From: Prevotella sp.
Lineage (GTDB): Bacteria > Bacteroidota > Bacteroidia > Bacteroidales > Bacteroidaceae
Length of the DNA: 64,000 nt
Direction: 5' to 3'
NCBI GenBank assembly: GCA_017960525.1
Contig: JAGCZA010000007.1
Coordinates: 1 to 64,000 of the forward strand
Shown here: piece after piece, positions 1-64,000 of the stretch
How the letters are laid out: every line of letters begins with the position of its first letter
Position numbering within the stretch: position 1 is the stretch's first letter
The notes under the pieces: model-generated
Told to the model about the DNA's origin: nothing
Seen by the model: the letters and a program-made list of their open reading frames with translations, nothing else
Databases searched by the model: none
Program-made: the position numbers and the translations under genes

Positions 1-429
1 GACTTCACCCATACCATCAAGACGAAGCCCAAGGCACCGAGGAAGGAAGAGGCAGAGCCGTCGCTCTATGGCGAATATAACAACTTGCGGTTGGACATCA
101 ACCTCAACCCGCTTGACGAAGCCTACCAAGTGCGCATCACCAACGAAATGGGCAGAGTGGTCTATGAAAAAGCCATCGACGCAGCCAGCATCGTTGGCCT
201 CAACATCGACATCTCCGCCTACGCAGAAGGCAGTTACACCGTAACCGTAGAAAACAGCCAGGAGTCCTTCACAGGCGTATTTGAGGCGCAATCGACGGGA
301 ATTAGCGACGCTATGCGCTTCAACAACAATGAAGAAAGAGAAAATATCTACAACCTCCAAGGCCAGCGCATCAGCACCTTGCAGAAGGGGTTGAATATCG
401 TAAACAGACGAAAGGTATATGTAAAGTGA
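1..429 (+). CDS. C-terminal part of a secreted protein (5' end outside window)
   Basis: The reading frame is open from base 1, so only the last 142 residues are seen. They hold a small beta-sandwich-like stretch (pattern L.INLNPL...Y.VRI.N..G.VVY) followed by a linker and a C-terminal tail, IYNLQGQRISTLQKGLNIVN then RRKVYVK. This tail type is common at the end of secreted Bacteroidales proteins and two other proteins in this window end in a similar way (23720-25546 and 34833-36101). It probably marks export or surface sorting, but that is inference. The enzymatic or binding part lies upstream of the window, so no function can be given. Confidence 0.75.
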   Translation, partial: DFTHTIKTKPKAPRKEEAEPSLYGEYNNLRLDINLNPLDEAYQVRITNEMGRVVYEKAIDAASIVGLNIDISAYAEGSYTVTVENSQESFTGVFEAQSTGISDAMRFNNNEERENIYNLQGQRISTLQKGLNIVNRRKVYVK

Positions 430-459
430 TTGCAGTTTCGCATAAAGTTTGTGGATTCT

Positions 460-491
460 TTTGTCAGTATCAAACAAAAGTAGTACCTTTG
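460..491 (+). promoter_or_regulatory. Bacteroidota-type promoter of the ABC exporter gene
   Basis: TTTG at 460-463 and TACCTTTG at 484-491 with a 20-nt spacer match the sigma-ABfr pattern (TTTG / TAnnTTTG). The start codon at 520 lies about 28 nt downstream. A short CATAATT-like duplication (503-517) sits just before the start. Confidence 0.75.
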
Positions 492-519
492 CAGCAAACT
501 AATGCATAATTCATAATTG

Positions 520-2391
520 ATGAAAGAATTTCTGCGCGTACTGAGGCGGTTTGTGCCTCCTTATAGGAAATACCTGGTGCTCTCCATCGTGTTCAACATC
601 CTGTCGGCCCTGCTGAACATCTTCTCGTTTGCCGCGCTGATACCCATCTTGCAGATTCTTTTCCAGACGGGTGATGCTGAGGCGGCCACGGCTCTGATGG
701 AGTGGGACTGGAGCAACGCGCAGGCTGTGCTGATGAACAACCTGAACTACTTTGTGAACGGCCTGATTGCAGATTATGGCCCTACGACCACGCTGCTGTT
801 CATCGGCCTTTTCCTGGCTGGCACTACGTTGCTGAAGACGGGTGCCTACTTCCTGACCTCGGCCAGCATTGTCCCTATTCGTACGGGTGTGGTGCGCGAC
901 ATCCGCAACCAACTTTACCACAAGATAACGTCGCTGCCCTTAGGTTTCTTCACTGAGGAGCGAAAAGGCGACATTATTGCGCGTATGAGTGGTGATGTGC
1001 AGGAGGTGGAGAATTCGATTATGTCGTCGTTGGAGATGCTTTTCAAGAATCCTGTGCTGGTGGTGGCCTACTTTGCCACGCTGATCTTCATTTCTTGGCA
1101 ACTCACGGCCTTTACGCTTGTCATTGTGCCTGTGTTGGGCTGGATCATGGGTTTAGTGGGCCGCCGGCTGAAGCAGGACTCTGTGAAGGCGCAGTCGCTC
1201 TGGAGCGACACGATGAGCCAGGTGGAGGAGACGCTGGGTGGCCTGCGCATCATCAAGGCTTTCTGTGCGGAGGGGAAGATGAACCGCCGCTTCGACGAGG
1301 TGAACTCGGCCTACCGTACTGACCTGATGCGGGTGAACATCCGCCAGTCGTCAGCCCACCCTATGTCGGAGTTCCTCGGCACGGTGATGATTGTCATTGT
1401 GCTCTGGTTCGGCGGCGTGCTCGTGCTCAACAACCAGGCCATCACGGGTCCCACCTTTATCTATTATATGGTCATCCTCTACTCCATCATCAACCCCCTG
1501 AAGGAGTTCTCGAAAGCCGGTTACAACATCCCCAAGGGTCTGGCCTCGATGGAGCGCATCGACAAGATTCTGCTTGCCGAAAACAACATCAAGGAATCGC
1601 AGCAGCCCCGCCATATCTCCTCGTTTGAGCACCAGATAGAGTTCCGCCACGTGTGGTTTGGGTACAGGAGTGCAGGAGTGCAGGAGTGCGGGAGTGCAGA
1701 CGACGGTGATGTGAACTGGGTGCTGAAGGACATCAACCTGATTATCCCCAAGGGGAAGACGATTGCCATCGTGGGGCAGAGCGGCAGCGGCAAGTCGACG
1801 CTTGTTGACCTCATTCCGCGCTATTACGATGTGCAGAAGGGCGAGGTGCTCATTGACGGCATCAATGTGAAGGACTTGGGGCTGCACGACCTGCGCCAAC
1901 TCATCGGCAACGTGAACCAGGAGGCCATTCTCTTCAACGACTCGTTCCGCAACAACATTTCCTTTGGTGTGGCCGAGGCTACCGATGAACAGATTGCCGA
2001 TGCCGCCCGCATTGCCAATGCCTACGACTTCATCACGCAGAGCGAGCAGGGATTCGACACCAACATCGGCGACCGTGGCGGACGCCTTTCGGGCGGCCAG
2101 CGCCAGCGCGTCAGCATTGCCCGCGCCATTCTGAAGAATCCGCCCATCCTCATCCTCGACGAGGCCACTTCGGCTCTCGACACTGAGAGCGAGCGGCTGG
2201 TGCAGGACGCGCTGGAGCGGCTGATGAAGACGCGCACCACCGTGGCCATTGCCCACCGCCTCTCCACCATCCACAACGCCGACGAGATTTGTGTGCTGCA
2301 CGAAGGCCGTATCGTGGAGCGCGGATCGCACGACGAACTGTTGGAGAAAGACGGTTACTATAAGCATTTGCACGATATGCAGCAAGTTTAG
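520..2391 (+). CDS. ABC transporter, fused permease/ATPase (MsbA-type exporter)
   Basis: Half-transporter of about 623 residues for ATP-driven export of a lipid or hydrophobic substrate across the inner membrane. The first ~330 residues form a six-helix ABC exporter membrane domain. The nucleotide-binding domain follows, with Walker A GQSGSGKST near residue 419, signature LSGGQRQR near 523, Walker B ILILDEATSAL near 543 and a switch-histidine region IAHRLST. ATG 520 is preferred over the adjacent in-frame TTG 517. An 8-bp tandem array (1665-1696) adds a Ser/Gly/Cys-rich loop at the beginning of the ATPase domain, just where its first strands begin. It sits 6 bp before the oxidoreductase gene, probably co-transcribed. 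The exact substrate is unknown; MsbA (lipid A flippase) is one possibility. Confidence 0.88.
   Translation: MKEFLRVLRRFVPPYRKYLVLSIVFNILSALLNIFSFAALIPILQILFQTGDAEAATALMEWDWSNAQAVLMNNLNYFVNGLIADYGPTTTLLFIGLFLAGTTLLKTGAYFLTSASIVPIRTGVVRDIRNQLYHKITSLPLGFFTEERKGDIIARMSGDVQEVENSIMSSLEMLFKNPVLVVAYFATLIFISWQLTAFTLVIVPVLGWIMGLVGRRLKQDSVKAQSLWSDTMSQVEETLGGLRIIKAFCAEGKMNRRFDEVNSAYRTDLMRVNIRQSSAHPMSEFLGTVMIVIVLWFGGVLVLNNQAITGPTFIYYMVILYSIINPLKEFSKAGYNIPKGLASMERIDKILLAENNIKESQQPRHISSFEHQIEFRHVWFGYRSAGVQECGSADDGDVNWVLKDINLIIPKGKTIAIVGQSGSGKSTLVDLIPRYYDVQKGEVLIDGINVKDLGLHDLRQLIGNVNQEAILFNDSFRNNISFGVAEATDEQIADAARIANAYDFITQSEQGFDTNIGDRGGRLSGGQRQRVSIARAILKNPPILILDEATSALDTESERLVQDALERLMKTRTTVAIAHRLSTIHNADEICVLHEGRIVERGSHDELLEKDGYYKHLHDMQQV
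1665..1696 (+). repeat. 4 x 8-bp tandem repeat inside an ABC exporter gene
   Basis: Four units of CAGGAGTG (the fourth is CGGGAGTG) in direct succession. Gain or loss of one 8-bp unit would shift the reading frame in the ATPase domain. Confidence 0.9.
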
Positions 2392-2397
2392 GGACAA

Positions 2398-4044
2398 GTG
2401 ATAAGTGAATACCAGATAAGAGTGATGCCGCAGGTGGCTGCTGACAGCGATGCCTTGCGGCGCTATGTGGCCCAGGAGAAAGGGTTAGCCCTGAGTGCGC
2501 TGAAGGCTGTGCGTGTGTTGCGCCGCAGCATCGACGCCCGCCAGCGCAACATCTTCGTCAACCTGAAGGTGCGCGTCTACGTGAACGAGGAACCGCAGGA
2601 CGATGAGTACGAGCGTGTGGACTATCCCAATGTGGAAGGACGGCCACAGGTGATTGTCGTGGGAGCCGGGCCGGGCGGACTTTTCGCCGCCCTGAGGCTG
2701 ATAGAACTGGGGCTGAGGCCCATCGTGCTGGAGCGTGGCAAGGATGTGCACGAGCGCAAGCGCGACCTGGCCACCATCGCCCGCACACAGACTGTCGATG
2801 GCGAGAGCAACTATTGTTTTGGCGAGGGCGGAGCCGGCGCCTATAGCGACGGTAAACTCTTCACCCGCAGCAAGAAGCGCGGCGACGTGGAGAAGATTCT
2901 GCGCGTGTTCTGCCAACACGGCGCCTCTACCGCCATTCTGGCCGACGCCCACCCGCACATTGGCACCGACCGCCTGCCTGCCGTCATCGAGGCTATGCGC
3001 AACACCATCATCCGCTGTGGCGGCGAAGTGCACTTCCAGACGAAAATGACAGGCTTTATGATTGACCATTCACCATTGACCATTGACCATTCCGTTGTCG
3101 GCGTGAAAGCGCAGCAAACGGTCAATGGTCAACGGTCAATAGTCAATGAAAAAGAGTTTCTTGGTCCTGTCATCCTGGCTACAGGCCATTCTGCCCGCGA
3201 TGTCTATCGCTATTTGGCGGCGGAAGGCATCGAGATAGAGGCCAAGGGCATTGCCGTGGGTGTGCGTCTGGAACACCCGTCGGCACTCATCGACCAGATA
3301 CAATACCACAGGAAGGAAGGTCGTGGTCAATGGCTCCCAGCAGCCGAATACTCGTTTGTGACACAGGTGGAAGGTCGGGGCGTCTATTCGTTCTGTATGT
3401 GCCCTGGTGGTTTCGTCATTCCTGCCGCCACGGGGCCTGAGCAGATTGTGGTCAACGGTATGAGTCCCGCCAGTCGTGCCTCGCAGTGGAGCAACAGCGG
3501 GATGGTGGTGGAAATCAGACCAGAAGACCTTGAAAACAATTACCTTCCTCAACAGGGAGGCCACACCCCCTCAGCCCTAAAAGTGATGCGTTTCCAGGAA
3601 GAATTGGAACAACTCTGTTGGCAGCAAGGCAATCGGAAACAGACGGCACCGGCACAACGTATGGCCGACTTTGTCAACGGACGGTTGAGCAGCGACTTGC
3701 CGCGCAGCAGTTACGCCCCCGGACTGGTGGCTTCACCCCTGCACTTCTGGCTGCCGAAGCCCATTGCCAACCGACTGCAACAGGGCTTCAGGACCTTTGG
3801 CCGCCAGGCGCACGGTTTCCTTACCAATGAGGCCGTGCTTATCGGTGTGGAAACGCGCACTTCATCGCCCATCCGCATCCTGAGGAATAACGACAACTTA
3901 CAGCACATCCGCCTGAAAGGGCTTTTCCCTTGCGGCGAAGGGGCCGGCTATGCAGGAGGCATCGTTTCGGCTGCTATCGACGGCGAGCGCTGTGCGCAGA
4001 TGTGTGCACTCTACTTAGAAAATCATTGCTGTTCAACGATGTAA
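2398..4044 (+). CDS. NAD(P)/FAD-dependent oxidoreductase (COG2509-like)
   Basis: A 548-residue predicted flavoprotein. The N-terminal ~75 residues are the small domain typical of this family (RRSIDARQ motif), followed by the dinucleotide-binding motif VVGAGPGGLFAALRL near residue 87 and the conserved FGEGGAGAYSDGKLFTR segment. The C terminus has the GEGAGYAGGI FAD-binding motif. The GTG start at 2398 keeps the whole N-terminal domain; it lies in a run of GACAAGT/GATAAGT heptads. The gene is 6 bp behind the ABC exporter and overlaps the convergent LRR gene by 22 bp at its 3' end. Two inverted heptad arrays (3061-3088 and 3120-3147) encode an extra loop of about 30 residues. The physiological substrate is unknown. 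Confidence 0.85.
   Translation: MISEYQIRVMPQVAADSDALRRYVAQEKGLALSALKAVRVLRRSIDARQRNIFVNLKVRVYVNEEPQDDEYERVDYPNVEGRPQVIVVGAGPGGLFAALRLIELGLRPIVLERGKDVHERKRDLATIARTQTVDGESNYCFGEGGAGAYSDGKLFTRSKKRGDVEKILRVFCQHGASTAILADAHPHIGTDRLPAVIEAMRNTIIRCGGEVHFQTKMTGFMIDHSPLTIDHSVVGVKAQQTVNGQRSIVNEKEFLGPVILATGHSARDVYRYLAAEGIEIEAKGIAVGVRLEHPSALIDQIQYHRKEGRGQWLPAAEYSFVTQVEGRGVYSFCMCPGGFVIPAATGPEQIVVNGMSPASRASQWSNSGMVVEIRPEDLENNYLPQQGGHTPSALKVMRFQEELEQLCWQQGNRKQTAPAQRMADFVNGRLSSDLPRSSYAPGLVASPLHFWLPKPIANRLQQGFRTFGRQAHGFLTNEAVLIGVETRTSSPIRILRNNDNLQHIRLKGLFPCGEGAGYAGGIVSAAIDGERCAQMCALYLENHCCSTM
3061..3147 (+). repeat. Pair of inverted 4 x 7-bp arrays inside a flavoprotein gene
   Basis: ATTGACC-type heptads at 3061-3088 (second unit ATTCACC) face GGTCAAT-type heptads at 3120-3147. 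The arrays are reverse complements separated by 31 bp, so the mRNA could form a long hairpin. Both are translated in frame. Confidence 0.9.
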
Positions 4045-5765
4045 GGCAGTTTAGACCACTGCTTGTCGTTGGTGTAGTTCACCTTGGCGCCCTTTGGCAC
4101 TACGATGCGGAGGGCGGCTAAGGTTGTGCCTTTGAAAGTGGTGCTGCTGATGCCAGGAGGCAGAGGAGCGCCGCACTGCAACTCCCTCAAAGACACACAC
4201 TTGGCAAAGGCATTGCCGCCCAGTTTGCGGATAGCGGCAGGCAGTTCCACACGCTGCAGCGAACTGCACTCGCGGAAAGCAGAGCTGCCAATGGTGGTGC
4301 AGGCTGCGGGCACAACGATGGAGAGCAGCGAAGTGCATTTCTCGAAGGCATCGTCGCCAATGCTCGACACAGAAATAGGCAAGTCGATGGACCGAAGCGA
4401 AGCACACTCGGAGAAGGCATTGTCGCCAATCGACTTCACCGATACTGGCAGGATGACCGTGCGCAGCGAATGGCAATAGCGGAACACGTCGCTCTCCAAC
4501 TTCTCAATAAACCCTTGAATATAAACACTATCCAGCGACGTGCAGTTCTCGAAGGTGTCGCTGCCCATCTGCTTCACCAGTTGGGGGATGTAGATGAATT
4601 TCAGGCTGGTGCACTCCTCGAAAGCGTGGTCGTAGATGCGCGACAGCGATGTTGGCAGGTCGATGGTCGGCAGCGACTTACAGCCCTTGAAGGCTCGCGT
4701 GCCAATCGACTTCACCGACCTTGGTAGTGTGATGGCCGACAGGTTGGTGCAGTCCCTGAACGTCTCGGTGCTAATGACCTGCAAGTTGCCGTCGATGCTG
4801 ACGCTTGACAGGGCTGCACAACCCTCGAAGGCGCTGTTGCCGATACGGCTGGAGTTCTCCATCTCGACAGATTGCAAGCTGTTGCACCCCTTGAAGGCAT
4901 TGCTGCCAATCTCAGAGGCGCGGCTTAAGTCGATGGATTGCAGCGAGGTGCAGCCCTCGAAAGCGCTGTTGCCAATCTCGCCCACAGGCTCGCTGGTCTC
5001 CACGCGCTCCAGGCTGATGCACTTCTTGAAGGCGTCGCTGCTGATGGTTTTCACCGAAGCGGGCAGCACAATCTCTTCCAGCCGCTCGCAACTGGCAAAC
5101 AGGCCGTTGGCAATCGTTGTGACGCGACCGCTGAAGGCCACACGCTCCAACTGTTTGCAGCCATTGAAGACAGAAGCCTCCAGGGCGCCCACGGTCTCAG
5201 GAATCTCTATCTGCCGCAGGACGGAGCAGCCGCTGAAAGCGCTCTTGCCTATCTCCACCAGACGGGGCGGCAACTTCAACTCTTCCAGACTGCTGCAGCC
5301 ATTGAAGGCATTGTCGTCTATCTGGATGACGCTTTCGGGGATGGTCACATCCTTCAGGTTGCTGCATCCGGAGAAGCAACTGCGGCTTACGGCTCCAGAC
5401 ACTTCGGGCAGCACCACGCGCTGGAGCGACTTGCAGCCGGAGAGGAATCCGCCGGGCAGGCGGTCGCTCTTGGTCACGGTGACGCCCTTGCCCTCTATAA
5501 TGGTGATTTCCGAGAGGTCGAGCGCTGTAAGCAACGTCTCGCCAGCCTTCTTGGCTTTCGTCCGGCTGGCTATCTGCTGCACTATCTTCAGGTCGGCGCC
5601 GTTCAGCGGGCCGCAAACTTTCAGTTCCTCCATCGTGTAGCGGATGCTGTCGGGCAATTGTGCTGCCAACTGGCCCACAGAGTCCACATTGACCGTGAGT
5701 TGCTGCGCCACAACAGGGCAAATGAATAAACTTAATAACAGGCAAAGTGCATAAATCTTTTTCAT
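4023..5765 (-). CDS. BspA-like leucine-rich-repeat protein, exported
   Basis: About 580 residues. The signal peptide is MKKIYALCLLLSLFICPVVA followed by QQ; the ATG at 5765 gives a normal signal, while the ATG at 5777 adds four residues. Almost the whole mature protein consists of about twenty LRR_5 (TpLRR/BspA) repeats of ~23 residues with the pattern 'IG..AF.GC.SL..I.LP..V..I'. Such proteins sit on the cell surface or are secreted and bind host or bacterial ligands, but a ligand cannot be predicted. Unlike the other two LRR proteins here, it lacks the C-terminal 'GL.I.N' tail and ends in NDKQWSKLPYIVEQQ. It is convergent with the oxidoreductase gene. Confidence 0.88.
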   Translation of the reverse strand: MKKIYALCLLLSLFICPVVAQQLTVNVDSVGQLAAQLPDSIRYTMEELKVCGPLNGADLKIVQQIASRTKAKKAGETLLTALDLSEITIIEGKGVTVTKSDRLPGGFLSGCKSLQRVVLPEVSGAVSRSCFSGCSNLKDVTIPESVIQIDDNAFNGCSSLEELKLPPRLVEIGKSAFSGCSVLRQIEIPETVGALEASVFNGCKQLERVAFSGRVTTIANGLFASCERLEEIVLPASVKTISSDAFKKCISLERVETSEPVGEIGNSAFEGCTSLQSIDLSRASEIGSNAFKGCNSLQSVEMENSSRIGNSAFEGCAALSSVSIDGNLQVISTETFRDCTNLSAITLPRSVKSIGTRAFKGCKSLPTIDLPTSLSRIYDHAFEECTSLKFIYIPQLVKQMGSDTFENCTSLDSVYIQGFIEKLESDVFRYCHSLRTVILPVSVKSIGDNAFSECASLRSIDLPISVSSIGDDAFEKCTSLLSIVVPAACTTIGSSAFRECSSLQRVELPAAIRKLGGNAFAKCVSLRELQCGAPLPPGISSTTFKGTTLAALRIVVPKGAKVNYTNDKQWSKLPYIVEQQ

Positions 5766-5780
5766 ATTCTCGAACACATA

Positions 5781-6236
5781 TTAAAATAAATGATGAGGGT
5801 CGTATTGGGGTGTAACGCAACCGTCTGCGGATACTGTTACGAGGAAATCGGCCATTGTCCAGTCTTTGCAAGATTTCTCGACCTGGCTACTCTCAGACTG
5901 AAAACCTATTCCGAAGTAGGTTTGAGTATAGATGCGTTGCCCAGCCAGCTCTGCAATGGCATAGTTATATGCGTCAGTATGACGCAAACGTTCAATTTTC
6001 TCAAAGTCACTATGCGTGTACTGCGATTTGTCCTCAAAGAAAATGAGTCTGTGGCTTTTGTGAGCAATGATGTCAGGAATAATACTTCCGTCAGTCTTCT
6101 CCAACGTACCAGCAGGGTGCAGGGCACGCCCCGTACCGCTCTGGGGATAGTCAAAAGAAAGGATCTCCCATCCCGCTGCCACAAGCCAACGGATAATCGC
6201 CTTGGTCACTTGCTCTTCTGTCATGCGTCTCTCCAT
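5781..6236 (-). CDS. Small PD-(D/E)XK nuclease-fold protein, third gene of the R-M operon
   Basis: 151 residues (147 if the second Met is used). It carries a canonical catalytic pattern, P54-D55, twelve residues, then E68-D69-K70, with a following amphipathic helix (HSDFEKIERLR). This is the restriction-endonuclease fold. Its start overlaps the end of the 409-residue nuclease gene by 16 bp, which suggests translational coupling. It is probably a second subunit of a two-subunit restriction enzyme, or a strand-specific nickase partner. Family identity below fold level is not recognised. Confidence 0.65.
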   Translation of the reverse strand: MERRMTEEQVTKAIIRWLVAAGWEILSFDYPQSGTGRALHPAGTLEKTDGSIIPDIIAHKSHRLIFFEDKSQYTHSDFEKIERLRHTDAYNYAIAELAGQRIYTQTYFGIGFQSESSQVEKSCKDWTMADFLVTVSADGCVTPQYDPHHLF

Positions 6237-7450
6237 AATGCACCGTCTTTAAAAAGAATGGCATCTGCAAAATAGGAATACACCCTGATGTGCTTGCTCT
6301 TTGAGAACATAGAGCCGTAACGAACCTGCATATAATAACGAGGCACCTCGCAAACCTCCAGTTCGTCATAATTCTTCACTAAGAGATTTTTGTTATTGCA
6401 GGCCTTGACATCTGACACGAAATCGTTTACAGAGCAGTTTTCACTATTAATATCGATAACCTGTCGATTATCATCAACAGTCAGTCTACCCCAGCACATC
6501 ACCAGATTGTATCGTCGTTCCTCAAAGGTTTTTCCTTCACGGCATTTCAGATAGTCGATAGCCGCCAAATTGCCAGGATAGGGATCTCCCCTAAAGGAGG
6601 CATTCACCTGATATATGATGGTCTGAGGCCTGCTCCGAAGAAGCTCTCCAATATGGTAGGCACGTTTCTCGTATCTGCTGAGATGGTTGATGAGGTATGA
6701 CGTGGGCACAATGGTTGTGGCCGTGAGTGGCGACATAGCATCACTACCACCTTTCGCCACAAATTCTCCCTCCATCCAGGCCCGTTGGTCTTGAACGCTA
6801 CGCAGCCCCATCAATTTTTCCCTGGCTCTGATGACTCCGTTTCTTTCAACAGAAGAAACGATGTCATTGATGATGGCAAAAAGTCGCACCATCTGTGTGT
6901 CGGAACTGTCTGGACAGTCCAAGAAGTTTATATCGGAATCATACCGTATTCCCTTGCGGCCTATGAGGCTTGACTTGGCGGCATCTGGAACATCACGAAA
7001 GTCTGTAGGATAATAAAACATAAGGGCAGGTATGCCGTAAATGTTCATAACCGAGGATAATCCTCGAAACACCAAAGGGTTGATGGTATCCCACCGTATC
7101 GTTCCATCATTACGACTAATAATGACGGCCTCAGGATAAAGATATAAGGCAGGAACGTTGTTTTCCACAGAGGCAGCCATACGGGCAAACCTCTGGAAGG
7201 CATTATGTCCAGTTCCTGCCTCTTTCGACTCTTCTATGCTAAAGATGGGCTCCGAATTGTATTCCACAATGATGTCTGGAGCATCAAGGTAGAGTATCTG
7301 TTTGATATGGTCGGGCATAGAATGAAAATAACGAGGCTTGCTGGTGTCACTCTCATATAGCTTCGCTTTAACGACCTCCCTGTTCCGCAGGCAAGTGTGT
7401 GCTATGATATAGTCAGCAAATCCTTCGCTGCTGTGCCAAACTCTATACAT
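6221..7450 (-). CDS. Putative type II restriction endonuclease (large subunit)
   Basis: 409 residues, soluble, no signal peptide. The N-terminal region has the motif P58-D59, fourteen residues, E74-S75-K76 followed by EAGTGHNAFQRFAR, which is a textbook PD-(D/E)XK active site. The remaining ~300 residues are not recognised and may form the target-recognition domain. It lies 21 bp downstream of a C5-cytosine methyltransferase gene on the same strand, the usual arrangement of a type II restriction-modification operon. The target sequence cannot be read from the protein. Function is inferred from motif plus context. Confidence 0.7.
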   Translation of the reverse strand: MYRVWHSSEGFADYIIAHTCLRNREVVKAKLYESDTSKPRYFHSMPDHIKQILYLDAPDIIVEYNSEPIFSIEESKEAGTGHNAFQRFARMAASVENNVPALYLYPEAVIISRNDGTIRWDTINPLVFRGLSSVMNIYGIPALMFYYPTDFRDVPDAAKSSLIGRKGIRYDSDINFLDCPDSSDTQMVRLFAIINDIVSSVERNGVIRAREKLMGLRSVQDQRAWMEGEFVAKGGSDAMSPLTATTIVPTSYLINHLSRYEKRAYHIGELLRSRPQTIIYQVNASFRGDPYPGNLAAIDYLKCREGKTFEERRYNLVMCWGRLTVDDNRQVIDINSENCSVNDFVSDVKACNNKNLLVKNYDELEVCEVPRYYMQVRYGSMFSKSKHIRVYSYFADAILFKDGALWRDA

Positions 7451-7471
7451 AATTTATGAGGTGCTAAATGA

Positions 7472-8686
7472 TTAAAGATATTGCTTTATGGCCAAAGCTA
7501 CGGCACGGGCAAGCAGAGGCGGAACGGCATTGCCTGTCTGCACCCGGCCTTGCACGATGCCGCCAGAAACCTCAAAACGGTCTGGAAAGCTCTGAAGGCG
7601 GCACCGCTCACGGATGGTAAGACCGCGGGCGTCAGTAGGGTGGCCAAACTGGAACGACGGTCTGATGCCGCCAGAGACCTGAGTAGGGCTGAGGTCGGAG
7701 AGTGACAGACGGATGCGCTGGTGGTAGCGCTCATAGAGCGGCTCACCTTGCTTGGTGCGTGCTATGTTGGCAATAACATCGGCCGGATGGTTGGGGGCCT
7801 GATGATTGGTGAGACGATTGGCAACAATACCTTCACGCATCAGTCGCTGATAATCGTTCTGAGGCTCCTGGTCATAGCTGGTAGCCTTTTCATTAGCTTT
7901 CAAATGGGGGAGGTCACTCAGGGCATCGCCTACGGTGTTGTAGGCGCGGCCTGTATCTGGGCCGTGGGTCTTCTTGATAGAGGAGAAGTCGAACTCCTTT
8001 TCCCTTACTCCAACGAAGAGAAGACGCAGGCGGCTCTGTGGCACGCCATAGTCAGGAGCATAGAGGAACTGACTGCGGACGGTCATCCCACTAGCCTCAG
8101 AGAGGTCGCGCTCGATAGTCTCCACAATGTTTCCCGTACTTTTCATACCTGATACATTCTCCAAAACAACGGCCTTTGGGCGGAGGGCCTTGACAAAACG
8201 GATAAACTCCAGATAGAGCTTGTTGCGCTTATCCCCGGCATGGCGCTTGCGGTTGTTGAGCGAAAAGCCTTGGCACGGCACTCCTCCGATGAGCACATCG
8301 ACCGGTGTGTTGCCCAACAGGGCTTTCATCTGTTCAACTGTGACTTTGTGGATGTCGCCCAGAATGGTTGAAACCCCGGTGTGGTTCTTGCCAAAGGAGG
8401 CAATGGCCGGTGCCAGAATGTCGGCTCCGAGGAGAATCTGGTATCCAGCCATCTCGAAGCCGAGCGACGTGCCCCCACAACCGCAGAACAGTTCGACGAC
8501 AGTCGGCTGCCCATTGGGAGTGAGATTGCCTTTGTGCATAATGGGTTCACCCTTCCAATAATAGGAGTTCTCTTCCACCTCCACCGATTTGTCCCATCGG
8601 TTGACTGGCACATCATCCTCGCCAGATAGATTCAGGGGGATGGATGAGGGGTGGTTGGTATGCTTGGGGTCGGTCATTATTATCAT
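7472..8686 (-). CDS. DNA (cytosine-5-)-methyltransferase of a type II R-M system
   Basis: 404 residues with all landmark motifs of C5 methyltransferases in order: I (VVELFCGCGGTSLGFEMAG, SAM binding), IV (GGVPCQGFS, catalytic Cys), VI (VVLENV), VIII (QSRLRLLFVG), IX (RERCRLQSFPD) and X (GNAVPPLLARAVA). A ~60-residue N-terminal extension precedes motif I. The target-recognition region between VIII and IX is short (~100 residues). The ATG at 8677 is an alternative start. It is first in an operon with two nuclease genes, whose cleavage of the host chromosome it should prevent. Confidence 0.9.
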   Translation of the reverse strand: MIIMTDPKHTNHPSSIPLNLSGEDDVPVNRWDKSVEVEENSYYWKGEPIMHKGNLTPNGQPTVVELFCGCGGTSLGFEMAGYQILLGADILAPAIASFGKNHTGVSTILGDIHKVTVEQMKALLGNTPVDVLIGGVPCQGFSLNNRKRHAGDKRNKLYLEFIRFVKALRPKAVVLENVSGMKSTGNIVETIERDLSEASGMTVRSQFLYAPDYGVPQSRLRLLFVGVREKEFDFSSIKKTHGPDTGRAYNTVGDALSDLPHLKANEKATSYDQEPQNDYQRLMREGIVANRLTNHQAPNHPADVIANIARTKQGEPLYERYHQRIRLSLSDLSPTQVSGGIRPSFQFGHPTDARGLTIRERCRLQSFPDRFEVSGGIVQGRVQTGNAVPPLLARAVALAIKQYL

Positions 8687-8695
8687 CTGAAGACT

Positions 8696-9460
8696 TTATT
8701 TTGCCGTTTCCAGCGTGCTCCGCTTTGAGCGGTGGTAAGAGCGGTAGTCGTCGAGCGGGATTACCACATCGGGTTCATTCAGAGGGCCTTCGTGGGGAAG
8801 GCGGAACTTCAGGTATTTGATGGCGATGCCGCGAGACAGCCACATCTGTTCGTAGTAGGTTTGTATAGAGGCGGCTTCGCTCAGACTTTCGTCCTTGTCG
8901 CTGTATAGATTCTCCGTTCTTAACTCTGCGGGCAGGCCGCTCTTCTCCAACAGCAGCGAGGTGTAGGTGAACAGGAAGTTGGAGTCGGTCTTCACGTGCA
9001 CCACGCCACCGTCCACCAGGAAGCGGCGGTAGCGTTCCAGGAAATAAGTGCTGGTGAGGCGCTTGCGGGGATTCTTCATCTGCGGGTCGCTGAAGGTGAG
9101 CCACAGTTCCTGCACCTCGCCGGGGGTGAAGAATCGGTCGATAATTTCTATGTTGGTGCGCAGGAAGGCCACATTTTTCAGCCCCTCTTCCATGGCCTGG
9201 GTGGCACCCGTCCACATGCGTGCCCCCTTGATGTCCACCCCAATGAAGTTGCAGTCAGGATGGCGGCGGGCCAGCCCCACGGTGTATTCGCCCTTGCCGC
9301 AGCCCAGTTCCACCACGATGGGATGGTCGTTCTTGAAATAGTTCTCTCGCCAATGGCCGCGTATGGGGAACGGAACGTCACTCACTACCGAATAGGGGTA
9401 CTGGAACACGTTCTCGTAGGTCTCCATATCGGCAAACTTGGCCAACTTTCCCTTACTCAT
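8696..9460 (-). CDS. trmB: tRNA (guanine-N7-)-methyltransferase TrmB
   Basis: 254 residues. TrmB forms m7G46 in the variable loop of tRNA using SAM. The SAM-binding motif [18 protein letters not shown] is near residue 50, followed by the family's FIGVDIKG and the conserved [15 protein letters not shown] segment (the usual form is FPDPWPKKRH..KRR). It ends only 10 bp before the methyltransferase gene of the R-M operon, so the R-M genes may be read from the trmB promoter. Confidence 0.9.
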
Positions 9461-9489
9461 CTTCCTAACTTTTGTTTTCTACCAGCGTG

Positions 9490-9497
9490 CAAAGATA
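9490..9497 (-). promoter_or_regulatory. -7 box of trmB promoter
   Basis: On the minus strand TATCTTTG lies 30 nt before the trmB start. A clear TTTG -33 box is not seen, so only the -7 element is marked. Confidence 0.45.
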
Positions 9498-9624
9498 CGA
9501 AAAAAGCTTTTAATAAGCGAGGGATTTTGGAAGATTAACGCATTTCGGCCTAAAATAAAGGCAAAACGGGGAATACTGAGGAAGTACGAAAATGAGGGTA
9601 ACGCATATAAGTTAGGCGGTTTCG

Positions 9625-9693
9625 AACAACGGATTTCACGGATTTATAACCGCCTGACAATTGGTCGTGGCCTTATCCGTGAAATCCGTTGTT
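9625..9693 (-). terminator. 19-bp perfect inverted repeat between malQ and trmB
   Basis: AACAACGGATTTCACGGAT at 9625-9643 is repeated in inverted form at 9675-9693 with a 31-nt loop. An alternative inner pairing GGCGGTT/AACCGCC (9616-9622 with 9648-9654) is also possible. Its position just after the malQ stop fits a transcription terminator or a REP-like intergenic element. The rest of the 260-bp gap shows nothing else beyond the trmB promoter. Confidence 0.55.
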
Positions 9694-9720
9694 TTTCTGA
9701 TTTGACACACCGTCTTTAGG

Positions 9721-12177
9721 CTACATTCTGCCTCCCTGCTGGATGAGGAGGCGGACTTCGTGGTTGAAGTCGTCGGCCTGCATCAGTTGCTCGATGTTGA
9801 GGTGCATGCGGTAGCGCCAATAGTGGCGCGGGTTGGCGGGGATGTTGATGCGCTCTGCATTCTGGTCGGGCAGGCGGAGGCGCTCGTCGATGGAGAGCCA
9901 GTCTTGCAGCGAGAGCAGGCAGAGCATGGAGGGCGACACGAGGTGGCGGGCCACGATTTCACGGGCCAGATTGCCACTAAGCGGATGGGGTGCCGGGCCT
10001 TCGCGGTGCAATTCGTTGTTGTAGTAGCGCTGGGTGCGCTCTTCGTCCTCGTCCCACCACTGGCGGAGGGTGGACATGTCGTGGGTGGAGATGGTGGAGA
10101 CGGAGCGGTAGGGGTTGGCCTGGAGACATCCGAACTCCAGTCCCAACGTCTTGGGCATCGACTGGATTTCCAGCGAGAGGATGCGCAGGTCATTCATCAC
10201 CCAGGGCACGCAGTCGGGCACCATGCCCAGGTCTTCGGCGCAGACGAGCATACGTGTGGCCTGCGTGAGACGTGGCAGTTTCTTCATAGCCTCCTGGTAC
10301 CAGAAATTGTTGTTACGACGGTAGAAATAGTCGTTGTAGAGGGCTGTGAAGGCTTGCTGCTCCCTCTCGTCGAGTTGTTTGAAGGCGTCGAGTTTGAGGG
10401 CGTTGATGCGCGGGTGCCAGGCGTCGTGTCGCTTGTGGTCTTCCAGATACAGTTCCTCGCGGAAGGGCAGGCCCCAGTTGGCAACCTCCTCTTTGGTGAG
10501 CGGCAGCGACGGCTGGAACTGTCCGTAGAGTCCGCTTTTGTGTGGCACGGGAATCTCCCAGATGCGGAAGAAGCCGAGCACGTGGTCTATGCGGTAGGCG
10601 TCGAAGTACTCCTGCATCTTGCGGAAGCGCCGCACCCACCACGAGCAGCCGTCGGCGAGCATTTCGTCCCAGTTGTAGGTGGGGAATCCCCAGTTCTGCC
10701 CGTCCTCGGCAAAGGCGTCGGGTGGTGCTCCAGCCTGTCCGTTGAGGTTGAAGTAGCGCGGCTCTATCCAGGCCTCGACGCCGTCGCGTGAGATGCCGAT
10801 GGGTATGTCGCCCTTGAGGATGATGCCCTTCTTGCGGGCGTGTTCGTGGGCTTGGTGCATCTGCTGGTCGAGGTGGTATTGCACGTAATACCAGAACTCC
10901 ACCGTCTCCTTTTTGGGCAGCGGCAGTTCCTTGGGCCACTGGTTGAAGTCGGCTGTGCCGTAGATGTCGCGGTAGCAGCAGAAGCGGGCGTATGGTTCGA
11001 GCCACTGCCTGTTGCCGTCGAAGAACTGGCGGTAACTGGCCCTGCGCTTGACGGTGTTCCACTCCTGGGCGTATGTCAGGTGGAGGTAAGACATCTTGGC
11101 CTCCATCATGCGCTCGTAGTCGATTTGCGGCATCGCGTTCAACTCCTGGCGAAGCATTTCCATTCGATTTTTCTCGATTTCATCGGAGATTGGCGGCAAC
11201 TGTCGGAGGTCTATGTATTGCGGGTGCAGGGCATAGATGCTGATGCTGTTGTAGGGGTAGGAGTCCTGCCAGGTATGGGTGATGGTGGTGTCGTTGATGG
11301 GCAGCACCTGCAGGATGCTCTGCCCCGTCAGGGCGCACCAGTCGATGATGCTCTTCAGGTCGCCGAAGTCGCCCACGCCAAAACTTCCCTCGGTACGCAG
11401 GGCAAAGACGGGGATGACGGTGCCCGCGCCCTTCCACGGTGCTATCGAGAACCAGGGCTGCGGCAATTCTGCCACCACGGTGAAGTCGCTGCTGTGTATG
11501 GAGATATGGCTGCAAGAGAGGCAGTAGTGTAGGTCGAACCAGCGGTTGGGACCGTTCTCCCAGAGGATATCGTACTTGTCGTTCTGCTTGACAATGATGA
11601 ACTTATATTCGAAACTGGTGGGCAGACGGTCGGCATCGAGTTGCAACTGCCATTCGCATCCGTCGGTTTCCTGCAAGGGCAGGGCCTTTTCCGGGTTCCA
11701 TTCGCCCAGATAGACGGGGCCTCCCACCAGGGCCAGGCTTTCGCCCTTGCGCAGTTGCGGTGCGTGCACCTTCATCAGCACCGTGCGGGAAGTGTGAAGT
11801 GGGAGGTGGGAAGTACGAGATGGAAGGGGAGAGTGGTGTGGTGCCACGCAGTCGGTGAATGCCGAGGTGTAGAGATAACTGTCCTCAGGATTGTCGTTCC
11901 ATCTGTCGAAGACCACGCAGTCGTTGTCGCCCAATTGCAGTTTGTGTGGCAGCAGGAGCCACTCTTTGCGCAACACGTCGCTGCCTCTTACCACACAATA
12001 GTGATAGGTGAGGAGTTGGGGAGTTGGGGAAGTGTGGATGTCTAACTCCAGCATCCAGTTCACGCCGTCGCTTGTTGTCATCGTGTACGCCGTCTCACTG
12101 CCGTCGATGCCCACGACATTCAGCGTCAGTTGTTCTCCGAAGACAGTGCGATACTCCAGGTTGAATAATAGTTTCAT
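9721..12177 (-). CDS. malQ: 4-alpha-glucanotransferase (amylomaltase) with N-terminal starch-binding domains
   Basis: 818 residues. MalQ transfers alpha-1,4-glucan segments between maltodextrins in the cytoplasm. No signal peptide is seen. The first ~240 residues hold two CBM20-like starch-binding domains (the second has [18 protein letters not shown] and FEYKFIIVK), followed by a GH77 catalytic domain from ~250 ([28 protein letters not shown]) with [16 protein letters not shown] and [17 protein letters not shown], which include catalytic acids. This long form is usual in Bacteroidota. Heptad arrays at 11787-11814 and an 8-bp one near 12008-12032 encode linker segments rich in Ser/Pro/His/Thr inside the CBM20 region. 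Confidence 0.92.
11787..11814 (-). repeat. 4 x 7-bp array in malQ
   Basis: Plus-strand units GGGAAGT, GTGAAGT, GGGAGGT, GGGAAGT; translated on the minus strand as part of a Ser/Pro/His/Leu-rich linker between the two CBM20-like domains. Confidence 0.85.
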
Positions 12178-12233
12178 AGTCGTTCAGTTTTAGTTCTTGG
12201 CGCAAAATTAGCACTTTCCCGCGACTATGCTAC

Positions 12234-12257
12234 ACAAAAAAAGGGCTAAGAAGCCCT
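12234..12257 (-). terminator. Intrinsic-type terminator downstream of the DHH gene
   Basis: On the minus strand AGGGCT-loop-AGCCCT (plus positions 12242-12257) is followed by a run of seven T. It closes the transcript of the DHH phosphoesterase gene before malQ. The gap 12258-12315 also contains a TTGACCA-type heptad run (about 12282-12309). Confidence 0.7.
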
Positions 12258-12315
12258 CCTGTACGCGCAAACGTTTGCACGTTGACATTGACTATTGACC
12301 ATTGGCCATTTGTAT

Positions 12316-13353
12316 TTACACGAGTTGGTTCTCAAAAGCGAGGATGGCCTGCTGGGTCACCTTCACCGCCTCCTCCATCGAGCAGAACAGTTTGCCGCCA
12401 GAGGCGTTCAGGTGGCCTCCGCCGTTGAAGTAGCGTGCCGCCATCTCGTTGCACGGGAACTGGTCCACACTACGCAGCGACACCCATACCAGATTGTCCT
12501 TCTCAGTGTCTTCGCGCAGGGAGATGCTCAGTCGGTGGCCTTTCATCTGAAGGGGCATATTGACCAGCCCCTCGGCGTCGCCCTTCATAAAGCGGAAGTG
12601 CTTCAGGTCTTTGCGCGTGAGGGTGAAGTAGCTGGCGTGGCGGTCGGCATCGACCACTAACCTGTGGCACATCACGAATCCTTGCAGGCGCAGGCGGTTC
12701 TCCGAGAAGGTGTGGTAGACGTTCCGGTAGATGCGGTCTTTGTTGATGCGCTTGGTGAGCAGCTGCGAGATGATGAAGTAGATGTCGGGGTCGTTGGAGT
12801 TGTAGGTGAAACCGCCCGTGTCGGTCATCATACCGCAATAGACGGGCACGGCGAAGTGGCGGCCCAGCTCTGCAAGACATCCCATCTGCCACACCAGGCG
12901 GAAGACGAGTTCGCATGTGCTGCTGGCCTCCGGCTTGGAAATGGTCACGACCGCATCGACGGTGGGGTCGAGGTGATGGTCGATGAGCACGCGCTGTGCT
13001 GCTGTCTGGCAGAGCGATGCCTCCATATCGGCAGTACGGGCGGCAGAATTGAAGTCGAGGCAAAATACCAGCTGCGCCTTTTTCAGCAGTTCGTCGGCTT
13101 CTGCTTTCTTTTTGTCGTAGCGCACAATCTTCTCGCTGTTTGGCAGCCATTGCAGATAGTCGGGGTACTGGTCGGGCACGATGACCACGGGCTGCTTGTC
13201 ATAGCAGACCCTGAGCACCTCCGCCCATCCCAGGCAACTGCCCAAGGCGTCGCCGTCGGGGTTTTGGTGGCATACACAGACAATGTTCTCGCTTTCTTCT
13301 ATAAGTGTTGTGAGCTGCTGTAGCTGCTCGTCGGTGATGATGTTGTCAAGCAT
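12316..13353 (-). CDS. DHH-family phosphoesterase (NrnA-like oligoribonuclease / pAp phosphatase)
   Basis: 345 residues counted from the ATG at 13353. An upstream in-frame ATG at 13446 would start inside the preceding gene and add a non-conserved 31-residue tail, so it is rejected. The DHH domain has CHQNPDGDALGS near residue 26, FCLDFNSAARTADM, VLIDHHLDP and DTGGFTYNS; the C-terminal DHHA1 domain has the RNA/nucleotide-binding motif GGGHLNASGG. Family members degrade 2-5 nt RNA and pAp in the cytoplasm. It starts 14 bp after the DUF6850 gene and is the last gene of that operon or weakly linked to it. Confidence 0.87.
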   Translation of the reverse strand: MLDNIITDEQLQQLTTLIEESENIVCVCHQNPDGDALGSCLGWAEVLRVCYDKQPVVIVPDQYPDYLQWLPNSEKIVRYDKKKAEADELLKKAQLVFCLDFNSAARTADMEASLCQTAAQRVLIDHHLDPTVDAVVTISKPEASSTCELVFRLVWQMGCLAELGRHFAVPVYCGMMTDTGGFTYNSNDPDIYFIISQLLTKRINKDRIYRNVYHTFSENRLRLQGFVMCHRLVVDADRHASYFTLTRKDLKHFRFMKGDAEGLVNMPLQMKGHRLSISLREDTEKDNLVWVSLRSVDQFPCNEMAARYFNGGGHLNASGGKLFCSMEEAVKVTQQAILAFENQLV

Positions 13354-13367
13354 AATTGATAGGTAGT

Positions 13368-15104
13368 TTAGAAGTGGCACCCTATGGCTACGGTGGCGGT
13401 TGTATGGTCGCGCCCAGTGGCACATTCGGATGAAGGGGTGTTGCACTTACGATGGTGCAGTGCAGCCCTGACGTAGGTTCTGAGTTGTGTTGAAGGGAAG
13501 ATGAAAGTGTATTTCACGCTGCCGCCCAGACGGTATTGTGCCGCCGTGAGCCACTGGTATTCCTGCCAGAGGTAGTAGTCCATTGAGGCGGGAGCCTCCA
13601 TCTTGTCGCTGGGAGTTTGGAAGGTGAGGTCTTCACAGGGTTCTCTACTGCCTTTGCCATAGGCTCCGTCAAGGCCGATTGCCCATAAGCCCTTGGCCCC
13701 TTTCGTAACGGCAAACTGACAACTCACGCCGGCCGAGAGTTCGCCGTTGTCCAGGTGCTGACGGCGGTAGAATGGGTAGAAGTAGGCCGTCTGGCGGCGG
13801 TGCATCCAGGCGTAGCCCAGTTGCAGCATCCAGGCGTGGACGGTCTGCTGTGCGGTGGGGTCGCTCACCTGCCCGAGGTCGGCCCCCAGCGTAAGCGAAC
13901 CGTCGACCCACACTTTGTTGGCGGCCTTGGTCGGGGTGTAATAGTTGTAGTAGTTCGCGCCAGACTCGTTTTGCAGTTCCCTGTAGTTGGCCACGTTGTT
14001 GGTCAGGTTCTCGGCGTTGAGCGCCAGGTCGAGGTGGAGTCTCGACAGGGGGCAGACCAGTTCCAGTCGGGCGTCGTAGTGCCACACGTCGCTCTTATGG
14101 TCTGTGTAGGTGATGGTGTAGGGCGACTTGCGGCCATAGTAGCCCTTTCGGTGGGCGTATGCGGCGGCGTTGAAAAACGTGAGGCTGTTGCTTCCCAAGG
14201 CTTGGATCAGCGAGAACTGGAGCGTAGCCCCGTTGTAGTCGCTCACGAGCGGCATTTCGCGGCTGCTGTCGGTGAATCCGCTGGAGGTGAACTGCTCCAA
14301 CGGGCCTGTGAAGTTGGCGTAGTCGATGAGCGACTTATAGACCTTGTCGGTCTTGCCGTAGGTCTTGAAGAGCAGACTCTCGGTAGTGCGGTGGTAGATG
14401 TAGTTGGCCCCCAGCGCTATAGCGGTCTTTCTGGCGACGGTAAGGGGAACATAAAACCCTGCCGTGAAGTGCAAGTCCATCAGTTTGTTCTGGTGGCGCA
14501 AGTCCTTGTACTTGGCATAGTTGGCGGCGGTGTAGTCGAGGCGCGCGCCTAAGGAGATGCCCCGATGGATGTCGATGCCCATCCCGCCCGACAGCCTGTA
14601 GATGTCGAGGTGCTTGGTGCCGGTGTTGGTGAGCGAGTCTTCCACGATGTCGAAAGGAAGATGGCGGCTGGTGTGCAGTTGTGGTGTGGCCACCAGCGTG
14701 GGGTTCCAGCCGTCGGGCGTCAGCGGCTGGATGAAGGCCGAGCCGGCCATATCGTGGCCTGAAAAGTTGTCGTAGCCCATAGCGCCGAAGACGACAGCCT
14801 TTTGGCCGAGCCTGAAGAACGAGGAGACGGTGGCACTGGCGGTGAGGGCGTCGGGCGAGTCGTAGTAGTTGGTAAAGTCCCCCTTCCCCTTGGTCAGCGA
14901 CAGTTCTGCCGTCGCCGTGGTGTTCCCCACAAAGCGCGTCAGTGCGGCGGCGTTCTGCGAACAGAGCCACGGGTCGTAGGTCTGGGCCACCACGTGGAGA
15001 AATGAGAAATGAGAAATGAGAAATGAGAGACAGGCTGCGCGTGAAACACGCAACCATCCTATGTTCCTCTTTATGTCCCCCTTAAAGGTAATCATATTTC
15101 TCAT
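13368..15104 (-). CDS. DUF6850-like outer-membrane beta-barrel protein
   Basis: 578 residues. It matches the pattern of DUF6850 outer-membrane proteins that accompany DUF4876 and TonB receptors in Bacteroidota: many amphipathic strands with aromatic ends and a C-terminal strand ending in F (TTATVAIGCHF). The signal peptide core (LSFLISHFSFLHVVAQ) is encoded by four GAGAAAT heptads (plus strand 14997-15024) and the start codon itself lies in a second array. Function is unknown; a channel or substrate-handling barrel for the neighbouring TonB receptor is inferred. ATG 15095 is an alternative start. Confidence 0.72.
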   Translation of the reverse strand: MRNMITFKGDIKRNIGWLRVSRAACLSFLISHFSFLHVVAQTYDPWLCSQNAAALTRFVGNTTATAELSLTKGKGDFTNYYDSPDALTASATVSSFFRLGQKAVVFGAMGYDNFSGHDMAGSAFIQPLTPDGWNPTLVATPQLHTSRHLPFDIVEDSLTNTGTKHLDIYRLSGGMGIDIHRGISLGARLDYTAANYAKYKDLRHQNKLMDLHFTAGFYVPLTVARKTAIALGANYIYHRTTESLLFKTYGKTDKVYKSLIDYANFTGPLEQFTSSGFTDSSREMPLVSDYNGATLQFSLIQALGSNSLTFFNAAAYAHRKGYYGRKSPYTITYTDHKSDVWHYDARLELVCPLSRLHLDLALNAENLTNNVANYRELQNESGANYYNYYTPTKAANKVWVDGSLTLGADLGQVSDPTAQQTVHAWMLQLGYAWMHRRQTAYFYPFYRRQHLDNGELSAGVSCQFAVTKGAKGLWAIGLDGAYGKGSREPCEDLTFQTPSDKMEAPASMDYYLWQEYQWLTAAQYRLGGSVKYTFIFPSTQLRTYVRAALHHRKCNTPSSECATGRDHTTATVAIGCHF

Positions 15105-15126
15105 TTCTCATTTTTCATTTATCATT
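14997..15126 (-). repeat. Inverted heptad arrays around the start of the DUF6850 gene
   Basis: Plus strand GAGAAAT x4 at 14997-15024 faces TTTCTCA/TTTTTCA/TTTATCA units at about 15097-15126, roughly 70 bp apart. The second array contains the start codon (15102-15104) and the first encodes the signal peptide core, so the transcript can pair across the start region. Confidence 0.85.
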
Positions 15127-15136
15127 CAGCCTCGTC

Positions 15137-16363
15137 TCACTTGGCCATCTCTGTGAGTACTGTGGAGATATCGGCCACGTCGACGATGTTGTCTTGGTTG
15201 ACGTCGGCAAGCGGGTCGGTGCCGGTGCTGGCCATCACGGTGAGGATAGACGCGATGTCGGCCACGTCGACATTGCCGTCCTGGTTGACGTCGCCCTTTT
15301 TGGCATTGACGGACTGTGGCGCATAGTCCCTGAGCGAGCAGCGCAGACGCTCGTGGAAGTCTTCGCTGGAGTTGTCCCAGTCGCGATAGACAATGTGTGC
15401 GCCCTGCTTGATGCTCTCCTCGGCATCGATGCCGCTGGGGTCGGTAGACTCGTCGGTGCCCAGGGCGTAGTTATAGACCAGTTTGCCCTCGTTCTCTGCC
15501 CGTGCGGTGGTCAGTTCCACGTCCACATTGCGGTAGATGGAATGGGCCAGTTTGTTGGTCAGATAGACGTAGCCCGCGTCGATGTCGGCGGTGAAACGTT
15601 TTTTGCAATTTTCTTTGTTTGTAGCATTGAACACCTCCACACCGTCGATAATCCAATCCGCAGGCACTTTCATACAGGCATAGACTGGTGTCTGTGAATA
15701 CCCGGGAACATACCAGAGGTTATCGGCATCGGTGGCGAAATCTACAGGCGACACATCCTGCGTCTGGAAGATGAAGAGTGCCGGAGAGGAGGTGCTTAGT
15801 GGCCAAGCGTTTCCCTGACCATACTTCACCGTCTTTAGGTAGTGGCTGGCAGGGATGACGTCGGCAGGAGTGGGATAGTAACTGGTGTTGTTGTAGCCCG
15901 CCTCAGGGTCGTACATACAGTAGTAGCCGCTGTAGGCATAATTCACCGACTGCGAGTAGGTCTGTGTGTTGTCGATGGCCCCGTGCACATTGACCACCAC
16001 CTGCTGGAAAGGCTCTATGACGAGCGTTGAGGGGAAATACCAGATGCCGTTCTGCGCAGGGATGAATCCCTCATCCTCATACACCAGATTTCCGCTCTTG
16101 TCATAGATGCTGCCGTTGCTTGGCGCCTCGGCATTGTAGGGCGTAGCCATACCGAAACACAGGTTGCTGGCCACCACGCGCTCAGGGCAGTTGTTGTAGA
16201 GCACGATGCACTTGTCCATATGGAACATATCGCTGCCCTCGTCCTTGGGACATCCGCCGCAGTAGATCTCTTTGATGATAATCTGGTCCACATTCTGGTC
16301 GGGTTGGGCCACTACGGGGCTGAATAGTAATGAAGAAAAAACAAACAATAAACCTTTTTTCAT
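15137..16363 (-). CDS. DUF4876 protein with C-terminal dockerin-like repeats, exported
   Basis: 408 residues with signal peptide MKKGLLFVFSSLLFSPVVAQ. Residues ~20-230 resemble DUF4876 (DQIIIKEIYCGGCP...VLYNNCPERVVASNLCFGMATPYNA). The last ~60 residues hold two EF-hand-like calcium loops of dockerin type, GDVNQDGNVDVADIASIL and ADVNQDNIVDVADISTVL. The same module ends the protein at 43665-46145. DUF4876 proteins are usually encoded beside TonB receptors, as here; they are presumably surface partners in uptake. Substrate unknown. Confidence 0.75.
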   Translation of the reverse strand: MKKGLLFVFSSLLFSPVVAQPDQNVDQIIIKEIYCGGCPKDEGSDMFHMDKCIVLYNNCPERVVASNLCFGMATPYNAEAPSNGSIYDKSGNLVYEDEGFIPAQNGIWYFPSTLVIEPFQQVVVNVHGAIDNTQTYSQSVNYAYSGYYCMYDPEAGYNNTSYYPTPADVIPASHYLKTVKYGQGNAWPLSTSSPALFIFQTQDVSPVDFATDADNLWYVPGYSQTPVYACMKVPADWIIDGVEVFNATNKENCKKRFTADIDAGYVYLTNKLAHSIYRNVDVELTTARAENEGKLVYNYALGTDESTDPSGIDAEESIKQGAHIVYRDWDNSSEDFHERLRCSLRDYAPQSVNAKKGDVNQDGNVDVADIASILTVMASTGTDPLADVNQDNIVDVADISTVLTEMAK

Positions 16364-16367
16364 ATTC

Positions 16368-16751
16368 TCAATGTATTATTCTCTTTCTTGATGATTTCAG
16401 GGTGATGCTGGCCTGGTTGGTGCTGTCGGGGTCAACAACAATCATACTCCTGACGCCATTGAAGTTGTAGCGCCACCAGGTGTCGGTGGTGCTGTCGATG
16501 AACTGCGCCGTCGAACTGGCCTCGTAGATGCCGGGCGTGACGATGAAGCGAGCCATACCCTCCGCATCGGTGGAATCGACAAAAACAGCGTTGCGCCCCA
16601 GGCTCTTGAGTTCCACCCTGGCCCCGGCGTAGGGGTCGATGGTGTTCTCAGGGTACACCAGTTGCACCGAGAGCGTGCACGTGGTCAGTTCCTCAGAGTA
16701 GGAACAGGCCATCAGGCATATCAGGCATAAAAGGCCGAAGAGTTGTTTCAT
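16368..16751 (-). CDS. Small lipoprotein with carboxypeptidase-regulatory-like fold
   Basis: 127 residues. A lipoprotein signal ends at C16 (LICLMAC followed by SYSEE). The rest has the pattern of a single Ig-like/regulatory beta-sandwich (ARVELKSLGRNAVFVDSTDAEG...F.V.PG.Y). Its start overlaps the end of the TonB-receptor gene by 4 bp (ATGA), so the two are translationally coupled. It lies 4 bp before the DUF4876 gene. Function unknown; likely an outer-membrane accessory of the receptor. Confidence 0.7.
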   Translation of the reverse strand: MKQLFGLLCLICLMACSYSEELTTCTLSVQLVYPENTIDPYAGARVELKSLGRNAVFVDSTDAEGMARFIVTPGIYEASSTAQFIDSTTDTWWRYNFNGVRSMIVVDPDSTNQASITLKSSRKRIIH

Positions 16752-19700
16752 ATCTTTAGTCTCAATGATAGTCCGTAGTAGAAACTGGGGATGTAGTTGC
16801 TGCCGAAAAGCGACGTTTCAAGGTCGGTCTGCGACGAGTGTACCCGCCGCATATTGTTGAAGAAGTTGTTGGCATAGAACGACACCGATATATGGTCGCC
16901 TATCTCCTTTGTCACGCTCAGGTTGGCCGAATAGTAGGCCGACAGCCGGTTGGGGTTCAGGACGTAGGGGAAGTTGGAGCGCACCACAAGTTGCGCCAAC
17001 TGGTTGTAGAGTTGCTTGTCGTTCTCCTTGGCGTCAAGGAAAGCCTCGGCGAAGGGAATCAGCCGCGACGGCTCCTCCCAGGTGGAGTAGTATTCAGGCC
17101 AGACCACCACATAGTGGTCGGTGGTGTTGCCGTCGTAGGGCTCGCCCGTGTAGCCCTCATTGCCTTCGAGCATATAGCTGCGGGGGGAACCGTCGTCGTG
17201 CTGGCACAGTGCGCGCTGGTAGTTGTAGAGCGAAGCCTCCAGGCGCAGGGCCATCACTAGACGGATGCGCGGGATGTGGGTGGTAAGCGTGGTGTTCAGG
17301 TTGAGTTGGCGGGCCAGTGCACCGTTGCTCACCGAGGCGTTGGCGCTGCTGCCGGCGGTGGTCACGCTGGTGCCACGATAGTAGCCGATGTACTGGTAGG
17401 GCTGGCCGCTGCTGGTCACATTGCTGATGCCCAAAGGCACGTCGGCAAAGAGCACGTCGTCTGTGCTTTTATAATAATAGTAGTTGCCGTCGAGACGGAG
17501 CGAGGTGCGCAACGCCTTTATCTGGGCGAAGTCGATGACCCACTCCAGGCCGTAGCGGTTCAGCGGCGTGGCGTTGGTGTAGTGCTGGTTCACCACGTAG
17601 GTGTGCTTGTCGGTGTAAGGCAATTCGGTTGAGAGTTGGGGATTTTGCGTTGAGTGTACGGTGACGGTTCCCGTCTGGCGGTCGATGGTGAACGAGCGGT
17701 CGCTGGCAGGGATGCCGCTCTGCTGTATGGCGGCCTGGCCGGTGTAGCGGTAGGAGAAGGGCGTGTAGTTCTTGGTGGCCATATAGGTGCCGTAGGTCTT
17801 GTGGTGATAGCCGGAGAGGCTCACGTGGGTGCCCTTGATGTCAAACTCAATGCCGATGTCGGTCTGGTTGGTGTGCTGCCAGGTGAGCGAGGGGTTGTAC
17901 TGTGCCCGAGAGGGGTAGGTGTGGTAGGCGTAGTACGACACGTTGTCGGCTGTCGATGTGGAGGCGAAGGCCAGCAAGTCGCTATACGACGGCGACGGAT
18001 AGAGCACCTGGAAGGAGGGCAGTTTGACGCTCTTGCCCCATCCCGCGTGCAGTTCCAGGGCGGAGACCCATCGCCGCCGCTGGCTCCGCCAGAGCACAAG
18101 GCGTGTGTTCACACGTGGCGAAAGGCTGCTCACCGTGCCGTAGTCGCTGCCGCCAATCATCGTGATGTCGTCGCGCAGGCCGACAGTCAGTTCCAGAGAG
18201 GAGTTGCTGTACTTTTCACTTTTCACTTTTAACTTGTCACTTGAAAAAGGTATGACAGCCTTCTCCTCCACATAGAGGCCCACGTTGTGCATTGTCGGCA
18301 GTTCGTCGTAGCGGTATTCGCGCCAGGTGGGAGCCACGCGCATATCGTCGTAGTAGATGCCGCGCCCATTGTTGCGGCTGGCATTGTACTGTGCGCCCAC
18401 CGCAATACGGTTCATTACGGTGCCGAATCGGCGGTTGTTCTCAGCCTTCAGTTTCGCCGCCCACGAGAGCGGCTTCGTATCGTTAAACGACAGCACATCC
18501 CAGTAGCCCGTCGGCCCCAGAATGATAGGGCTGTACTTTTCACTTTTCACTTTTAACTTTTCACTTGATAGCCAGTACCCTTCCTCGGTAGCGTGCAGAT
18601 AAGGCTGCGTAGAGGCGCTGCTGGTTCGGGTGAGGGCTTCCTGCTTGCGGTCTTGGTAGGAAAACGAGGCACTGAGTTGCAGATTGGTGAGCCACGGCTT
18701 GTTGGGCATCCACCGCAAGTCGATGCTGCCCCTGAAGACATTGTCCCGCACTTTGTTGTAGTTGTTTAGTTCTTCGTCAGGGTCTGCCTCGCTGTTGTAT
18801 CCCCCCACATTGCCCGTCAGGCCCACGTCGAGCGTCAAGGGCATTGTCTCGGTGAAGAAGGTGTTCAGGTAGTGCAGCGAAAGTATGTTTCGCTGGTAAG
18901 TCGTATAGGGCGAAGCAGGGTCGGACAACGAGCGGGCGTGCTCCATCGACAAATTGAAAACACCTAAACGCTGGCGGGAGCGGCCTAAATTGAAGCCTTT
19001 GCTCACGGCAATCTGGCGCGTGTGCTGGTTCAGGCTGCCCTCCACGATAAAGGGCGACTTGCCCCTCCGCGTCTGAACCTTCACGATGCCGTTGCTCAAG
19101 TCGCCGTACTCCACCGACGGAATGCCAGTCACCACCTCGATGCTCTCCACATTGCTCGTGCTGACGGTGCGCGTAGAGGCGCCTAAGGTCTCGTCTTTCA
19201 TCGCATTGTTGTCAAGACGCAGACCGTCCACTTCGACGGCTGTGCCGAAAGAGGCATTGCCTTTCTCCTGCGAAGCGCTGCGCAAAGCCATGCGCGTGTC
19301 GTTCATCAGCGAGGGGTTCACCGTCTTGCCGCCAGGGAGGAGCGTGCCGATAGTGCTGATGTTCACCAGTTGCTGCTGGTCGAGCGTAGTGCGGTCAATC
19401 GAGTAACTTGTGGTGGCCTCGTCCTGCTTGCGCCGCGCCGTCACCGTCACCTCGTCCAACTTCAGGTTGCCAGGCTTCAGCCGAAGGTTCATATCTTTCA
19501 CGTCGCGCTCAAGGGTCATCGGAAAACTGCGCTTCTGATAGCCCAGACATTGCACGGTCAGCGTGTTCTTGCCCTTCGGGACACTCTTGATGGTGAACCG
19601 TCCGCCCTCGCCAGTGACTGCCCACAGGCCGCTCTCGCTCAACAGGATAGAGGCAAACTCAATGCCCTCACCCGTGTCAGCATCAGTCACAACACCCCCT

Positions 19701-19771
19701 ATCGACACCGTCTGCGACTGTGCAGGCAGAGTCACACCCAACAGCAGGAAAAAGAGCAGGCGCATCATCAT
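16748..19771 (-). CDS. TonB-dependent outer-membrane receptor
   Basis: About 1007 residues from the ATG at 19771, which gives a good signal peptide (MMMRLLFFLLLGVTLPAQSQ). The frame is open upstream to 19891 but that part is not signal-like. Order of domains: carboxypeptidase-regulatory-like domain (~20-110), TonB plug (VVTGIPSVEYGDLSNGIVKVQTRRG near 210), beta-barrel to the last strand ending LSLRLKI. It is not of SusC type. Two 33-bp direct repeats (18211-18243, 18535-18567) insert the peptide KLKVKSEKYS twice in barrel loops. First gene of the lipoprotein-DUF4876-DUF6850 operon; substrate unknown. Confidence 0.88.
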   Translation of the reverse strand: MMMRLLFFLLLGVTLPAQSQTVSIGGVVTDADTGEGIEFASILLSESGLWAVTGEGGRFTIKSVPKGKNTLTVQCLGYQKRSFPMTLERDVKDMNLRLKPGNLKLDEVTVTARRKQDEATTSYSIDRTTLDQQQLVNISTIGTLLPGGKTVNPSLMNDTRMALRSASQEKGNASFGTAVEVDGLRLDNNAMKDETLGASTRTVSTSNVESIEVVTGIPSVEYGDLSNGIVKVQTRRGKSPFIVEGSLNQHTRQIAVSKGFNLGRSRQRLGVFNLSMEHARSLSDPASPYTTYQRNILSLHYLNTFFTETMPLTLDVGLTGNVGGYNSEADPDEELNNYNKVRDNVFRGSIDLRWMPNKPWLTNLQLSASFSYQDRKQEALTRTSSASTQPYLHATEEGYWLSSEKLKVKSEKYSPIILGPTGYWDVLSFNDTKPLSWAAKLKAENNRRFGTVMNRIAVGAQYNASRNNGRGIYYDDMRVAPTWREYRYDELPTMHNVGLYVEEKAVIPFSSDKLKVKSEKYSNSSLELTVGLRDDITMIGGSDYGTVSSLSPRVNTRLVLWRSQRRRWVSALELHAGWGKSVKLPSFQVLYPSPSYSDLLAFASTSTADNVSYYAYHTYPSRAQYNPSLTWQHTNQTDIGIEFDIKGTHVSLSGYHHKTYGTYMATKNYTPFSYRYTGQAAIQQSGIPASDRSFTIDRQTGTVTVHSTQNPQLSTELPYTDKHTYVVNQHYTNATPLNRYGLEWVIDFAQIKALRTSLRLDGNYYYYKSTDDVLFADVPLGISNVTSSGQPYQYIGYYRGTSVTTAGSSANASVSNGALARQLNLNTTLTTHIPRIRLVMALRLEASLYNYQRALCQHDDGSPRSYMLEGNEGYTGEPYDGNTTDHYVVVWPEYYSTWEEPSRLIPFAEAFLDAKENDKQLYNQLAQLVVRSNFPYVLNPNRLSAYYSANLSVTKEIGDHISVSFYANNFFNNMRRVHSSQTDLETSLFGSNYIPSFYYGLSLRLKI
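18211..18567 (-). repeat. Two 33-bp direct repeats (heptad arrays) in the TonB receptor gene
   Basis: ACTTTTC-type heptads at 18211-18243 and 18535-18567 differ at one position and are 324 bp (108 codons) apart, so both are read in the same frame and encode KLKVKSEKYS preceded by SE or SD. Confidence 0.92.
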
Positions 19772-19853
19772 CGTCCACGTTTTAAGGGGCAAAATTACGC
19801 ATTTTCCCACAAACAGCAAAGAAAAAGGAAAGAAACTTTCTGAGCCACCCAAA

Positions 19854-19950
19854 AGTTTGGTTCGTCCAAACTCCCAGTTTGCTCCGTCCAAACTCCCAGT
19901 TTGGTTCGTCCTTTCTATGAGTTTGGTTCGTCCTTTCTATGAGTTTGGTT
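19854..19950. repeat. AGTTTGGTTCGTCC intergenic repeat array
   Basis: Five degenerate ~23-bp units built on AGTTTGGTTCGTCC with spacers AAACTCCC or TTTCTATG. The unit with the AAACT spacer is self-complementary (AGTTTGG-TTCGT-CCAAACT). It lies upstream of the TonB-receptor start. The same family recurs at 46177-46260, also just upstream of a minus-strand outer-membrane operon. Confidence 0.85.
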
Positions 19951-19980
19951 CCCGCTACGCGGGCAAGCTGCTCACGCTCG

Positions 19981-20022
19981 GAAGAGGAAAGAGCCAGGCG
20001 AAGCCCTGGCTCTTTCCTCTTC
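19981..20022 (-). terminator. 18-bp perfect hairpin after topB
   Basis: GAAGAGGAAAGAGCCAGG at 19981-19998 pairs with 20005-20022 across a 6-nt loop. Position just downstream of the topB stop suggests a terminator, though no T-run follows on the minus strand. A smaller CCCGC-TAC-GCGGG hairpin lies at about 19951-19963. Confidence 0.5.
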
Positions 20023-20051
20023 TCTCGCTCAACCGCAGCTTTCGTCCAAAT

Positions 20052-22103
20052 TCAAGCGAAGGGTTGGCGCCACGTACAGCCCGACTTCCATTCAGAGCAA
20101 CCGTAGGCCGTCCGACCCTTGATGATGTGGCCCTTGCCGCAAAGGGGGCAAGGCTGGCCTTCGACTATGGCCGCCGAGGGGGCTTCTGTGGTTTTCTTGG
20201 CCTTCTTGGGGCTTTTGGCGGCTTTCACCGGCTTGTCTTCGGTGACGGTGACATAGCGGTTGCTTTGGTCGGCAATGACCTGGTGCACAATCTCCGTAAT
20301 CTGCTGCTTCAACTCGTTGACAAACAGGGCGGGGTCGTATTTCTTGGCCTCAATGTCGCGCAGTTTCTTCTCCCAGATGCCGGTCAGTTCGGCACTTTTG
20401 AGCAGTTCCTCGTGTATGAGGTCTATCAGTTCTATGCCCGTCGGCGTGGCCACGAGACGCTTGCGCTCCTTGCGGATGTAATGGCGCTTGAACAGCGTCT
20501 CGATGATGGCGGCGCGGGTGGAGGGACGGCCAATGCCGTTCTCCTTCAGGGCGGCGCGCAACTCCTCGTCGTCGACAAACTTGCCCGCCGTCTCCATAGC
20601 GCGCAACAGCGATGCCTCGTTGTAGTAGGGCGGCGGCGTGGTCCACTTTTCGGTCAGCGTAGGTGTTTGGGGACCGCTTTCACCTTTCACGAAAGGCGGC
20701 AATGTGCGCTCCTCCTCTTCCTCCTTCTTCTTGGCGTCCTCGTCATCGTCGGCCTGCACATCCTTGGCGTAGACAGCCCGCCAGCCTGGGTCAAGAATGG
20801 TGCGGCCAGTAACCTTGAACTCGATGGCCTGCTCCGTTTGTTGCGGCTCGGTCGAAACGCATTGGACGCTGCCCAGCACGGTGGTTTGCGCATACTGGCA
20901 GTCGGGGTAGAACACGGCGATGAAGCGGCGGGCCACCAAGTCGTAGACCTTCCGTTGCAGGTCGGTGAGCGGGCCGGGAATCTGGCCTGTGGGGATGATG
21001 GCGTGGTGGTCGGTGACCTTCGACGAGTCGAACACCTTCTTCGACTTCTTCAACGCCTTTCCGCCCAACGGGCGCACCAGGTCGGCATAAGGGGCCACGC
21101 CTGCGAACTTCACCTGGAAAAGGCCGTTCATCGTCTGCGGGCACTTGGGGTAGACGTCGTCGCTGAGGAAAGTGGTGTCCACACGCGGATAGGTGGTCAA
21201 CTTCATCTCGTAGAGTTGCTGGATGATGTTCAGCGTCGTCTCCGCCGAGAAGCCGAACTTGCGGTTGCAATCCACTTGTAACGACGTCAGGTCATAGAGG
21301 CTTGGCGGCGTCTCCTTGCCGTTCTTCTTCTGCACATCGGTGACGGTGAACGGCTGGCCGGCGATAGAGGCAAAGGCCTGCTCACCCTCCTCCTTCGAGG
21401 TGAACTTCCCCTTTGTGGCGGTAAAGGTGGTGTCGCGATAGACGGTGGCCAGCACCCAGTAAGGCTCGGGCTTGAAGTTGTCTATCTCCTTCTGGCGGTT
21501 CACAATGAGGGCCAGCGTGGGCGTCTGCACCCTTCCGATGGAGAGCACTTGGCGGTTCTGCCCGTATTTGATGGTGTAGAGGCGCGTGGCATTGATGCCT
21601 AAAAGCCAGTCGCCCACGGCGCGGCTCAGGCCGGCCAGGTAAAGCGACTGGTACTCGCTCTGGTCTTTCAGTTTGGCGAAGCCCTCGCGGATGGCCTCGT
21701 CAGTCATCGACGAAATCCACAACCGTTGCACGGGACAGGTCGCCTGTGCCTTCTGCATCACCCACCGTTGGATAAGTTCTCCCTCCTGTCCGGCGTCACC
21801 GCAGTTCACGATGCCGTCGGCCTCGTGGAACAGCCGCTCAATCACCGCAAACTGTTTCTTCACACCCTCGTCCTCCTTCAGGCGGATGCCGAAGCGGGGC
21901 GGAATCATAGGCAGGGCCGAGAGACTCCACGACTTCCACATCGGCGTGTAGTCCTCGGGCATTTTCAGTTCGCACAGATGGCCGAAAGTCCACGTCACTT
22001 GGTAGCCGTTGCCCTCGTAATAGCCGTCGCGCCGCGCCGTCGCGCCGATGATGCGGGCGATGTCGGCAGCCACGCTGGGCTTCTCTGCTATACAAACAAT
22101 CAT
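20052..22103 (-). CDS. topB: DNA topoisomerase III
   Basis: 683 residues, type IA topoisomerase that decatenates and relaxes negatively supercoiled DNA. TOPRIM domain at 1-150 with E7 in IAEKPSVA and D103-x-G-x-E107 in GDAGQEGEL; active-site Tyr305 in TTYPRVD; RVQTPTLALIV near 191. A single zinc ribbon closes the protein (C652, C655, C669, C676). Between ~460 and 490 is an acidic/lysine linker (DDDEDAKKKEEEEE). This form with one zinc finger is usual in Bacteroidota, which carry chromosomal as well as conjugative-element copies. No mobile-element genes are adjacent on its 3' side. Confidence 0.92.
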   Translation of the reverse strand: MIVCIAEKPSVAADIARIIGATARRDGYYEGNGYQVTWTFGHLCELKMPEDYTPMWKSWSLSALPMIPPRFGIRLKEDEGVKKQFAVIERLFHEADGIVNCGDAGQEGELIQRWVMQKAQATCPVQRLWISSMTDEAIREGFAKLKDQSEYQSLYLAGLSRAVGDWLLGINATRLYTIKYGQNRQVLSIGRVQTPTLALIVNRQKEIDNFKPEPYWVLATVYRDTTFTATKGKFTSKEEGEQAFASIAGQPFTVTDVQKKNGKETPPSLYDLTSLQVDCNRKFGFSAETTLNIIQQLYEMKLTTYPRVDTTFLSDDVYPKCPQTMNGLFQVKFAGVAPYADLVRPLGGKALKKSKKVFDSSKVTDHHAIIPTGQIPGPLTDLQRKVYDLVARRFIAVFYPDCQYAQTTVLGSVQCVSTEPQQTEQAIEFKVTGRTILDPGWRAVYAKDVQADDDEDAKKKEEEEERTLPPFVKGESGPQTPTLTEKWTTPPPYYNEASLLRAMETAGKFVDDEELRAALKENGIGRPSTRAAIIETLFKRHYIRKERKRLVATPTGIELIDLIHEELLKSAELTGIWEKKLRDIEAKKYDPALFVNELKQQITEIVHQVIADQSNRYVTVTEDKPVKAAKSPKKAKKTTEAPSAAIVEGQPCPLCGKGHIIKGRTAYGCSEWKSGCTWRQPFA

Positions 22104-22128
22104 CTCTTTCCTTTTTGCTTTCGAGGCG

Positions 22129-22136
22129 CAAAAGTA
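22129..22136 (-). promoter_or_regulatory. -7 box of topB promoter
   Basis: TACTTTTG on the minus strand, 25 nt before the topB ATG. No convincing TTTG -33 box. Confidence 0.45.
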
Positions 22137-22215
22137 CGCAAAAAGTCCGAAATAACGGCTATCTTGGCTCCTGTTTTCATTTTTTTAGCAGGAAAAGCTT
22201 TGCCGTTTTCCAAAA

Positions 22216-22260
22216 TGCCCCATCGTTTGTCGGCCCATCCGTGGGCGGCGGGCGGTCTTA
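22216..22260. repeat. 45-bp direct repeat, left copy
   Basis: 43 of 45 bases match 23367-23411. Both copies contain the small hairpin GCCCA-TCCG-TGGGC, and both are followed within 35 bp by GAAAGACGTTTT. The pair flanks the two-gene module 22332-23265. The gap 22261-22331 holds nothing else that I recognise. Confidence 0.92.
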
Positions 22261-22331
22261 AAGACGCTTGTCTCTCTCGAAGAAAGACGTTTTAATAAAA
22301 GAAACAAGCATTTATGCCTTTCTTTGCCTAT

Positions 22332-22799
22332 TCAGAATTTCATTATTCCGCTGCAACGCAATGCCAATTCTTTTTGAACCATCATGACTATTGGAGATAC
22401 GGGGGTAAGTGCCGTTACTCTTTCTTTTGCAATGTCCACAACAATGCCTGCATGGTTTGGATGCCGCTTACTTGGGATTGGCAATACATCTACTTTCGTC
22501 TCTAAACCTTCATCGTTGCCTATCCCTATCTCCCTGATACATCCAACTCCCAACAAGGCATACCCATAACGCTCATCGCCCTCACCCCTGGCCTTGAAAT
22601 GCCTTGTCTCTATTTCAAGTTTAGACACATCTCCTCTCAGAACGGAGATATAATCCTCTGCATCTCCACTTGGAAGAACATACCAACGGAAAGCTGTGGG
22701 TGCTACTCGACCGTTATAGATATATGATGGCGAGAAGATAATTCTTGCCACACTCTCTTCGTCACCGATTATATGGGGATAAGATTCAGCCATGAACAC
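22332..22799 (-). CDS. Uncharacterised protein, second gene of a two-gene module
   Basis: 155 residues (153 from the internal Met at 22793), no signal peptide or membrane segment, no recognised domain. Notable segments are FSPSYIYNGRVAPTAFRW and YGYALLGVGCIREIG. It starts inside the last 14 bp of the upstream partner gene, so the two are coupled. The pair has its own promoter and is bracketed by 45-bp direct repeats, which suggests an accessory cassette. A toxin-antitoxin-like or other defence role is possible but not shown. Confidence 0.6.
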   Translation of the reverse strand: MFMAESYPHIIGDEESVARIIFSPSYIYNGRVAPTAFRWYVLPSGDAEDYISVLRGDVSKLEIETRHFKARGEGDERYGYALLGVGCIREIGIGNDEGLETKVDVLPIPSKRHPNHAGIVVDIAKERVTALTPVSPIVMMVQKELALRCSGIMKF

Positions 22800-23265
22800 G
22801 CTCTAAAATGGATAGCAGGTTTCGGGTAGTGAAGGCTGCACCATCATTCTTCACGGTTTTTCCGTCCTTCCTGAAAAAATAGATCAAGCGTTCACCCGTC
22901 ATCGTGATCCCTGCAACGGCATTACTTCCAGTATAGTCAAGATAAAGGTACCCATGGGCATCAGGGAACAGCAACCATCCTTGAAGCAATTCCTCACGGG
23001 TCTTAACTATGGCAGTTTTGAACTTGCGTATACTCTGGGGCATTATGGCCTTACTATCAGCCCCATCCCAGCCGTCAGTAAGTCTTTCTAAAGAGTCAAC
23101 ACGTTCTAATAGTTCACGATGAACCTTTCCTCGGAAAGAAACAGCTTGTGGCATTTCCGTTTTGTGTAACATAGCCACTTGCTCCACGCCTCTTAATTGC
23201 CTTATTGCTGTTCGGAGACGAGGTAGTTGGGAATTGTCATTTACTGTAACTAACAATTGTGCCAT
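22786..23265 (-). CDS. Uncharacterised protein with a W-D-G motif, first gene of a two-gene module
   Basis: 159 residues, soluble. The middle contains LTDGWDGADSKAIMPQSIRKFKTAI then WLLFPDAHGYLYLDYTG, a pattern I know from small unannotated proteins of accessory regions in which a 'GWDG.GA' segment is followed by an amphipathic helix and 'P....G.I.L...'. No catalytic residues can be assigned. A good promoter lies 26 nt upstream. Partner of the overlapping 155-residue protein. Confidence 0.6.
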   Translation of the reverse strand: MAQLLVTVNDNSQLPRLRTAIRQLRGVEQVAMLHKTEMPQAVSFRGKVHRELLERVDSLERLTDGWDGADSKAIMPQSIRKFKTAIVKTREELLQGWLLFPDAHGYLYLDYTGSNAVAGITMTGERLIYFFRKDGKTVKNDGAAFTTRNLLSILERVHG

Positions 23266-23290
23266 ATACGAATTGGTATTTCTTTGTGCG

Positions 23291-23321
23291 CAAAGTTACT
23301 AATTATTTCGGATTCTGCAAA
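23291..23321 (-). promoter_or_regulatory. Promoter of the two-gene module
   Basis: Minus strand TTTG (plus 23318-23321), 19-nt spacer, TAACTTTG (plus 23291-23298). It is divergent from the promoter at 23337-23368. Confidence 0.75.
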
Positions 23322-23336
23322 TTTTTTAACGAATTA

Positions 23337-23368
23337 TTTGGCCATTTCGCACAAAATCACTACTTTTG
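23337..23368 (+). promoter_or_regulatory. Promoter of a candidate structured RNA
   Basis: TTTG at 23337-23340, 20-nt spacer, TACTTTTG at 23361-23368. Transcription would start at about 23374, inside the right copy of the 45-bp repeat (23367-23411). Confidence 0.72.
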
Positions 23369-23411
23369 CCCCATCGTTTGTTTGCCCATCCGTGGGCGGC
23401 GGGCGGTCTTA
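23367..23411. repeat. 45-bp direct repeat, right copy
   Basis: Matches 22216-22260 at 43 of 45 positions. It overlaps the 5' end of the candidate RNA. Confidence 0.92.
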
Positions 23412-23650
23412 TATATGAGAAAGACGTTTTCGAACGTCTGTCGTTGTGGTCAACGAACTTCGCAAACTCATTTCCCACAACAGGCAGATGACAACCGAAA
23501 CGTCTACGTAGTACGCTTATATACCTATGTTAATATATAGCTATGCGTACTGGCGTGGGCTTTTCTGCGTTGTCTATCCTGTGTGGGAAGGGCAATGCGA
23601 AGGCCTGTTGACCCAGGATGGACAGAGAAACAGACACCTACGCCTTTTTT
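23374..23650 (+). ncRNA. Candidate structured non-coding RNA with own promoter and terminator
   Basis: No credible ORF, but an ordered set of helices: GCCCA-TCCG-TGGGC (23384-23397); AGACGTT-TTCG-AACGTCT (23422-23439); TCGTTG-TGGT-CAACGA (23441-23456); AGTACGC (23510-23516) with GCGTACT (23545-23551); and a long terminal hairpin, GGCGTGGG (23552-23559) with CCTACGCC (23637-23644) enclosing TGTCTATCCTG (23571-23581) with CAGGATGGACA (23614-23624). The last stem is followed by six T, as in an intrinsic terminator. The next gene starts 70 bp later. Could be a house-keeping RNA (for example 6S-like) or a novel sRNA; it does not look like tmRNA, RNase P or SRP RNA. Confidence 0.55.
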
Positions 23651-23719
23651 ATGTATATGAAGTACAGAAAAAAGTAATGAACCTAAGTTTGGGGTGTCTA
23701 TTAGCAAAAACAAAAATGT

Positions 23720-25546
23720 ATGAAAACCTTTACAAAAATGAGTGTTGCTTTCTTTGCAGCATTCCTGCTAGCACCCGATTGTCATGCACAAGATGAAAGT
23801 GGGTCTGAGATCGAAGAACTTCAAGAAGCTGTTGCGGTTTTTGAGTTTAAAGAGTCTAGCCATCCTGTTTCTAACAATGATTATCATGATGGTGATATTC
23901 TGACTCCAGAGACAATCTATGACAGAGACATTGCTCTGACAATTTCGCCCAGAGTAGAAAGCCGAAATACGGAAAACCGATTTTGGTTATCAGGAAATAA
24001 TACCCAACTCCGCATGTATAGTGGAACGCTGACTTTCGAGGCGATAGAAGGTACAATTATTAAGAGCATTGCTTTTGAAGCAAAAGTAACAAAAGGAGAT
24101 TTTGGAACATGTGACACAGGTGTCTTGAATGCATATGATGGCTCATGGGTAGGAGAAGCAACAAAAGTGGTAATAAACCTACCAGACATTTGCAATATTC
24201 AAATCAATTGTATTCGTATTGGCGAAGCAACAGGTCTTGAAGAAGGTGAATATGAAATATTCAACACAATAGCTGGTTTCAAGTCAATGCCTTTAGGTAC
24301 CTGGGGAAAGCTCCAACTTGATGGGGCAAAGGTAACGTCCAACAGCGAGGAGTCTATAACCATTGAGGATGAGACAGGTGCCATTAGGTTAAAGAATTCG
24401 GCATTAGGTACAATAGACGGGAATATCATTAGTGGCTTGATTGGCGGAAAATACATCAAGGAGGATAAACTGCCCATCATGTTATTCGCACAGAGCACTG
24501 ACCTTACAGCCACAACAGGTACAGTTGAGCCTACATTGATGAGCATTGCCGATTTGATTAAAGAGCAAAGCCTGTTGCGGTATGTAAAGACCGGGGCTGT
24601 AAAAATAGAGAATAGCAGAGCAATAGATAATAGCAGCAGTATATCCGTATTAGGTGTTGAGCCTGACATTATTTCTGCGGAAAGCATAGAGGGTTTCGTT
24701 GAGATAGCAAAAGGGTATTATGTATTGAATGCTACTCAAGTAAAAGGTGCTGTTGAAGACGTTTATTTCTGGGTAGACCCTCTATATTATCATGTCACAT
24801 CAACTGAAGAGAAAACTGTAGAGGTACTCAAGTGCCGTCAGGATTTCTCAGGCGAACTCATCATCCCTGAGACTGTAGAGCATGACGGCATTACTTATAC
24901 TGTGACGAGCATCGCTGCCGAGGCCTTCCAGCATTGTGTCTATGTTACACGGTTGATAATTTCCGAGACTGTGGTTTATATCGGCGACGGTGCCTTTGAT
25001 GGATGTAGCGGATTGACTTATATCTATGTGCCTATTAGCGTTAGCTTTATGGGGACAGGATGCTTCAGCGGCTGTATCAGTCTTGGTGGAATCAGTTGGG
25101 GGAATTTGGGAATCAGCTTGGTTATAGAGATTGGCGTTGTGGAAATTAGTGCAGAAATGATTACTGTTTATAACGACCTCACTGCTGTCACTCTGCCCGC
25201 TACTCTGAAGAGCATCGGTGAGAAGTGCTTCTACGGTTGCTTCCGCCTGATGACCGTTACGTCGAAGATTGAGGACCTGTTCAGCATCAGCGACGACACT
25301 TTTGCTGATGTTACCTATCAGTTCGGCACACTCATTGTACCCGATGGCACGAAGTCACTTTATGAGAGCACTCCCGGCTGGAAGAACTTCCGTAATATCG
25401 TTGAACAATCGACCGTCGGCATAACACCCTCAAATATATGCGAGAAGAATGATGCAAGCATCTTCACACTCAGCGGCCAGAAAGTGAAAGATACTATACG
25501 AAAAGGTCTGTACATCATTAACTGCAAGAAAACCATCGTGAGATAA
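23720..25546 (+). CDS. BspA-like LRR protein with N-terminal beta domains, exported
   Basis: 608 residues. Signal peptide MKTFTKMSVAFFAAFLLAPD, cleavage near CHAQ. Residues ~30-170 look like a secreted beta-sandwich; ~175-300 look like an OB-fold-type domain (GTWGKLQLDGAKV...ITIEDETGAIRLKN); ~370-560 contain about six BspA-type LRR_5 repeats (IPETV..DG..YTVTSIAAEAF..C). The C-terminal tail IFTLSGQKVKDTIRKGLYII then NCKKTIVR is the sorting-type tail seen in other secreted proteins here. A TAAGTTTG box at 23684-23691 could be a promoter -7, otherwise the gene is read through from the RNA promoter. Surface ligand unknown. Confidence 0.82.
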   Translation: MKTFTKMSVAFFAAFLLAPDCHAQDESGSEIEELQEAVAVFEFKESSHPVSNNDYHDGDILTPETIYDRDIALTISPRVESRNTENRFWLSGNNTQLRMYSGTLTFEAIEGTIIKSIAFEAKVTKGDFGTCDTGVLNAYDGSWVGEATKVVINLPDICNIQINCIRIGEATGLEEGEYEIFNTIAGFKSMPLGTWGKLQLDGAKVTSNSEESITIEDETGAIRLKNSALGTIDGNIISGLIGGKYIKEDKLPIMLFAQSTDLTATTGTVEPTLMSIADLIKEQSLLRYVKTGAVKIENSRAIDNSSSISVLGVEPDIISAESIEGFVEIAKGYYVLNATQVKGAVEDVYFWVDPLYYHVTSTEEKTVEVLKCRQDFSGELIIPETVEHDGITYTVTSIAAEAFQHCVYVTRLIISETVVYIGDGAFDGCSGLTYIYVPISVSFMGTGCFSGCISLGGISWGNLGISLVIEIGVVEISAEMITVYNDLTAVTLPATLKSIGEKCFYGCFRLMTVTSKIEDLFSISDDTFADVTYQFGTLIVPDGTKSLYESTPGWKNFRNIVEQSTVGITPSNICEKNDASIFTLSGQKVKDTIRKGLYIINCKKTIVR

Positions 25547-25570
25547 TTACCTCTGTCGCTCCATTAAACG

Positions 25571-25610
25571 ATACCGCCGGTCGCGCTTTTTGAAGCGTAG
25601 CTGGCGGTAT
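25571..25610. terminator. Hairpin after the LRR gene
   Basis: ATACCGCC (25571-25578) pairs with GGCGGTAT (25603-25610), with an inner CGCTT-TTTG-AAGCG helix. It lies 25 bp after the stop codon; probable terminator. Confidence 0.5.
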
Positions 25611-25734
25611 TCCTTGAATGGGTTCTTACTCAATATCGTTCTATCTTGCAGTTTACAACATCAACAGCATCATGCCCGCCAATGCCAGGTTTGCAGGAGA
25701 TCCGGATGCTTGGGAATGACAGACTAAGCTCCCG

Positions 25735-25779
25735 AAAATTGGCCAAATCTACCTGAAAAGGAGAGATTTGGCCAATTTT
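25735..25779. repeat. 16-bp perfect inverted repeat in the intergenic region
   Basis: AAAATTGGCCAAATCT (25735-25750) and AGATTTGGCCAATTTT (25764-25779) with a 13-nt loop. It is A/T-rich at its base, and each arm contains the palindrome TTGGCCAA. It could be a bidirectional terminator or a protein-binding site. The remainder of the 375-bp gap 25547-25921 shows only the HAD promoter. Confidence 0.7.
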
Positions 25780-25863
25780 GCTTCCTGTCTTCTTTGCGAG
25801 TTTTGTAGAAAAGTGCTGTTGGAACACCTTTTCGCACCTCTCTGACATCTTAACCCCAAATTG

Positions 25864-25895
25864 TTTGGCGGTACGCCATTTTTTGCTTACCTTTG
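25864..25895 (+). promoter_or_regulatory. Promoter of the HAD phosphatase gene
   Basis: TTTG 25864-25867, 20-nt spacer, TACCTTTG 25888-25895; ATG follows 26 nt later. Confidence 0.75.
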
Positions 25896-25921
25896 CACGC
25901 TCAGACGACAAACGGTAAGGA

Positions 25922-26647
25922 ATGAATACAGACAAAATAAAGGTGATAGCCTTCGATGCAGACGACACGTTGTGGGACTGTCAGGGGCATTTCGAGGTGG
26001 TGATGCAGCGGCTCTACGACGAGTTGGTGCCCTGGGTCGACCGCGAGACGGCGGCCCTCGAACTCTTTGCCACTGAGCGGAAGAATATGCGTCTGCTGGG
26101 CTATGGCGTGAAAGCGTTCACTCTCTCAATGATGGAGACCGCCCTGCGTGTGAGCCGAGGCGAAATGGCCGCCACCACCCTGGAGAGCATTCTCAGGCAA
26201 TGCTACACGCTTCTGGAGTTCCCTTGCACGCCCCTGCCAGAGGTGGAGGCGACGCTGAAGGCACTCCGCAAGCATCGGCCTGACCTCCGCCTCGTGGTGT
26301 TCACCAAGGGCGAACTGCTCGACCAGCAGCACAAACTGGAGCGCAGCGGTCTGGCCCCTTTCTTCAGCCACGTGGAGATAACGAGCGACAAGGGCGAGCC
26401 TGAGTTCCGCGACCTCTGCGCCCATCTCGACGTGGCCCCATCGGAACTGCTGATGGTGGGCAACTCGTTGAAGAGCGACATCGCCCCCGCGCTCGCCATC
26501 GGCTGCCATACCGTCTACATCCCCTTCCACGTCACCTGGCAACTGGAGCACACCGACCACTTCGAGCATCCCCGAATGGTGCAAATAGAGCGTTTCGGCC
26601 AGTTGCTGACACTCTTTTCCATCCCGCCAAATGTCAGAATCCCTTAA
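25922..26647 (+). CDS. HAD-superfamily phosphatase
   Basis: 241 residues, cytoplasmic. Motif I is FDADDTLWD (nucleophile Asp15 or nearby within residues 10-18), motif II VVFTKGE (Thr) and motif III/IV SDKGEPEF...MVGNSLKSDIAPALAIG. The cap is the helical type inserted after motif I. Such proteins hydrolyse small phosphorylated metabolites; the substrate cannot be predicted. It is monocistronic, with its own promoter and a second promoter directly behind it for ileS. Confidence 0.85.
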   Translation: MNTDKIKVIAFDADDTLWDCQGHFEVVMQRLYDELVPWVDRETAALELFATERKNMRLLGYGVKAFTLSMMETALRVSRGEMAATTLESILRQCYTLLEFPCTPLPEVEATLKALRKHRPDLRLVVFTKGELLDQQHKLERSGLAPFFSHVEITSDKGEPEFRDLCAHLDVAPSELLMVGNSLKSDIAPALAIGCHTVYIPFHVTWQLEHTDHFEHPRMVQIERFGQLLTLFSIPPNVRIP

Positions 26648-26661
26648 ATAACCTTACAGAT

Positions 26662-26693
26662 TTTGGCGGTTTGAAAAGAAATGCTTACCTTTG
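26662..26693 (+). promoter_or_regulatory. Promoter of the ileS operon
   Basis: TTTG 26662-26665, 20-nt spacer, TACCTTTG 26686-26693; the ATG at 26734 gives a ~35-nt leader. Confidence 0.78.
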
Positions 26694-26733
26694 CACGCCA
26701 AAAACAAAACAAGATATATATTTATAATATTGT

Positions 26734-29700
26734 ATGGGTAAGAGATTTGCCGAACATAAGGGATTGAACCTGACACAGGTGAACAATGAAATCCTGGAGA
26801 AGTGGATGAAGGAGGACATCTTCCACCGCTCTATCGACGAGCGCGAGGGCTGTCCGCAGTTTGTGTTCTACGAGGGACCTCCCTCGGCCAACGGCCATCC
26901 AGGCATCCACCACGTTCTGGGACGCGCCCTGAAAGACACGTTCAACCGCTATAAGACTATGCAGGGCTTCCAGGTGAAGCGCAAGGCCGGCTGGGATACT
27001 CACGGCCTGCCCGTGGAACTGGGTGTGGAGAAGGAACTGGGCATCACCAAGGCCGACATCGATAACAGGGAGAGTGCAAAATATATCTCCACCGAGGACT
27101 ACAACACCCGTTGCCGCGAAAATGTGATGAAGTTTACTGCCGAGTGGCGTGAACTGACCGAGCGGATGGGTTATTTCGTAGATCTCGACCATCCCTATAT
27201 CACTTACGACAACAAGTATATCGAAACCCTCTGGTGGCTGCTGAAGCAGTTCTACCAGAAGGGTCTGCTCTATAAGGGCTACACCATCCAGCCCTACAGC
27301 CCCGCCGCCGGCACCGGTCTTTCCAGCCACGAATTGAACCTGCCTGGCTGCTATCGTGACGTGAAGGACACGACGTGCACAGCATTGTTTAGGGTTAAGA
27401 GTTCAGGGTCGAGTGACGGTAGTATAGTCTCTCAACTCTCAACTCCCAACTCTCCACTATACTTTATGGCTTGGACCACCACGCCGTGGACGTTGGCCGC
27501 CAATACGGCGCTGTGCGTAGGCCCGAAGATTGACTACGTGGCATTGGAGACCTATAATCCCTATACCGCCGAGCCTATCACCGTCATTCTGGCCGAGGCC
27601 CGCGTGCCCGCCTACTTCGACACCGCTGCCGAGATTACCGACGGAGGCGAGTTGCCTGAGTTCAAGAAGGGCGAGAAGTTCCTGCCTTACCGCGTGGTGG
27701 GTCGCTACAAGGGCACCGACCTCGTGGGTATGGAGTACGAGCAGTTGCTGCCGATGATTAAGCCGATGGGCGATGCCTTCCGTGTCATCCCCGGCGACTA
27801 TGTAACCACCGACGACGGTGCCGGTATCGTGCATATCGCGCCGAACTTCGGTGCCGACGACGCTTTTGTGGCCAAGAAGGCCGGCATCTGCCCCATCGTA
27901 CTCATCGACAAGAAGGGTGCAGAGCGTCCTGTCGTCGATTTGCAGGGCAAATACTTCCTGGTGGAAGACCTCGACCCCGACTTCGTGAAGAACTACGTGA
28001 ACGTGGAGAAATGGGGCCGCTACAGCGGACGCTACGTAAAGAACGCCTACGACGAAACCCTCACCGACAAGGATGAGACGCTCGACATCGCCATCTGTAT
28101 GGACCTGAAGGCCGAAGGCAAGGCATTCAAGATTGAGAAACATACTCACAACTACCCGCATTGTTGGCGTACTGACAAGCCCGTGCTCTATTACCCGCTC
28201 GACTCGTGGTTCATCAAGAGTTCGGCTTGCAAGGAGCGTATGAGCGAGTTGAACAAGACCATCGGCTGGCATCCGGAGTCTACCGGTTCGGGCCGCTTCG
28301 CTGGTTGGTTGGAGAACCTGAACGACTGGAACCTGTCGCGCTCGCGCTTCTGGGGCACACCGCTGCCCATCTGGCGCAGCGAGGACGGCGAGGAAAAGTG
28401 CATCGGTTCGTTGGAGGAACTTTACAACGAGATAGAGAAAGCCGTGGCCGCCGGCGTGATGGACAAGAACCCGCTGAAGGAGAAGGGCTTCGTACCTGGC
28501 GATATGTCGCAGGAGAACTACGACCGCATCGACCTGCACCGCCCCTACGTGGACTATATCCTGTTGGTGAGCGAGAGCGGCAAGCCGATGAAGCGCGAGA
28601 CCGACCTCATCGACGTGTGGTTCGACTCCGGCTCTATGCCATACGCCCAGATTCACTATCCGTTTGAGAACCGTGAACTGATAGACGAAGGCAAGGCCTT
28701 CCCCGCCGACTTCATCAACGAGGGCGTCGACCAGACCCGTGGCTGGTTCTTCACGCTCCACGCCATCGCCACGATGATTTTCGACTCCGTATCGTTCAAG
28801 AACGTCATCTCTACCGGTCTCGTTCTCGACGCCAAGGGCAACAAGATGTCGAAGCACGTGGGCAATGTGGTGAACCCCTTCGATATGATTGAGAAGTACG
28901 GTTCCGATGCCGTCCGCTTCTATATGATGACCAACTCTGAGCCGTGGGACAACCTGAAGTTCGACCAGGAGGGCGTGGCCGAGGTGAGCCGCAAGTTCTT
29001 CGGAACGCTCTACAACACCTACTCCCTCTTCGCTATGTACGCTAATGTGGACGGATGGGAGCCTCAACAGGCAACACTCGCTTTAACCGAGTTCGACCGC
29101 TGGATTCTCTCCTGCCTCAACTCGTTGGTGAAGGGCGTGGAGCAGGAACTGGACAACTATAACCCCACCCGCGCAGGCCGTCTCATTGACAACTTCGTGG
29201 ACACGGAACTCAGCAACTGGTATGTGCGCCTGAACAAGAAACGCTTCTGGGGCAAGGAGATGGACGCCGACAAGCAGGCTGCCTATCAGACTCTCTACAC
29301 CTGCCTGATGACCGTCGCCAAACTGTTGGCACCCTTCGCACCATTCTTTGCCGACCAACTCTACCGCGACCTGGGCGGACAACTCGATTCCGTCCATCTG
29401 GAGCGATTCCCCGACTTCGATGCTTCTGCCATCGACGCCAACCTGGAGCAACGTATGGATATTGCCCAGCGCATCACCACCATCGTGCTGGCCCTGCGCC
29501 GCAAGGAGAACATCAAGGTGAAGCAGCCCCTGCAGACGCTGATGATACCCCCTGTGGACGCCGCCCAGCGCGAGGCCATTGAGAGCGTCAAGTCCATCAT
29601 CCTGCAGGAGGTGAACGTCAAGGAAATCAAATATGTTGAGGGTAGCGGTATCCTGGTGAAGAAGGTGAAGTGCAACTTCCGCACGATGGGCAAGAAGTTC

Positions 29701-30171
29701 GGCAAACTTATGAAGGGCGTGGCCGCCGCCGTCGATGCCCTCTCGCAGGAGCAGATTGCCCAGTTGGAGCAGCAAGGCACCATCGACGTCACCGTCGAGG
29801 GGCAGACGCTCACCGTCGAGGCCGTCGATGTGGAGATTATCAGCGAGGATATTCCTGGCTGGCTCGTGGGCAACGACGGCAACCTGACCGTGGCTCTCGA
29901 CATCACCCAGACCGACGAACTGCGCAACGAAGGCATGGCCCGCGAACTGGTGAATCGCATACAGAACCTGCGCAAGAAGGGCGGGCTGGAGATTACCGAC
30001 CGCATCACCGTCAGCATCGAGCCTAACGATGCTGCCACCAAGGCCGTCGAAGCCTTTGGCGACTATATCGCCCGCCAGGTGCTGGCCGACGCCATCCGCC
30101 TGGAGCAGAACGACGGACAGAACGTCGAATTCGATGACTTTAGTCTAAATATCAAGATAACTAAAAACTAA
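26734..30171 (+). CDS. ileS: Isoleucine-tRNA ligase
   Basis: 1145 residues, class Ia synthetase that charges tRNA-Ile and edits Val. HIGH-type motif HPGIHH at 55-60, KMSKH near residue 705, editing (CP1) domain between them, and a tRNA-binding C-terminal region. Length fits the eukaryote-like IleS type common in Bacteroidota. A heptad array (27429-27456) adds a low-complexity loop SSGSSDGSIVSQLSTPNSPL at residues ~222-242, at the beginning of the editing domain. Followed after 6 bp by dksA-like, lspA and DUF4296 genes in one operon. Confidence 0.95.
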   Translation: MGKRFAEHKGLNLTQVNNEILEKWMKEDIFHRSIDEREGCPQFVFYEGPPSANGHPGIHHVLGRALKDTFNRYKTMQGFQVKRKAGWDTHGLPVELGVEKELGITKADIDNRESAKYISTEDYNTRCRENVMKFTAEWRELTERMGYFVDLDHPYITYDNKYIETLWWLLKQFYQKGLLYKGYTIQPYSPAAGTGLSSHELNLPGCYRDVKDTTCTALFRVKSSGSSDGSIVSQLSTPNSPLYFMAWTTTPWTLAANTALCVGPKIDYVALETYNPYTAEPITVILAEARVPAYFDTAAEITDGGELPEFKKGEKFLPYRVVGRYKGTDLVGMEYEQLLPMIKPMGDAFRVIPGDYVTTDDGAGIVHIAPNFGADDAFVAKKAGICPIVLIDKKGAERPVVDLQGKYFLVEDLDPDFVKNYVNVEKWGRYSGRYVKNAYDETLTDKDETLDIAICMDLKAEGKAFKIEKHTHNYPHCWRTDKPVLYYPLDSWFIKSSACKERMSELNKTIGWHPESTGSGRFAGWLENLNDWNLSRSRFWGTPLPIWRSEDGEEKCIGSLEELYNEIEKAVAAGVMDKNPLKEKGFVPGDMSQENYDRIDLHRPYVDYILLVSESGKPMKRETDLIDVWFDSGSMPYAQIHYPFENRELIDEGKAFPADFINEGVDQTRGWFFTLHAIATMIFDSVSFKNVISTGLVLDAKGNKMSKHVGNVVNPFDMIEKYGSDAVRFYMMTNSEPWDNLKFDQEGVAEVSRKFFGTLYNTYSLFAMYANVDGWEPQQATLALTEFDRWILSCLNSLVKGVEQELDNYNPTRAGRLIDNFVDTELSNWYVRLNKKRFWGKEMDADKQAAYQTLYTCLMTVAKLLAPFAPFFADQLYRDLGGQLDSVHLERFPDFDASAIDANLEQRMDIAQRITTIVLALRRKENIKVKQPLQTLMIPPVDAAQREAIESVKSIILQEVNVKEIKYVEGSGILVKKVKCNFRTMGKKFGKLMKGVAAAVDALSQEQIAQLEQQGTIDVTVEGQTLTVEAVDVEIISEDIPGWLVGNDGNLTVALDITQTDELRNEGMARELVNRIQNLRKKGGLEITDRITVSIEPNDAATKAVEAFGDYIARQVLADAIRLEQNDGQNVEFDDFSLNIKITKN
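27429..27456 (+). repeat. 4 x 7-bp array in ileS
   Basis: Units CTCTCAA, CTCTCAA, CTCCCAA, CTCTCCA, bracketed by GTATAGT (27422-27428) and ACTATAC (27456-27462). It is translated within a loop of the editing domain. Confidence 0.88.
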
Positions 30172-30177
30172 AATACT

Positions 30178-30564
30178 ATGACTGAGAAGACACGCTACAC
30201 CGACGAGGAACTCGAGGAGTTCCGTCAAATCATCAACGAGAAGCTCGCCCTGGCAAAGCGCGACTACGACCAAATGATGGCCACACTGACCAACAAAGAC
30301 TCTAACGACGTGGACGACACCTCGCCCACCTACAAGGCACTTGAGGAGGGCAGCGAGGCCCAGTCGAAGGAAGACCTGATGGCCTTTGCCGCCCGTCAGC
30401 AGAAGTTCATCCAGGGCTTGAAAGCCGCTCTGGTGCGTATCAACAACAAGACCTACGGCATTGACCGCATATCTGGCAAACTCATTCCCGCCGAAAGGCT
30501 GCGTGCTGTACCTCACGCCACATTGAGCGTGGAGTCGAAGGAATTGGAGAAGAAAAGACGTTGA
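30178..30564 (+). CDS. DksA/TraR-family protein lacking the zinc-finger cysteines
   Basis: 128 residues. The coiled-coil N-terminal half and the end YGIDRISGKLIPAERLRAVP then HATLSVESKELEKKRR are those of the DksA/TraR family, but the usual Cys residues of the C4 zinc finger are absent (Asp in YGID where Cys is common). DksA-like proteins bind RNA polymerase through the secondary channel and tune transcription with ppGpp. Loss of the cysteines occurs in Bacteroidota homologues. It lies 6 bp after ileS and directly before lspA, a conserved Bacteroidota order. Confidence 0.85.
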   Translation: MTEKTRYTDEELEEFRQIINEKLALAKRDYDQMMATLTNKDSNDVDDTSPTYKALEEGSEAQSKEDLMAFAARQQKFIQGLKAALVRINNKTYGIDRISGKLIPAERLRAVPHATLSVESKELEKKRR

Positions 30565-30585
30565 AGATTGAAAATTGAGAAGATA

Positions 30586-31215
30586 ATGACCCGTGGAAGG
30601 ATGGCAATGCTCATTGTCGTTGCCGTCCTCGTCATTGACCAACTTATCAAACTTTGGGTCAAGACATCGATGTCGCTTTCGGAGAGCATCCGAATCACCG
30701 ACTGGTTCTACATCAACTTCATTGAGAACAGCGGTATGGCCTACGGTATGCAGATAGGCTCCAAACTGGCGCTGTCGCTCTTCCGTGTGGTAGCCATCTG
30801 CGTGCTCACCGTCTACATCTGGCGACTGTCGCACAAGGCGCAGGCCAAATGGGGCTATATTGTCTGCCTGTCGATGGTGCTTGCCGGTGCTGCCGGCAAT
30901 CTCATCGATTGTATGTTCTACGGCCTTTGCTTCGATGCCTCCACGTTCTCCCACGTCAGCGAGTACGTGGGGTGGGGCAATGGCTATGCCCCCTTCCTGA
31001 TGGGTAAGGTGGTCGATATGTTCTACTTCCCGCTCATCGAGACCACCTATCCCGACTGGTTCCCCTTCTGGGGCGGCGAGCGGTTCATCTTCTTCAGCCC
31101 TGTCTTCAACTTTGCCGATGCCAACATCTCCGTCGGCGTGGTGGCCCTTCTGTTGTTCTACAGGAAGGAAATCAGTGAGCTCTCAGTTAAGAAAGAAGTG
31201 ACAAGTGATAAGTGA
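30586..31215 (+). CDS. lspA: Prolipoprotein signal peptidase (signal peptidase II)
   Basis: About 209 residues; inner-membrane aspartic protease that cleaves lipoprotein signal peptides. Four membrane segments. The catalytic Asp pair is in AGAAGNLIDC and FNFADANIS. The insert between them (CFDASTF...PFWGGERFIFFSPV) is longer than in E. coli, as usual for Bacteroidota. ATG 30586 is chosen; TTG 30568 and ATG 30601 are in frame, and GTTGAAG/ATTGAAA heptads (30560-30580) lie before the start. The last residues (VKKEVTSDK) are encoded by one arm of a 33-bp inverted repeat. Confidence 0.92.
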   Translation: MTRGRMAMLIVVAVLVIDQLIKLWVKTSMSLSESIRITDWFYINFIENSGMAYGMQIGSKLALSLFRVVAICVLTVYIWRLSHKAQAKWGYIVCLSMVLAGAAGNLIDCMFYGLCFDASTFSHVSEYVGWGNGYAPFLMGKVVDMFYFPLIETTYPDWFPFWGGERFIFFSPVFNFADANISVGVVALLLFYRKEISELSVKKEVTSDK

Positions 31216-31327
31216 AAAATATGGTTAGTTCTATGACAACCAAGTGGCGTAATAGTATGGGAAGCATAGTTACGGCCGCCAGAAATCTAACCATACTTTT
31301 CACTTATCACTTGTCACTTATCACTTT
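31196..31327. repeat. 33-bp long inverted repeat made of heptads, lspA end to DUF4296 start
   Basis: Arm 31196-31228 (AAGTGAC, AAGTGAT, AAGTGAA, then AAATATGGTTAG) is the reverse complement of 31287-31319 with one mismatch and a 58-bp spacer. The right arm continues as TCACTTA-type heptads to 31327 (four units, 31300-31327). The left arm encodes the LspA tail, the right arm the DUF4296 lipoprotein signal; the DUF4296 start codons lie between or in the arms. Confidence 0.93.
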
Positions 31328-32225
31328 TTCCTGCGCTCCCGGCACGCCCGAACAGTATATTCAGCCCGACGATATGGAAGACCTGCTCGTAGACTTCCAC
31401 AAGGCACGGGCAATGGCTCACAACTCTTCTGCACGTTCAGATTCCGTCGATTACTACGAGGCTCTCTACACCAAGGCTGTGCTCGAGAAACACGGCGTCA
31501 GCCAGGAGCATTTCGACTCTTCATTCGTCTACTACTATTCGCGTGCAGACCGCTTCAGCAGCATCTACAAGGAGGTTGCAGACAGACTCGACGAGCAGGC
31601 GCTTATCCTCGGAGCTTCAGAAGGGGAAATAGGCAAGTATGCCGCCCTCAATGCCAATGGTGACACTGCCAACATCTGGAAAGAACGCCCGGCGACTATG
31701 ATGATGCCTGTGCCTCCCTACAACCGCTGGGACTTTAGGCTGGAGGCCGACACCACCTTCCGCCGGGGAGACGCCTTCCTGCTACAGTTTGTGAGCGACT
31801 ATGTCTATCAGGACGGTGCCCGCAACGGTGTGGTCTACTTAGCCGTGGACTACGAGAGCGACACCACCGTCACCCGCAACCTCCATTTCACCACATCAGG
31901 CATCAGCCAGCTACGCTTCGACACAAGCGTCGACAGCGACATACGCAGCGTGCGGGGATTTTTCTATTTAGACGGCGGCAGCGAACAAACCACAACCACC
32001 CGTCTGCTTTTCCTGAACAATGTGCAACTAATCAGATTCCACAAGCAACATGAGGACAACAAGGAGGATAGCAACGAACCGGCTCCTTCTGCCCAACGGC
32101 CAGACACTCTCGCCGGCAGTAGTGGAGATACACTCCGGAGTGCCGACACAATGGTACTTATTGACTCAGGAGCTCCCGCACACCGAATGGCTTCCAGGCT
32201 GCGTCTGCCTGAAAAACGACAGTAA
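31221..32225 (+). CDS. DUF4296-type lipoprotein
   Basis: About 334 residues. The lipobox cysteine is in LSLITFSC; the hydrophobic core LFTYHLSLITF is encoded by four TCACTTA-type heptads. Starts possible at GTG 31212, ATG 31221, 31233 or 31257; the last gives a normal 25-residue signal. Residues after the Cys (PEQYIQPDDMEDLLVDFHKARA...VLEKHGVSQEHFDSSFVYYYSR) are typical of DUF4296. The last ~60 residues are low complexity and overlap another ORF (32050-32286) in a different frame. It follows lspA as in many Bacteroidota. Function unknown; outer-membrane or periplasmic anchoring by lipid is inferred. Confidence 0.82.
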   Translation: MVSSMTTKWRNSMGSIVTAARNLTILFTYHLSLITFSCAPGTPEQYIQPDDMEDLLVDFHKARAMAHNSSARSDSVDYYEALYTKAVLEKHGVSQEHFDSSFVYYYSRADRFSSIYKEVADRLDEQALILGASEGEIGKYAALNANGDTANIWKERPATMMMPVPPYNRWDFRLEADTTFRRGDAFLLQFVSDYVYQDGARNGVVYLAVDYESDTTVTRNLHFTTSGISQLRFDTSVDSDIRSVRGFFYLDGGSEQTTTTRLLFLNNVQLIRFHKQHEDNKEDSNEPAPSAQRPDTLAGSSGDTLRSADTMVLIDSGAPAHRMASRLRLPEKRQ

Positions 32226-32286
32226 CGGTATACTGCGGGCATACTACCACTCCACAACGCAGCAAAACATTGCTGTTATAGACTGA
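32050..32286 (+). CDS. Small conserved-looking ORF overlapping the DUF4296 gene out of frame
   Basis: 78 residues, ATG start. The sequence has normal globular composition (RLLLPNGQTLSPAVVEIHSG then VPTQWYLLTQELPHTEWLPG) and resembles small uncharacterised proteins encoded after DUF4296 genes in Prevotella, as far as I recall. It overlaps the last 176 bp of the DUF4296 ORF, whose residues there are disordered and low complexity, so this frame may be the one under selection. No function known. Confidence 0.5.
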   Translation: MRTTRRIATNRLLLPNGQTLSPAVVEIHSGVPTQWYLLTQELPHTEWLPGCVCLKNDSNGILRAYYHSTTQQNIAVID

Positions 32287-32316
32287 CAAACGAAAGGTTA
32301 ATCTTCTGTAATCTTT

Positions 32317-32347
32317 TTTGCCATTTCATTACAAATGTGTACCTTTG
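32317..32347 (+). promoter_or_regulatory. Promoter of the HTH-cupin / acyl-CoA synthetase pair
   Basis: TTTG 32317-32320, 19-nt spacer, TACCTTTG 32340-32347. Because transcription starts after 32350, the in-frame ATG at 32318 cannot be the start; ATG 32378 is used. Confidence 0.78.
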
Positions 32348-32377
32348 CAACCCCAAAACAACACAAAACGTTTTTTT

Positions 32378-32962
32378 ATGGCAAACAGTCAATCATTCGT
32401 AGGTTCCAAAATCAAGGGAATCAGGGAAACAAAAAACCTTTCCGTAGAGGAAGTTGCAGAACGCAGCGGCCTCTCCATTGAGCAAATCAACTCTATTGAA
32501 AACGAGCAGAACCTGCCGTCGCTGGGGCCGCTCATCAAGATTGCACGTGCGCTGGGCGTCAGGCTGGGCACCTTCCTCGACGACAACGACGGGCTGGGAC
32601 CCGTGGTGTGCCGTGCGGCCGACCGTGAGAGCCAGAGTACCATCAGTTTCAGCAACGGTGCCACCGATGCCCGCAAGCACATGGAGTACCACCCGCTGGC
32701 GCAGCAGAAGACGGGTCGCCACATGGAGCCGTTCATCATCGACATCAACCCCAGTGAGGAGCATCATTACCAACTTTCCGACCACGAGGGCGAAGAGTTC
32801 ATCTACGTGATGGAAGGCCAGGTGGAGTTGGACTACGGCAAGGAGAAATATGTCCTGAACCCTGGCGACAGCATCTTCTACGACTCCATCGTAAAGCACC
32901 ATCTGCACGGTGCCCCCGGCAAAAGTGCCAAGATTCTCGCAGTAGTTTATATCCCGTTCTAA
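32378..32962 (+). CDS. XRE-family regulator with C-terminal cupin domain
   Basis: 194 residues. An HTH_3 domain at ~8-62 (IKGIRETKNLSVEEVAERSG then LSIEQINSIENEQNLPSLG) is followed by a cupin domain at ~120-190 (EGEEFIYVMEGQVELDYGKE; LNPGDSIFYDS). Such MerR/XRE-cupin regulators sense a small molecule in the cupin barrel. It sits 48 bp before an acyl-CoA synthetase gene; this pairing is common in Bacteroidota and suggests control of, or response to, a fatty or aromatic acid handled by that enzyme. Confidence 0.88.
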   Translation: MANSQSFVGSKIKGIRETKNLSVEEVAERSGLSIEQINSIENEQNLPSLGPLIKIARALGVRLGTFLDDNDGLGPVVCRAADRESQSTISFSNGATDARKHMEYHPLAQQKTGRHMEPFIIDINPSEEHHYQLSDHEGEEFIYVMEGQVELDYGKEKYVLNPGDSIFYDSIVKHHLHGAPGKSAKILAVVYIPF

Positions 32963-32967
32963 TTTGT

Positions 32968-33001
32968 CGTTATCACGTAATGACATTATAACGTAATAAC
33001 G
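32968..33001. repeat. 4 x 8-bp array / imperfect inverted repeat before the acyl-CoA synthetase gene
   Basis: Units TTATCACG, TAATGACA, TTATAACG, TAATAACG (32970-33001). CGTTATCACGT (32968-32978) can pair with ACGTAATAACG (32991-33001) with one mismatch, ten bases before the ATG. Confidence 0.7.
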
Positions 33002-33010
33002 AAAGAAAAC

Positions 33011-34744
33011 ATGGAAACAAAAAATGTGAAATTAGATATGGCAGGCAGGCCACTGCCTGACAGGACATATCCTGCCGAGACGGGTTCGGCTGGTTACACC
33101 CTCTCTGAGCGCACTTTGGGCCAATGGCTCGAGCATTGGGCTGAGACAACCCCAGACAAGGAATATATTGTCTATAGCGACCGCAATCTGCGCTTCACTT
33201 GGAGCCAGTTCAACGAGCGCGTGGACAATCTGGCCAAGGGCCTGCTGGCCATCGGCGTGAAGAAAGGCTCAAACGTGGGAATCTGGGCCACCAATGTGCC
33301 CGACTGGCTGACGTTCCTCTATGCCACGGCCAAGATTGGTGCCGTGCTCGTCACGGTGAACACCAACTACAAGCAGGCCGAACTGGAATACCTCTGCAAG
33401 GACTCCGATATGCACACGCTGTGCATCACCGACGGCACATGGGAGTGCGACTATGTCGATATGACCTACAAAATGCTGCCGGAACTGCGTGAATGTGAGC
33501 GTGGACACCTCAACAGCGAGCGCTTCCCTTATCTGAAGAACGTGGTGTTCATCGGAATGGAGAAATACCGGGGTATGTACAACACCGCCGAGTTGCTGCT
33601 GCTGGGCCAGAACATTGAGGACGAGGAGTTGCAGGAGGCCAAGAGCCACGTCGGCTGCCACGATGTGTGCAATATGCAGTACACCAGCGGTACCACTGGC
33701 TTCCCCAAGGGCGTCATGCTGACCCACTTTAATATCGCCAACGACGGCTACTTCACCGGCGAGAATATGGGCTTCACCCAGGACGACAAACTTTGTGTCT
33801 GCGTCCCGCTGTTTCATTGCTTCGGCGTGGTGCTCGCAACGATGAACTGCCTCACCCACGGCTGTACCGAGGTGATGGTCGAGAAGTTCGACCCGCTTGT
33901 GGTGCTCGCCTCTATCCATAAGGAGCGGTGCACCGCTGTCTATGGGGTGCCCACTATGTTTATCGCCGAACTCGACCATCCGATGTTCCCTATGTTCGAT
34001 ATGTCGTGCCTCCGCACGGGCATTATGGCAGGCAGCCTCTGCCCTGTGGAGTTGATGAAGCGCGTGTCGGAGAAGATGTTTATGACGATAACCTCTGTAT
34101 ATGGACTCACAGAGTCGTCGCCGGGTATGACGCAGACCTGCCTGAACGACACCTTCGAGCAGCGTTGCACCACCGTGGGCCGCGACTTCCCCTTCGTGGA
34201 AGTGAAGGTGCTCGACCCAGAGACCGGCAAGGAGTGCCCCGTCGGCGTGCAGGGCGAGATGTGCTGCCGAGGCTTCAACGTGATGAAGGGCTACTACAAG
34301 AACCCGCAGGCCACCGCAGAGGTCATCGACGAGAACGGGTTCCTGCACTCAGGCGACCTGGGCGTGAAGGACGAGCAGGGCTTCTACAAGATCACGGGCC
34401 GCATCAAGGATATGATTATCCGTGGCGGCGAAAACGTCTATCCGCGTGAGATTGAAGAGTTCCTCTACCAGATGCCAGGCATCAAGGACGTGCAGGTGGC
34501 TGCCGTTCCTTCGCGCAAATACGGCGAAGAAGTGGGAGCATTCATCATCCTGCAGCCTGGTGTGAAGATGGAGCCGGAGGACGTGCGCGACTTCTGCAAA
34601 GGCAAGATTGCCCGCTACAAGACACCTAAGTACGTCTTCTTTATCGACCAGTTCCCGCTTACTGGCTCCGGCAAAATCCAGAAGTTCAAATTGAAGGAAA
34701 TGAGCCTCCAGCTCTGCGAAAAGATGGGCATAGAGGTCATCTGA
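33011..34744 (+). CDS. Acyl-CoA synthetase (AMP-forming), long/medium-chain type
   Basis: 577 residues, ANL superfamily. The adenylate-forming signature [16 protein letters not shown] is near residue 223; [13 protein letters not shown] near 365; the hinge and C-domain motifs [20 protein letters not shown] near 465; the catalytic Lys is in [11 protein letters not shown] near the end. It activates a carboxylic acid to acyl-CoA in the cytoplasm via an acyl-adenylate. Chain length cannot be told. Downstream partner of the HTH-cupin gene; a strong terminator follows. Confidence 0.9.
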
Positions 34745-34771
34745 AAGACCTGATAATGAAGACAATTGACA

Positions 34772-34796
34772 AGCCCTCGCCGTGACGGCGAGGGCT
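34772..34796. terminator. Terminator between acyl-CoA synthetase and convergent LRR gene
   Basis: AGCCCTCGCCGT and ACGGCGAGGGCT form a GC-rich hairpin followed by ATTTATAT. It can serve both convergent genes. Confidence 0.8.
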
Positions 34797-34832
34797 ATTT
34801 ATATAAGAATGATTGTGAACCGTTCCCGTTGC

Positions 34833-36101
34833 TCACTTCACAACGATTTTCTTCGTGGTGCCGTCATTCATCTTGACGATGTTGACACCTCGCTGGGGCT
34901 GGCTTGTGCGACGACCATTCAGGTCGAAGTACTCTGCAAGCACAGGCAGTTGCTTAACCATCGGCGAGTTGATTCCTGTAGGAGTAATAGCTACAATATT
35001 GTAGAACCCACTCCAAGGAGCCGTTGTCCGATATGCTTCCAGGCTGGCTTCAGGAACATGCAGCGTTGAACGTTGAAGATTGAAGGTCGTGAAAGTCTCT
35101 TCATCCGTCTCAGGAATGGTTGTCGCCCTGCAAGTCACATCAACCGTAGCGCGTTTGGAAAATAATCTTTTCCCGATTTTGCTAACAGTACTGCTGATAT
35201 CCAACTTTGAACAGCCATTGAAAGCATAGTCACCGATGGTGGTCACGCCCTCTCCTATAATATAATCGTTAACCCGATTGCCGAACAGTTTTCCTAAAGA
35301 AGTCTCTTCGCTATAGTTTTGTGAGACTATCTCGTCACTGGTGAGTTCAACCTGTGACAAATGGAAACACTCGTCGAACACACTCTCATTGATGTTTCCC
35401 AAAACACTGCCGATGGAAAGAAAAGTAAGACTTTGGCACTGCTTGAAGGCATAGTCCCCAATCGTCACCACACCATCACCGATGACAGCAGAGGCAAGGT
35501 CCAAACATTCCTCGAAAGCATATTCCCCAATAGTCGTCACGCTATTGGGAATGATGACGGAGGTAAGTTTGCATCCTTGGAAAGCGAAATCTCCTATGCT
35601 CGTCACACTATTGCCGATAGTGACGGAGGCCAGTTGATGACAAAAACGGAATGCCTGCTTTCCAATACTTGTTACACCATCGCCAATCCAGACAGAGGCA
35701 AGGTTCGAACAATCCCCAAAAGCAAACGACCCGATAGTCGTTATGCTATTAGGAATCGTTATGGACGTTATACCACTTCCGCTGAACGCTCCATCGACAA
35801 TGGTTGTCACACCATTTGGAATCATAACAGATGTTACGCCCCAGCAACCGGAGAACGCTCTTTCAATACTCGTCACTTTCAGGGTATGCCCGCCAACTGT
35901 CACCTCCTCGGGAATGTTTATTGTTCCCCAATACTTGTTAAGCCCATTTGTAACCTCCAGTTCCGTACCATCGTTGATATAGTTGTAGTAAATCGTCACA
36001 CCATCGGCATTGGGAACCTCGATGTCATAGGCTGAAGCACCTTTGCTAATCATACACAACGGCAAGAAAAGCAGCAAGCGTAAAAAAATCTTTTTCATCA
36101 T
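34833..36101 (-). CDS. BspA-like LRR protein with C-terminal sorting-type tail, exported
   Basis: 422 residues. Signal peptide MMKKIFLRLLLFLPLCMISK, cleavage near GASA-YD. A short N-terminal segment (GVTIYYNYINDGTELEVTNG) is followed by about nine LRR_5/BspA repeats ('IPNSVTTIG.YAF..C..L.S..IG'). The tail YFDLNGRRTSQPQRGVNIVK then MNDGTTKKIVVK is of the sorting type. Surface adhesin-like; ligand unknown. It is preceded by a long, highly structured leader (36150-36354). Confidence 0.86.
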   Translation of the reverse strand: MMKKIFLRLLLFLPLCMISKGASAYDIEVPNADGVTIYYNYINDGTELEVTNGLNKYWGTINIPEEVTVGGHTLKVTSIERAFSGCWGVTSVMIPNGVTTIVDGAFSGSGITSITIPNSITTIGSFAFGDCSNLASVWIGDGVTSIGKQAFRFCHQLASVTIGNSVTSIGDFAFQGCKLTSVIIPNSVTTIGEYAFEECLDLASAVIGDGVVTIGDYAFKQCQSLTFLSIGSVLGNINESVFDECFHLSQVELTSDEIVSQNYSEETSLGKLFGNRVNDYIIGEGVTTIGDYAFNGCSKLDISSTVSKIGKRLFSKRATVDVTCRATTIPETDEETFTTFNLQRSTLHVPEASLEAYRTTAPWSGFYNIVAITPTGINSPMVKQLPVLAEYFDLNGRRTSQPQRGVNIVKMNDGTTKKIVVK

Positions 36102-36149
36102 TTTATAAGTTTTAGTTCGTTATTTATAATTAATTAGACCGTTCGTTTT

Positions 36150-36354
36150 ACCCTCATGGGCTTGCAAACGGGGCACAAAAAGTGCAGACCCGCCATACTC
36201 CTCACAGGTCTGCTACAACCTCTAATATCCTATGGAGAAGCCTGCACTTGATAGGTGCAACTCCAGTGGATATTAGGTTTCGCTCTATTTCTTCTCTAAT
36301 GAGGTAGCAGTTCGTGAGGAGAGTGAGCAAAAAGTCGTGTCTCCAAGGAAACAC
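36150..36354 (-). ncRNA. Candidate structured RNA or long 5' leader upstream of the LRR gene
   Basis: Read on the minus strand, nested complementary segments form one long irregular hairpin: plus GTGAGGAG 36314-36321 with CTCCTCAC 36198-36205; GTAGCAG 36304-36310 with CTGCTAC 36210-36216; GGATATTAG 36268-36276 with CTAATATCC 36222-36230; CTCCA 36261-36265 with TGGAG 36233-36237; GTGC 36255-36258 with GCAC 36244-36247. There is no ORF. Its own promoter is at 36359-36389. It could be an independent 6S-like or regulatory RNA, or a leader controlling the LRR gene whose start is at 36101. The rest of the 427-bp gap holds a T-rich stretch and the SusD terminator. Confidence 0.55.
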
Positions 36355-36358
36355 ATTG

Positions 36359-36389
36359 CAAAGGTACAAAGTTTTTTCAAACCACCAAA
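36359..36389 (-). promoter_or_regulatory. Promoter of the structured RNA / LRR leader
   Basis: Minus strand TTTG (plus 36386-36389), 19-nt spacer, TACCTTTG (plus 36359-36366), about 260 nt before the LRR start codon. Confidence 0.75.
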
Positions 36390-36502
36390 GGTTTTAGCAA
36401 AAAAACTACACTTTACCTAAAAACTACGCCCCTTATCAACGTCAACGTCAAGGAGGAGCGCAGTTTTATAGTTTGCCGGATGGCTATTGAGACCTCCACC
36501 GA

Positions 36503-36520
36503 CCCCTCTTGTAGGAGGGG
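36503..36520 (-). terminator. Hairpin just after the SusD stop codon
   Basis: CCCCTC and GAGGGG with a 6-nt loop, 9 bp after the susD-like stop. No T-run; weak terminator call. Confidence 0.4.
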
Positions 36521-36528
36521 GAGGAAGA

Positions 36529-38775
36529 TTACTCGGCCAAGGGGTCGAAGGTTCCGTCGGTGCCGTGGCTGTAGTCGTGCCAGCCGACGGTCTGCAGGAG
36601 CGTCGGGTTGGTCTGCATAGCACTCTGCTTTAAACCGATGAAGTAGTACTGGGGCAGGAAATTGATGCCCTTCGTCTCGTCGTTGGTGTCGGCATTCACG
36701 TCCTTGCGCTTCAGGTAGGCAGTGTAGAAGTCGGCCAAGTCCATAGCCTCGTTGCTACCGTACTCCTCGGCATTGTCGTCGTAGGTGAGACCCTCGCTAA
36801 GTGTGAGAGCCTTCGGTCGCTTCTCCAGCACGGGGTCGGCCCCGTTGTTCTGGTCGGCCTGGGCGCGGGTGAAGATGACAATCTCGTGGCGGCGCTGGCC
36901 GTTGAGCGGTGTGAAGCCCAGATAGGTGCAAGTGTTACCGCCGAAGCCGGTAATGTGCCACGATGCAGGCTCACCATCGAAGGTGCCCGTGCCGCCGTCG
37001 AAGAGCATCCATCGGCGCATATCGTCGAAAGCCTTGCCTTCGTAGGCCAGTTCCACGCGGCGCTCGTAAAGCACGGCGGCCAGCATCTTCTCACGTGAGG
37101 AAGTGATGTCGACGGGCAAACCGTAGTTCTGCTCGGCGGTGTAGCCCACACGGGCGCGAATCTGCTGCAGGGCTTGCAGGGCCTCGTCCAGATGGCCTGC
37201 GCCAGCGGCTGCCTCGGCAAACTGGAGGAGCACTTCGGCGTAGCGCATCCAGATGAGCGGTGCGGCGCTCTGCTGGAAGCCCTTCGGCGTGGAGGCGCTG
37301 ACGCTGAAGCGGTAGAGGGGCGAGGAACTGAGGTTGCCGTCGTCGCTGCGCTTGCGGATGTAGACGGCGCTGTTCTTCTGGGCCATCAGGTCGGCAGTAT
37401 AGCCGTTTGACGTGCTGGTCATACGGTCGGCTTCGTCCTGCGAGGCATACCAGGTGTAACTCCACAACTGGTAGTTGGTGCCTGAGCCGCTGTACTGATG
37501 GGGGAAGTAGGCATAGACGTATTTCTTGCCAACGTCATCATACGAGTTGAGGTCGTTGCCGTTGGTGTCGAACTTCCACTCCACGCCAGGGAAGGCGAAA
37601 GTGCGGTAGAAGCGGGGGTCGCGGTTGAGCCAGAAGCAGAGTTGGTCGTAGTGTATTTTGCTCTTGCCAGGCTGCAGGCCGTCGGACATAGGGAAGAGGT
37701 CGACCATCTCTGCCGTGGGGTGCAGTCCGCCGTTGCCGTTAGCATTGACGGGACGGAGATTGTGCTCCCAGTAGTTCCACTTGTCGTAGTTGGCGGTCTC
37801 CACCTTGTCGCGGTTGTTGTAGAGCGTGGCAAGCACGGTCTCGCCCACGGAGCCGTCGCTACCGTCGTTGGCGAGGAACATCTTTGCCCAGTTCAGGGCG
37901 TTCTCCGTGCCACCGTTAGCAGTGTATGCCAGACCGACGCCACCCTCGTTGAGCAGTTCCAGCGCCTTTTTGTTGGTGACGTATGCAGAATCCCAGCGGA
38001 CAGTTTCATCAGCACGGTTGAAGAGCGGCGAGGCGTAGAACAGTTGCACCTGACCCTTCAGGGCTTCTGCGGCACCGGCTGTGATGCGACCGTAGTCAGC
38101 CGAACCCCAGGACTTGGGCAGCCTGTCAGCAGCCATCTGGAGGTCTTTGCAGATGAACTGGATACAGTCCTTGGCTGGTGAGCGCGGCACAATCTTGTCG
38201 CTGCCGTCGCCATCGCCGATGATGGGATCCTGTGGGTGGTCAATGATAGGTACACCGCCGTAGAGTTTGACGAGCGACCAGTAGCGATAGGCACGGAAGA
38301 AGTAGGCCTGGCCGAGCAGTTTGTCCTTCTCCTCCTGCGTCAGTTTGTCGCTGTTCTCCACGTGCTCGATGATGTCGTTGGCGTTGCGAATGTTGCCCCA
38401 AGGGCTGTCGCTCTTGTTGATGACGTAGAAGTAGTCGGTCACGTTGGTGTAGTCCAATTCCTGGTCGGGGTTGGTGAAGTCGGTGAAGCCGCCGTACTCC
38501 AGCGAGGTCTTCGACCAGACGTCGGGTGAGCCGGTCGGCGTGTAGGTGTTCTGTCCGTTGGAGCCGTTGCCGTCGCCCTGGCAGGCCTGTGGCAGCAGTT
38601 CGCGGTAAAGGGTGTTCACGCGGTCGAGTGCGCCGGCATAACTGCTATAGACCTTGTCCTCGGAGAAACTGCCATAGACGGTCATTTCGTCGAGGAAGTC
38701 ATCGCTACATCCAATAACCAATAAACAATAACCAATAACCGTTATTGCGCTGAATATTTTAGTTTTCATAATCAT
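36529..38775 (-). CDS. SusD/RagB-family outer-membrane glycan-binding lipoprotein
   Basis: 748 residues. Lipoprotein signal with Cys in CLLVIGC followed by SDDFLDE, the usual SusD beginning. Tetratricopeptide-like SusD regions include LLGQAYFFRAYRYWSLVKLY GGVP and the RagB C-terminal part with IWMRYAEVLLQFAEAAAGAG and YERRVELAYEGKAFDDMRRW. It caps the SusC transporter encoded 41 bp upstream and binds oligosaccharide. It is longer than the usual ~550 residues. ATG 38769 is an alternative start. The hydrophobic signal core (VIGYCLLVIG) is encoded by four 7-bp repeats, and an inverted array lies before the start codon. Confidence 0.92.
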   Translation of the reverse strand: MIMKTKIFSAITVIGYCLLVIGCSDDFLDEMTVYGSFSEDKVYSSYAGALDRVNTLYRELLPQACQGDGNGSNGQNTYTPTGSPDVWSKTSLEYGGFTDFTNPDQELDYTNVTDYFYVINKSDSPWGNIRNANDIIEHVENSDKLTQEEKDKLLGQAYFFRAYRYWSLVKLYGGVPIIDHPQDPIIGDGDGSDKIVPRSPAKDCIQFICKDLQMAADRLPKSWGSADYGRITAGAAEALKGQVQLFYASPLFNRADETVRWDSAYVTNKKALELLNEGGVGLAYTANGGTENALNWAKMFLANDGSDGSVGETVLATLYNNRDKVETANYDKWNYWEHNLRPVNANGNGGLHPTAEMVDLFPMSDGLQPGKSKIHYDQLCFWLNRDPRFYRTFAFPGVEWKFDTNGNDLNSYDDVGKKYVYAYFPHQYSGSGTNYQLWSYTWYASQDEADRMTSTSNGYTADLMAQKNSAVYIRKRSDDGNLSSSPLYRFSVSASTPKGFQQSAAPLIWMRYAEVLLQFAEAAAGAGHLDEALQALQQIRARVGYTAEQNYGLPVDITSSREKMLAAVLYERRVELAYEGKAFDDMRRWMLFDGGTGTFDGEPASWHITGFGGNTCTYLGFTPLNGQRRHEIVIFTRAQADQNNGADPVLEKRPKALTLSEGLTYDDNAEEYGSNEAMDLADFYTAYLKRKDVNADTNDETKGINFLPQYYFIGLKQSAMQTNPTLLQTVGWHDYSHGTDGTFDPLAE

Positions 38776-38813
38776 CTTTCTTAATGTTTATTGTTTCACG
38801 TTTATTGTTTATT
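38711..38813 (-). repeat. Inverted 4 x 7-bp arrays around the susD-like start codon
   Basis: CCAATAA-type heptads at 38711-38738 (third unit ACAATAA) encode the signal peptide core. GTTTATT-type heptads at 38786-38813 (second unit GTTTCAC) fill the gap between the SusC stop and the SusD start. In mRNA the two arrays are complementary over about 27 nt and enclose the start codon. Confidence 0.93.
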
Positions 38814-38816
38814 GCA

Positions 38817-41800
38817 TCAGAACGACACGTTGATACCGAAGGTCATCTTGCGGAGGTTGGGATAGCGTCCGTAGGTGCCGCCGTAACTGGCCCACGACTT
38901 TCCGGGGTACGGGTTGTAGAGGTAGAGGGCGTTCTGTATGGTGAAGTTCAGTCGGACGTTGCTCACGCCGATGGGCTTGAGCCAGTTCTTGGGCAGACTG
39001 TAAGCCAGCGAGACGTTGCGCAGGGTAACGTTGGCGGCATTGACAAGCCAGAAACTCGATGCCTGCTCGTTGATGCTGCTGTACTTCATATTGGGGTAGG
39101 CAGCCTCGGTATTGCGGGGCACGGTGACATTGCCGCTGGCGTCGTAGATGTCCTCGTAAACGAACATATCGCTCCAGAAGGAGGGCACATTCTGATACTC
39201 CAGGTCGTCAGCCGACTTGCGGAAGTCGGTCTGCACAATGTCGTAGGCACCCCAAGCAGCGGAAAGTTGGGCCGTCAATGAAAGGTCGCGCCACGAACCA
39301 CCGAAGTTCACGGTGAAGCCGTAGGGGTTGCTTGAGAACTTCGACAGTTGCACATAGTCGTTCTGGTTGATCTTGCCGTCAGGACCACCGTAGTTGCCCG
39401 TGCCGTCGTTGTCGCCATGCATGTCGGCATAGATAAGTGTGCCGGGGTGGACGTCGTCGATGGTCTTGCCGAAGTAGGTGGTGATGTTATTCTCAGTAAA
39501 GTATTCCTGAATCTCCTGGTAACTGCGGAACATACCGAGGCACTTCAGACCCCAGACGCCACGATCCATACGCTCGCCCTTGACCTGGCTGTCATATTCG
39601 GGCGTGGCGGGGAACGGGCCTTCCAGAATCTTGTTGTCGTTCCAGCCAGTGGAGAACTTGACCCAGTAGGTCCAGTCCTTGCCAATCTTGTCGCGCCAGC
39701 CCAGATTCAGTTCCCAGCCCCAGTTGTCCACGGCACCGTAGTTCTCGGGCGTGGCCTGCGTGCCCACGGTGGTGGGGAAGAATGACGTGCCAGTATAGGT
39801 CATAAACATATCGCGGCCACGGTCGTAGTAGTAGTTGAAGTCCACGGAAAGACGTCCGTCGAGGAAGCGCATATCGAGACCCACATTGGTCTTATAGTTC
39901 TTGTCCCAGTGTACGTTGGGATTCACGCCACGCACAGGCATAACCGAACCGGCGGAGACGGGGGTGTTGGTCGTCGACTGGCCGAAGACGGCACCCTTGT
40001 CGAGGTCGCGGTTATACTGCTGGCGCCAGAGGAAGGCCACGATGTTGTCGCGTCCGAGGTAACCCCAACTGGCACGAATCTTCAGGAAATTAAACCAGGG
40101 GAGGGACTTCTTGAACCACTCCTCTTCGCTGACCACCCAGCCGGCACTAACGCTGGGGAAGTAGCCCCAACGGTTTTCGGGGGCGAACTTCGAACCGTTA
40201 CCGTCGGCACGGAAGAGGAACTCCAGCAGATACTTGTCGGCGTAAGCGTAGTTGATACGAGCCACGTGCGAGAGCATACCGCCCACGCCACGGTTGAAAC
40301 TGGTGGCCTGGTCGCCAGTGGCCGACTTCGATTGTCCGTCGGTATAACTGACTGGGTCGGTGATTTCGCCCGTCAGGTCTTCCCACTCGTTCTCAGAGCG
40401 CTCCAGCGTATAGAGGGCACTCACGTCGTGTTGTCCAATCTTGCGGGCGTACTGCAGGGTGAAGTTCAACTGGTAGGAATCGTTACGCTGCATAGAACGC
40501 TGCAGCAGACTGCCATTGTTCAGCGTCAGCGTGGAGAGCGTGCTGGCATTGTACCAGTCGGCAGTATTCTGTCCGGCCCAAGTGTAGAGGTGCGGATAGT
40601 CGGCGTTGCGCTCCTGCAGTTGATAGACATCCATGAAAGTCTTCATGGTGTTGTTTTTAGAATTGTTGATGGTCTTCGAGTACGACACGCGGGCGGTGAG
40701 TCCCTTCAAAGGCTTGATGAAGCCAAGGTCGAAGGATAGGGCACCATTGATGGTCATATTGTTGGTCATATTGCGCACATAGTCGTCGCAACTTTGCACG
40801 GCCTCGAAGTTGTAGAGGCGGGTGTCGCTCGTGGGTATGACGTTCTGCATACCGGAGTAGACCAGCGGGTAGCCGTCAACCGAACTGGGCACGAAGGGCA
40901 GATGGGCCATCAGGTACTTGTAGTCGCCGTCGGTGCCTCCACCCTTGGCAATGATGGCATTATTCTTTTTGCCGTAGTCGCCGCTCACTTCGAGGGTGGC
41001 CTTTACATACTTGCCGATGTTGGTGTTCACGCCTGCACGGTAGTTCCAGCGGTCGTAGTCGAGTTTGCCGATATTACCGTCCTGGTTGAAATAGGAAACG
41101 TTGGCAAAATAGGTGGCGTTGTCGGAGCCGCCGCTCACGTTAATGCTGTGGCGGTGGGTCAGGGCGGCCCGCCATTCGTCGTCGAGCAGGTCGTAGTTCA
41201 GGTTCTTCATCTGCTCCAGTTCGTTCTGCTGGAAGAGCACGCGGGCATTGTCCACATAGTCCTTTGTGGCTGTGCCTGCGGCGGTGACTGCGTTCCACAC
41301 ACGGCCATAGTCGTAGGCCGACAGCATCTTTGGGGTGAAGATGGCATCGGTCCATCCGAGTTGTCCGTTATAAGAGATGCGTGCAGCCCCTGCCTTGCCC
41401 TTCTTCGTCTTGACGAGGATGACACCGTAGGCCGAGCGTGCGCCGTAGACGGCGGCGGCAGCGTCCTTCAGCACTGTGATGCTCTCCACCTCACTGATGT
41501 CGAGGTTGTTGAACGCCTCCTCGGTGGAGATGAAGTCGTCGATGACGTAGAGCGGCGAAGCATTGGGGTCGCCGCCATTGGTGGCTCCGGGGGTGTTCTG
41601 TGTGTTGGCCCCGGCGTTGCGGATTTGCAGCGAGGGGCTTTGTCCGGGACGGTAGGCTCCGGCGCCACGGCTGACGCTTACGCCATTGAACTGTCCGGCG
41701 AGGGCGTCGCCCAGGCTTCCTACAGAGAGGTCTTTCAGTTCGTCGGCGCTGATGGCCTCGACGGCACCAGTCACGTTCTTCATTTTCTGTGTGCCATAGC

Positions 41801-42128
41801 CCACAACCACGACCTCTTCGAGCGAAGCACGGTCTTCTTGCAGTTTGACTTTGCCGCCAGTGGTCTCTACGGCCACGTAGCCGATATAACTGATAGTGAC
41901 CTTTGCCTTTTCGGGAACTTCCAGTTTGTAGTTGCCGTCAAAGTCGGTCACGGTGCCAATCTTTGTGCCTTTCACTTGAACGGTGGCACCGATGACGGGT
42001 TCGCCCGTCTCGTCGTAGACCGTACCGGTGACGACCTTGTTTTGCGCTGCGCTAAATGTAAAATGACAAATGATAAATGATAAACTTATCAGTAGTCGCT
42101 TTATGATAGTATTCTTCATAATCTTCAA
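38817..42128 (-). CDS. SusC/RagA-family TonB-linked outer-membrane transporter
   Basis: 1103 residues. Signal core LLISLSFIICHFTFSAAQ, then carboxypeptidase-regulatory domain (VTGTVYDETGEPVIGATVQV), the SusC-type box (VVVGYGTQKMKNVTGAVEAI), TonB plug, and a 22-strand barrel ending in RKMTFGINVSF. It imports oligosaccharides with the SusD lid encoded next. Located 9 bp after the DUF4957/DUF5123 gene, so part of the same operon. Four 7-bp repeats (42054-42081) encode the signal peptide core. Confidence 0.94.
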   Translation of the reverse strand: MKIMKNTIIKRLLISLSFIICHFTFSAAQNKVVTGTVYDETGEPVIGATVQVKGTKIGTVTDFDGNYKLEVPEKAKVTISYIGYVAVETTGGKVKLQEDRASLEEVVVVGYGTQKMKNVTGAVEAISADELKDLSVGSLGDALAGQFNGVSVSRGAGAYRPGQSPSLQIRNAGANTQNTPGATNGGDPNASPLYVIDDFISTEEAFNNLDISEVESITVLKDAAAAVYGARSAYGVILVKTKKGKAGAARISYNGQLGWTDAIFTPKMLSAYDYGRVWNAVTAAGTATKDYVDNARVLFQQNELEQMKNLNYDLLDDEWRAALTHRHSINVSGGSDNATYFANVSYFNQDGNIGKLDYDRWNYRAGVNTNIGKYVKATLEVSGDYGKKNNAIIAKGGGTDGDYKYLMAHLPFVPSSVDGYPLVYSGMQNVIPTSDTRLYNFEAVQSCDDYVRNMTNNMTINGALSFDLGFIKPLKGLTARVSYSKTINNSKNNTMKTFMDVYQLQERNADYPHLYTWAGQNTADWYNASTLSTLTLNNGSLLQRSMQRNDSYQLNFTLQYARKIGQHDVSALYTLERSENEWEDLTGEITDPVSYTDGQSKSATGDQATSFNRGVGGMLSHVARINYAYADKYLLEFLFRADGNGSKFAPENRWGYFPSVSAGWVVSEEEWFKKSLPWFNFLKIRASWGYLGRDNIVAFLWRQQYNRDLDKGAVFGQSTTNTPVSAGSVMPVRGVNPNVHWDKNYKTNVGLDMRFLDGRLSVDFNYYYDRGRDMFMTYTGTSFFPTTVGTQATPENYGAVDNWGWELNLGWRDKIGKDWTYWVKFSTGWNDNKILEGPFPATPEYDSQVKGERMDRGVWGLKCLGMFRSYQEIQEYFTENNITTYFGKTIDDVHPGTLIYADMHGDNDGTGNYGGPDGKINQNDYVQLSKFSSNPYGFTVNFGGSWRDLSLTAQLSAAWGAYDIVQTDFRKSADDLEYQNVPSFWSDMFVYEDIYDASGNVTVPRNTEAAYPNMKYSSINEQASSFWLVNAANVTLRNVSLAYSLPKNWLKPIGVSNVRLNFTIQNALYLYNPYPGKSWASYGGTYGRYPNLRKMTFGINVSF
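42054..42081 (-). repeat. 4 x 7-bp array encoding the SusC signal peptide core
   Basis: Plus strand AAATGTA, AAATGAC, AAATGAT, AAATGAT. Another related run (TTCAATTATCAA repeats, about 42124-42149) lies at the start codon. Confidence 0.92.
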
Positions 42129-42137
42129 TTATCAATT

Positions 42138-43571
42138 TCAATTATCAAAATTCTCATACCATCTGGGGTCTCCCTGTCCGGCTTCCTGCTGTTCGGCAGC
42201 TGGGGTGAACTGCGCGTTGGCGGGGTCTAAGCCCGGGTCGTTGGTGAGCCACAGGCCGGGGTTCTTGATGCCCGTCTGCGAGGCACTTGCGTCGGCACCG
42301 TCGCGCCAGCAGGTGTTGTTGTTCACGTCCCAGATGGGGTTGTCGCTCGACTGGCCCTTGTTCAGGCCGGTGAGGAAGTTGGCCTTGCCGCAGTCCTGGA
42401 CGATGGTGTTCTTCAGCGTGTAGTGGTAGGTGGTCTGTCCGTTGTGGTAGTCGCAGAAGTTCTTGCCGTAGGCCAGGTTGGCCAGTGTGCAGTTGATGAT
42501 GTTGGTGTAGCGCTGCTCCTCGTCGCTGACGTCCTTGGGCCGTCCGCCGTGCTGGATGAAGAAACAGTCGCTGTGCTCACGCGAGAAGACGGTGGAGTTC
42601 TTGATGGTGAAGTCTGAGATGAAGCCCGACTTCATATAGACGAAGGCAGCGCTGTTGGCTGTCGGGATGGTCTTGTCCACCTCTACCACAGTGTTGTTGA
42701 TGCTCACCACGCGCACGTCGTACTTGGCCGAGTTGCTGGCTATGATGCTGGAGCCCAGTTTGCCGATGACGCATCCCTGCACCACCACGGGGTCCATAAT
42801 GAAGTAGCAGCCCTTCTCGCCGATGAGGTTTTTGATGCTCTCGTCTGGCTCGTCGCTAAACATAACAATTGGCTTGTTGGTGGCCTCGGCATCGATGTTC
42901 AGGTATTTCAGGGTGAAGCCTGCATAGGTGTAGAAGTAGGAGCCGGCTCCCATAACGACGTTGGCGTATGTGGCTTTCGACGATGAGCGGAGCGTCACCT
43001 GATGGCCACCGAAGTCAATCTTGCCTGACAAGGTGTACGAACCACCCGGCGTGAGGTCGTAGCACAGATGGCTGGTGCTGTCTTCGGGGATGGGATTTGC
43101 CTCGAACCATTCTTTCAGGTCACTACCGTCAGGAATTTCGGCGTAGGTAGGAAGGAAGGTGTTGAACTTGTATTCTGTACTCTCCTTCGCTTCGCTATTG
43201 TTGTATTTCGGGTTGCCTAATGTGCGAATGTTGAGGCTGTAGTTGGTGTCCTCTTCGCGGTCGGTGCGTAGTGAGCAGCCGTCAATGGTGTCTGTCTTCA
43301 GGAGCACGGGATTGTCAGGGTCGTTCACATTGTAGAGTGCCACAGCATAACCGCCTGCTCCGTAGACTACGGGCCAGGCAATGGTCATCGAACTGCCGTC
43401 GGCGCTCGAAGTGATGCTGATTTTGTCGGCTTCGGGCGATGTCAGCGTGGCGTTCTTCACCTGTGGACTCCACGACTCGTTACCGTCGTAATGGTCGGCA
43501 CACGAAACCGTCAGCCCCAAAGCAATGATGGGGCAGAGTGACGCTTTCTTCAGGAATTGATGTATGTCCAT
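42138..43571 (-). CDS. DUF4957/DUF5123-type surface lipoprotein of a PUL
   Basis: 477 residues. Lipoprotein signal with Cys25 (GLTVSC followed by ADHYDG). Residues ~30-130 form a fibronectin-III-like domain; ~150-440 look like a right-handed beta-helix with repeated 'V.I.N.TV...' rungs, matching DUF4957 and DUF5123. These domains occur in pectin-type polysaccharide utilisation loci of Bacteroidota, where the protein is thought to bind glycan at the cell surface. The C terminus (PRWYENFDN) is typical. Lacks recognisable lyase catalytic residues, though I cannot exclude activity. Confidence 0.75.
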   Translation of the reverse strand: MDIHQFLKKASLCPIIALGLTVSCADHYDGNESWSPQVKNATLTSPEADKISITSSADGSSMTIAWPVVYGAGGYAVALYNVNDPDNPVLLKTDTIDGCSLRTDREEDTNYSLNIRTLGNPKYNNSEAKESTEYKFNTFLPTYAEIPDGSDLKEWFEANPIPEDSTSHLCYDLTPGGSYTLSGKIDFGGHQVTLRSSSKATYANVVMGAGSYFYTYAGFTLKYLNIDAEATNKPIVMFSDEPDESIKNLIGEKGCYFIMDPVVVQGCVIGKLGSSIIASNSAKYDVRVVSINNTVVEVDKTIPTANSAAFVYMKSGFISDFTIKNSTVFSREHSDCFFIQHGGRPKDVSDEEQRYTNIINCTLANLAYGKNFCDYHNGQTTYHYTLKNTIVQDCGKANFLTGLNKGQSSDNPIWDVNNNTCWRDGADASASQTGIKNPGLWLTNDPGLDPANAQFTPAAEQQEAGQGDPRWYENFDN

Positions 43572-43664
43572 ATTTCAATTATTTAGTTTCGTCAATTTAA
43601 AGAAAGAAAGGGAGACTGGCAGTAGGGCTGCAAGCCTCCCTTTGTTTAGGGTCTTTACTGATGA

Positions 43665-46145
43665 TTATTCGCCACCAGCCATAATGGATAGAACAGTTGA
43701 AATGTCGGCTACGTCGACTTCGTTGTCATTGTTCACGTCGGCCTGTTCTTTTGTGAATCTGGAATAGTCGCCAGCCATTACGCTCAGGATTGATGAGATG
43801 TCGGCCACGTCGACTTCGTTGTCGCTGTTCACGTCACCCTTCTTGCCAGGTTCGTCTTGGCTCTGCCAGTAAGTCTCGTGTTCGGGGAAGTCGGCAGTCA
43901 TCTGTGCCTTGATTTCGCCAGGAGTCATCGAACTGTTCTTGATGAGCAGGCGTGCAAAGTCGAAGGGAGAGTCGTAAGCGTCGGCCTCGCTGACACCGGC
44001 AATCTGGTTACCGCCGAGGCAGACATACTTCAGGTTGGCTCCGTTTGTGAAGAGACCCATCTGCGAGGCTCCGCCCACGCTGCAGTCCCACTCGTTCTTC
44101 AGTTCGCCGTCAATGTAAATCTTGGCGCTTTCGCTCTGCAGCACAGCGGTGTAGTAGTGCCACTTCTTGTCGGCCAGCCAGTCGTTGGCGCCGTTGAGCA
44201 ATACATTCTCGCCGGCCACGTTCTGCTCGGCTGTATAGTCGCACTTGGTGCCGTTGTCCAACTGTGCTGTACCGTTATACTGGAGTGCGAAGAATGGGGC
44301 TTCGTTGCTGCTCTTCAGTTCGTCGTAAGCGGCCAGGATGGGTGCGCCCATATAGGAGTCGGCGTCATCATCCTTCGGAGCCCTCATCCACACGCCAAGC
44401 GAGATGGCCTGAGTCTTTGCCGAGTGTGCCAGCACATCTTCGGGCAGCAGGCAATAACTGGTGCGGATAAGGTTGCCGTTGTTTCGGAAGAAGTCGCCGA
44501 AGGGTACGATGTTGATGGGCCTCTCGTTCTCGTCGAGTTCAGGCTCCTCAGTAGCGAACTGTCCGTTACCTACGGCCTTCTCGCCCTTCCACGTTACGCG
44601 CTCTCCGCTCTCCTCATCCTCGTAGGTGGAGAAGTTGGTGGTGTAGACGTATGCGGCCTCGATGCCCTGAATCAGTTCCTCGGCGGTAACGCCCTCGTGG
44701 AACTCAAAGCCACCGAAGCCAATCTGGCTGGAGTGCTGGAACACCCAGTATTCTTCGCCCGGCTCCACGTCGAAGGTCAGCCAGCCCCAGAAGTTCTGGT
44801 TGCCGTTACCGATGACGTACTGGCGCTCAATGGCCATAGCGTCGGCCTCTTCCTTGGTGGTTGTCAGTTTCTCCTCGGAATAAGGCAGTTCCTGGCCTGC
44901 TGCCAGAGCCTCTTCGTTAGCCTTTACCATATTCTCGTAGTTGCCATAAATATAAATATGGTGTACGGAGTCCACTTGCTCCACGGAGAGCAGTTTCTTC
45001 TTGCCGCTTTCGTCGTTTACACCATTGATGTAGCCAGAAGCATAGAGGCGCTCGGCCTTCTGGGTTGCTGCATTGACGACGAAGGTCTTGCGGTTGCCCT
45101 TATTGGCCCACACCTTCACCTTGAAGGCACCCTGTTCTGAAGCGGTGAACTTATAGTAGAGACCTGTGATAGGCATACCCAACGAACCGTCTGGCTCGTA
45201 GTACACATAGTCGGCCTTATAACTGTTGGGAACCAGATCACCATCCTTTGAGTTCTGTACACAGCGCATATTCACGTATGGGTTACCTGATCCAGTAACA
45301 TACCAGAAGTCGATGTCGCCCTGGTTCTTCAGGCCCCAGTTCACGTCGTTCCAAGCCTTCACTTCGGCCACCTCGTAGGTGTTTTCCAGACCCTCGATGG
45401 GAGCGCCGGGAACAATCTGTTGTGCAGCACCGCCAATTTCAGTATCGTTGGCGGGAGTGGTGCCGCCCACGGCGGTCACCGTAGCCTTACCGGCCTGGAT
45501 GGTGATGATGCTCTTGCCGTCGGCGGTATTGGTGGCCACGCCGCCATTCTCGCCAGCCACGGCAGCAAATTCAGCGGCCAGTTTGCCATCGACGATAGCA
45601 CTGTAGTTCTCGCTGTTCACAGGGATAACGGGGTCTTCAGGCGTGTCGGGCGTTTCGTTGACGACGTATTCAAAGCCGTAGAAGCCCAGCTTGGAGCCAG
45701 TGCAATAGACCTTGTATGTCTTTCCACCTGAAACGTTGAATGTGTAGGTTTTAGAAACCTTTTCAGCTTCCTTGACACCGTTGAAGGTCGACAATGCTGT
45801 ACCATTCTCGGTAACAAATAAAGGTTTGTCTTTATTGATATTCACAGCTACGGTCACTGTTCCATTCTTCGTTGGTTGCAGAATATACTGCGTGCCGCCA
45901 TCTTCAGAACCATTCACGCCGTTACCTTTTGTGTAAGCAGGATAACCGTCGATAGGCGTGTCTGCTACTGGGTCGGCGAAATCGGCTTGGCCAGCCACGC
46001 CGAAAGTCATCGTAATGTTTTCCACCGAAGTGATTTGCGTTCCCGACGGAATGTCGCCGCTACCTGCCTCAAGGGCAAACTTTCCCTGTGCCTGTGCACC
46101 AAGTGACATACAGGCCAGAGCCATCAAAGTAAACAATTTTTTCAT
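43665..46145 (-). CDS. Large secreted protein with LamG-like and dockerin-like domains
   Basis: 826 residues, signal peptide MKKLFTLMALACMSLGAQAQ. Residues ~20-170 form a beta-sandwich (TYTFNVSGGKTYKVYCTGSK); another similar region with WVFQHSSQIGFGGFEF is near 460. Residues ~500-745 look like a concanavalin/LamG fold (KKWHYYTAVLQSESAKIYID). The end carries two dockerin-like calcium loops, GDVNSDNEVDVADISSIL and ADVNNDNEVDVADISTVL. First gene of the PUL-like operon. Likely a carbohydrate-binding extracellular protein; no catalytic motif recognised. Confidence 0.75.
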   Translation of the reverse strand: MKKLFTLMALACMSLGAQAQGKFALEAGSGDIPSGTQITSVENITMTFGVAGQADFADPVADTPIDGYPAYTKGNGVNGSEDGGTQYILQPTKNGTVTVAVNINKDKPLFVTENGTALSTFNGVKEAEKVSKTYTFNVSGGKTYKVYCTGSKLGFYGFEYVVNETPDTPEDPVIPVNSENYSAIVDGKLAAEFAAVAGENGGVATNTADGKSIITIQAGKATVTAVGGTTPANDTEIGGAAQQIVPGAPIEGLENTYEVAEVKAWNDVNWGLKNQGDIDFWYVTGSGNPYVNMRCVQNSKDGDLVPNSYKADYVYYEPDGSLGMPITGLYYKFTASEQGAFKVKVWANKGNRKTFVVNAATQKAERLYASGYINGVNDESGKKKLLSVEQVDSVHHIYIYGNYENMVKANEEALAAGQELPYSEEKLTTTKEEADAMAIERQYVIGNGNQNFWGWLTFDVEPGEEYWVFQHSSQIGFGGFEFHEGVTAEELIQGIEAAYVYTTNFSTYEDEESGERVTWKGEKAVGNGQFATEEPELDENERPINIVPFGDFFRNNGNLIRTSYCLLPEDVLAHSAKTQAISLGVWMRAPKDDDADSYMGAPILAAYDELKSSNEAPFFALQYNGTAQLDNGTKCDYTAEQNVAGENVLLNGANDWLADKKWHYYTAVLQSESAKIYIDGELKNEWDCSVGGASQMGLFTNGANLKYVCLGGNQIAGVSEADAYDSPFDFARLLIKNSSMTPGEIKAQMTADFPEHETYWQSQDEPGKKGDVNSDNEVDVADISSILSVMAGDYSRFTKEQADVNNDNEVDVADISTVLSIMAGGE

Positions 46146-46176
46146 AAGAAAATCTATAAGTTAGTGATTAGTAATT

Positions 46177-46260
46177 TAGGTTCGTTCTTTCTCATAGTTT
46201 GGTTCGTCCAAACTCATACTTTGGTTCGTCCTTTCTCATAGTTTGGTTCGTCCAAACTCA
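46177..46260. repeat. AGTTTGGTTCGTCC intergenic repeat array, second locus
   Basis: Four units of the family seen at 19854-19950, with alternating spacers TTTCTCAT and AAACTCA. It lies directly upstream of the secreted-protein gene start at 46145. Confidence 0.85.
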
Positions 46261-46426
46261 GAGCGGTCTTTTATGGGCGATTCTGATACTATTATATTTG
46301 CGCACAAAATTAAACATTTTTCGTCAAAGCATCTTTCCTTTCCACCCTGTTTTACGAATAATTAACATAATGTCGCTCTTATGGCAACCACTCGTCACCC
46401 CCGCTTGCCTTGCGTTTAACATTAAT

Positions 46427-46524
46427 TCTCTATAAATTGTGCCTCCATATCGCAACTTTTTAGTAACTTTGCGACAAATTTCCAAGGAAGATGATACTGA
46501 AATACGATGTGGTGGTCGTAGGAG
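46427..46524 (+). repeat. Duplicated mnmG promoter and 5' end (left copy)
   Basis: 98 bp identical to 56049-56146 except for two positions. It contains the -7 box TAACTTTG, the leader and the first twelve codons of mnmG, then diverges. The other copy is the intact gene, about 9.6 kb to the right. Confidence 0.95.
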
Positions 46525-46580
46525 ATTCTGTCTTAATCTCCAAACAAAAGGGAAGGAAAATAGAACATTTTAACATTTAA
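46491..46580 (+). pseudogene. Truncated mnmG head, 29-codon chimeric ORF
   Basis: Starts as MnmG (MILKYDVVVVG) and runs into unrelated sequence (DSVLISKQKGRKIEHFNI) before a stop. It keeps the mnmG promoter and start context, so it may be expressed, but it cannot have MnmG function. The rest of the gap 46581-46790 carries a promoter-like pair and the right end of the IS110-type element. Confidence 0.75.
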
Positions 46581-46679
46581 CGTCTCTCAAACATTTTGGA
46601 ACATAGATATCCAGTCCTACTTCATATACGAATTTGGAGCAGGACATCATTGAAGTCGATATGTTTATTTGCTTATTCC

Positions 46680-46710
46680 TTTGTCGTTTCGCAGAATTTA
46701 GTTACCTTTG
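46680..46710 (+). promoter_or_regulatory. Bacteroidota-type promoter with no gene behind it
   Basis: TTTG 46680-46683, 19-nt spacer, TACCTTTG 46703-46710, pointing right into the IS110 element antisense to the transposase. TTACCTTTGCA (46702-46712) recurs inverted at 48250-48260. It may be an orphan promoter of a gene cut by the element, or belong to the element end. Confidence 0.55.
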
Positions 46711-46790
46711 CAGCCACTAAGGGAAGTCGCTGGATATGCCAGCTCTGTACTATCTCGTGTGGCTGTAGCTTCGAGGCGCAGCCACTTTTG

Positions 46791-47948
46791 TTAGAAGGGC
46801 GGCTCTCCATTCTCATCCATAGCATTCCAGTCAATAGATTCCTTGTCTGTTCCAATACAGTCCTCCGGCCCATATTCCGGCTCAAGTTCCTTCTTCCTTG
46901 GCGTATGCGTCTTATCACGCGTCTCGTCATATTCTTCTCCGTTCTTCCATAGTGTGTATATAAGCAGTAGCAGACGTCGCATGGCAGCAGCGACACCTAT
47001 CATTTTCTCTTTTGGATGCCTCTGACAGATTCTTCCATAGGCTTCCCTTATTTGCCTATTGTGGCGGACGGCTACAAGTGCAGGCATATAGAGGGCAGCA
47101 CGTATATGGGCGTTACCCTCCTTCGATATTCTGTGCTTGGGATCCTCCTTGCCTGACTGTCTGGCCTTGACATCGAGTCCGGCATAGCTTGTAAGCTGTT
47201 TGCGGTTCTCGATGAGGTGAAAACCTTCTGTCTCCGCAATAACGCACACGATAGTCGTCACTCCGAGTCCCCTGGCAGTGGCAATGCGCTTCACCCTTGC
47301 CTGCAGTTCCTTATCCTCAGCGACCTTTCTCATAATGTCCTTGTCGTTCTTTTCCGTCAGCGTGTCTATTTCCTCAATCAGTTTCTCGCAATGCTTACGG
47401 ACGGTCTTGGACACGCCCTCCATGTGGTCGAGCGCTTCCATTCGGTTCGCCACGGATCTCCTGATCACACAGAGGTCAGCGTGGAACCTTGTCATCTGGC
47501 GCAGTTCGCGATAAATGGGAACTGGCGGCAACCAGGGCTTCAGTTTCCTGCTGGCGCACCCCATAAGTGCCAGGCAACGGGCATCTATCGCGTCAGTCTT
47601 GGTCTTGACGCCCTCTGACTCGCAGAACTTGCGGGCCTTGTTAGGTAAGACCACATAGACCGTCTGCCCAATCTTGTGCAGGTAATAGGCCAGGCGCTCG
47701 TAATAGACACCCGTAGGCTCCATAAGGAAGGTCAGCGGATAGCCCTTTACGGCCTCCTTACGGCTCCACTTGACCATTTGGTTAAAACCTGACTTCGTAT
47801 TGTCGAAGTCGATACTTTTAGTGCAGCAGCCCACGTCGCTTGCCCTGTCGTACATGTACAGGCAGGCCGTGAACTTGTTCTTGGAGATGTCGATTCCGAT
47901 GCACTGCCGGAAAAACTCTCCCAATGTCATCTGTGAATTTGGCTTCAT
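46791..47948 (-). CDS. IS110-family transposase (DEDD-type recombinase)
   Basis: 385 residues. N-terminal RuvC-like DEDD domain (GIDISKNKFTACLY with first Asp; FLMEPTGVYYERLAYYL with Glu; KTKTDAIDARCLA with the Asp pair) and C-terminal Tnp_20/IS116 domain (IATARGLGVTTIVCVIAETE; LTSYAGLDVKARQSG; SKEGNAHIRAALYMPALVAV with the catalytic Ser region). It appears full length. These recombinases are guided by a bridge RNA from the non-coding end of the element. ATG at 47948 is the natural start. Confidence 0.93.
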   Translation of the reverse strand: MKPNSQMTLGEFFRQCIGIDISKNKFTACLYMYDRASDVGCCTKSIDFDNTKSGFNQMVKWSRKEAVKGYPLTFLMEPTGVYYERLAYYLHKIGQTVYVVLPNKARKFCESEGVKTKTDAIDARCLALMGCASRKLKPWLPPVPIYRELRQMTRFHADLCVIRRSVANRMEALDHMEGVSKTVRKHCEKLIEEIDTLTEKNDKDIMRKVAEDKELQARVKRIATARGLGVTTIVCVIAETEGFHLIENRKQLTSYAGLDVKARQSGKEDPKHRISKEGNAHIRAALYMPALVAVRHNRQIREAYGRICQRHPKEKMIGVAAAMRRLLLLIYTLWKNGEEYDETRDKTHTPRKKELEPEYGPEDCIGTDKESIDWNAMDENGEPPF

Positions 47949-48250
47949 CCTGACAACTTTTAAAGGGTTAATACTAAAGTTAGACTATAGCCAAGATCTT
48001 CATCGACTTTACTCTTATCGGACGCAGCATCGTCCAGTGACGTGCTTCGATTCTTTGTCCAGACTCTAAAGACTTAAAAAAAGGGGGCGGGCAAATATCT
48101 AATTCACGGCATGACATAAAGCCTGCCTAGGCTACCCTCGCCTCACCCCCACGGCCACAATCTCTAGCAAAACTACAAAATCGTGACCGTATGTCCTAAG
48201 TTTATACGATGTTTAACATCGGACATTTAGAACATTATCTATAATCTGGT
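47949..48250 (-). ncRNA. Candidate bridge RNA region of the IS110 element
   Basis: About 300 bp of non-coding DNA lie upstream of the transposase, where IS110-group elements encode the bispecific bridge RNA. Structure seen on the minus strand: GATGT-TAA-ACATC nested within ATGTCC...GGACAT (about 48191-48226), AGCCT-AGGC-AGGCT (about 48120-48133), and a C-rich stretch followed by seven T (48074-48088). A TACCTTTG box (plus 48252-48259) could drive it. Guide loops were not assigned. Confidence 0.35.
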
Positions 48251-48277
48251 GCAAAGGTAAGAGGCTACCCCCTCTAG

Positions 48278-48790
48278 AAGGAAAGCAAGAAAGAACTATT
48301 GGATGCCATCCGTAGTAAGTTTGAGGTACTATCAGCCAAAGACGACGGATCATTGTCTGAGGGAATCCAAATCTTACGCCGGTCCATTGCAGAACAGATA
48401 AGCAAGCCACAGTACAAGAAAGTCACTCACGACCTGACGACTAAAACGTGGTGGTTAGTGGGTGTTGGCACCATTCTTATCTTCTGTATGTCCCTGCTGA
48501 CAACCAAGATTTACAATCAGTCAAAAGAGATAGAGGAATTGGAGTTAGCGGGTTGGAAGTATCGCGCCTTACGTGCTACGCTGCCCGCCAACAACGCCAA
48601 TGTAATATGGCTGGAGCGTAATGTCTGGGCAGGGAACAAGGACGGCATCCGCCATTGCCTGCAGTTCGTCGTCAACTTCGAGGACTCTGTCCGCCGCAGA
48701 TACGAACTGAGTCAAAGGGCTGCAAGAAATGATAGTGCGGCAAAAATGTTGATAAGAGAATCTGAAGAAATCAGGAAACGACTAAAATAG
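48278..48790 (+). pseudogene. 5'-truncated gene for a membrane-anchored coiled-coil protein
   Basis: The frame is open from 48278 after a stop and reads KESKKELLDAIRSKFEVLSA, with the only possible early start a TTG at 48299. It then has one membrane segment (WWLVGVGTILIFCMSLLTTK) and a charged C-terminal helix (ESEEIRKRLK). It looks like the 3' part of a gene cut by the IS110 insertion. Similar proteins, as far as I recall, are found next to mobilisation genes of Bacteroidota elements; not certain. Confidence 0.5.
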
Positions 48791-48794
48791 CAGA

Positions 48795-49700
48795 TTATTC
48801 TTTCTCCCTGTATTTTTGGGGTGTAAGGCCAGTGAGGCGCTTGAAATATTTCGAGAAGAAGGCAGGGCTCGCGAAACCAAGATCATAGGCAATGTCGACA
48901 ACGCTCTTGTCGGTGTGAAGCAGTTCTACCTTAATGCGGGTAATGAGGGCACGGTCTATCCATTCCTTGGCGGTGACGCCGCTGGCCTGACGGATGACGG
49001 TGCCCAGATAGCGTTGCGTGAGGCAGATGCGCTGGGCATAGTAGTCGAGTTGACGGTGCTCGGTGCAATGCTGGTTCACTAACTCGATGAAGCGGTCGAA
49101 GATGGTCTGCTCGCGGCTGCGGCTCTGAGACATCAGGGCGGCTTCGCGGCGGTAGAGAACATCGTAATGGTGCATCAGTGCTGCCACGAGCGACGTGACC
49201 GTTGGGCGGTGGTAGTTCTTTTGATGTATGGCGTGCCAGATGGTGTCCATGATGTGGCGGGCGGTCTGGATGTCGGCCTCGCCGGGGTGCAGGAAGAAGT
49301 CGCGCTGGCTGCCATTATAGGCCGGTGGGAAGGCAACGGGCGCAAAGGGCATGGGAAAGTCGGCAAAGAGGGCCATGGCGAAGACTTCGAGGTCGGAGGA
49401 GAACCGTTTGGGATGGATGATGGTACCTGGGCCGAGATAGACCAGAGTGCCTGCAGTGACGTGCCAGTCGGTGAGGTTGACATTGATGTCGGCCTCACCT
49501 TTCAGCACAATGCCGAGGCGATGGTCATTGATGACGAAGGGTGGCTTCTGCTTAATGACAAACTGGAACACACGGCCGTCGCCATGCACGATGCCTAGTT
49601 CGTCGGAGAACCAAATGTGTTCACGTATCGCTTCAAAGTGGGGCATGAAGATGTCACGCATCCGTGACTTGTCCATCAATTGGGGTTGTCTCTTACTCAT
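48795..49700 (-). CDS. AraC-family transcriptional regulator
   Basis: 301 residues. N-terminal cupin-like sensing domain (FQFVIKQKPPFVINDHRLGI then VLKGEADINV) and a C-terminal double helix-turn-helix (ITRIKVELLHTDKSVVDIAY; FASPAFFSKYFKRLTGLTPQ). It is divergent from the tolC-like gene, with the two -7 boxes about 100 bp apart, so it very likely controls the efflux operon 49853-55713. Ligand unknown. It overlaps nothing; the truncated gene ends 4 bp from its stop. Confidence 0.9.
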   Translation of the reverse strand: MSKRQPQLMDKSRMRDIFMPHFEAIREHIWFSDELGIVHGDGRVFQFVIKQKPPFVINDHRLGIVLKGEADINVNLTDWHVTAGTLVYLGPGTIIHPKRFSSDLEVFAMALFADFPMPFAPVAFPPAYNGSQRDFFLHPGEADIQTARHIMDTIWHAIHQKNYHRPTVTSLVAALMHHYDVLYRREAALMSQSRSREQTIFDRFIELVNQHCTEHRQLDYYAQRICLTQRYLGTVIRQASGVTAKEWIDRALITRIKVELLHTDKSVVDIAYDLGFASPAFFSKYFKRLTGLTPQKYREKE

Positions 49701-49720
49701 AATATACTTCTTTTTGCCGG

Positions 49721-49728
49721 CAAAGATA
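49721..49728 (-). promoter_or_regulatory. -7 box of the araC-like gene
   Basis: TATCTTTG on the minus strand, 21 nt before the start codon. A clear -33 TTTG is not seen. Confidence 0.45.
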
Positions 49729-49825
49729 ATGCTTTTTTATTAATTTAGGGTCATTTTTTACAGAAATCGAACAAAATGGAAATTTTTCCATTCCGAAAGA
49801 TAGCGATAGTATGAAAAATACATCG

Positions 49826-49833
49826 TACTTTTG
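49826..49833 (+). promoter_or_regulatory. -7 box of the efflux operon
   Basis: TACTTTTG, 19 nt before ATG 49853. It lies downstream of the in-frame ATG at 49811, which therefore cannot be the start. No consensus -33 box, fitting an activator-dependent promoter under the AraC-type regulator. Confidence 0.55.
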
Positions 49834-49852
49834 CAGCAGAATTTTAAAGCAA

Positions 49853-51130
49853 ATGATTATGAGAAGATTGATTATTGTTCTTACGATGATGCCGATTATG
49901 GCACAGGCGCAGACGCTGGAGGAGTGCCAGCAGGCTGCAGAGCGGAACTATCCGCTGATTCAGCAGTATGACCTGATCAACAAGACAACAGAGCTAACGG
50001 TCAGTAATATCCAGAAGGGATGGCTGCCACAGGTGTCAGCATCAGCACAGGCCACTTATCAGAGCGACGTTGTGTCTTTCCCTGACGAGATGCAGGCATT
50101 GTATCAGCAGATGGGTATCAACATGAAAGGGCTGACGAAGGACCAGTACCGTGTGGGTATCGACGTGCAGCAGACGGTGTTCGACGGTGGTGCCATCCGC
50201 AGCCAGAAGGAGATAGCACGGGCGCAAGGACAGGTGCAGCAGGCTCAGAACGAGGTGAATATATATCAGGTTCGCCGTCGCGTGAACGAGATGTACTTCG
50301 CCCTGTTGCTGATTGACGAACAGATGAAGCTGAATGCTGACTTGCAGGAGTTGCTGGCCGGCAACGAGCGGAAACTGGAGTCGATGAAGAAGAACGGCAC
50401 GGCAGCCGAGAGCGACTGGCACTCCGTGAAGGCTGAACGGCTGAACGTGGTGCAGCAGATGACAAGTTTGCAGGCGCAGAGGCAGGTACTGGCTAGGATG
50501 TTCTCTACTTTCTGCGGGATAGAAGTAAAAGAGGCAACGAAGCCAAATTGTCAATTGTCAATGGTCAATGGTCAATCGAACAATCGTCCCGAGCTGAAGG
50601 CCATTGATGCCCAGTTGCGGCTGGCTGATGCTCAGGAGAAAGCCATCAATTCCGCGCTGATGCCTCGGTTGGGCGTGTTCGCACAAGGCTTCTACGGCTA
50701 TCCCGGCTATAATATGTTCGAGGACATGATGAGCCGCAAATGTTCGCTTAACGGCATGATTGGCGCACGGCTGACGTGGAACATCGGAGCACTGTACACC
50801 CGTAAAAATGACAAGGCGAAAATACAGCTGCAACGTGACATGGCCGAGAACAGCCGAGACGTATTCCTGTTCAACAACAATCTGGAGCAGATACAGCAGA
50901 ATGAAAACATAACCCGCTACCAGCGGCTAATGTCCGATGACGAGGAGATTATCCGTCTGCGCTCGTCAGTGCGCAAGGCGGCAGAGTCGAAACTCGCCCA
51001 TGGCATCATTGACGTGAACGACCTGGTGAAGGAAATCAACAGCGAGAATCAGGCCCGCGTGCAGCAGACGGTACACGAAATAGAGATGCTGAAGGAAATA
51101 TACGACCTGAAGTACACAACAAACAATTAA
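49853..51130 (+). CDS. TolC-family outer-membrane efflux protein
   Basis: About 425 residues. Signal peptide (MIMRRLIIVLTMMPIMAQAQ; ATG 49859 is an alternative start). Two OEP repeats with long helices: LEECQQAAERNYPLIQQYDL near the N terminus and a second set from ~240 (RPELKAIDAQLRLADAQEKA). It forms the outer-membrane channel of a tripartite pump with the HlyD and ABC proteins encoded next. An array of four 7-bp units (50546-50573) encodes NCQLSMVNGQSN between the two repeats. Confidence 0.9.
   Translation: MIMRRLIIVLTMMPIMAQAQTLEECQQAAERNYPLIQQYDLINKTTELTVSNIQKGWLPQVSASAQATYQSDVVSFPDEMQALYQQMGINMKGLTKDQYRVGIDVQQTVFDGGAIRSQKEIARAQGQVQQAQNEVNIYQVRRRVNEMYFALLLIDEQMKLNADLQELLAGNERKLESMKKNGTAAESDWHSVKAERLNVVQQMTSLQAQRQVLARMFSTFCGIEVKEATKPNCQLSMVNGQSNNRPELKAIDAQLRLADAQEKAINSALMPRLGVFAQGFYGYPGYNMFEDMMSRKCSLNGMIGARLTWNIGALYTRKNDKAKIQLQRDMAENSRDVFLFNNNLEQIQQNENITRYQRLMSDDEEIIRLRSSVRKAAESKLAHGIIDVNDLVKEINSENQARVQQTVHEIEMLKEIYDLKYTTNN
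50546..50573 (+). repeat. 4 x 7-bp array in the tolC-like gene
   Basis: Units AATTGTC, AATTGTC, AATGGTC, AATGGTC, translated between the two OEP halves. Confidence 0.9.
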
Positions 51131-51164
51131 TATTTCGACTACGAATTTAACGAATTACACGAAT

Positions 51165-52058
51165 ATGAAAGCAACGAGATTTATGTATGCAATGGGGCTG
51201 GTGATGCTGGCAAGTTGCGGAAACAACGAGAAAGATTACGACGCCACGGGAACATTCGAGGCCACAGAGACCACCGTGTCGGCAGAGCAGAGCGGAACGC
51301 TTCTGAAGTTTACTATCACCGAGGGCGACCGCGTAGAGCAGAATGCAGAGGTGGGACTGATAGACACCACCCAGACGTGGCTGAAGATTCAGCAGGCCCA
51401 CGCCACCAAGGAGGTCTATCAAAGCCAGAAGCCCGACATGGAGAAGCAGATTGCCGCCACGCGACAGCAGTTGGCCAAGGCCCGCCAAGACCAGCAACGC
51501 TACAAAGAATTGGTGGCTGACGGGGCGGCTCCCACAAAGATGCTCGACGACGCCACCAATCAGGTAAAGGTGCTGGAGCGCCAGCTTGAGGCACAGATGT
51601 CGTCGCTCAGCACGAGCACTAATGCGCTGGGCAAGCAGATGGCAGCCACCGACGTTCAGGTGAGCCAGTTTCAAGACCAGTTGCGCAAGTGCCACATCTC
51701 GGCTCCCATCGCCGGCACCGTCTTGGAGAAGTATGCCGAGCAGGGCGAGTTCGTGGCTCCCGGCAAGCCGCTCTTCAAAATGGCCGACACCGAGCGGATG
51801 TTCATCCGCGCCTACGTCACTTCGGCACAACTGCAGCGCGTAAAAGTGGGTCAGCAGGCCAAGGTCTTTGCCGACTATGGCGACGGCCAGCGGAAGGAGT
51901 ACGACGGCACGGTCGTGTGGATCAGCAGCAAGTCGGAGTTTACGCCCAAGACCATCCTCACCGACGACGAGCGGGCCGACCTTGTCTATGCTATAAAGGT
52001 AGCCATCAAGAACGACGGCTACGTCAAGATGGGCATGTACGGAGAAGTGAGATTCTAG
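51165..52058 (+). CDS. HlyD/RND-type membrane fusion lipoprotein of an efflux pump
   Basis: 297 residues. Lipoprotein signal with Cys18 or so (GLVMLASC followed by GNNEKDY). A biotinyl-lipoyl half-motif (TETTVSAEQSGTLLKFTITE then GDRV), a coiled-coil hairpin at ~75-165 (MEKQIAATRQQLAKARQDQQ), the second half (CHISAPIAGTVLEKYAEQGE) and a beta-barrel domain. Bridges the ABC transporter and TolC. It is related to YbhG-type adaptors. The leader 51138-51166 has three ACGAATTTA-type 9-bp repeats up to the ATG. Confidence 0.88.
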   Translation: MKATRFMYAMGLVMLASCGNNEKDYDATGTFEATETTVSAEQSGTLLKFTITEGDRVEQNAEVGLIDTTQTWLKIQQAHATKEVYQSQKPDMEKQIAATRQQLAKARQDQQRYKELVADGAAPTKMLDDATNQVKVLERQLEAQMSSLSTSTNALGKQMAATDVQVSQFQDQLRKCHISAPIAGTVLEKYAEQGEFVAPGKPLFKMADTERMFIRAYVTSAQLQRVKVGQQAKVFADYGDGQRKEYDGTVVWISSKSEFTPKTILTDDERADLVYAIKVAIKNDGYVKMGMYGEVRF

Positions 52059-52101
52059 TTCATAGTTGACTTTGTAGAAGTTACAAACAACATTCACAGT
52101 T

Positions 52102-53559
52102 ATGACAGCGATTGAAGTAAACAATATCAGCAAGAGCTATGGTAAGGTGCGGGCACTTGATAGCGTTTCGTTCTCGGTCGAGAAGGGCGAGGTGTTCGGA
52201 CTCATCGGGCCTGACGGAGCTGGCAAGACATCGATGTTCCGCATCTTGTGTACGCTGTTGTTGCCTAATGAAGGGACGGCAAAGGTGGACGGCTTCGATA
52301 CCGTCAGCCAGATGAAGGACATTCGCCGTCGCGTGGGCTACATGCCGGGGCGGTTCTCGCTCTACCAGGACCTGACGGTACGGGAGAATCTGGAGTTCTT
52401 TGCCACGCTGTTCGGCACGACGGTGGATGAGGGCTACGACAGCATCAAGGCCATCTACTCGCAGATAGAGCGGTTTGCTGACCGCAAGGCTGGGGCACTG
52501 TCGGGCGGCATGAAACAGAAGTTGGCGCTGTCGTGTGCATTGGTACATAGCCCGAGCGTACTGTTTCTTGACGAGCCGACGACGGGCGTTGACCCCGTAA
52601 GCCGCAAGGAGTTCTGGGAGATGCTCGCCACGCTGAAGGAGCGCGACATCACCATCGTGGCCTCTACGCCCTATCTCGACGAGGTGCGCTGCTGCGAACG
52701 TGTTGCGTTCCTGAGCGAGGGCAGGGTGCAGGGCATCGACACGCCAGAGGTTATCCTCGACAGATTTAAGGACGTATTCAATCCACCGGGTATAAAACAC
52801 AACAAGGCTTCTGAATTTAAGTCAGAAAACGTCATTGAGGTAGAGCACCTGGTCAAGGCTTTCGGTTCGTTCCATGCCGTCGATGACATCACTTTCAGCG
52901 TGAAGCGGGGCGAGATATTCGGGTTCCTTGGTGCCAACGGTGCGGGCAAGACAACGGCCATGCACATGTTGACGGGACTGAACCAGCCCACCAGCGGCAC
53001 AGGACGAGTGGCTGGCTACGACATCCGCACAGAGCATGAGCAAATCAAGAAGCACATCGGGTATATGTCGCAGAAGTTCTCACTCTATGAGGACTTGACT
53101 GTGGCCGAGAATATTCGGCTCTTCGCTGGCATCTACGGGGTGAAAAGTGAAGAGATAAGAGTGAAGAGTGAAGAATTGCTGCGCCGTCTGAAGTTTGAGA
53201 GTCATGCCAACGACCTTGTAGGTTCGCTGCCCTTGGGATGGAAGCAGAAACTGGCCTTCTCGGTCTCTATCTTCCATGAACCTGCCATCGTGTTCCTCGA
53301 CGAGCCGACGGGAGGCGTTGACCCTGCCACGCGCCGCCAGTTCTGGGAACTGATCTACGATGCAGCCCGTCGTGGCATCACCGTATTCGTGACCACCCAC
53401 TACATGGACGAGGCCGAATACTGCGACCGCATCTCGATTATGGTGGACGGGAAAATCAGCGCAATGGGTACGCCCGACGAACTCAAGGCACAGTTCCACC
53501 AACCCGACATGGACCATGTGTTTACTTATCTGGCAAGACAAGCAAAAAGAGGAGATTAG
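52102..53559 (+). CDS. ABC transporter ATP-binding protein with two fused ATPase domains
   Basis: 485 residues. First domain: Walker A GPDGAGKTS near 37, signature ALSGGMKQK near 133, Walker B VLFLDEPTTGVDP. Second domain from ~245: Walker A GANGAGKTT near 275, degenerate signature SLPLGWKQK, Walker B IVFLDEPTGGVDP. The fusion resembles YbhF, the ATPase of the YbhFSR drug exporter. Works with the two ABC-2 permeases encoded next. Five 7-bp repeats (53140-53174) add the peptide VKSEEIRVKSEEL just before the degenerate signature of the second domain. Confidence 0.9.
   Translation: MTAIEVNNISKSYGKVRALDSVSFSVEKGEVFGLIGPDGAGKTSMFRILCTLLLPNEGTAKVDGFDTVSQMKDIRRRVGYMPGRFSLYQDLTVRENLEFFATLFGTTVDEGYDSIKAIYSQIERFADRKAGALSGGMKQKLALSCALVHSPSVLFLDEPTTGVDPVSRKEFWEMLATLKERDITIVASTPYLDEVRCCERVAFLSEGRVQGIDTPEVILDRFKDVFNPPGIKHNKASEFKSENVIEVEHLVKAFGSFHAVDDITFSVKRGEIFGFLGANGAGKTTAMHMLTGLNQPTSGTGRVAGYDIRTEHEQIKKHIGYMSQKFSLYEDLTVAENIRLFAGIYGVKSEEIRVKSEELLRRLKFESHANDLVGSLPLGWKQKLAFSVSIFHEPAIVFLDEPTGGVDPATRRQFWELIYDAARRGITVFVTTHYMDEAEYCDRISIMVDGKISAMGTPDELKAQFHQPDMDHVFTYLARQAKRGD
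53140..53174 (+). repeat. 5 x 7-bp array in the ABC ATPase gene
   Basis: Units GTGAAAA, GTGAAGA, GATAAGA, GTGAAGA, GTGAAGA. The encoded peptide VKSEEIRVKSEEL is related to KLKVKSEKYS in the TonB receptor. Confidence 0.9.
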
Positions 53560-53562
53560 GAT

Positions 53563-54621
53563 ATGAAACAGTTTATATCATTTGTCATCAAGGAGGCCCG
53601 CCATATTCTGCGCGACAAGCGCACGATGCTCATCCTCTTCGGCATGCCGACGGTGATGATGCTCATCTTCGGCTTTGCCATCACCACCGACGTGAAGAAC
53701 GTGCGACTGGTGGCCGTCACCTCGCAGATGGACCACGAGACACAGGCCGCCTGCGACCGTCTCGCTGCCTCGGAGTATTTCACGCTGACAGCCAAAGTGC
53801 CCACACCTCGGGAGGCCGAACTGCTCATCCGAAGCCAGAAGGCCGACCTCGCCGTGGTGTTTGGGAAGAACTTTGCCAGCAAACACACGGGCATCCAGTT
53901 TATTGTCGATGGTGCCGACCCCAACATGGCACAACAGTGGACGAACTATGCCATGGGTGTCATCTCGAATATGCAGGGGTCGCTGGTGAACACCAAAATG
54001 TTGTACAACCCGCAGATGAAGTCGGCCTACAACTTCGTGCCAGCCATCATGGGTATGCTGCTGATGCTTATCTGCGCCATGATGACTTCGATTTCCATTG
54101 TCCGCGAGAAGGAGAAGGGCACGATGGAAATACTTCTGGTTTCGCCCGTGCGTCCGCTGATGATCATCGTGGCCAAGGCAGTCCCTTATCTGGTGCTTGC
54201 CTTCGTCATCCTCGTCGTCATCCTGCTCATGTCTCGCTATGTGCTGATGGTGCCGCTGGCAGGTAGCATCTTCTGGATTGCTGCTGTCAGTACGCTCTAC
54301 ATCCTGCTGGCTCTCTCGCTTGGCCTGCTCATCTCCAACATTGCAAAGAGCCAGCTGGTGGCCCTGCTGGCCTCGGCCATGCTACTCTTGATGCCTATCG
54401 TGATGCTCTCGGGCATGATGTTCCCCGTAGAGTCGATGCCGACGATACTGCAATGGGTGTCGGCCATCATTCCGCCCCGCTACTACATCGAGGCCATGCG
54501 CAAACTGATGATTATGGGCGTGGGCATTGGCGACGTGATGCGCGAGGTGGGCATCCTGCTCGGCATGACCGTCGTGCTGCTGACCGTTGCCCTGAAGAAG
54601 TTTAACACCCGTTTAGAATAA
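53563..54621 (+). CDS. ABC-2 type permease, first subunit (YbhS-like)
   Basis: 352 residues. N-terminal membrane anchor (MLILFGMPTVMMLIFGFAIT), a periplasmic domain of ~150 residues, then five membrane segments including AIMGMLLMLICAMMTSISIV REKEKGTMEILLVSP, the ABC-2 signature region. Lies 3 bp after the ATPase gene. Forms the transmembrane pore with the next gene product. Substrate unknown. Confidence 0.9.
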   Translation: MKQFISFVIKEARHILRDKRTMLILFGMPTVMMLIFGFAITTDVKNVRLVAVTSQMDHETQAACDRLAASEYFTLTAKVPTPREAELLIRSQKADLAVVFGKNFASKHTGIQFIVDGADPNMAQQWTNYAMGVISNMQGSLVNTKMLYNPQMKSAYNFVPAIMGMLLMLICAMMTSISIVREKEKGTMEILLVSPVRPLMIIVAKAVPYLVLAFVILVVILLMSRYVLMVPLAGSIFWIAAVSTLYILLALSLGLLISNIAKSQLVALLASAMLLLMPIVMLSGMMFPVESMPTILQWVSAIIPPRYYIEAMRKLMIMGVGIGDVMREVGILLGMTVVLLTVALKKFNTRLE

Positions 54622-54627
54622 CCGCTT

Positions 54628-55713
54628 ATGACACTCAGATTTCTTATACAAAAGGAGTTCCTGCAGATACGCCGCAACTCGTTTCTGCCTAAACTCATAC
54701 TGTTTTTCCCGGTCATGATTATGTGCGTCATGCCGTGGGTGATGAACATGGAGGTGAAGAACATCCGTGTGCAAGTGGTCGATAATGACCGCTCCACGCA
54801 GTCGCAGCAACTCCTCCACAGTATCGAGGCCTCGCGCTACTTCATCTTCGGAGGCCAACAGCCGTCCTATCAGGCTGCACTGAAGGAGATTGAAACTGGT
54901 AAGACTGATGTCGCACTGGTCATCCCGCAGCATTACAGCCGAGACCTGACCAAGGGTGATATGACGCAGGTGCTCATCGCTGCCAATGCCGTCAACGGCA
55001 CGAAAGGGTCGATGGGCGGTGCCTATCTGTCGCAAATCGTGACCGCAAACGCCAGTCCTAACACGGCTGCCATACAGTCAAAGTTGTCGTCGCTCTTCCT
55101 CTACAACAAGCACCTCAACTACAAAGTCTTCATGATTCCCGCCCTCTTGGCCGTAGTGATGATGCTGATGTGCGGTTTCCTGCCCGCCCTGAACATTGTG
55201 GGCGAGAAGGAGTCGGGCACCATCGAGCAAATCAACGTCACGCCCGTATCGAAGTGGTCGTTCATCCTCGCCAAGCTCATTCCTTACTGGCTAATAGCCC
55301 TGTTTGCTGTCACCGTGTGCCTGCTGCTCTCGTGGGCCGTCTATGGCATCACCTGCCAAGGACCGCTGTGGCTCGTCTATGTGCTGGCCATGCTGCTGGC
55401 CCTGTTCTTCTCGTCGTTCGGACTCATCATCTCCAACTACTCCGACACTATGCAGCAGGCCGTCTTCGTCATGTGGTTCTTCATCGTCTGCATCATGCTG
55501 CTTAGCGGTCTGTTCACCCCCACGCGCTCCATGCCCTCGTGGGCCTACGCCACAACCTACGTCAATCCTATGAGTTATTTCATCGAGGCCGTGCGCACTG
55601 TCTTCGTCCGTGGCGGCACCATTATGAGCGTCTGGCGTCAGATATTGGCTCTTGGCAGCATCAGCCTCCTGATGAGCGTCTGGGCGGTATTGAGCTACAA
55701 GAAGAATAACTGA
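54628..55713 (+). CDS. ABC-2 type permease, second subunit (YbhR-like)
   Basis: 361 residues with the same architecture as its neighbour: N-terminal anchor (LILFFPVMIMCVMPWVMNME), periplasmic domain, then membrane segments with GEKESGTIEQINVTPVSKWS at the start of the ABC-2 core and an SMPSWAYATTYVNPMSYFIE region. 6 bp after the first permease. Last gene of the efflux operon. Confidence 0.9.
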   Translation: MTLRFLIQKEFLQIRRNSFLPKLILFFPVMIMCVMPWVMNMEVKNIRVQVVDNDRSTQSQQLLHSIEASRYFIFGGQQPSYQAALKEIETGKTDVALVIPQHYSRDLTKGDMTQVLIAANAVNGTKGSMGGAYLSQIVTANASPNTAAIQSKLSSLFLYNKHLNYKVFMIPALLAVVMMLMCGFLPALNIVGEKESGTIEQINVTPVSKWSFILAKLIPYWLIALFAVTVCLLLSWAVYGITCQGPLWLVYVLAMLLALFFSSFGLIISNYSDTMQQAVFVMWFFIVCIMLLSGLFTPTRSMPSWAYATTYVNPMSYFIEAVRTVFVRGGTIMSVWRQILALGSISLLMSVWAVLSYKKNN

Positions 55714-55772
55714 TTATACAGAAATTGTAGTAATAATAAGATAACGTGATAACTCCACAAAAAGTTTAAAAG

Positions 55773-55804
55773 TTTGGTAATCTCAGAAAAATAGAATACC
55801 TTTG
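55773..55804 (+). promoter_or_regulatory. Promoter of a candidate small RNA
   Basis: TTTG 55773-55776, 20-nt spacer, TACCTTTG 55797-55804, a near-ideal match with no ORF following. Confidence 0.75.
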
Positions 55805-55805
55805 C

Positions 55806-55930
55806 ACCCGACAAGAGTCATAAAAACGGCTGGTGACTAATTGTCGGGTGTTCATTGAATGCAAATCATAGCAGAATGTAGAATTGAGAACGGTCTCCAA
55901 ATCGTAACCCCGTTTTTCCTCAATTCTCCA
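55806..55930 (+). ncRNA. Candidate small structured RNA between the efflux operon and mnmG
   Basis: Two hairpins follow the promoter at once: CACCCGACAA (55806-55815) with TTGTCGGGTG (55840-55849), and AGAATTGAG (55880-55888) with CTCAATTCT (55919-55927) enclosing AACGG/CCGTT and a T5 run. A second promoter on the opposite strand (55967-55996) reads into the same helices, so the strand is not certain. No credible ORF. The remaining part of the gap up to 56048 shows no other feature. Confidence 0.5.
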
Positions 55931-55966
55931 GACTGCCTTTATACAAAGAAATCCTGCAAATTCTTG

Positions 55967-55996
55967 CAAAGTTACGAAAAGAATTTGTATTTCAAA
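55967..55996 (-). promoter_or_regulatory. Promoter-like pair facing the small-RNA region from the right
   Basis: Minus strand TTTG (plus 55993-55996), 18-nt spacer, TAACTTTG (plus 55967-55974). Confidence 0.55.
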
Positions 55997-56048
55997 ATAA
56001 TTACGTTAAAAATTTAGATTACCCGTCTCGGCTCACAGGTGCGTTAAA

Positions 56049-56146
56049 TCTCTATAAATTGTGCCTCCATATCACAACTTTTTAGTAACTTTGCGACAAA
56101 TTTCCAAGGAAGATGATACTGAAATACGATGTGGTGGTCGTCGGAG
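56049..56146 (+). repeat. mnmG promoter and 5' end (right, intact copy of the duplication)
   Basis: Two mismatches over 98 bp against 46427-46524. Contains TAACTTTG at 56086-56093, the mnmG leader and first codons. Confidence 0.95.
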
Positions 56147-58002
56147 GGGGACATGCGGGCTGCGAGGCGGCCTGCGCCTCTGCCAATATGGGCGCAAAGA
56201 CGCTGCTGGTGACGATGGATATGAACAAGATTGCACAAATGTCGTGCAACCCGGCGGTGGGAGGCATTGCGAAAGGGCAGATTGTGCGCGAAATCGACGC
56301 TTTGGGCGGACAAATGGGCCGCGTGACCGATGCGACGTGCATACAGTTCCGTATGCTCAACATCGGCAAAGGGCCGGCCGTTTGGAGTCCTCGGGCGCAA
56401 TGTGATAGGGGGAAATTCATCTGGAAATGGCGGAGCGTCCTGGACGAAACACCAAATCTCGACATTTGGCAGGATCAGGCTTGCGAACTGATGGTAGAAC
56501 CATTGCCCAAACCCACAGTAAAGGGCATCAGAACCATCTGGGGAGCGGAAATCCAGGCACGCTGCGTGGTTATCACGGCAGGCACTTTCCTGAATGGCCT
56601 GCTGCATATTGGCCGGAAAATGATTGCCGGGGGTAGAATTGCCGAACCCGCCGTTGCAGGACTGACCGAAAGCATCACGAAATACGGCATCCGCTCGGCC
56701 AGAATGAAGACAGGCACACCCGTCCGCATAGACAAAAGAAGCGTGGATTTCAGCGAACTGGAAGTGCAACCTGGCGAAGAAAGACCCTACAGATTCTCTT
56801 ACTTAAACGACGAATACAGGACAGGAAAACTGAAGCAACTGCCCTGCTGGACGTGTAACACCAATGAGAGAGTACACGCCATCTTGCGTAGCGGACTGGC
56901 AGATTCACCGCTCTACAACGGACAAATACAATCCATCGGCCCAAGATACTGCCCTTCCATCGAGACAAAACTGGTCACTTTCCCAGAAAGAGAGAAACAT
57001 CCGCTCTTCCTGGAACCAGAGGGCGAAGACACCAACGAGATGTATCTGAACGGCTTCTCATCGTCGTTGCCAATGGACATCCAGATAGAGGCCCTCAAGC
57101 AAATGCCTGCCTTCCGCAACTTGAAAGTCTACCGCCCGGGCTACGCCATAGAGTACGATTTCTTCGACCCGACACAACTCAGACACACTTTGGAGTCGAA
57201 AGTAATCGACGGTCTGTTCTTGGCTGGGCAGGTGAACGGCACAACAGGCTATGAGGAAGCAGCCGGACAAGGGTTGGTAGGAGGTGTCAATGCAGCCCTA
57301 AAATGCGATGGAACCAAAACTTTTGTGATGCAGCGTGATGAATCGTACATCGGCGTACTCATAGACGACCTCGTCACAAAGGGCGTGGATGAACCTTACC
57401 GAATGTTCACCTCCAGGGCAGAATACCGCATCCTCCTCCGACAAGACGATGCAGACGCACGCCTGACGGAGCGTGCTTACGCCATCGGTTTGGCCAAAAA
57501 GGACAGGTTCGACTGGTGGATGGAAAAGAAAGCAACCATCGAAAAAATCGAAAGTTTCTGCAAGGAATTCCCGATTAAAGCAAAGGAGATAAACCCAGCG
57601 CTGGAGCAAATAGGCACTACTCCCTTGCAATTCGGTGTAAAGTTGGAAAACCTGATTGCACGGCCCCAACTGAACTTCAAGAACCTGTCTGAACACATCC
57701 CAGAACTCAAAGAACTGTTGAACACGCCAGAAAACAGAAAGGAAGAAATCGCTGAAGCCGCCGAAATACGTATCAAATACAAAGGCTACATTGAACGGGA
57801 AAAGCAGGTGGCAGAGAAAATGCACAGATTGGAAAGCATACGCATCAAAGGCCACTTCGACTACAACACGATTCAATCGCTTTCGACAGAAGCACGCCAA
57901 AAACTCACAAGCATCGACCCAGAAACATTGGCCCAGGCAAGTCGTATTCCCGGCGTTTCGCCCAGCGACATCAACGTCCTGTTGGTAATGATGGGGCGTT
58001 AG
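56113..58002 (+). CDS. mnmG: tRNA uridine-5-carboxymethylaminomethyl synthesis enzyme MnmG (GidA)
   Basis: 629 residues. With MnmE it installs the cmnm5 group on U34 of certain tRNAs, using FAD and methylene-THF. FAD motif VVVGGGHAGCEAACASANMG at ~7-26, CNPAVGGIAKGQIVREIDAL near 48, KTGTPVRIDKRS near 205, FLAGQVNGTTGYEEAAGQGL near 370, and the C-terminal helical MnmE-binding domain (EARQKLTSIDPETLAQASRI PGVSPSDI). Full length. A parS-like site overlaps its stop codon. Confidence 0.95.
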   Translation: MILKYDVVVVGGGHAGCEAACASANMGAKTLLVTMDMNKIAQMSCNPAVGGIAKGQIVREIDALGGQMGRVTDATCIQFRMLNIGKGPAVWSPRAQCDRGKFIWKWRSVLDETPNLDIWQDQACELMVEPLPKPTVKGIRTIWGAEIQARCVVITAGTFLNGLLHIGRKMIAGGRIAEPAVAGLTESITKYGIRSARMKTGTPVRIDKRSVDFSELEVQPGEERPYRFSYLNDEYRTGKLKQLPCWTCNTNERVHAILRSGLADSPLYNGQIQSIGPRYCPSIETKLVTFPEREKHPLFLEPEGEDTNEMYLNGFSSSLPMDIQIEALKQMPAFRNLKVYRPGYAIEYDFFDPTQLRHTLESKVIDGLFLAGQVNGTTGYEEAAGQGLVGGVNAALKCDGTKTFVMQRDESYIGVLIDDLVTKGVDEPYRMFTSRAEYRILLRQDDADARLTERAYAIGLAKKDRFDWWMEKKATIEKIESFCKEFPIKAKEINPALEQIGTTPLQFGVKLENLIARPQLNFKNLSEHIPELKELLNTPENRKEEIAEAAEIRIKYKGYIEREKQVAEKMHRLESIRIKGHFDYNTIQSLSTEARQKLTSIDPETLAQASRIPGVSPSDINVLLVMMGR

Positions 58003-58017
58003 GTTTCACGTGAAACA
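58002..58017. promoter_or_regulatory. parS-like centromere site 1
   Basis: GGTTTCACGTGAAACA matches the conserved parS sequence TGTTTCACGTGAAACA at 15 of 16 positions and has the CACGTG core. ParB binds such sites to segregate the chromosome origin region. Confidence 0.75.
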
Positions 58018-58050
58018 AACAACAGAAAACCAATAAAACAAACTACCACA

Positions 58051-58578
58051 ATGAACAACAAAGTACTGATTGAAAACCTGAGAAGTATCCCCGATTTTCC
58101 GAAGAAGGGCATCAATTTCCGCGACGTGACAACCCTCTACAAAAATGGGGAATGTATGAAAATTATGCTCGACGAACTGTATGAACTCTACAAAGACAAG
58201 GGCATCACAAAGATTGTCGGCATAGAGAGCAGGGGGTTCATTATGGCAGCCGCGCTTGCCGGCAGACTTGGCTGCGGTCTGGTGTTGGCCAGAAAACCAG
58301 GCAAACTGCCTGCAACCGTCATCAAAGAGTCGTTCACTAAAGAATATGGTGTTGATACCATCGAGATGCACATCGACTCCATCGAGCCAAACGATGTGGT
58401 CCTGATTCACGATGATTTGCTGGCAACAGGAGGAACGGCAAAAGCCGCCTACAAACTGGTGCAGCACTTCCACCCCAAGAACACGTATATCAATTTCATC
58501 ATTGAGATTACTGACGAGGGTCTGCACGGTAGAGACCTATTTAAAGGAATAGAGTTGACAACCCTGTTGACACTCTAA
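58051..58578 (+). CDS. apt: Adenine phosphoribosyltransferase
   Basis: 175 residues. Converts adenine and PRPP to AMP. The PRPP-binding motif VVLIHDDLLATGGTAKAA is near residue 112; GIESRGFIMAAALA near 55 and RKPGKLPATVI near 83 are typical Apt segments. It lies between the two parS-like sites. Confidence 0.94.
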   Translation: MNNKVLIENLRSIPDFPKKGINFRDVTTLYKNGECMKIMLDELYELYKDKGITKIVGIESRGFIMAAALAGRLGCGLVLARKPGKLPATVIKESFTKEYGVDTIEMHIDSIEPNDVVLIHDDLLATGGTAKAAYKLVQHFHPKNTYINFIIEITDEGLHGRDLFKGIELTTLLTL

Positions 58579-58579
58579 C

Positions 58580-58595
58580 TGTTCCACGTGAAACA
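58580..58595. promoter_or_regulatory. parS-like centromere site 2
   Basis: TGTTCCACGTGAAACA fits the parS consensus TGTTNCACGTGAAACA at every position. It lies between apt and uvrC. Confidence 0.8.
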
Positions 58596-58613
58596 AACAA
58601 GCGTCAAAGAGGG

Positions 58614-60437
58614 ATGAGTAGGGAGGAAAACGAGAAACGTCTGGCTTATCTGAAGAACATTGTCAGTAGGCTGCCCGACAAACCGGGCAGTTACCAGTTC
58701 TATGATAATGACCATACCATTATATATGTAGGGAAAGCGAAAAGCCTGAAATCGAGAGTGTCCTCCTATTTCCATACGGAAGTCGACCGTTTTAAGACGA
58801 AAGTGCTTGTCAGTAAGATATTCGATATAAGTTATACGGTCGTCAACACAGAAGAAGACGCGCTCCTGCTGGAAAACGAACTCATCAAGAAATACAATCC
58901 CAGATACAATGTCCTGTTGAAGGACGGCAAAACATATCCAAGCATCTGCGTGACCAACGAATATCTGCCCCGAATCTTCAAGACCAGAACGATTAACAAG
59001 AAATGGGGAACCTACTTCGGACCTTATTCACACGTGGGTTCTATGCACGCTATGCTGGAACTCATCAGAAAAATTTATCGTCCCCGCCTATGCAGACAAC
59101 CGATGACAAAGGAAGGAATTGAAGGCAGGAAATACCAACTGTGCTTGGAGTATCATATTAAGAACTGCGGAGCACCCTGCGTGGGTAAGCAGAGCCTGGA
59201 AAACTACCAGGAAAACATCCGACAGGCAAAGGAAATTCTGAAGGGGAACACCAGACTGTTGCTCAAAGAAATGCGTGAGTTGATGAACGACTACGCAGAG
59301 AAACTGATGTTTGAAGAGGCTGAAGAAATCAAAAGGAAATACCTGCTCATAGAGTCTTTCGTCAGCAAGAGTGAAGTGGTAAGCCATACGATTGACAACG
59401 TGGATGTATTTAGCATTACGAATGACGAAGCGGTGGCTTACATCAATTATATTCACGTATCGAATGGGGCTATCAACCAGTCATTCACCTTTGAGTATAA
59501 GAAGAAAATCAATGAATGTGAGGAGGAACTCTTGCAACTCGGCATCATAGAAATGCGGCAACGCTTTAAGAGCGATTCAAAAGAGATTGTGGTGCCTTTC
59601 GACCCCGAGATGGAACTGGCAGGTGTGAAGTTCACCATACCTAAACTAGGCGACAAGAAAACGTTGCTGAACCTGTCGGAAATGAACGGAAAGCAGTACA
59701 AATTCGACCGCCTGAAGCAGGCTGAGAAACTGAATCCTGAGCAGAAACAAGTCAGGCTGATGAAAGAGTTGCAGGAAAAACTGGGACTGCCCAAAATACC
59801 TTACCAGATAGAGTGTTTCGACAATTCCAACATCTCAGGGACAGATGCTGTAGCAGCCTGTGTGGTGTTTAAAAGTATGAAGCCCAGCAAGCAGGATTAC
59901 AAGCGTTACAACATCAAAACGGTGGTTGGGCCTGACGATTATGCTTCGATGAAAGAAGTGGTTTTCAGGCGATACAAACGGCTTTTAGAAGAGGAACAAC
60001 CCCTACCCGATCTCATTGTCGCTGACGGCGGAAAAGGGCAAATGGAGGTAATTCGGGAAGTCATACAAGACAAACTGAACCTCGACATTCCCATTGCTGG
60101 ACTGGCAAAAAACGACCGTCACCGCACAAATGAACTGCTCTATGGATTCCCACCAAAAGTCATCGGCCTCAAAACGGACTCCGAACTGTTCCACGTACTC
60201 ACACAACTACAGGATGAGGTGCACCGCTTTGCCATCACCTTCCACAGAGAAAAGCGTTCAAAACGGGCACTTCATAGCGAACTTGACGACATCAAAGGGA
60301 TAGGTCCAAAAACAAGAGAAACACTCCTAAAGGAATTCAAAACAGTAAAGAAAATAAAGGAGGCTGACAATAAGGAAATAGAGAAAATAATAGGTAAGTC
60401 GAAAGCAGAAATAGTTTATCGTCACTTTCACGAATAA
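58614..60437 (+). CDS. uvrC: UvrABC excinuclease subunit C
   Basis: 607 residues. Makes both incisions in nucleotide excision repair. GIY-YIG domain at ~20-95 (PGSYQFYDNDHTIIYVGKAK), UVR motif near 205-240, RNase-H-like endonuclease domain (YQIECFDNSNISGTDAVAAC; DLIVADGGKGQMEVI) and helix-hairpin-helix end (LDDIKGIGPKTRETLLKEFK). Full length. Confidence 0.95.
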   Translation: MSREENEKRLAYLKNIVSRLPDKPGSYQFYDNDHTIIYVGKAKSLKSRVSSYFHTEVDRFKTKVLVSKIFDISYTVVNTEEDALLLENELIKKYNPRYNVLLKDGKTYPSICVTNEYLPRIFKTRTINKKWGTYFGPYSHVGSMHAMLELIRKIYRPRLCRQPMTKEGIEGRKYQLCLEYHIKNCGAPCVGKQSLENYQENIRQAKEILKGNTRLLLKEMRELMNDYAEKLMFEEAEEIKRKYLLIESFVSKSEVVSHTIDNVDVFSITNDEAVAYINYIHVSNGAINQSFTFEYKKKINECEEELLQLGIIEMRQRFKSDSKEIVVPFDPEMELAGVKFTIPKLGDKKTLLNLSEMNGKQYKFDRLKQAEKLNPEQKQVRLMKELQEKLGLPKIPYQIECFDNSNISGTDAVAACVVFKSMKPSKQDYKRYNIKTVVGPDDYASMKEVVFRRYKRLLEEEQPLPDLIVADGGKGQMEVIREVIQDKLNLDIPIAGLAKNDRHRTNELLYGFPPKVIGLKTDSELFHVLTQLQDEVHRFAITFHREKRSKRALHSELDDIKGIGPKTRETLLKEFKTVKKIKEADNKEIEKIIGKSKAEIVYRHFHE

Positions 60438-60441
60438 TCGC

Positions 60442-60472
60442 TTGGCGGTTTCAAAATAATATAGTATCTTTG
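60442..60472 (+). promoter_or_regulatory. Promoter of dtd
   Basis: TTGG at 60442-60445 (imperfect -33), 19-nt spacer, TATCTTTG 60465-60472; ATG follows at 60492. Confidence 0.55.
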
Positions 60473-60491
60473 CAAGCGAAAGCGTAAAACT

Positions 60492-60944
60492 ATGAGAGCA
60501 GTCATACAAAGAGTGAGTCGAGCCAGCGTCACCATCGAAGCCAAAATAAAGGCATCGATAGAGGACGGTTTTCTCATTTTGCTGGGCGTGTGTGACGAGG
60601 ATTCTATGGAGGATGTGGAATGGTTGGTAAAGAAAATAGCCAAACTACGGGTCTTCAACGACTATAACGGGGTGATGAACCGCTCTATCATCGAAATAGG
60701 CGGCAATTGTCTGGTAGTCAGTCAGTTCACGCTGTTTGCCAGCTATAAGAAAGGCAACCGGCCATCGTGGTTCAAGGCTGGTAGTCACGAGCACTCTATC
60801 CCACTCTACGAAGCTTTCTGCACGCAACTCTCAGAAGCAATAGGCAAAACCGTCGGCACAGGCGAATTTGGTGCAGACATGAAGGTGGAACTCATTAATG
60901 ACGGCCCAGTCACCATCTGTATGGACACTAAAAACAAAGAATAG
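60492..60944 (+). CDS. dtd: D-aminoacyl-tRNA deacylase
   Basis: 150 residues. Hydrolyses D-aminoacyl-tRNAs and Gly-tRNA-Ala. The two signature motifs are present: SQFTLFASYKKGNRPSW near 77 and NDGPVTICMDT at the end. N terminus MRAVIQRVSRASVTIE is typical. The stop codon overlaps the GTG start of the next small ORF by one base (TAGTG). Confidence 0.95.
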   Translation: MRAVIQRVSRASVTIEAKIKASIEDGFLILLGVCDEDSMEDVEWLVKKIAKLRVFNDYNGVMNRSIIEIGGNCLVVSQFTLFASYKKGNRPSWFKAGSHEHSIPLYEAFCTQLSEAIGKTVGTGEFGADMKVELINDGPVTICMDTKNKE

Positions 60945-61069
60945 TGGAAAGGAAAAATAATAACAAAGCATTGAGAGCACTCATGATATACTGCATAATC
61001 TGCTTGATCATCATTTTCATATTACCAGCAATTATAGTAAACTTACTTGGATGGCATAAATTTGATTAA
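60944..61069 (+). CDS. Small single-pass membrane protein
   Basis: 41 codons from a GTG that overlaps the dtd stop. Charged N terminus (VERKNNNKALRAL) and one membrane helix (MIYCIICLIIIFILPAIIVN), ending WHKFD, one base before the mazG-like ATG. Tight packing between dtd and the mazG-like gene supports it as real. An internal ATG at 60983 would give 28 residues. Function unknown. Confidence 0.5.
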   Translation: MERKNNNKALRALMIYCIICLIIIFILPAIIVNLLGWHKFD

Positions 61070-61070
61070 T

Positions 61071-61397
61071 ATGACAATAAAAGAGGCACAACTGGCAGTA
61101 GACCAATGGATTAGAGAATACGGCGTGCGCTATTTCTCAGAGCTGACCAATATGGCGGTGCTGACCGAGGAAGTGGGCGAACTGGCACGTGTGATGGCCC
61201 GCAAATACGGCGACCAGAGCTTCAAGGCAGGCGAAAAAGAAAACCTTGGCGACGAGATGGCCGACGTGCTGTGGGTGCTTATCTGCCTGGCCAACCAGAC
61301 GGGCGTGGACCTGACGGAGGAATTCAAGAAAAACCTGGAGAAAAAGACCAACCGCGACTCATTGCGGCATATAGCAAACCCTAAACTTAAAGCATAA
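61071..61397 (+). CDS. MazG-like nucleotide pyrophosphohydrolase
   Basis: 108 residues from the ATG at 61071. Single MazG domain with the metal-binding EExxE pattern in LTEEVGELARVMARKYGD and the ExxD in ENLGDEMADVLWVLICLANQ. It hydrolyses (non-canonical) NTPs to NMP and PPi. The frame is open upstream to TTG 61047 but that start would lie in the small membrane ORF. Followed after 6 bp by deoC. Confidence 0.88.
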   Translation: MTIKEAQLAVDQWIREYGVRYFSELTNMAVLTEEVGELARVMARKYGDQSFKAGEKENLGDEMADVLWVLICLANQTGVDLTEEFKKNLEKKTNRDSLRHIANPKLKA

Positions 61398-61403
61398 AGT
61401 ATT

Positions 61404-62327
61404 ATGGCAGAACACAATCATTCACACGAGCATCATGCTCAACCTACGAGCCGAATCGAAGAGGCTCTGAAGAAGTATAATCTGGACATCACCGACGCCG
61501 AAGTGAGCGAGGCTGTGAAGAAAATCATCGCTGAGAAAGTGCACGAAAACGACACGGTGGAAGTGAAGAAATTCCTGATGGGCAGCGTGGAACTGACCAC
61601 CCTGAAGACCACCGACAGCGACGAGAGCGTGCTGGCTTTCACCGAGAAAGTGAACCAGTTTGAGGAAGCCTACCCCACCCTACCCCACGTGGCCACCATC
61701 TGCGTCTATCCGAAGTTCGCCAAGATTGTGAGCGAGACACTAGAGGTTGAAGGCGTTGAAATCGCCTGCGTTTCGGGCAGTTTCCCCAGCAGTCAGTCGC
61801 TCATCGAGGTGAAGACCATCGAGACTCAGTTGGCCATCAAGGACGGCGCTACAGAGATAGACATCGTGCAGCCCGTCGGCGCATTCCTGGCAGGCGATTA
61901 CGAGACCGTCGTAGACGAAATCCAGCAGCAGAAAGAGGCTTGTGGCGAACAGGATATGAAGGTGATTCTTGAAACAGGATGCCTCAAAACGGCCAAAAAC
62001 ATCAAGATTGCCTCAATTCTTGCTATGTATGCGGGAGCCGACTATATCAAGACCTCCACAGGAAAACTGGAGCCGGCTGCCACACCAGAAGCCGCCTATG
62101 TGATGTGCCAGGCCATCAAGGAGTACTACGACGAGACCGGCATCCAAATAGGTTTCAAGCCTGCCGGCGGCCTCAATTCGGTGATGGACGCACTCATCTA
62201 CTACACCATTGTGAAGGAAGTGCTGGGCGAAAAGTGGCTCACCAACAAGTGGTTGCGTCTCGGCACCTCACGCCTTGCCAACCTCTTGTTGAGCGAAGTC
62301 ATTGGTAAGGAGACCAAGTTCTTCTAA
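61404..62327 (+). CDS. deoC: Deoxyribose-phosphate aldolase
   Basis: 307 residues. Cleaves 2-deoxyribose-5-phosphate to glyceraldehyde-3-phosphate and acetaldehyde. The Schiff-base Lys lies in GADYIKTSTGKL near 217 and the second active-site Lys in QIGFKPAGGLN near 252. An N-terminal extension of ~60 residues beginning with a His-rich stretch (EHNHSHEHHA) makes it longer than the ~220-residue E. coli-type short forms. Operon with mazG-like. Confidence 0.92.
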   Translation: MAEHNHSHEHHAQPTSRIEEALKKYNLDITDAEVSEAVKKIIAEKVHENDTVEVKKFLMGSVELTTLKTTDSDESVLAFTEKVNQFEEAYPTLPHVATICVYPKFAKIVSETLEVEGVEIACVSGSFPSSQSLIEVKTIETQLAIKDGATEIDIVQPVGAFLAGDYETVVDEIQQQKEACGEQDMKVILETGCLKTAKNIKIASILAMYAGADYIKTSTGKLEPAATPEAAYVMCQAIKEYYDETGIQIGFKPAGGLNSVMDALIYYTIVKEVLGEKWLTNKWLRLGTSRLANLLLSEVIGKETKFF

Positions 62328-62345
62328 AGAGCGTAAGAAAAGAAA

Positions 62346-62373
62346 AGCAGCACAGGGTTTGCCTTGTGCTGCT
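62346..62373. terminator. Terminator between deoC and the convergent polyprenyl synthetase gene
   Basis: AGCAGCACAGGG pairs with CCTTGTGCTGCT across TTTG, followed by TCGTTGTTT. It can act in both directions. Confidence 0.82.
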
Positions 62374-62389
62374 TCGTTGTTTATACGGG

Positions 62390-63367
62390 TTACTTGTTGC
62401 GATGAATCACGTAGTCAAGATAGGTGGTCAGCGACTTATTGATCTCCGGGTCAGTCACCGATGTATTGATGAACTTCAGGGCCTCGTTTCGGTAGTCATT
62501 CATTCGTTCTTCTGCATACTCGATACCGCCACACTGTTTGGTAAAGTCCACTAAAACCGCGATTTCATCAGAGTTGATGGTGCCTGCCTTCACCTTTTTG
62601 GCAAGCGTGAGCATCGAGTCGAAAGGCGTGTTTTTCAGGGCGTAGATGACAGGGAGTGTCAGTTTTCCTTCTGCCATATCGTTACCGGTGGGCTTGCCTA
62701 TTTCCTTTGAGTCGAAATAGTCGAAAATATCGTCACGAATCTGGAACATAATGCCCAGATTGCGCCCGAACTCAGTTGCTTTTTCCACCTCTTCTTCAGT
62801 CGCTCCGGCAGAAAGGGCACCAATGGCCGCACACGACTCGAACAAAACAGCAGTCTTGTTTTGGATGATGCGATAATAGACCTCCTCAGAAATCTCTTCT
62901 TCTTGAATGTTAGAGAGTTGCAAGAGTTCGCCTGAAGCAAGCGTCCTGCCCAACTGAGCCAAGTTCTCTATGATGGCGCGATTGTCGGTGTAAGCGACTC
63001 GGAGCAAGGCGGTGGAAAGGATATAGTCGCCTACAAGAACTGCCGTCTTGTTGTCGAAAGAGGCGTTCACCGACGCCTGGCCACGTCGCTCCGAACTCTC
63101 GTCTACCACATCATCGTGCACCAAAGATGCCGTATGCAGCAATTCAATGCCTATGGCAGAGTTCAGGGTGGTCTGGGTCACCTTGCCATAGTTCTTGGCC
63201 ATAAGCAACATCAAGATAGGCCTCATACGCTTTCCGCCCCGCTGGCGAATGTGTGACAATACTTTTGCAAGCAATCCCTCGTCGTAGGTCATCACCTCTG
63301 AGAATTGCTCTGTAAACAAGTTAAATTCCTGTTCTATCGGTCTTTTAATAAGCGATAATTGGTCCAT
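62390..63367 (-). CDS. Polyprenyl diphosphate synthase (trans-isoprenyl, octaprenyl/heptaprenyl type)
   Basis: 325 residues. Aspartate-rich motifs FARM LVHDDVVDESSERRG near 80-90 and SARM IRDDIFDYFDSKEIGKPTGN D near 205. It elongates farnesyl diphosphate with IPP to the side chain of menaquinone. Product length cannot be told from motifs alone. A TACTTTTG box lies on the minus strand at 63385-63392, before the start. Confidence 0.92.
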   Translation of the reverse strand: MDQLSLIKRPIEQEFNLFTEQFSEVMTYDEGLLAKVLSHIRQRGGKRMRPILMLLMAKNYGKVTQTTLNSAIGIELLHTASLVHDDVVDESSERRGQASVNASFDNKTAVLVGDYILSTALLRVAYTDNRAIIENLAQLGRTLASGELLQLSNIQEEEISEEVYYRIIQNKTAVLFESCAAIGALSAGATEEEVEKATEFGRNLGIMFQIRDDIFDYFDSKEIGKPTGNDMAEGKLTLPVIYALKNTPFDSMLTLAKKVKAGTINSDEIAVLVDFTKQCGGIEYAEERMNDYRNEALKFINTSVTDPEINKSLTTYLDYVIHRNK

Positions 63368-63453
63368 ATCATAGAATTTTGATACAAAAGTACAGAAAAA
63401 ATTGCAGTATTGGGAAATTTTTTAGTAATTTTACACGAAAATTCTGAAATAAT

Positions 63454-64000
63454 ATGGATAAACTCTTCCTAATCGACGCTTACGCGCTCATTTACCGTTC
63501 TTACTACGCCTTTATCAAGAACCCTCGAATCAATTCCAAAGGGCTGAACACATCGGCCATCATCGGCTTTGTCAACACACTCCAAGAAGTGCTGGAAAAG
63601 GAACAGCCGAAGTATCTTGGTGTGGCCTTTGACCCCCACGGGCCAACCTTCCGTAGCGAGGCTTTCCCCGAATACAAAGCCCAGCGGGAAAAGACACCAG
63701 AAGACATCACCCGCGCCATACCCATCATCAAGGACCTGCTCAAGGCCTACCGCATACCGGCCATTCAGATAGACGGGTACGAGGCCGACGACGTGATTGG
63801 TACACTGGCCAAAAAGGCCGATTCCATCGACGGCATCGAAACCTTTATGCTCACACCCGACAAGGACTACGGACAACTAGTGAGCGAGCGCAGCCGCATC
63901 TACCGTCCGCGCCATGGTGGTGGCTACGAAGTGATGGGTCCGGCCGAGGTGTGCCAGAAGTATGGCATCCCCCACCCTACCCTCGTCATCGACCTCCTGG
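63454..64000 (+). CDS. polA: DNA polymerase I, N-terminal part (continues beyond window)
   Basis: The first 182 residues are visible. They are the 5'-nuclease (FEN) domain: LFLIDAYALIYRSYYAF at the start, TSAIIGFVNTL, GVAFDPHGPTFRSEAFPEYK, and the metal-binding acidic cluster IDGYEADDVIGTLA then MLTPDKDYGQLVS. The rest of the protein (exonuclease and polymerase) lies outside the window. Confidence 0.94.
   Translation, partial: MDKLFLIDAYALIYRSYYAFIKNPRINSKGLNTSAIIGFVNTLQEVLEKEQPKYLGVAFDPHGPTFRSEAFPEYKAQREKTPEDITRAIPIIKDLLKAYRIPAIQIDGYEADDVIGTLAKKADSIDGIETFMLTPDKDYGQLVSERSRIYRPRHGGGYEVMGPAEVCQKYGIPHPTLVIDLL

Follow-up and report, generated by a model that had tools for sequence, protein, structure and literature searches.

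Introduction

STRR are heptanucleotide repeats that are dispersed in filamentous cyanobacterial genomes. Ten cyanobacterial genes of the S23/IVP-type four-helix-bundle family (TIGR02436, abbreviated here as 4HB) are likewise bracketed by heptad arrays in the present analysis, and we know of no link of STRR to S23 genes. Three heptanucleotides are mentioned for Calothrix. In Xanthomonas, arrays of the heptad GGGAATC have a mode of four units and form 70–75 convergent pairs per genome, and a heptad GGGGA(C/T)T has been described in Nostoc (PMC4692102). Such heptads differ from those in this study in that each genome has one unit, which is read as a G-quadruplex and lies generally apart from mobile elements; the Nostoc studied has few heptad pairs and none on its plasmids. 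TAACTGA repeats have been described in Beggiatoaceae, Cyanobacteria and Bacteroidetes (PMC4679880) and are similar to our arrays in that they are short, mostly intergenic heptad arrays from some of the same phyla, but they use a single unit, arranged as direct repeats apart from one inverted case; that paper contains neither “helix bundle” nor “S23”, and by eye the unit TAACTGA/TCAGTTA is absent from all 82 arrays of our genome sample.

Genes of the S23 type are found in intervening sequences (IVS) of 23S rRNA, e.g., a 428-nt IVS, the ends of which form a 28-bp stem and the mobility of which has long been suspected (PMC4990558). The elements described here have the same protein family, a similar length and terminal inverted repeats; they differ in having several copies per genome and ends that are tandem arrays of short units, and none of 80 4HB loci (L210–L289) is located in rRNA at the Rfam gathering score. 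Miniature elements (MITEs), including BrickBuilt of Porphyromonas gingivalis, are also short and gene-less with inverted ends, and BrickBuilt contains tandem repeats (PMC4596501). However, those are 23-nt repeats inside an element with small inverted ends (PMC4596501), whereas here the ends are the arrays themselves and there is a fuller element with an S23 gene. As regards the features by which MITEs and insertion sequences are recognized, terminal inverted repeats are present (more weakly phylum-wide) and empty sites occur in relatives on cyanobacterial plasmids. Avd, of diversity-generating retroelements, belongs to a related four-helix-bundle family, although the element here is too short for a reverse transcriptase; of two proteins compared with the Avd model NF033474, one scored 29.1 bits (curated cut-off 80) and the other had no match, and all three phage matches were annotated as accessory variability determinant. 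The titles and opening abstract lines of the open-access papers surveyed link neither heptads nor inverted arrays to S23/four-helix-bundle genes.

The DNA analyzed here is a stretch of 64 kb from a Prevotella genome (the window), in which heptad arrays are scattered among genes. A first-pass annotation knew of no described element of this kind, a view that is too strong, because the four-unit heptads of Xanthomonas, with their convergent pairs, were already on record (PMC4692102). We propose, with good probability, that very small mobile elements of one family end in inverted arrays, and that the heptad arrays are these ends or what remains of them.

Heptad Arrays in the Window

Tandem Repeats Finder recovered all of the arrays named in the first-pass annotation, close to where it had placed them, including 8-bp forms at 1665 and 32975, and found three extra period-7 arrays with at least 3.6 units (12282, 15096 and 42125; Table 1). 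The claim that arrays are translated within conserved genes was also borne out, by those in the tRNA synthetase, FAD-dependent protein, 4-alpha-glucanotransferase, OEP and TonB receptor genes. The 32975 array probably lies outside the heptad system.

Adjacent arrays are often inverted with respect to each other (3061/3120, 14997/15096, 31196/31295 and 38711/38781). The units of the 42053 and 42125 arrays are only loosely complementary and their predicted fold is weak; the latter array lies at the start region of the SusC-like gene. The inner flanks of the 31196/31295 pair are ATGGTTAG/CTAACCAT. At the left array (3061), six residues are absent in 12 of 15 relatives. The strand between the two arms is conserved, the segment there belonging to the host, and little length was gained overall; thus, this pair is not one simple insertion.

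The inverted pairing, the link to S23/4HB genes, the unit families and the early-codon arrays that read as signal-peptide cores had been overlooked in the first-pass annotation.

Table 1. Tandem arrays of the window, with the score of each against arms of 4HB elements from this Prevotella genome (“own” arms); scores against foreign arms are in brackets.
Array	Positions	Strand	Gene context	Own arm and score
ATTGACC x4.4 + GGTCAAT x4.1, inverted pair	3061-3091, 3120-3148		within FAD-dependent protein gene 2398-4044 (+)	L073: 25 and 22 (means 9.8 and 9.6)
GAGAAAT + ATTTCTC, inverted pair	14997-15028, 15096-15126		around start of DUF6850 gene 13368-15104 (-)	L077: 22 and 29, for 15096 with inner flank ATATGATTA included
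AAGTGAT + TCACTTA, inverted pair	31196-31215, 31295-31326		around start of DUF4296 gene 31212-32225 (+)	L077: only 17 and 14 (10.4 and 11.8)
CCAATAA + TTATTGT, inverted pair	38711-38740, 38781-38814		around start of SusD gene 36529-38775 (-)	10 and 11, near background
TAAATGA + TCAATTA	42053-42084, 42125-42148		SusC-like gene 38817-42128 (-), named from sequence	L077: 19 and 10
TTGACCA, solo	12282-12310	-	intergenic	L073: 22 (8.2)
ACTTTTC	18211-18242	+	in TonB-receptor gene, same orientation as 18535 array	L078: 15 (10.4)
ACTTTTC	18535-18566	+	same TonB-receptor gene as 18211 array, left flank common to both	L078: 17 (9.4); one random window segment reached 23 in the control
CTCTCAA, solo	27429-27458	+	in class I tRNA synthetase gene, probably ileS, 26734-30171 (+)	L074: 22 (15.4)
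AATTGTC, solo	50546-50576	+	outer-membrane efflux protein (OEP) gene 49811-51130 (+)	L073: 22 (11.8)
GTGAAGA, five units	53140-53174	-	ABC-transporter-like gene 52102-53559 (+), named from sequence	L078: 18 (16.2), hence weak
GGGAAGT	11787-11814	-	in 4-alpha-glucanotransferase gene	8, background
CAGGAGTG x4.4, 8-bp	1665-1699	-	in ABC-transporter gene 517-2391 (+)	10 (mean 12.8)
ACGTAATA, weak 8-bp, 73% matches	32975-33001			8, background

Array Statistics

The arrays stood up to comparison with shuffled sequence: at a match/mismatch score of at least 12, 10 period-7 arrays were counted in the window, five Markov-2 shuffles averaged 0.0, and 400 kb of DNA from the same genome, taken as stretches around matches to the pattern TCAYTTN, has 45 versus 0.5 expected. 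In the same 400 kb, periods 4–6 and 8–13 gave just 0–6 arrays. Periods 14 and 21 reflect multiples of 7, whereas period 22 is a separate family of 22 arrays. In 255 kb chosen without regard to repeats the density of period-7 arrays was lower, at 24 per Mb.

The first-pass annotation stated that there are nearly always four units. What can be retained is that a copy number is preferred; the mode spans four to five units (60 of 82 arrays). Whole units per array were two in 4, three in 7, four in 34, five in 26 and six or more in 11, at a score cut-off of 10 that under-samples two-unit and imperfect three-unit arrays, whereas a geometric fit to the 82 arrays expects 22, 16, 12, 9 and so on for two, three, four and five units. 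The related argument was right: random slippage would not favor one copy number while the units change. In 6 of 10 cases, close neighbors have matched units in inverted orientation; neighbors 701–5000 bp apart (4 convergent, 5 divergent, 14 in the same direction) have no convergent excess.

Four-Helix-Bundle Genes Bracketed by Inverted Arrays

The genome has 11 TIGR02436 matches, corresponding to about 10 genes, none of which lies on the contig of the window; full elements carry the S23/IVP-type ORF, and the window holds gene-less arrays only. Six of the 10 genes have inverted heptad arrays at both ends, with the unit matched between the two arms and different between genes, and in three elements of this genome the array-to-array distance is 404–445 bp. 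No heptad arms were seen at L072, L075 or L076, or at the broken L080/L081; inverted arms of another kind do occur at L072 and L075, and a weak one is present at L076. In relatives, 8-bp arms of the type GGAGTTCA/GGAGTTAA bracket 4HB genes (L086, L089).

Inverted repeats scoring at least 12 between the two flanks occur at 29 of 33 4HB loci of this genome and its relatives versus 26 of 1056 mismatched flank pairs, a count that omits L080/L081, fragments of a single broken gene, and L101–L104, which match the family only weakly. For loci from many phyla the corresponding numbers are 59 of 77 versus 198 of 5852 (3 of 80 loci being too near contig ends), with 26 of 33 for those outside Bacteroidota; for viral contigs, 17 of 22 versus 16 of 462 (22 of 26 loci, after omission of L307 and removal of three identical copies); and for the phylum-wide set, 14 of 30 versus 24 of 870, leaving 16 of 30 below 12. 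Ten loci on cyanobacterial plasmids were selected out of 33 matching records; all of them score at least 15, versus 10 of 90 mismatched pairs, which are drawn from loci with units in common. The mismatched-pair controls are conservative, because related loci are included. As a further control, 9 of 196 ORFs of 300–900 nt from the own-genome sample reach 12 and two reach 16, these two being a 4HB gene and a GxxExxY gene; the crude gene calls overlooked some of the genome’s 4HB genes. A period-7 array was detectable in 96 of 226 4HB flanks, and 66 of those 96 have four to five units.

GxxExxY genes were considered as a second cargo. Only five loci had flanks that could be used, with scores of 25 (L045), 16 (L385), 12 or 11 (L052), 8 (L108) and 11 (L384, where there is just one unit). 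This is too few for such a claim, and two viral scans found no relatives.

Gene-Less Arrays and Array Density

The mean best score of gene-less arrays in the own-genome sample was 18.3 to own arms versus 11.4 to an equal number of foreign arms, a contrast that may be inflated by the different base composition of the foreign arms, and the own arm was the better for 66 of 76 arrays, six arrays within three own 4HB elements being left out. For 6 of the 19 window arrays (1665, 11787, 32975, 38711, 38781 and 42125) the match to own arms is about as poor as background, and these six were left unassigned. The first-pass annotation had each locus using a different unit. The units do change, yet many fall into families matching the genome’s own 4HB elements, and the variety of units is, in good part, this set of families.

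Within the genus, five genomes with 0–1 TIGR02436 matches had zero period-7 arrays in 360 kb, whereas five genomes with 4–11 matches had 50–162 per Mb; some of the matches counted are weak and cover only part of a longer protein. One genome (G004) with 6 matches had no period-7 arrays and did have 9-bp arrays. The zero-array genomes of the genus have lower G+C (0.37–0.44). Low G+C as the sole cause of missing arrays was rejected, since two genomes of 0.64 G+C without 4HB genes also lack period-7 arrays. Across the phylum, the gene-poor side gave 2 arrays in 720 kb, both from one genome with 2 matches, and the gene-rich side (four genomes) 1 array in 80 kb, which is too small a sample.

Filled and Empty Sites

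On cyanobacterial plasmids, the same site is filled in L295 and L330 and empty in L326–L328. The insertion (423 and 409 bp, respectively) spans from array to array, with the arrays inside, and is flanked by a 5-bp target duplication, GTAAT. It has space for the 4HB gene alone, without a transposase. In other relatives this site holds a gene-less hairpin (L331) or a solo array (L329). The left array has two more units in one of L295 and L330 than in the other; thus, units are gained or lost. Five further plasmid sites have presence or absence of the element with looser boundaries; a target duplication TTCTA at L297 is plausible by eye, and the other sites are not clean. Target duplication was not found as a general feature: of 149 loci, 100 had ends that could be defined, and 5-mers shared outside the arms occurred at 22 of these 100, versus 20.7% for mismatched pairs. 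Insertion is shown on these plasmids, and the arrays in the window of this species would, by inference, have the same origin.

Arrays at Gene Starts and Ends

Seventeen of the 82 arrays fall within codons 1–45 of a gene. All 17 are in the TCA sense, which may largely be because TGA-sense units contain stops, and 14 of them read, by eye, as the core of a signal peptide. Of the arrays located up to 60 nt upstream of a start, 13 have the TGA sense and 3 the TCA sense, and up to 60 nt past gene ends the corresponding numbers are 16 and 1; 23 arrays are gene-internal, and 9 internal arrays read in the TGA sense. Some start codons sit in the loop of a predicted hairpin. In the window, the array within the DUF6850 gene and the TAAATGA array of the SusC-like gene read as signal-peptide cores (by eye), the DUF4296 gene start has a lipobox, TFSC, after the array, and the SusD gene start has a VIGC lipobox. 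Several of these proposed element ends appear to code for export signals of proteins today. Arrays near start codons can be kept because their TCA strand is usually free of stops in all frames and reads as hydrophobic residues.

Alternative Explanations

In many genomes heptads outnumber all other long simple repeats (PMC4679880), and according to the same paper a polymerase preference for 7 bp was proposed by Mrazek et al. 2007. The arrays could accordingly be independent tandem repeats generated by polymerase slippage, with which the two-unit difference between L295 and L330 agrees; however, unit counts that peak at four to five without a fall-off, inverted close neighbors with matched units, arrays situated within an insertion, and inverted arms that flank genes of a single family across many phyla make such an origin very unlikely. 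Inverted pairs could also arise when strand template switching copies one array across a short segment (quasipalindrome correction). The 3061/3120 arms flank conserved host sequence and arms have units in common, which speaks for this, but it explains neither pairs 400–450 bp apart around one gene family nor an array-to-array insertion with a duplicated target, and we think it quite improbable.

A translational role was proposed by MacGregor for TAACTGA repeats upstream of start codons (PMC4679880), and the leader arrays could similarly be binding sites or hairpins that control translation and are under selection. The sense bias near starts, near ends and in the first 45 codons (13:3, 16:1 and 17/17) and the start codons in predicted loops speak for this, whereas the gene-internal arrays, the variation of units between genes and the similar arrays that bound the L295/L330 insertion speak against it; stops in TGA-sense units may account for much of the 17/17, yet 9 internal arrays are TGA-sense. 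Regulation as the explanation is unlikely. The remaining alternative is that an ordinary transposase recognizes the arrays and moves the elements, with the 4HB gene as a passenger. A target duplication of 5 bp is typical of several transposase families, the 409–423-bp insertion fits nothing beyond the 4HB gene, and comparable inverted arrays can be occupied by a GxxExxY gene, which we take to be nuclease-like. By array spacing, no longer element with such arms was recognized, however: neighbors 701–5000 bp apart have no convergent excess. We regard a transposase with a passenger as possible but somewhat doubtful.

Proposed Element and Its Significance

Under the mobile-element reading, a full element would be about 410–500 bp long and comprise an array, an S23/IVP-type 4HB gene and the array inverted, each arm having typically 4–5 short units, mostly of 7 bp and sometimes of 8, 9 or 11. 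Copies would have spread by transposition. The unit would be inherited with the element, so that a genome holding several element families shows several units. Solo arrays and gene-less hairpins would be shorter derivatives or remnants of full elements, and most of the window arrays are probably ends or remnants of this kind. The 4HB protein, distant kin of Avd, is taken to be a pentamer because the solved homologs 2gsc and 2rld have five chains each. At a guess, the pentamer might bind the 4–5 cores of an arm, as DNA or as an RNA hairpin, and recruit an enzyme from elsewhere, for which a reverse transcriptase, a transposase or a nuclease would be candidates. Arrays that land near start codons would be retained as ready-made signal-peptide cores.

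More speculatively, S23/4HB elements may constitute a mobile-element class of their own, present in many phyla, the only gene of which encodes a pentameric nucleic-acid binder of arms with about five evenly spaced cores; heptad repeats throughout genomes, rRNA intervening sequences and many of the gene-less hairpins would then be one system, with the GxxExxY nuclease genes found in similar arrays as a possible partner and element ends as a recurrent source of new signal peptides. This would join three separate puzzles: the dominance of heptads among the simple repeats of some bacteria, the function of the common “four helix bundle protein” genes and the past mobility of rRNA intervening sequences. 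Array density would be expected to track S23 gene number, and unit families to track protein families, for which existing genomes suffice. A stop-free, hydrophobic reading of the TCA strand further suggests a route by which mobile sequence may become signal peptides.

Heptad arrays and their copy number

All arrays named in the first-pass annotation were present near the positions reported for them, and Tandem Repeats Finder gave three further period-7 arrays of at least 3.6 units in the window (12282, 15096 and 42125), which had been overlooked. Comparison with shuffled sequence upheld the arrays: at a match/mismatch score of at least 12, 10 period-7 arrays occur in the window, where five Markov-2 shuffles average 0.0, and 45 (versus 0.5 expected from shuffles) in 400 kb of stretches from the same genome, picked around matches to the pattern TCAYTTN. 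In 255 kb of this genome picked regardless of repeats, the density is 24 per Mb. Periods 4–6 and 8–13 yielded 0–6 arrays in the 400 kb, where periods 14 and 21 are echoes of 7.

The whole-unit counts of 82 arrays (two units, 4; three, 7; four, 34; five, 26; six or more, 11) are unlike the steady drop from 22 that a geometric law would predict; arrays of two units and imperfect arrays of three are under-represented above the score cut-off of 10, which leaves the peak better established than the low end of the counts. The constant copy number originally proposed therefore stands as a preference for 4–5 units (median 32 nt), but not as a strict constancy.

Period 22 (22 arrays in the 400 kb) represents a separate tandem family (AGTTTGGTTCGTCC...), which lies near gene starts at window positions 19854–19951 and 46179–46253, and palindromes of AGTTTGGTTCGTCC also occur in L033, L037, L043 and L046. 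BrickBuilt, an element of P. gingivalis, contains repeats of 23 nt (PMC4596501).

Inverted pairs and the genes between them

Several arrays form inverted pairs, a feature absent from the first-pass annotation. Their polarity is usually 5′-(NNNNTGA)n ... (TCANNNN)n-3′, which is identical from either strand. By purine/pyrimidine-strand labels, ten pairs of neighbours at most 120 nt apart comprised eight convergent, one divergent and one same-labelled pair; the latter two (window 3061/3120 and L036 7914/7986) are actually complementary (0.90 and 0.86). Complementarity exceeded 0.865, the 90th percentile among 600 random array pairs, in six of the ten. Other inverted-repeat families were seen in sampled loci: CCCCCTAAGTTAGGGGG ... 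GTCTGAAC (L036:1061-1168, L038:12781-12908, L041:10797-10932) and arms of CCCCACCC(C/T)TGCCCCTCCCC (L053:6241-6436, L064:14942-15079, L066:5508-5620). GC-rich hairpin-like sequence (GCGCTNCGCTA and similar) lies just outside arrays in L078, L076, L041, L049, L034 and at window 42045-42053, and is a candidate for the genuine outer terminus of one element family.

Three convergent pairs, 404–445 bp apart (L039, L045 and L050), each enclose one small gene of TIGR02436, the S23/IVP four-helix-bundle family; that in L039 carries an internal stop. The genome has 11 TIGR02436 matches, i.e., about 10 genes, six of which lie between matched inverted heptad arrays, each with its own unit (see table); at the broken gene L080/L081, inverted arms were looked for and none was seen.

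Four-helix-bundle genes of the genome, their flanking arms, and the window arrays matching each arm
Locus	Arm unit	Arms	Matching window arrays
L071	GAGGTGA	inverted heptads both sides	
L072		non-heptad inverted, units about 11 bp	
L073	CATTGAC	inverted heptads both sides	3061, 3120, 12282, 50546
L074	GTTGAGA	inverted heptads both sides	27429
L075		non-heptad inverted, A-rich	
L076		weak inverted arm	
L077	AAATGAG	inverted heptads both sides	14997, 15096, 42053; weak: 31196, 31295
L078	AGTGAAG	inverted heptads both sides	18211, 18535, 53140 (less clear)
L079	ACTATTT	inverted heptads both sides	

The best ungapped inverted repeat between the upstream and downstream flanks of one gene was scored, with the upstream flank of one gene against the downstream flank of another as control. 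Scores of at least 12 were obtained for 29/33 loci of this genome and its relatives (versus 26/1056 mismatched pairs), 59/77 loci of many phyla (versus 198/5852), including 26/33 outside Bacteroidota, 17/22 viral-contig loci (versus 16/462) and, in the weakest of the sets, 14/30 phylum-wide loci (versus 24/870). Out of 33 matched records, ten loci on cyanobacterial plasmids were selected; each reached a score of 15 or more, and GGGAGTA, CAGGGAA and AGTCAGA are among their heptad arms; 10/90 of their mismatched pairs also reached 15, because some loci have a unit in common. Among 196 ORFs (300–900 nt) from the Prevotella sample, nine scored at least 12 and two at least 16; the latter two both lie in L045, one a four-helix-bundle gene and the other a GxxExxY gene. 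A detectable period-7 array was present in 96 of 226 flanks of four-helix-bundle genes, and 66 of these 96 had 4–5 units, a preference common to these flanks and to arrays without such a gene. One cyanobacterial S23 gene (L291) has nrdB and the gene for the nrd alpha subunit as its neighbours, and another (L299) is flanked by cas6 and cas4; in a KSB1 genome, two Acido-Lenti-1 RNAs occur close to an S23 gene (L242:2477-3095).

Distribution among genomes

Period-7 arrays were absent from 360 kb sampled from five genomes of the genus with 0–1 TIGR02436 matches (G003, G010, G012, G016 and G017; G+C 0.37–0.44), whereas five with 4–11 matches, weak ones counted (G001, G006, G007, G008 and G009), had 50–162 per Mb, a contrast that is confounded with G+C. 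The sample of G004 (six matches) had 9-bp arrays instead of period-7 arrays. In other families, nine low-match genomes, two of them at 0.64 G+C, gave 2 arrays in 720 kb, and gene-rich genomes gave 1, in a sample of only 80 kb. In G163, a genome without TIGR02436 matches, 80 kb contain 23 period-9 arrays (L344–L347), possibly protein repeats.

Unit families and position in genes

For 76 gene-less arrays, the mean best score was 18.3 against arms from the same genome versus 11.4 against equal numbers of foreign arms, and resident arms scored higher in 66 of the 76, a contrast to which differences in base composition may add. In some cases the match continues into the inner flanks, as for L036 7914 and L074 (score 33) and for window array 15096 and L077 (score 29). 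Units do differ between loci, as first described, but these matches indicate that many seemingly changing units belong to families set by the resident elements; window arrays 1665, 11787, 32975, 38711, 38781 and 42125 had no assignable match to resident arms.

A rough gene prediction (88.6% coding) places 44 of 82 arrays within coding sequence. The 17 in the first 45 codons are all TCA-sense, which may be largely due to stops in TGA-sense units, and 23 gene-internal arrays comprise 14 TCA-sense and 9 TGA-sense. In the 60 nt preceding starts there are 13 TGA-sense and 3 TCA-sense arrays, and in the 60 nt past gene ends 16 and 1, respectively. Judged by eye, 14 of the 17 start-region arrays encode a hydrophobic signal-peptide core with a cleavage site or lipobox after it; examples of these putative cores are ISLSFIICHFTFSAAQ, TVIGYCLLVIGCSDD and ALFTLHFSLFTSRATAQ, the last of which is specified by one arm of L078. 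Such cores sit in unrelated proteins, SusC/SusD types among them.

Filled and empty sites

Closely similar cyanobacterial plasmid records with and without the S23 gene were compared. The site filled in L295 (Trichormus variabilis plasmid C) and L330 (Scytonema NIES-4073), AAAAA-GTAAT-AAATCAG...TTCTTT-GTAAT-TAAC, is empty in L326–L328, plasmids of Nostoc linckia, Fremyella and Aulosira (97.6–98.0% identity in the matched parts), which read AAAAAGTAATTAAC. The insertion of 423 or 409 bp includes the arrays, one of which differs by two units between L295 and L330, and is accompanied by a 5-bp duplication. Two further plasmids have less at this site: L331 (Brasilonema) a gene-less hairpin with arms of the same kind, and L329 (Nostoc) a solo array. 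Arrays are thus the inherited ends of an insertion that carries an S23-type gene and that also occurs in shorter forms.

Taken alone, the empty allele at the L295 site would also be compatible with precise loss. At the L293 site, 2 of 20 records among the matches listed are filled, and the remaining 18 align to about 72–74% of the query as two or three segments, with no S23 gene listed (checked by sequence in two, L342 and L343), which favours gain over loss. Presence/absence is seen at five further sites (queries L296, L291, L294, L297 and L293) with looser boundaries, including a gene-less form with arrays (L334) at the L296 site; a clean duplication was sought at these five, and only a plausible TTCTA at L297 was found. 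Shared 5-mers outside the arms showed no excess in 100 loci with definable ends (22% versus 20.7%), so a general target duplication is not supported by these loci. As for the window pair 3061/3120, the 15 relatives compared conserve the stretch between its arms; six residues are missing at the left array in 12 of these, and the right side differs by 0–5 residues or more. Judged from this comparison, the pair is not one clean insertion; it may reflect two solo events, or copying between strands.

Heptad arrays are, in our judgement, probably the terminal inverted arrays, or their remnants, of very small mobile elements with an S23-type gene; our confidence is very slightly reduced by the five sites lacking a clean duplication and by the confounding of the genus contrast with G+C.

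Proposed mechanism and known systems

The four-helix-bundle oligomer would bind an arm core by core and, once bound, would recruit an enzyme supplied in trans. Core-by-core binding is proposed because the entries of the solved homologues 2gsc and 2rld contain five chains each, in line with the roughly five cores of an arm; the proposal as a whole is tentative. The family is related (weak match) to Avd, the four-helix-bundle protein of diversity-generating retroelements, making a reverse transcriptase one candidate enzyme. Another candidate is a GxxExxY-type nuclease (we take GxxExxY genes to be nuclease-like), since such genes lie inside inverted arrays in L045 (TIGR04256, 10336-10830, between 9-bp arrays of ACGGATTAA, score 25) and in plasmid locus L385 (ACACAGAG-type inverted repeats, score 16); three other GxxExxY loci score only 8–12.

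Xanthomonas GGGAATC heptad arrays have a four-unit mode and 70–75 convergent pairs per genome, and were generally not found with mobile elements by their authors (PMC4692102); TAACTGA repeats are another known heptad case (PMC4679880). S23 genes are known within rRNA intervening sequences, which have a 28-bp terminal stem, a length similar to that of the elements described here, and a long-suspected mobility (PMC4990558). Among the open-access papers listed, judged mostly by titles and the openings of abstracts, none joined heptad repeats to S23 genes. We group the present elements with short inverted-repeat elements and S23 intervening sequences, the mechanism being only proposed; that they constitute a mobile-element class of their own is conceivable, but we lean against it.
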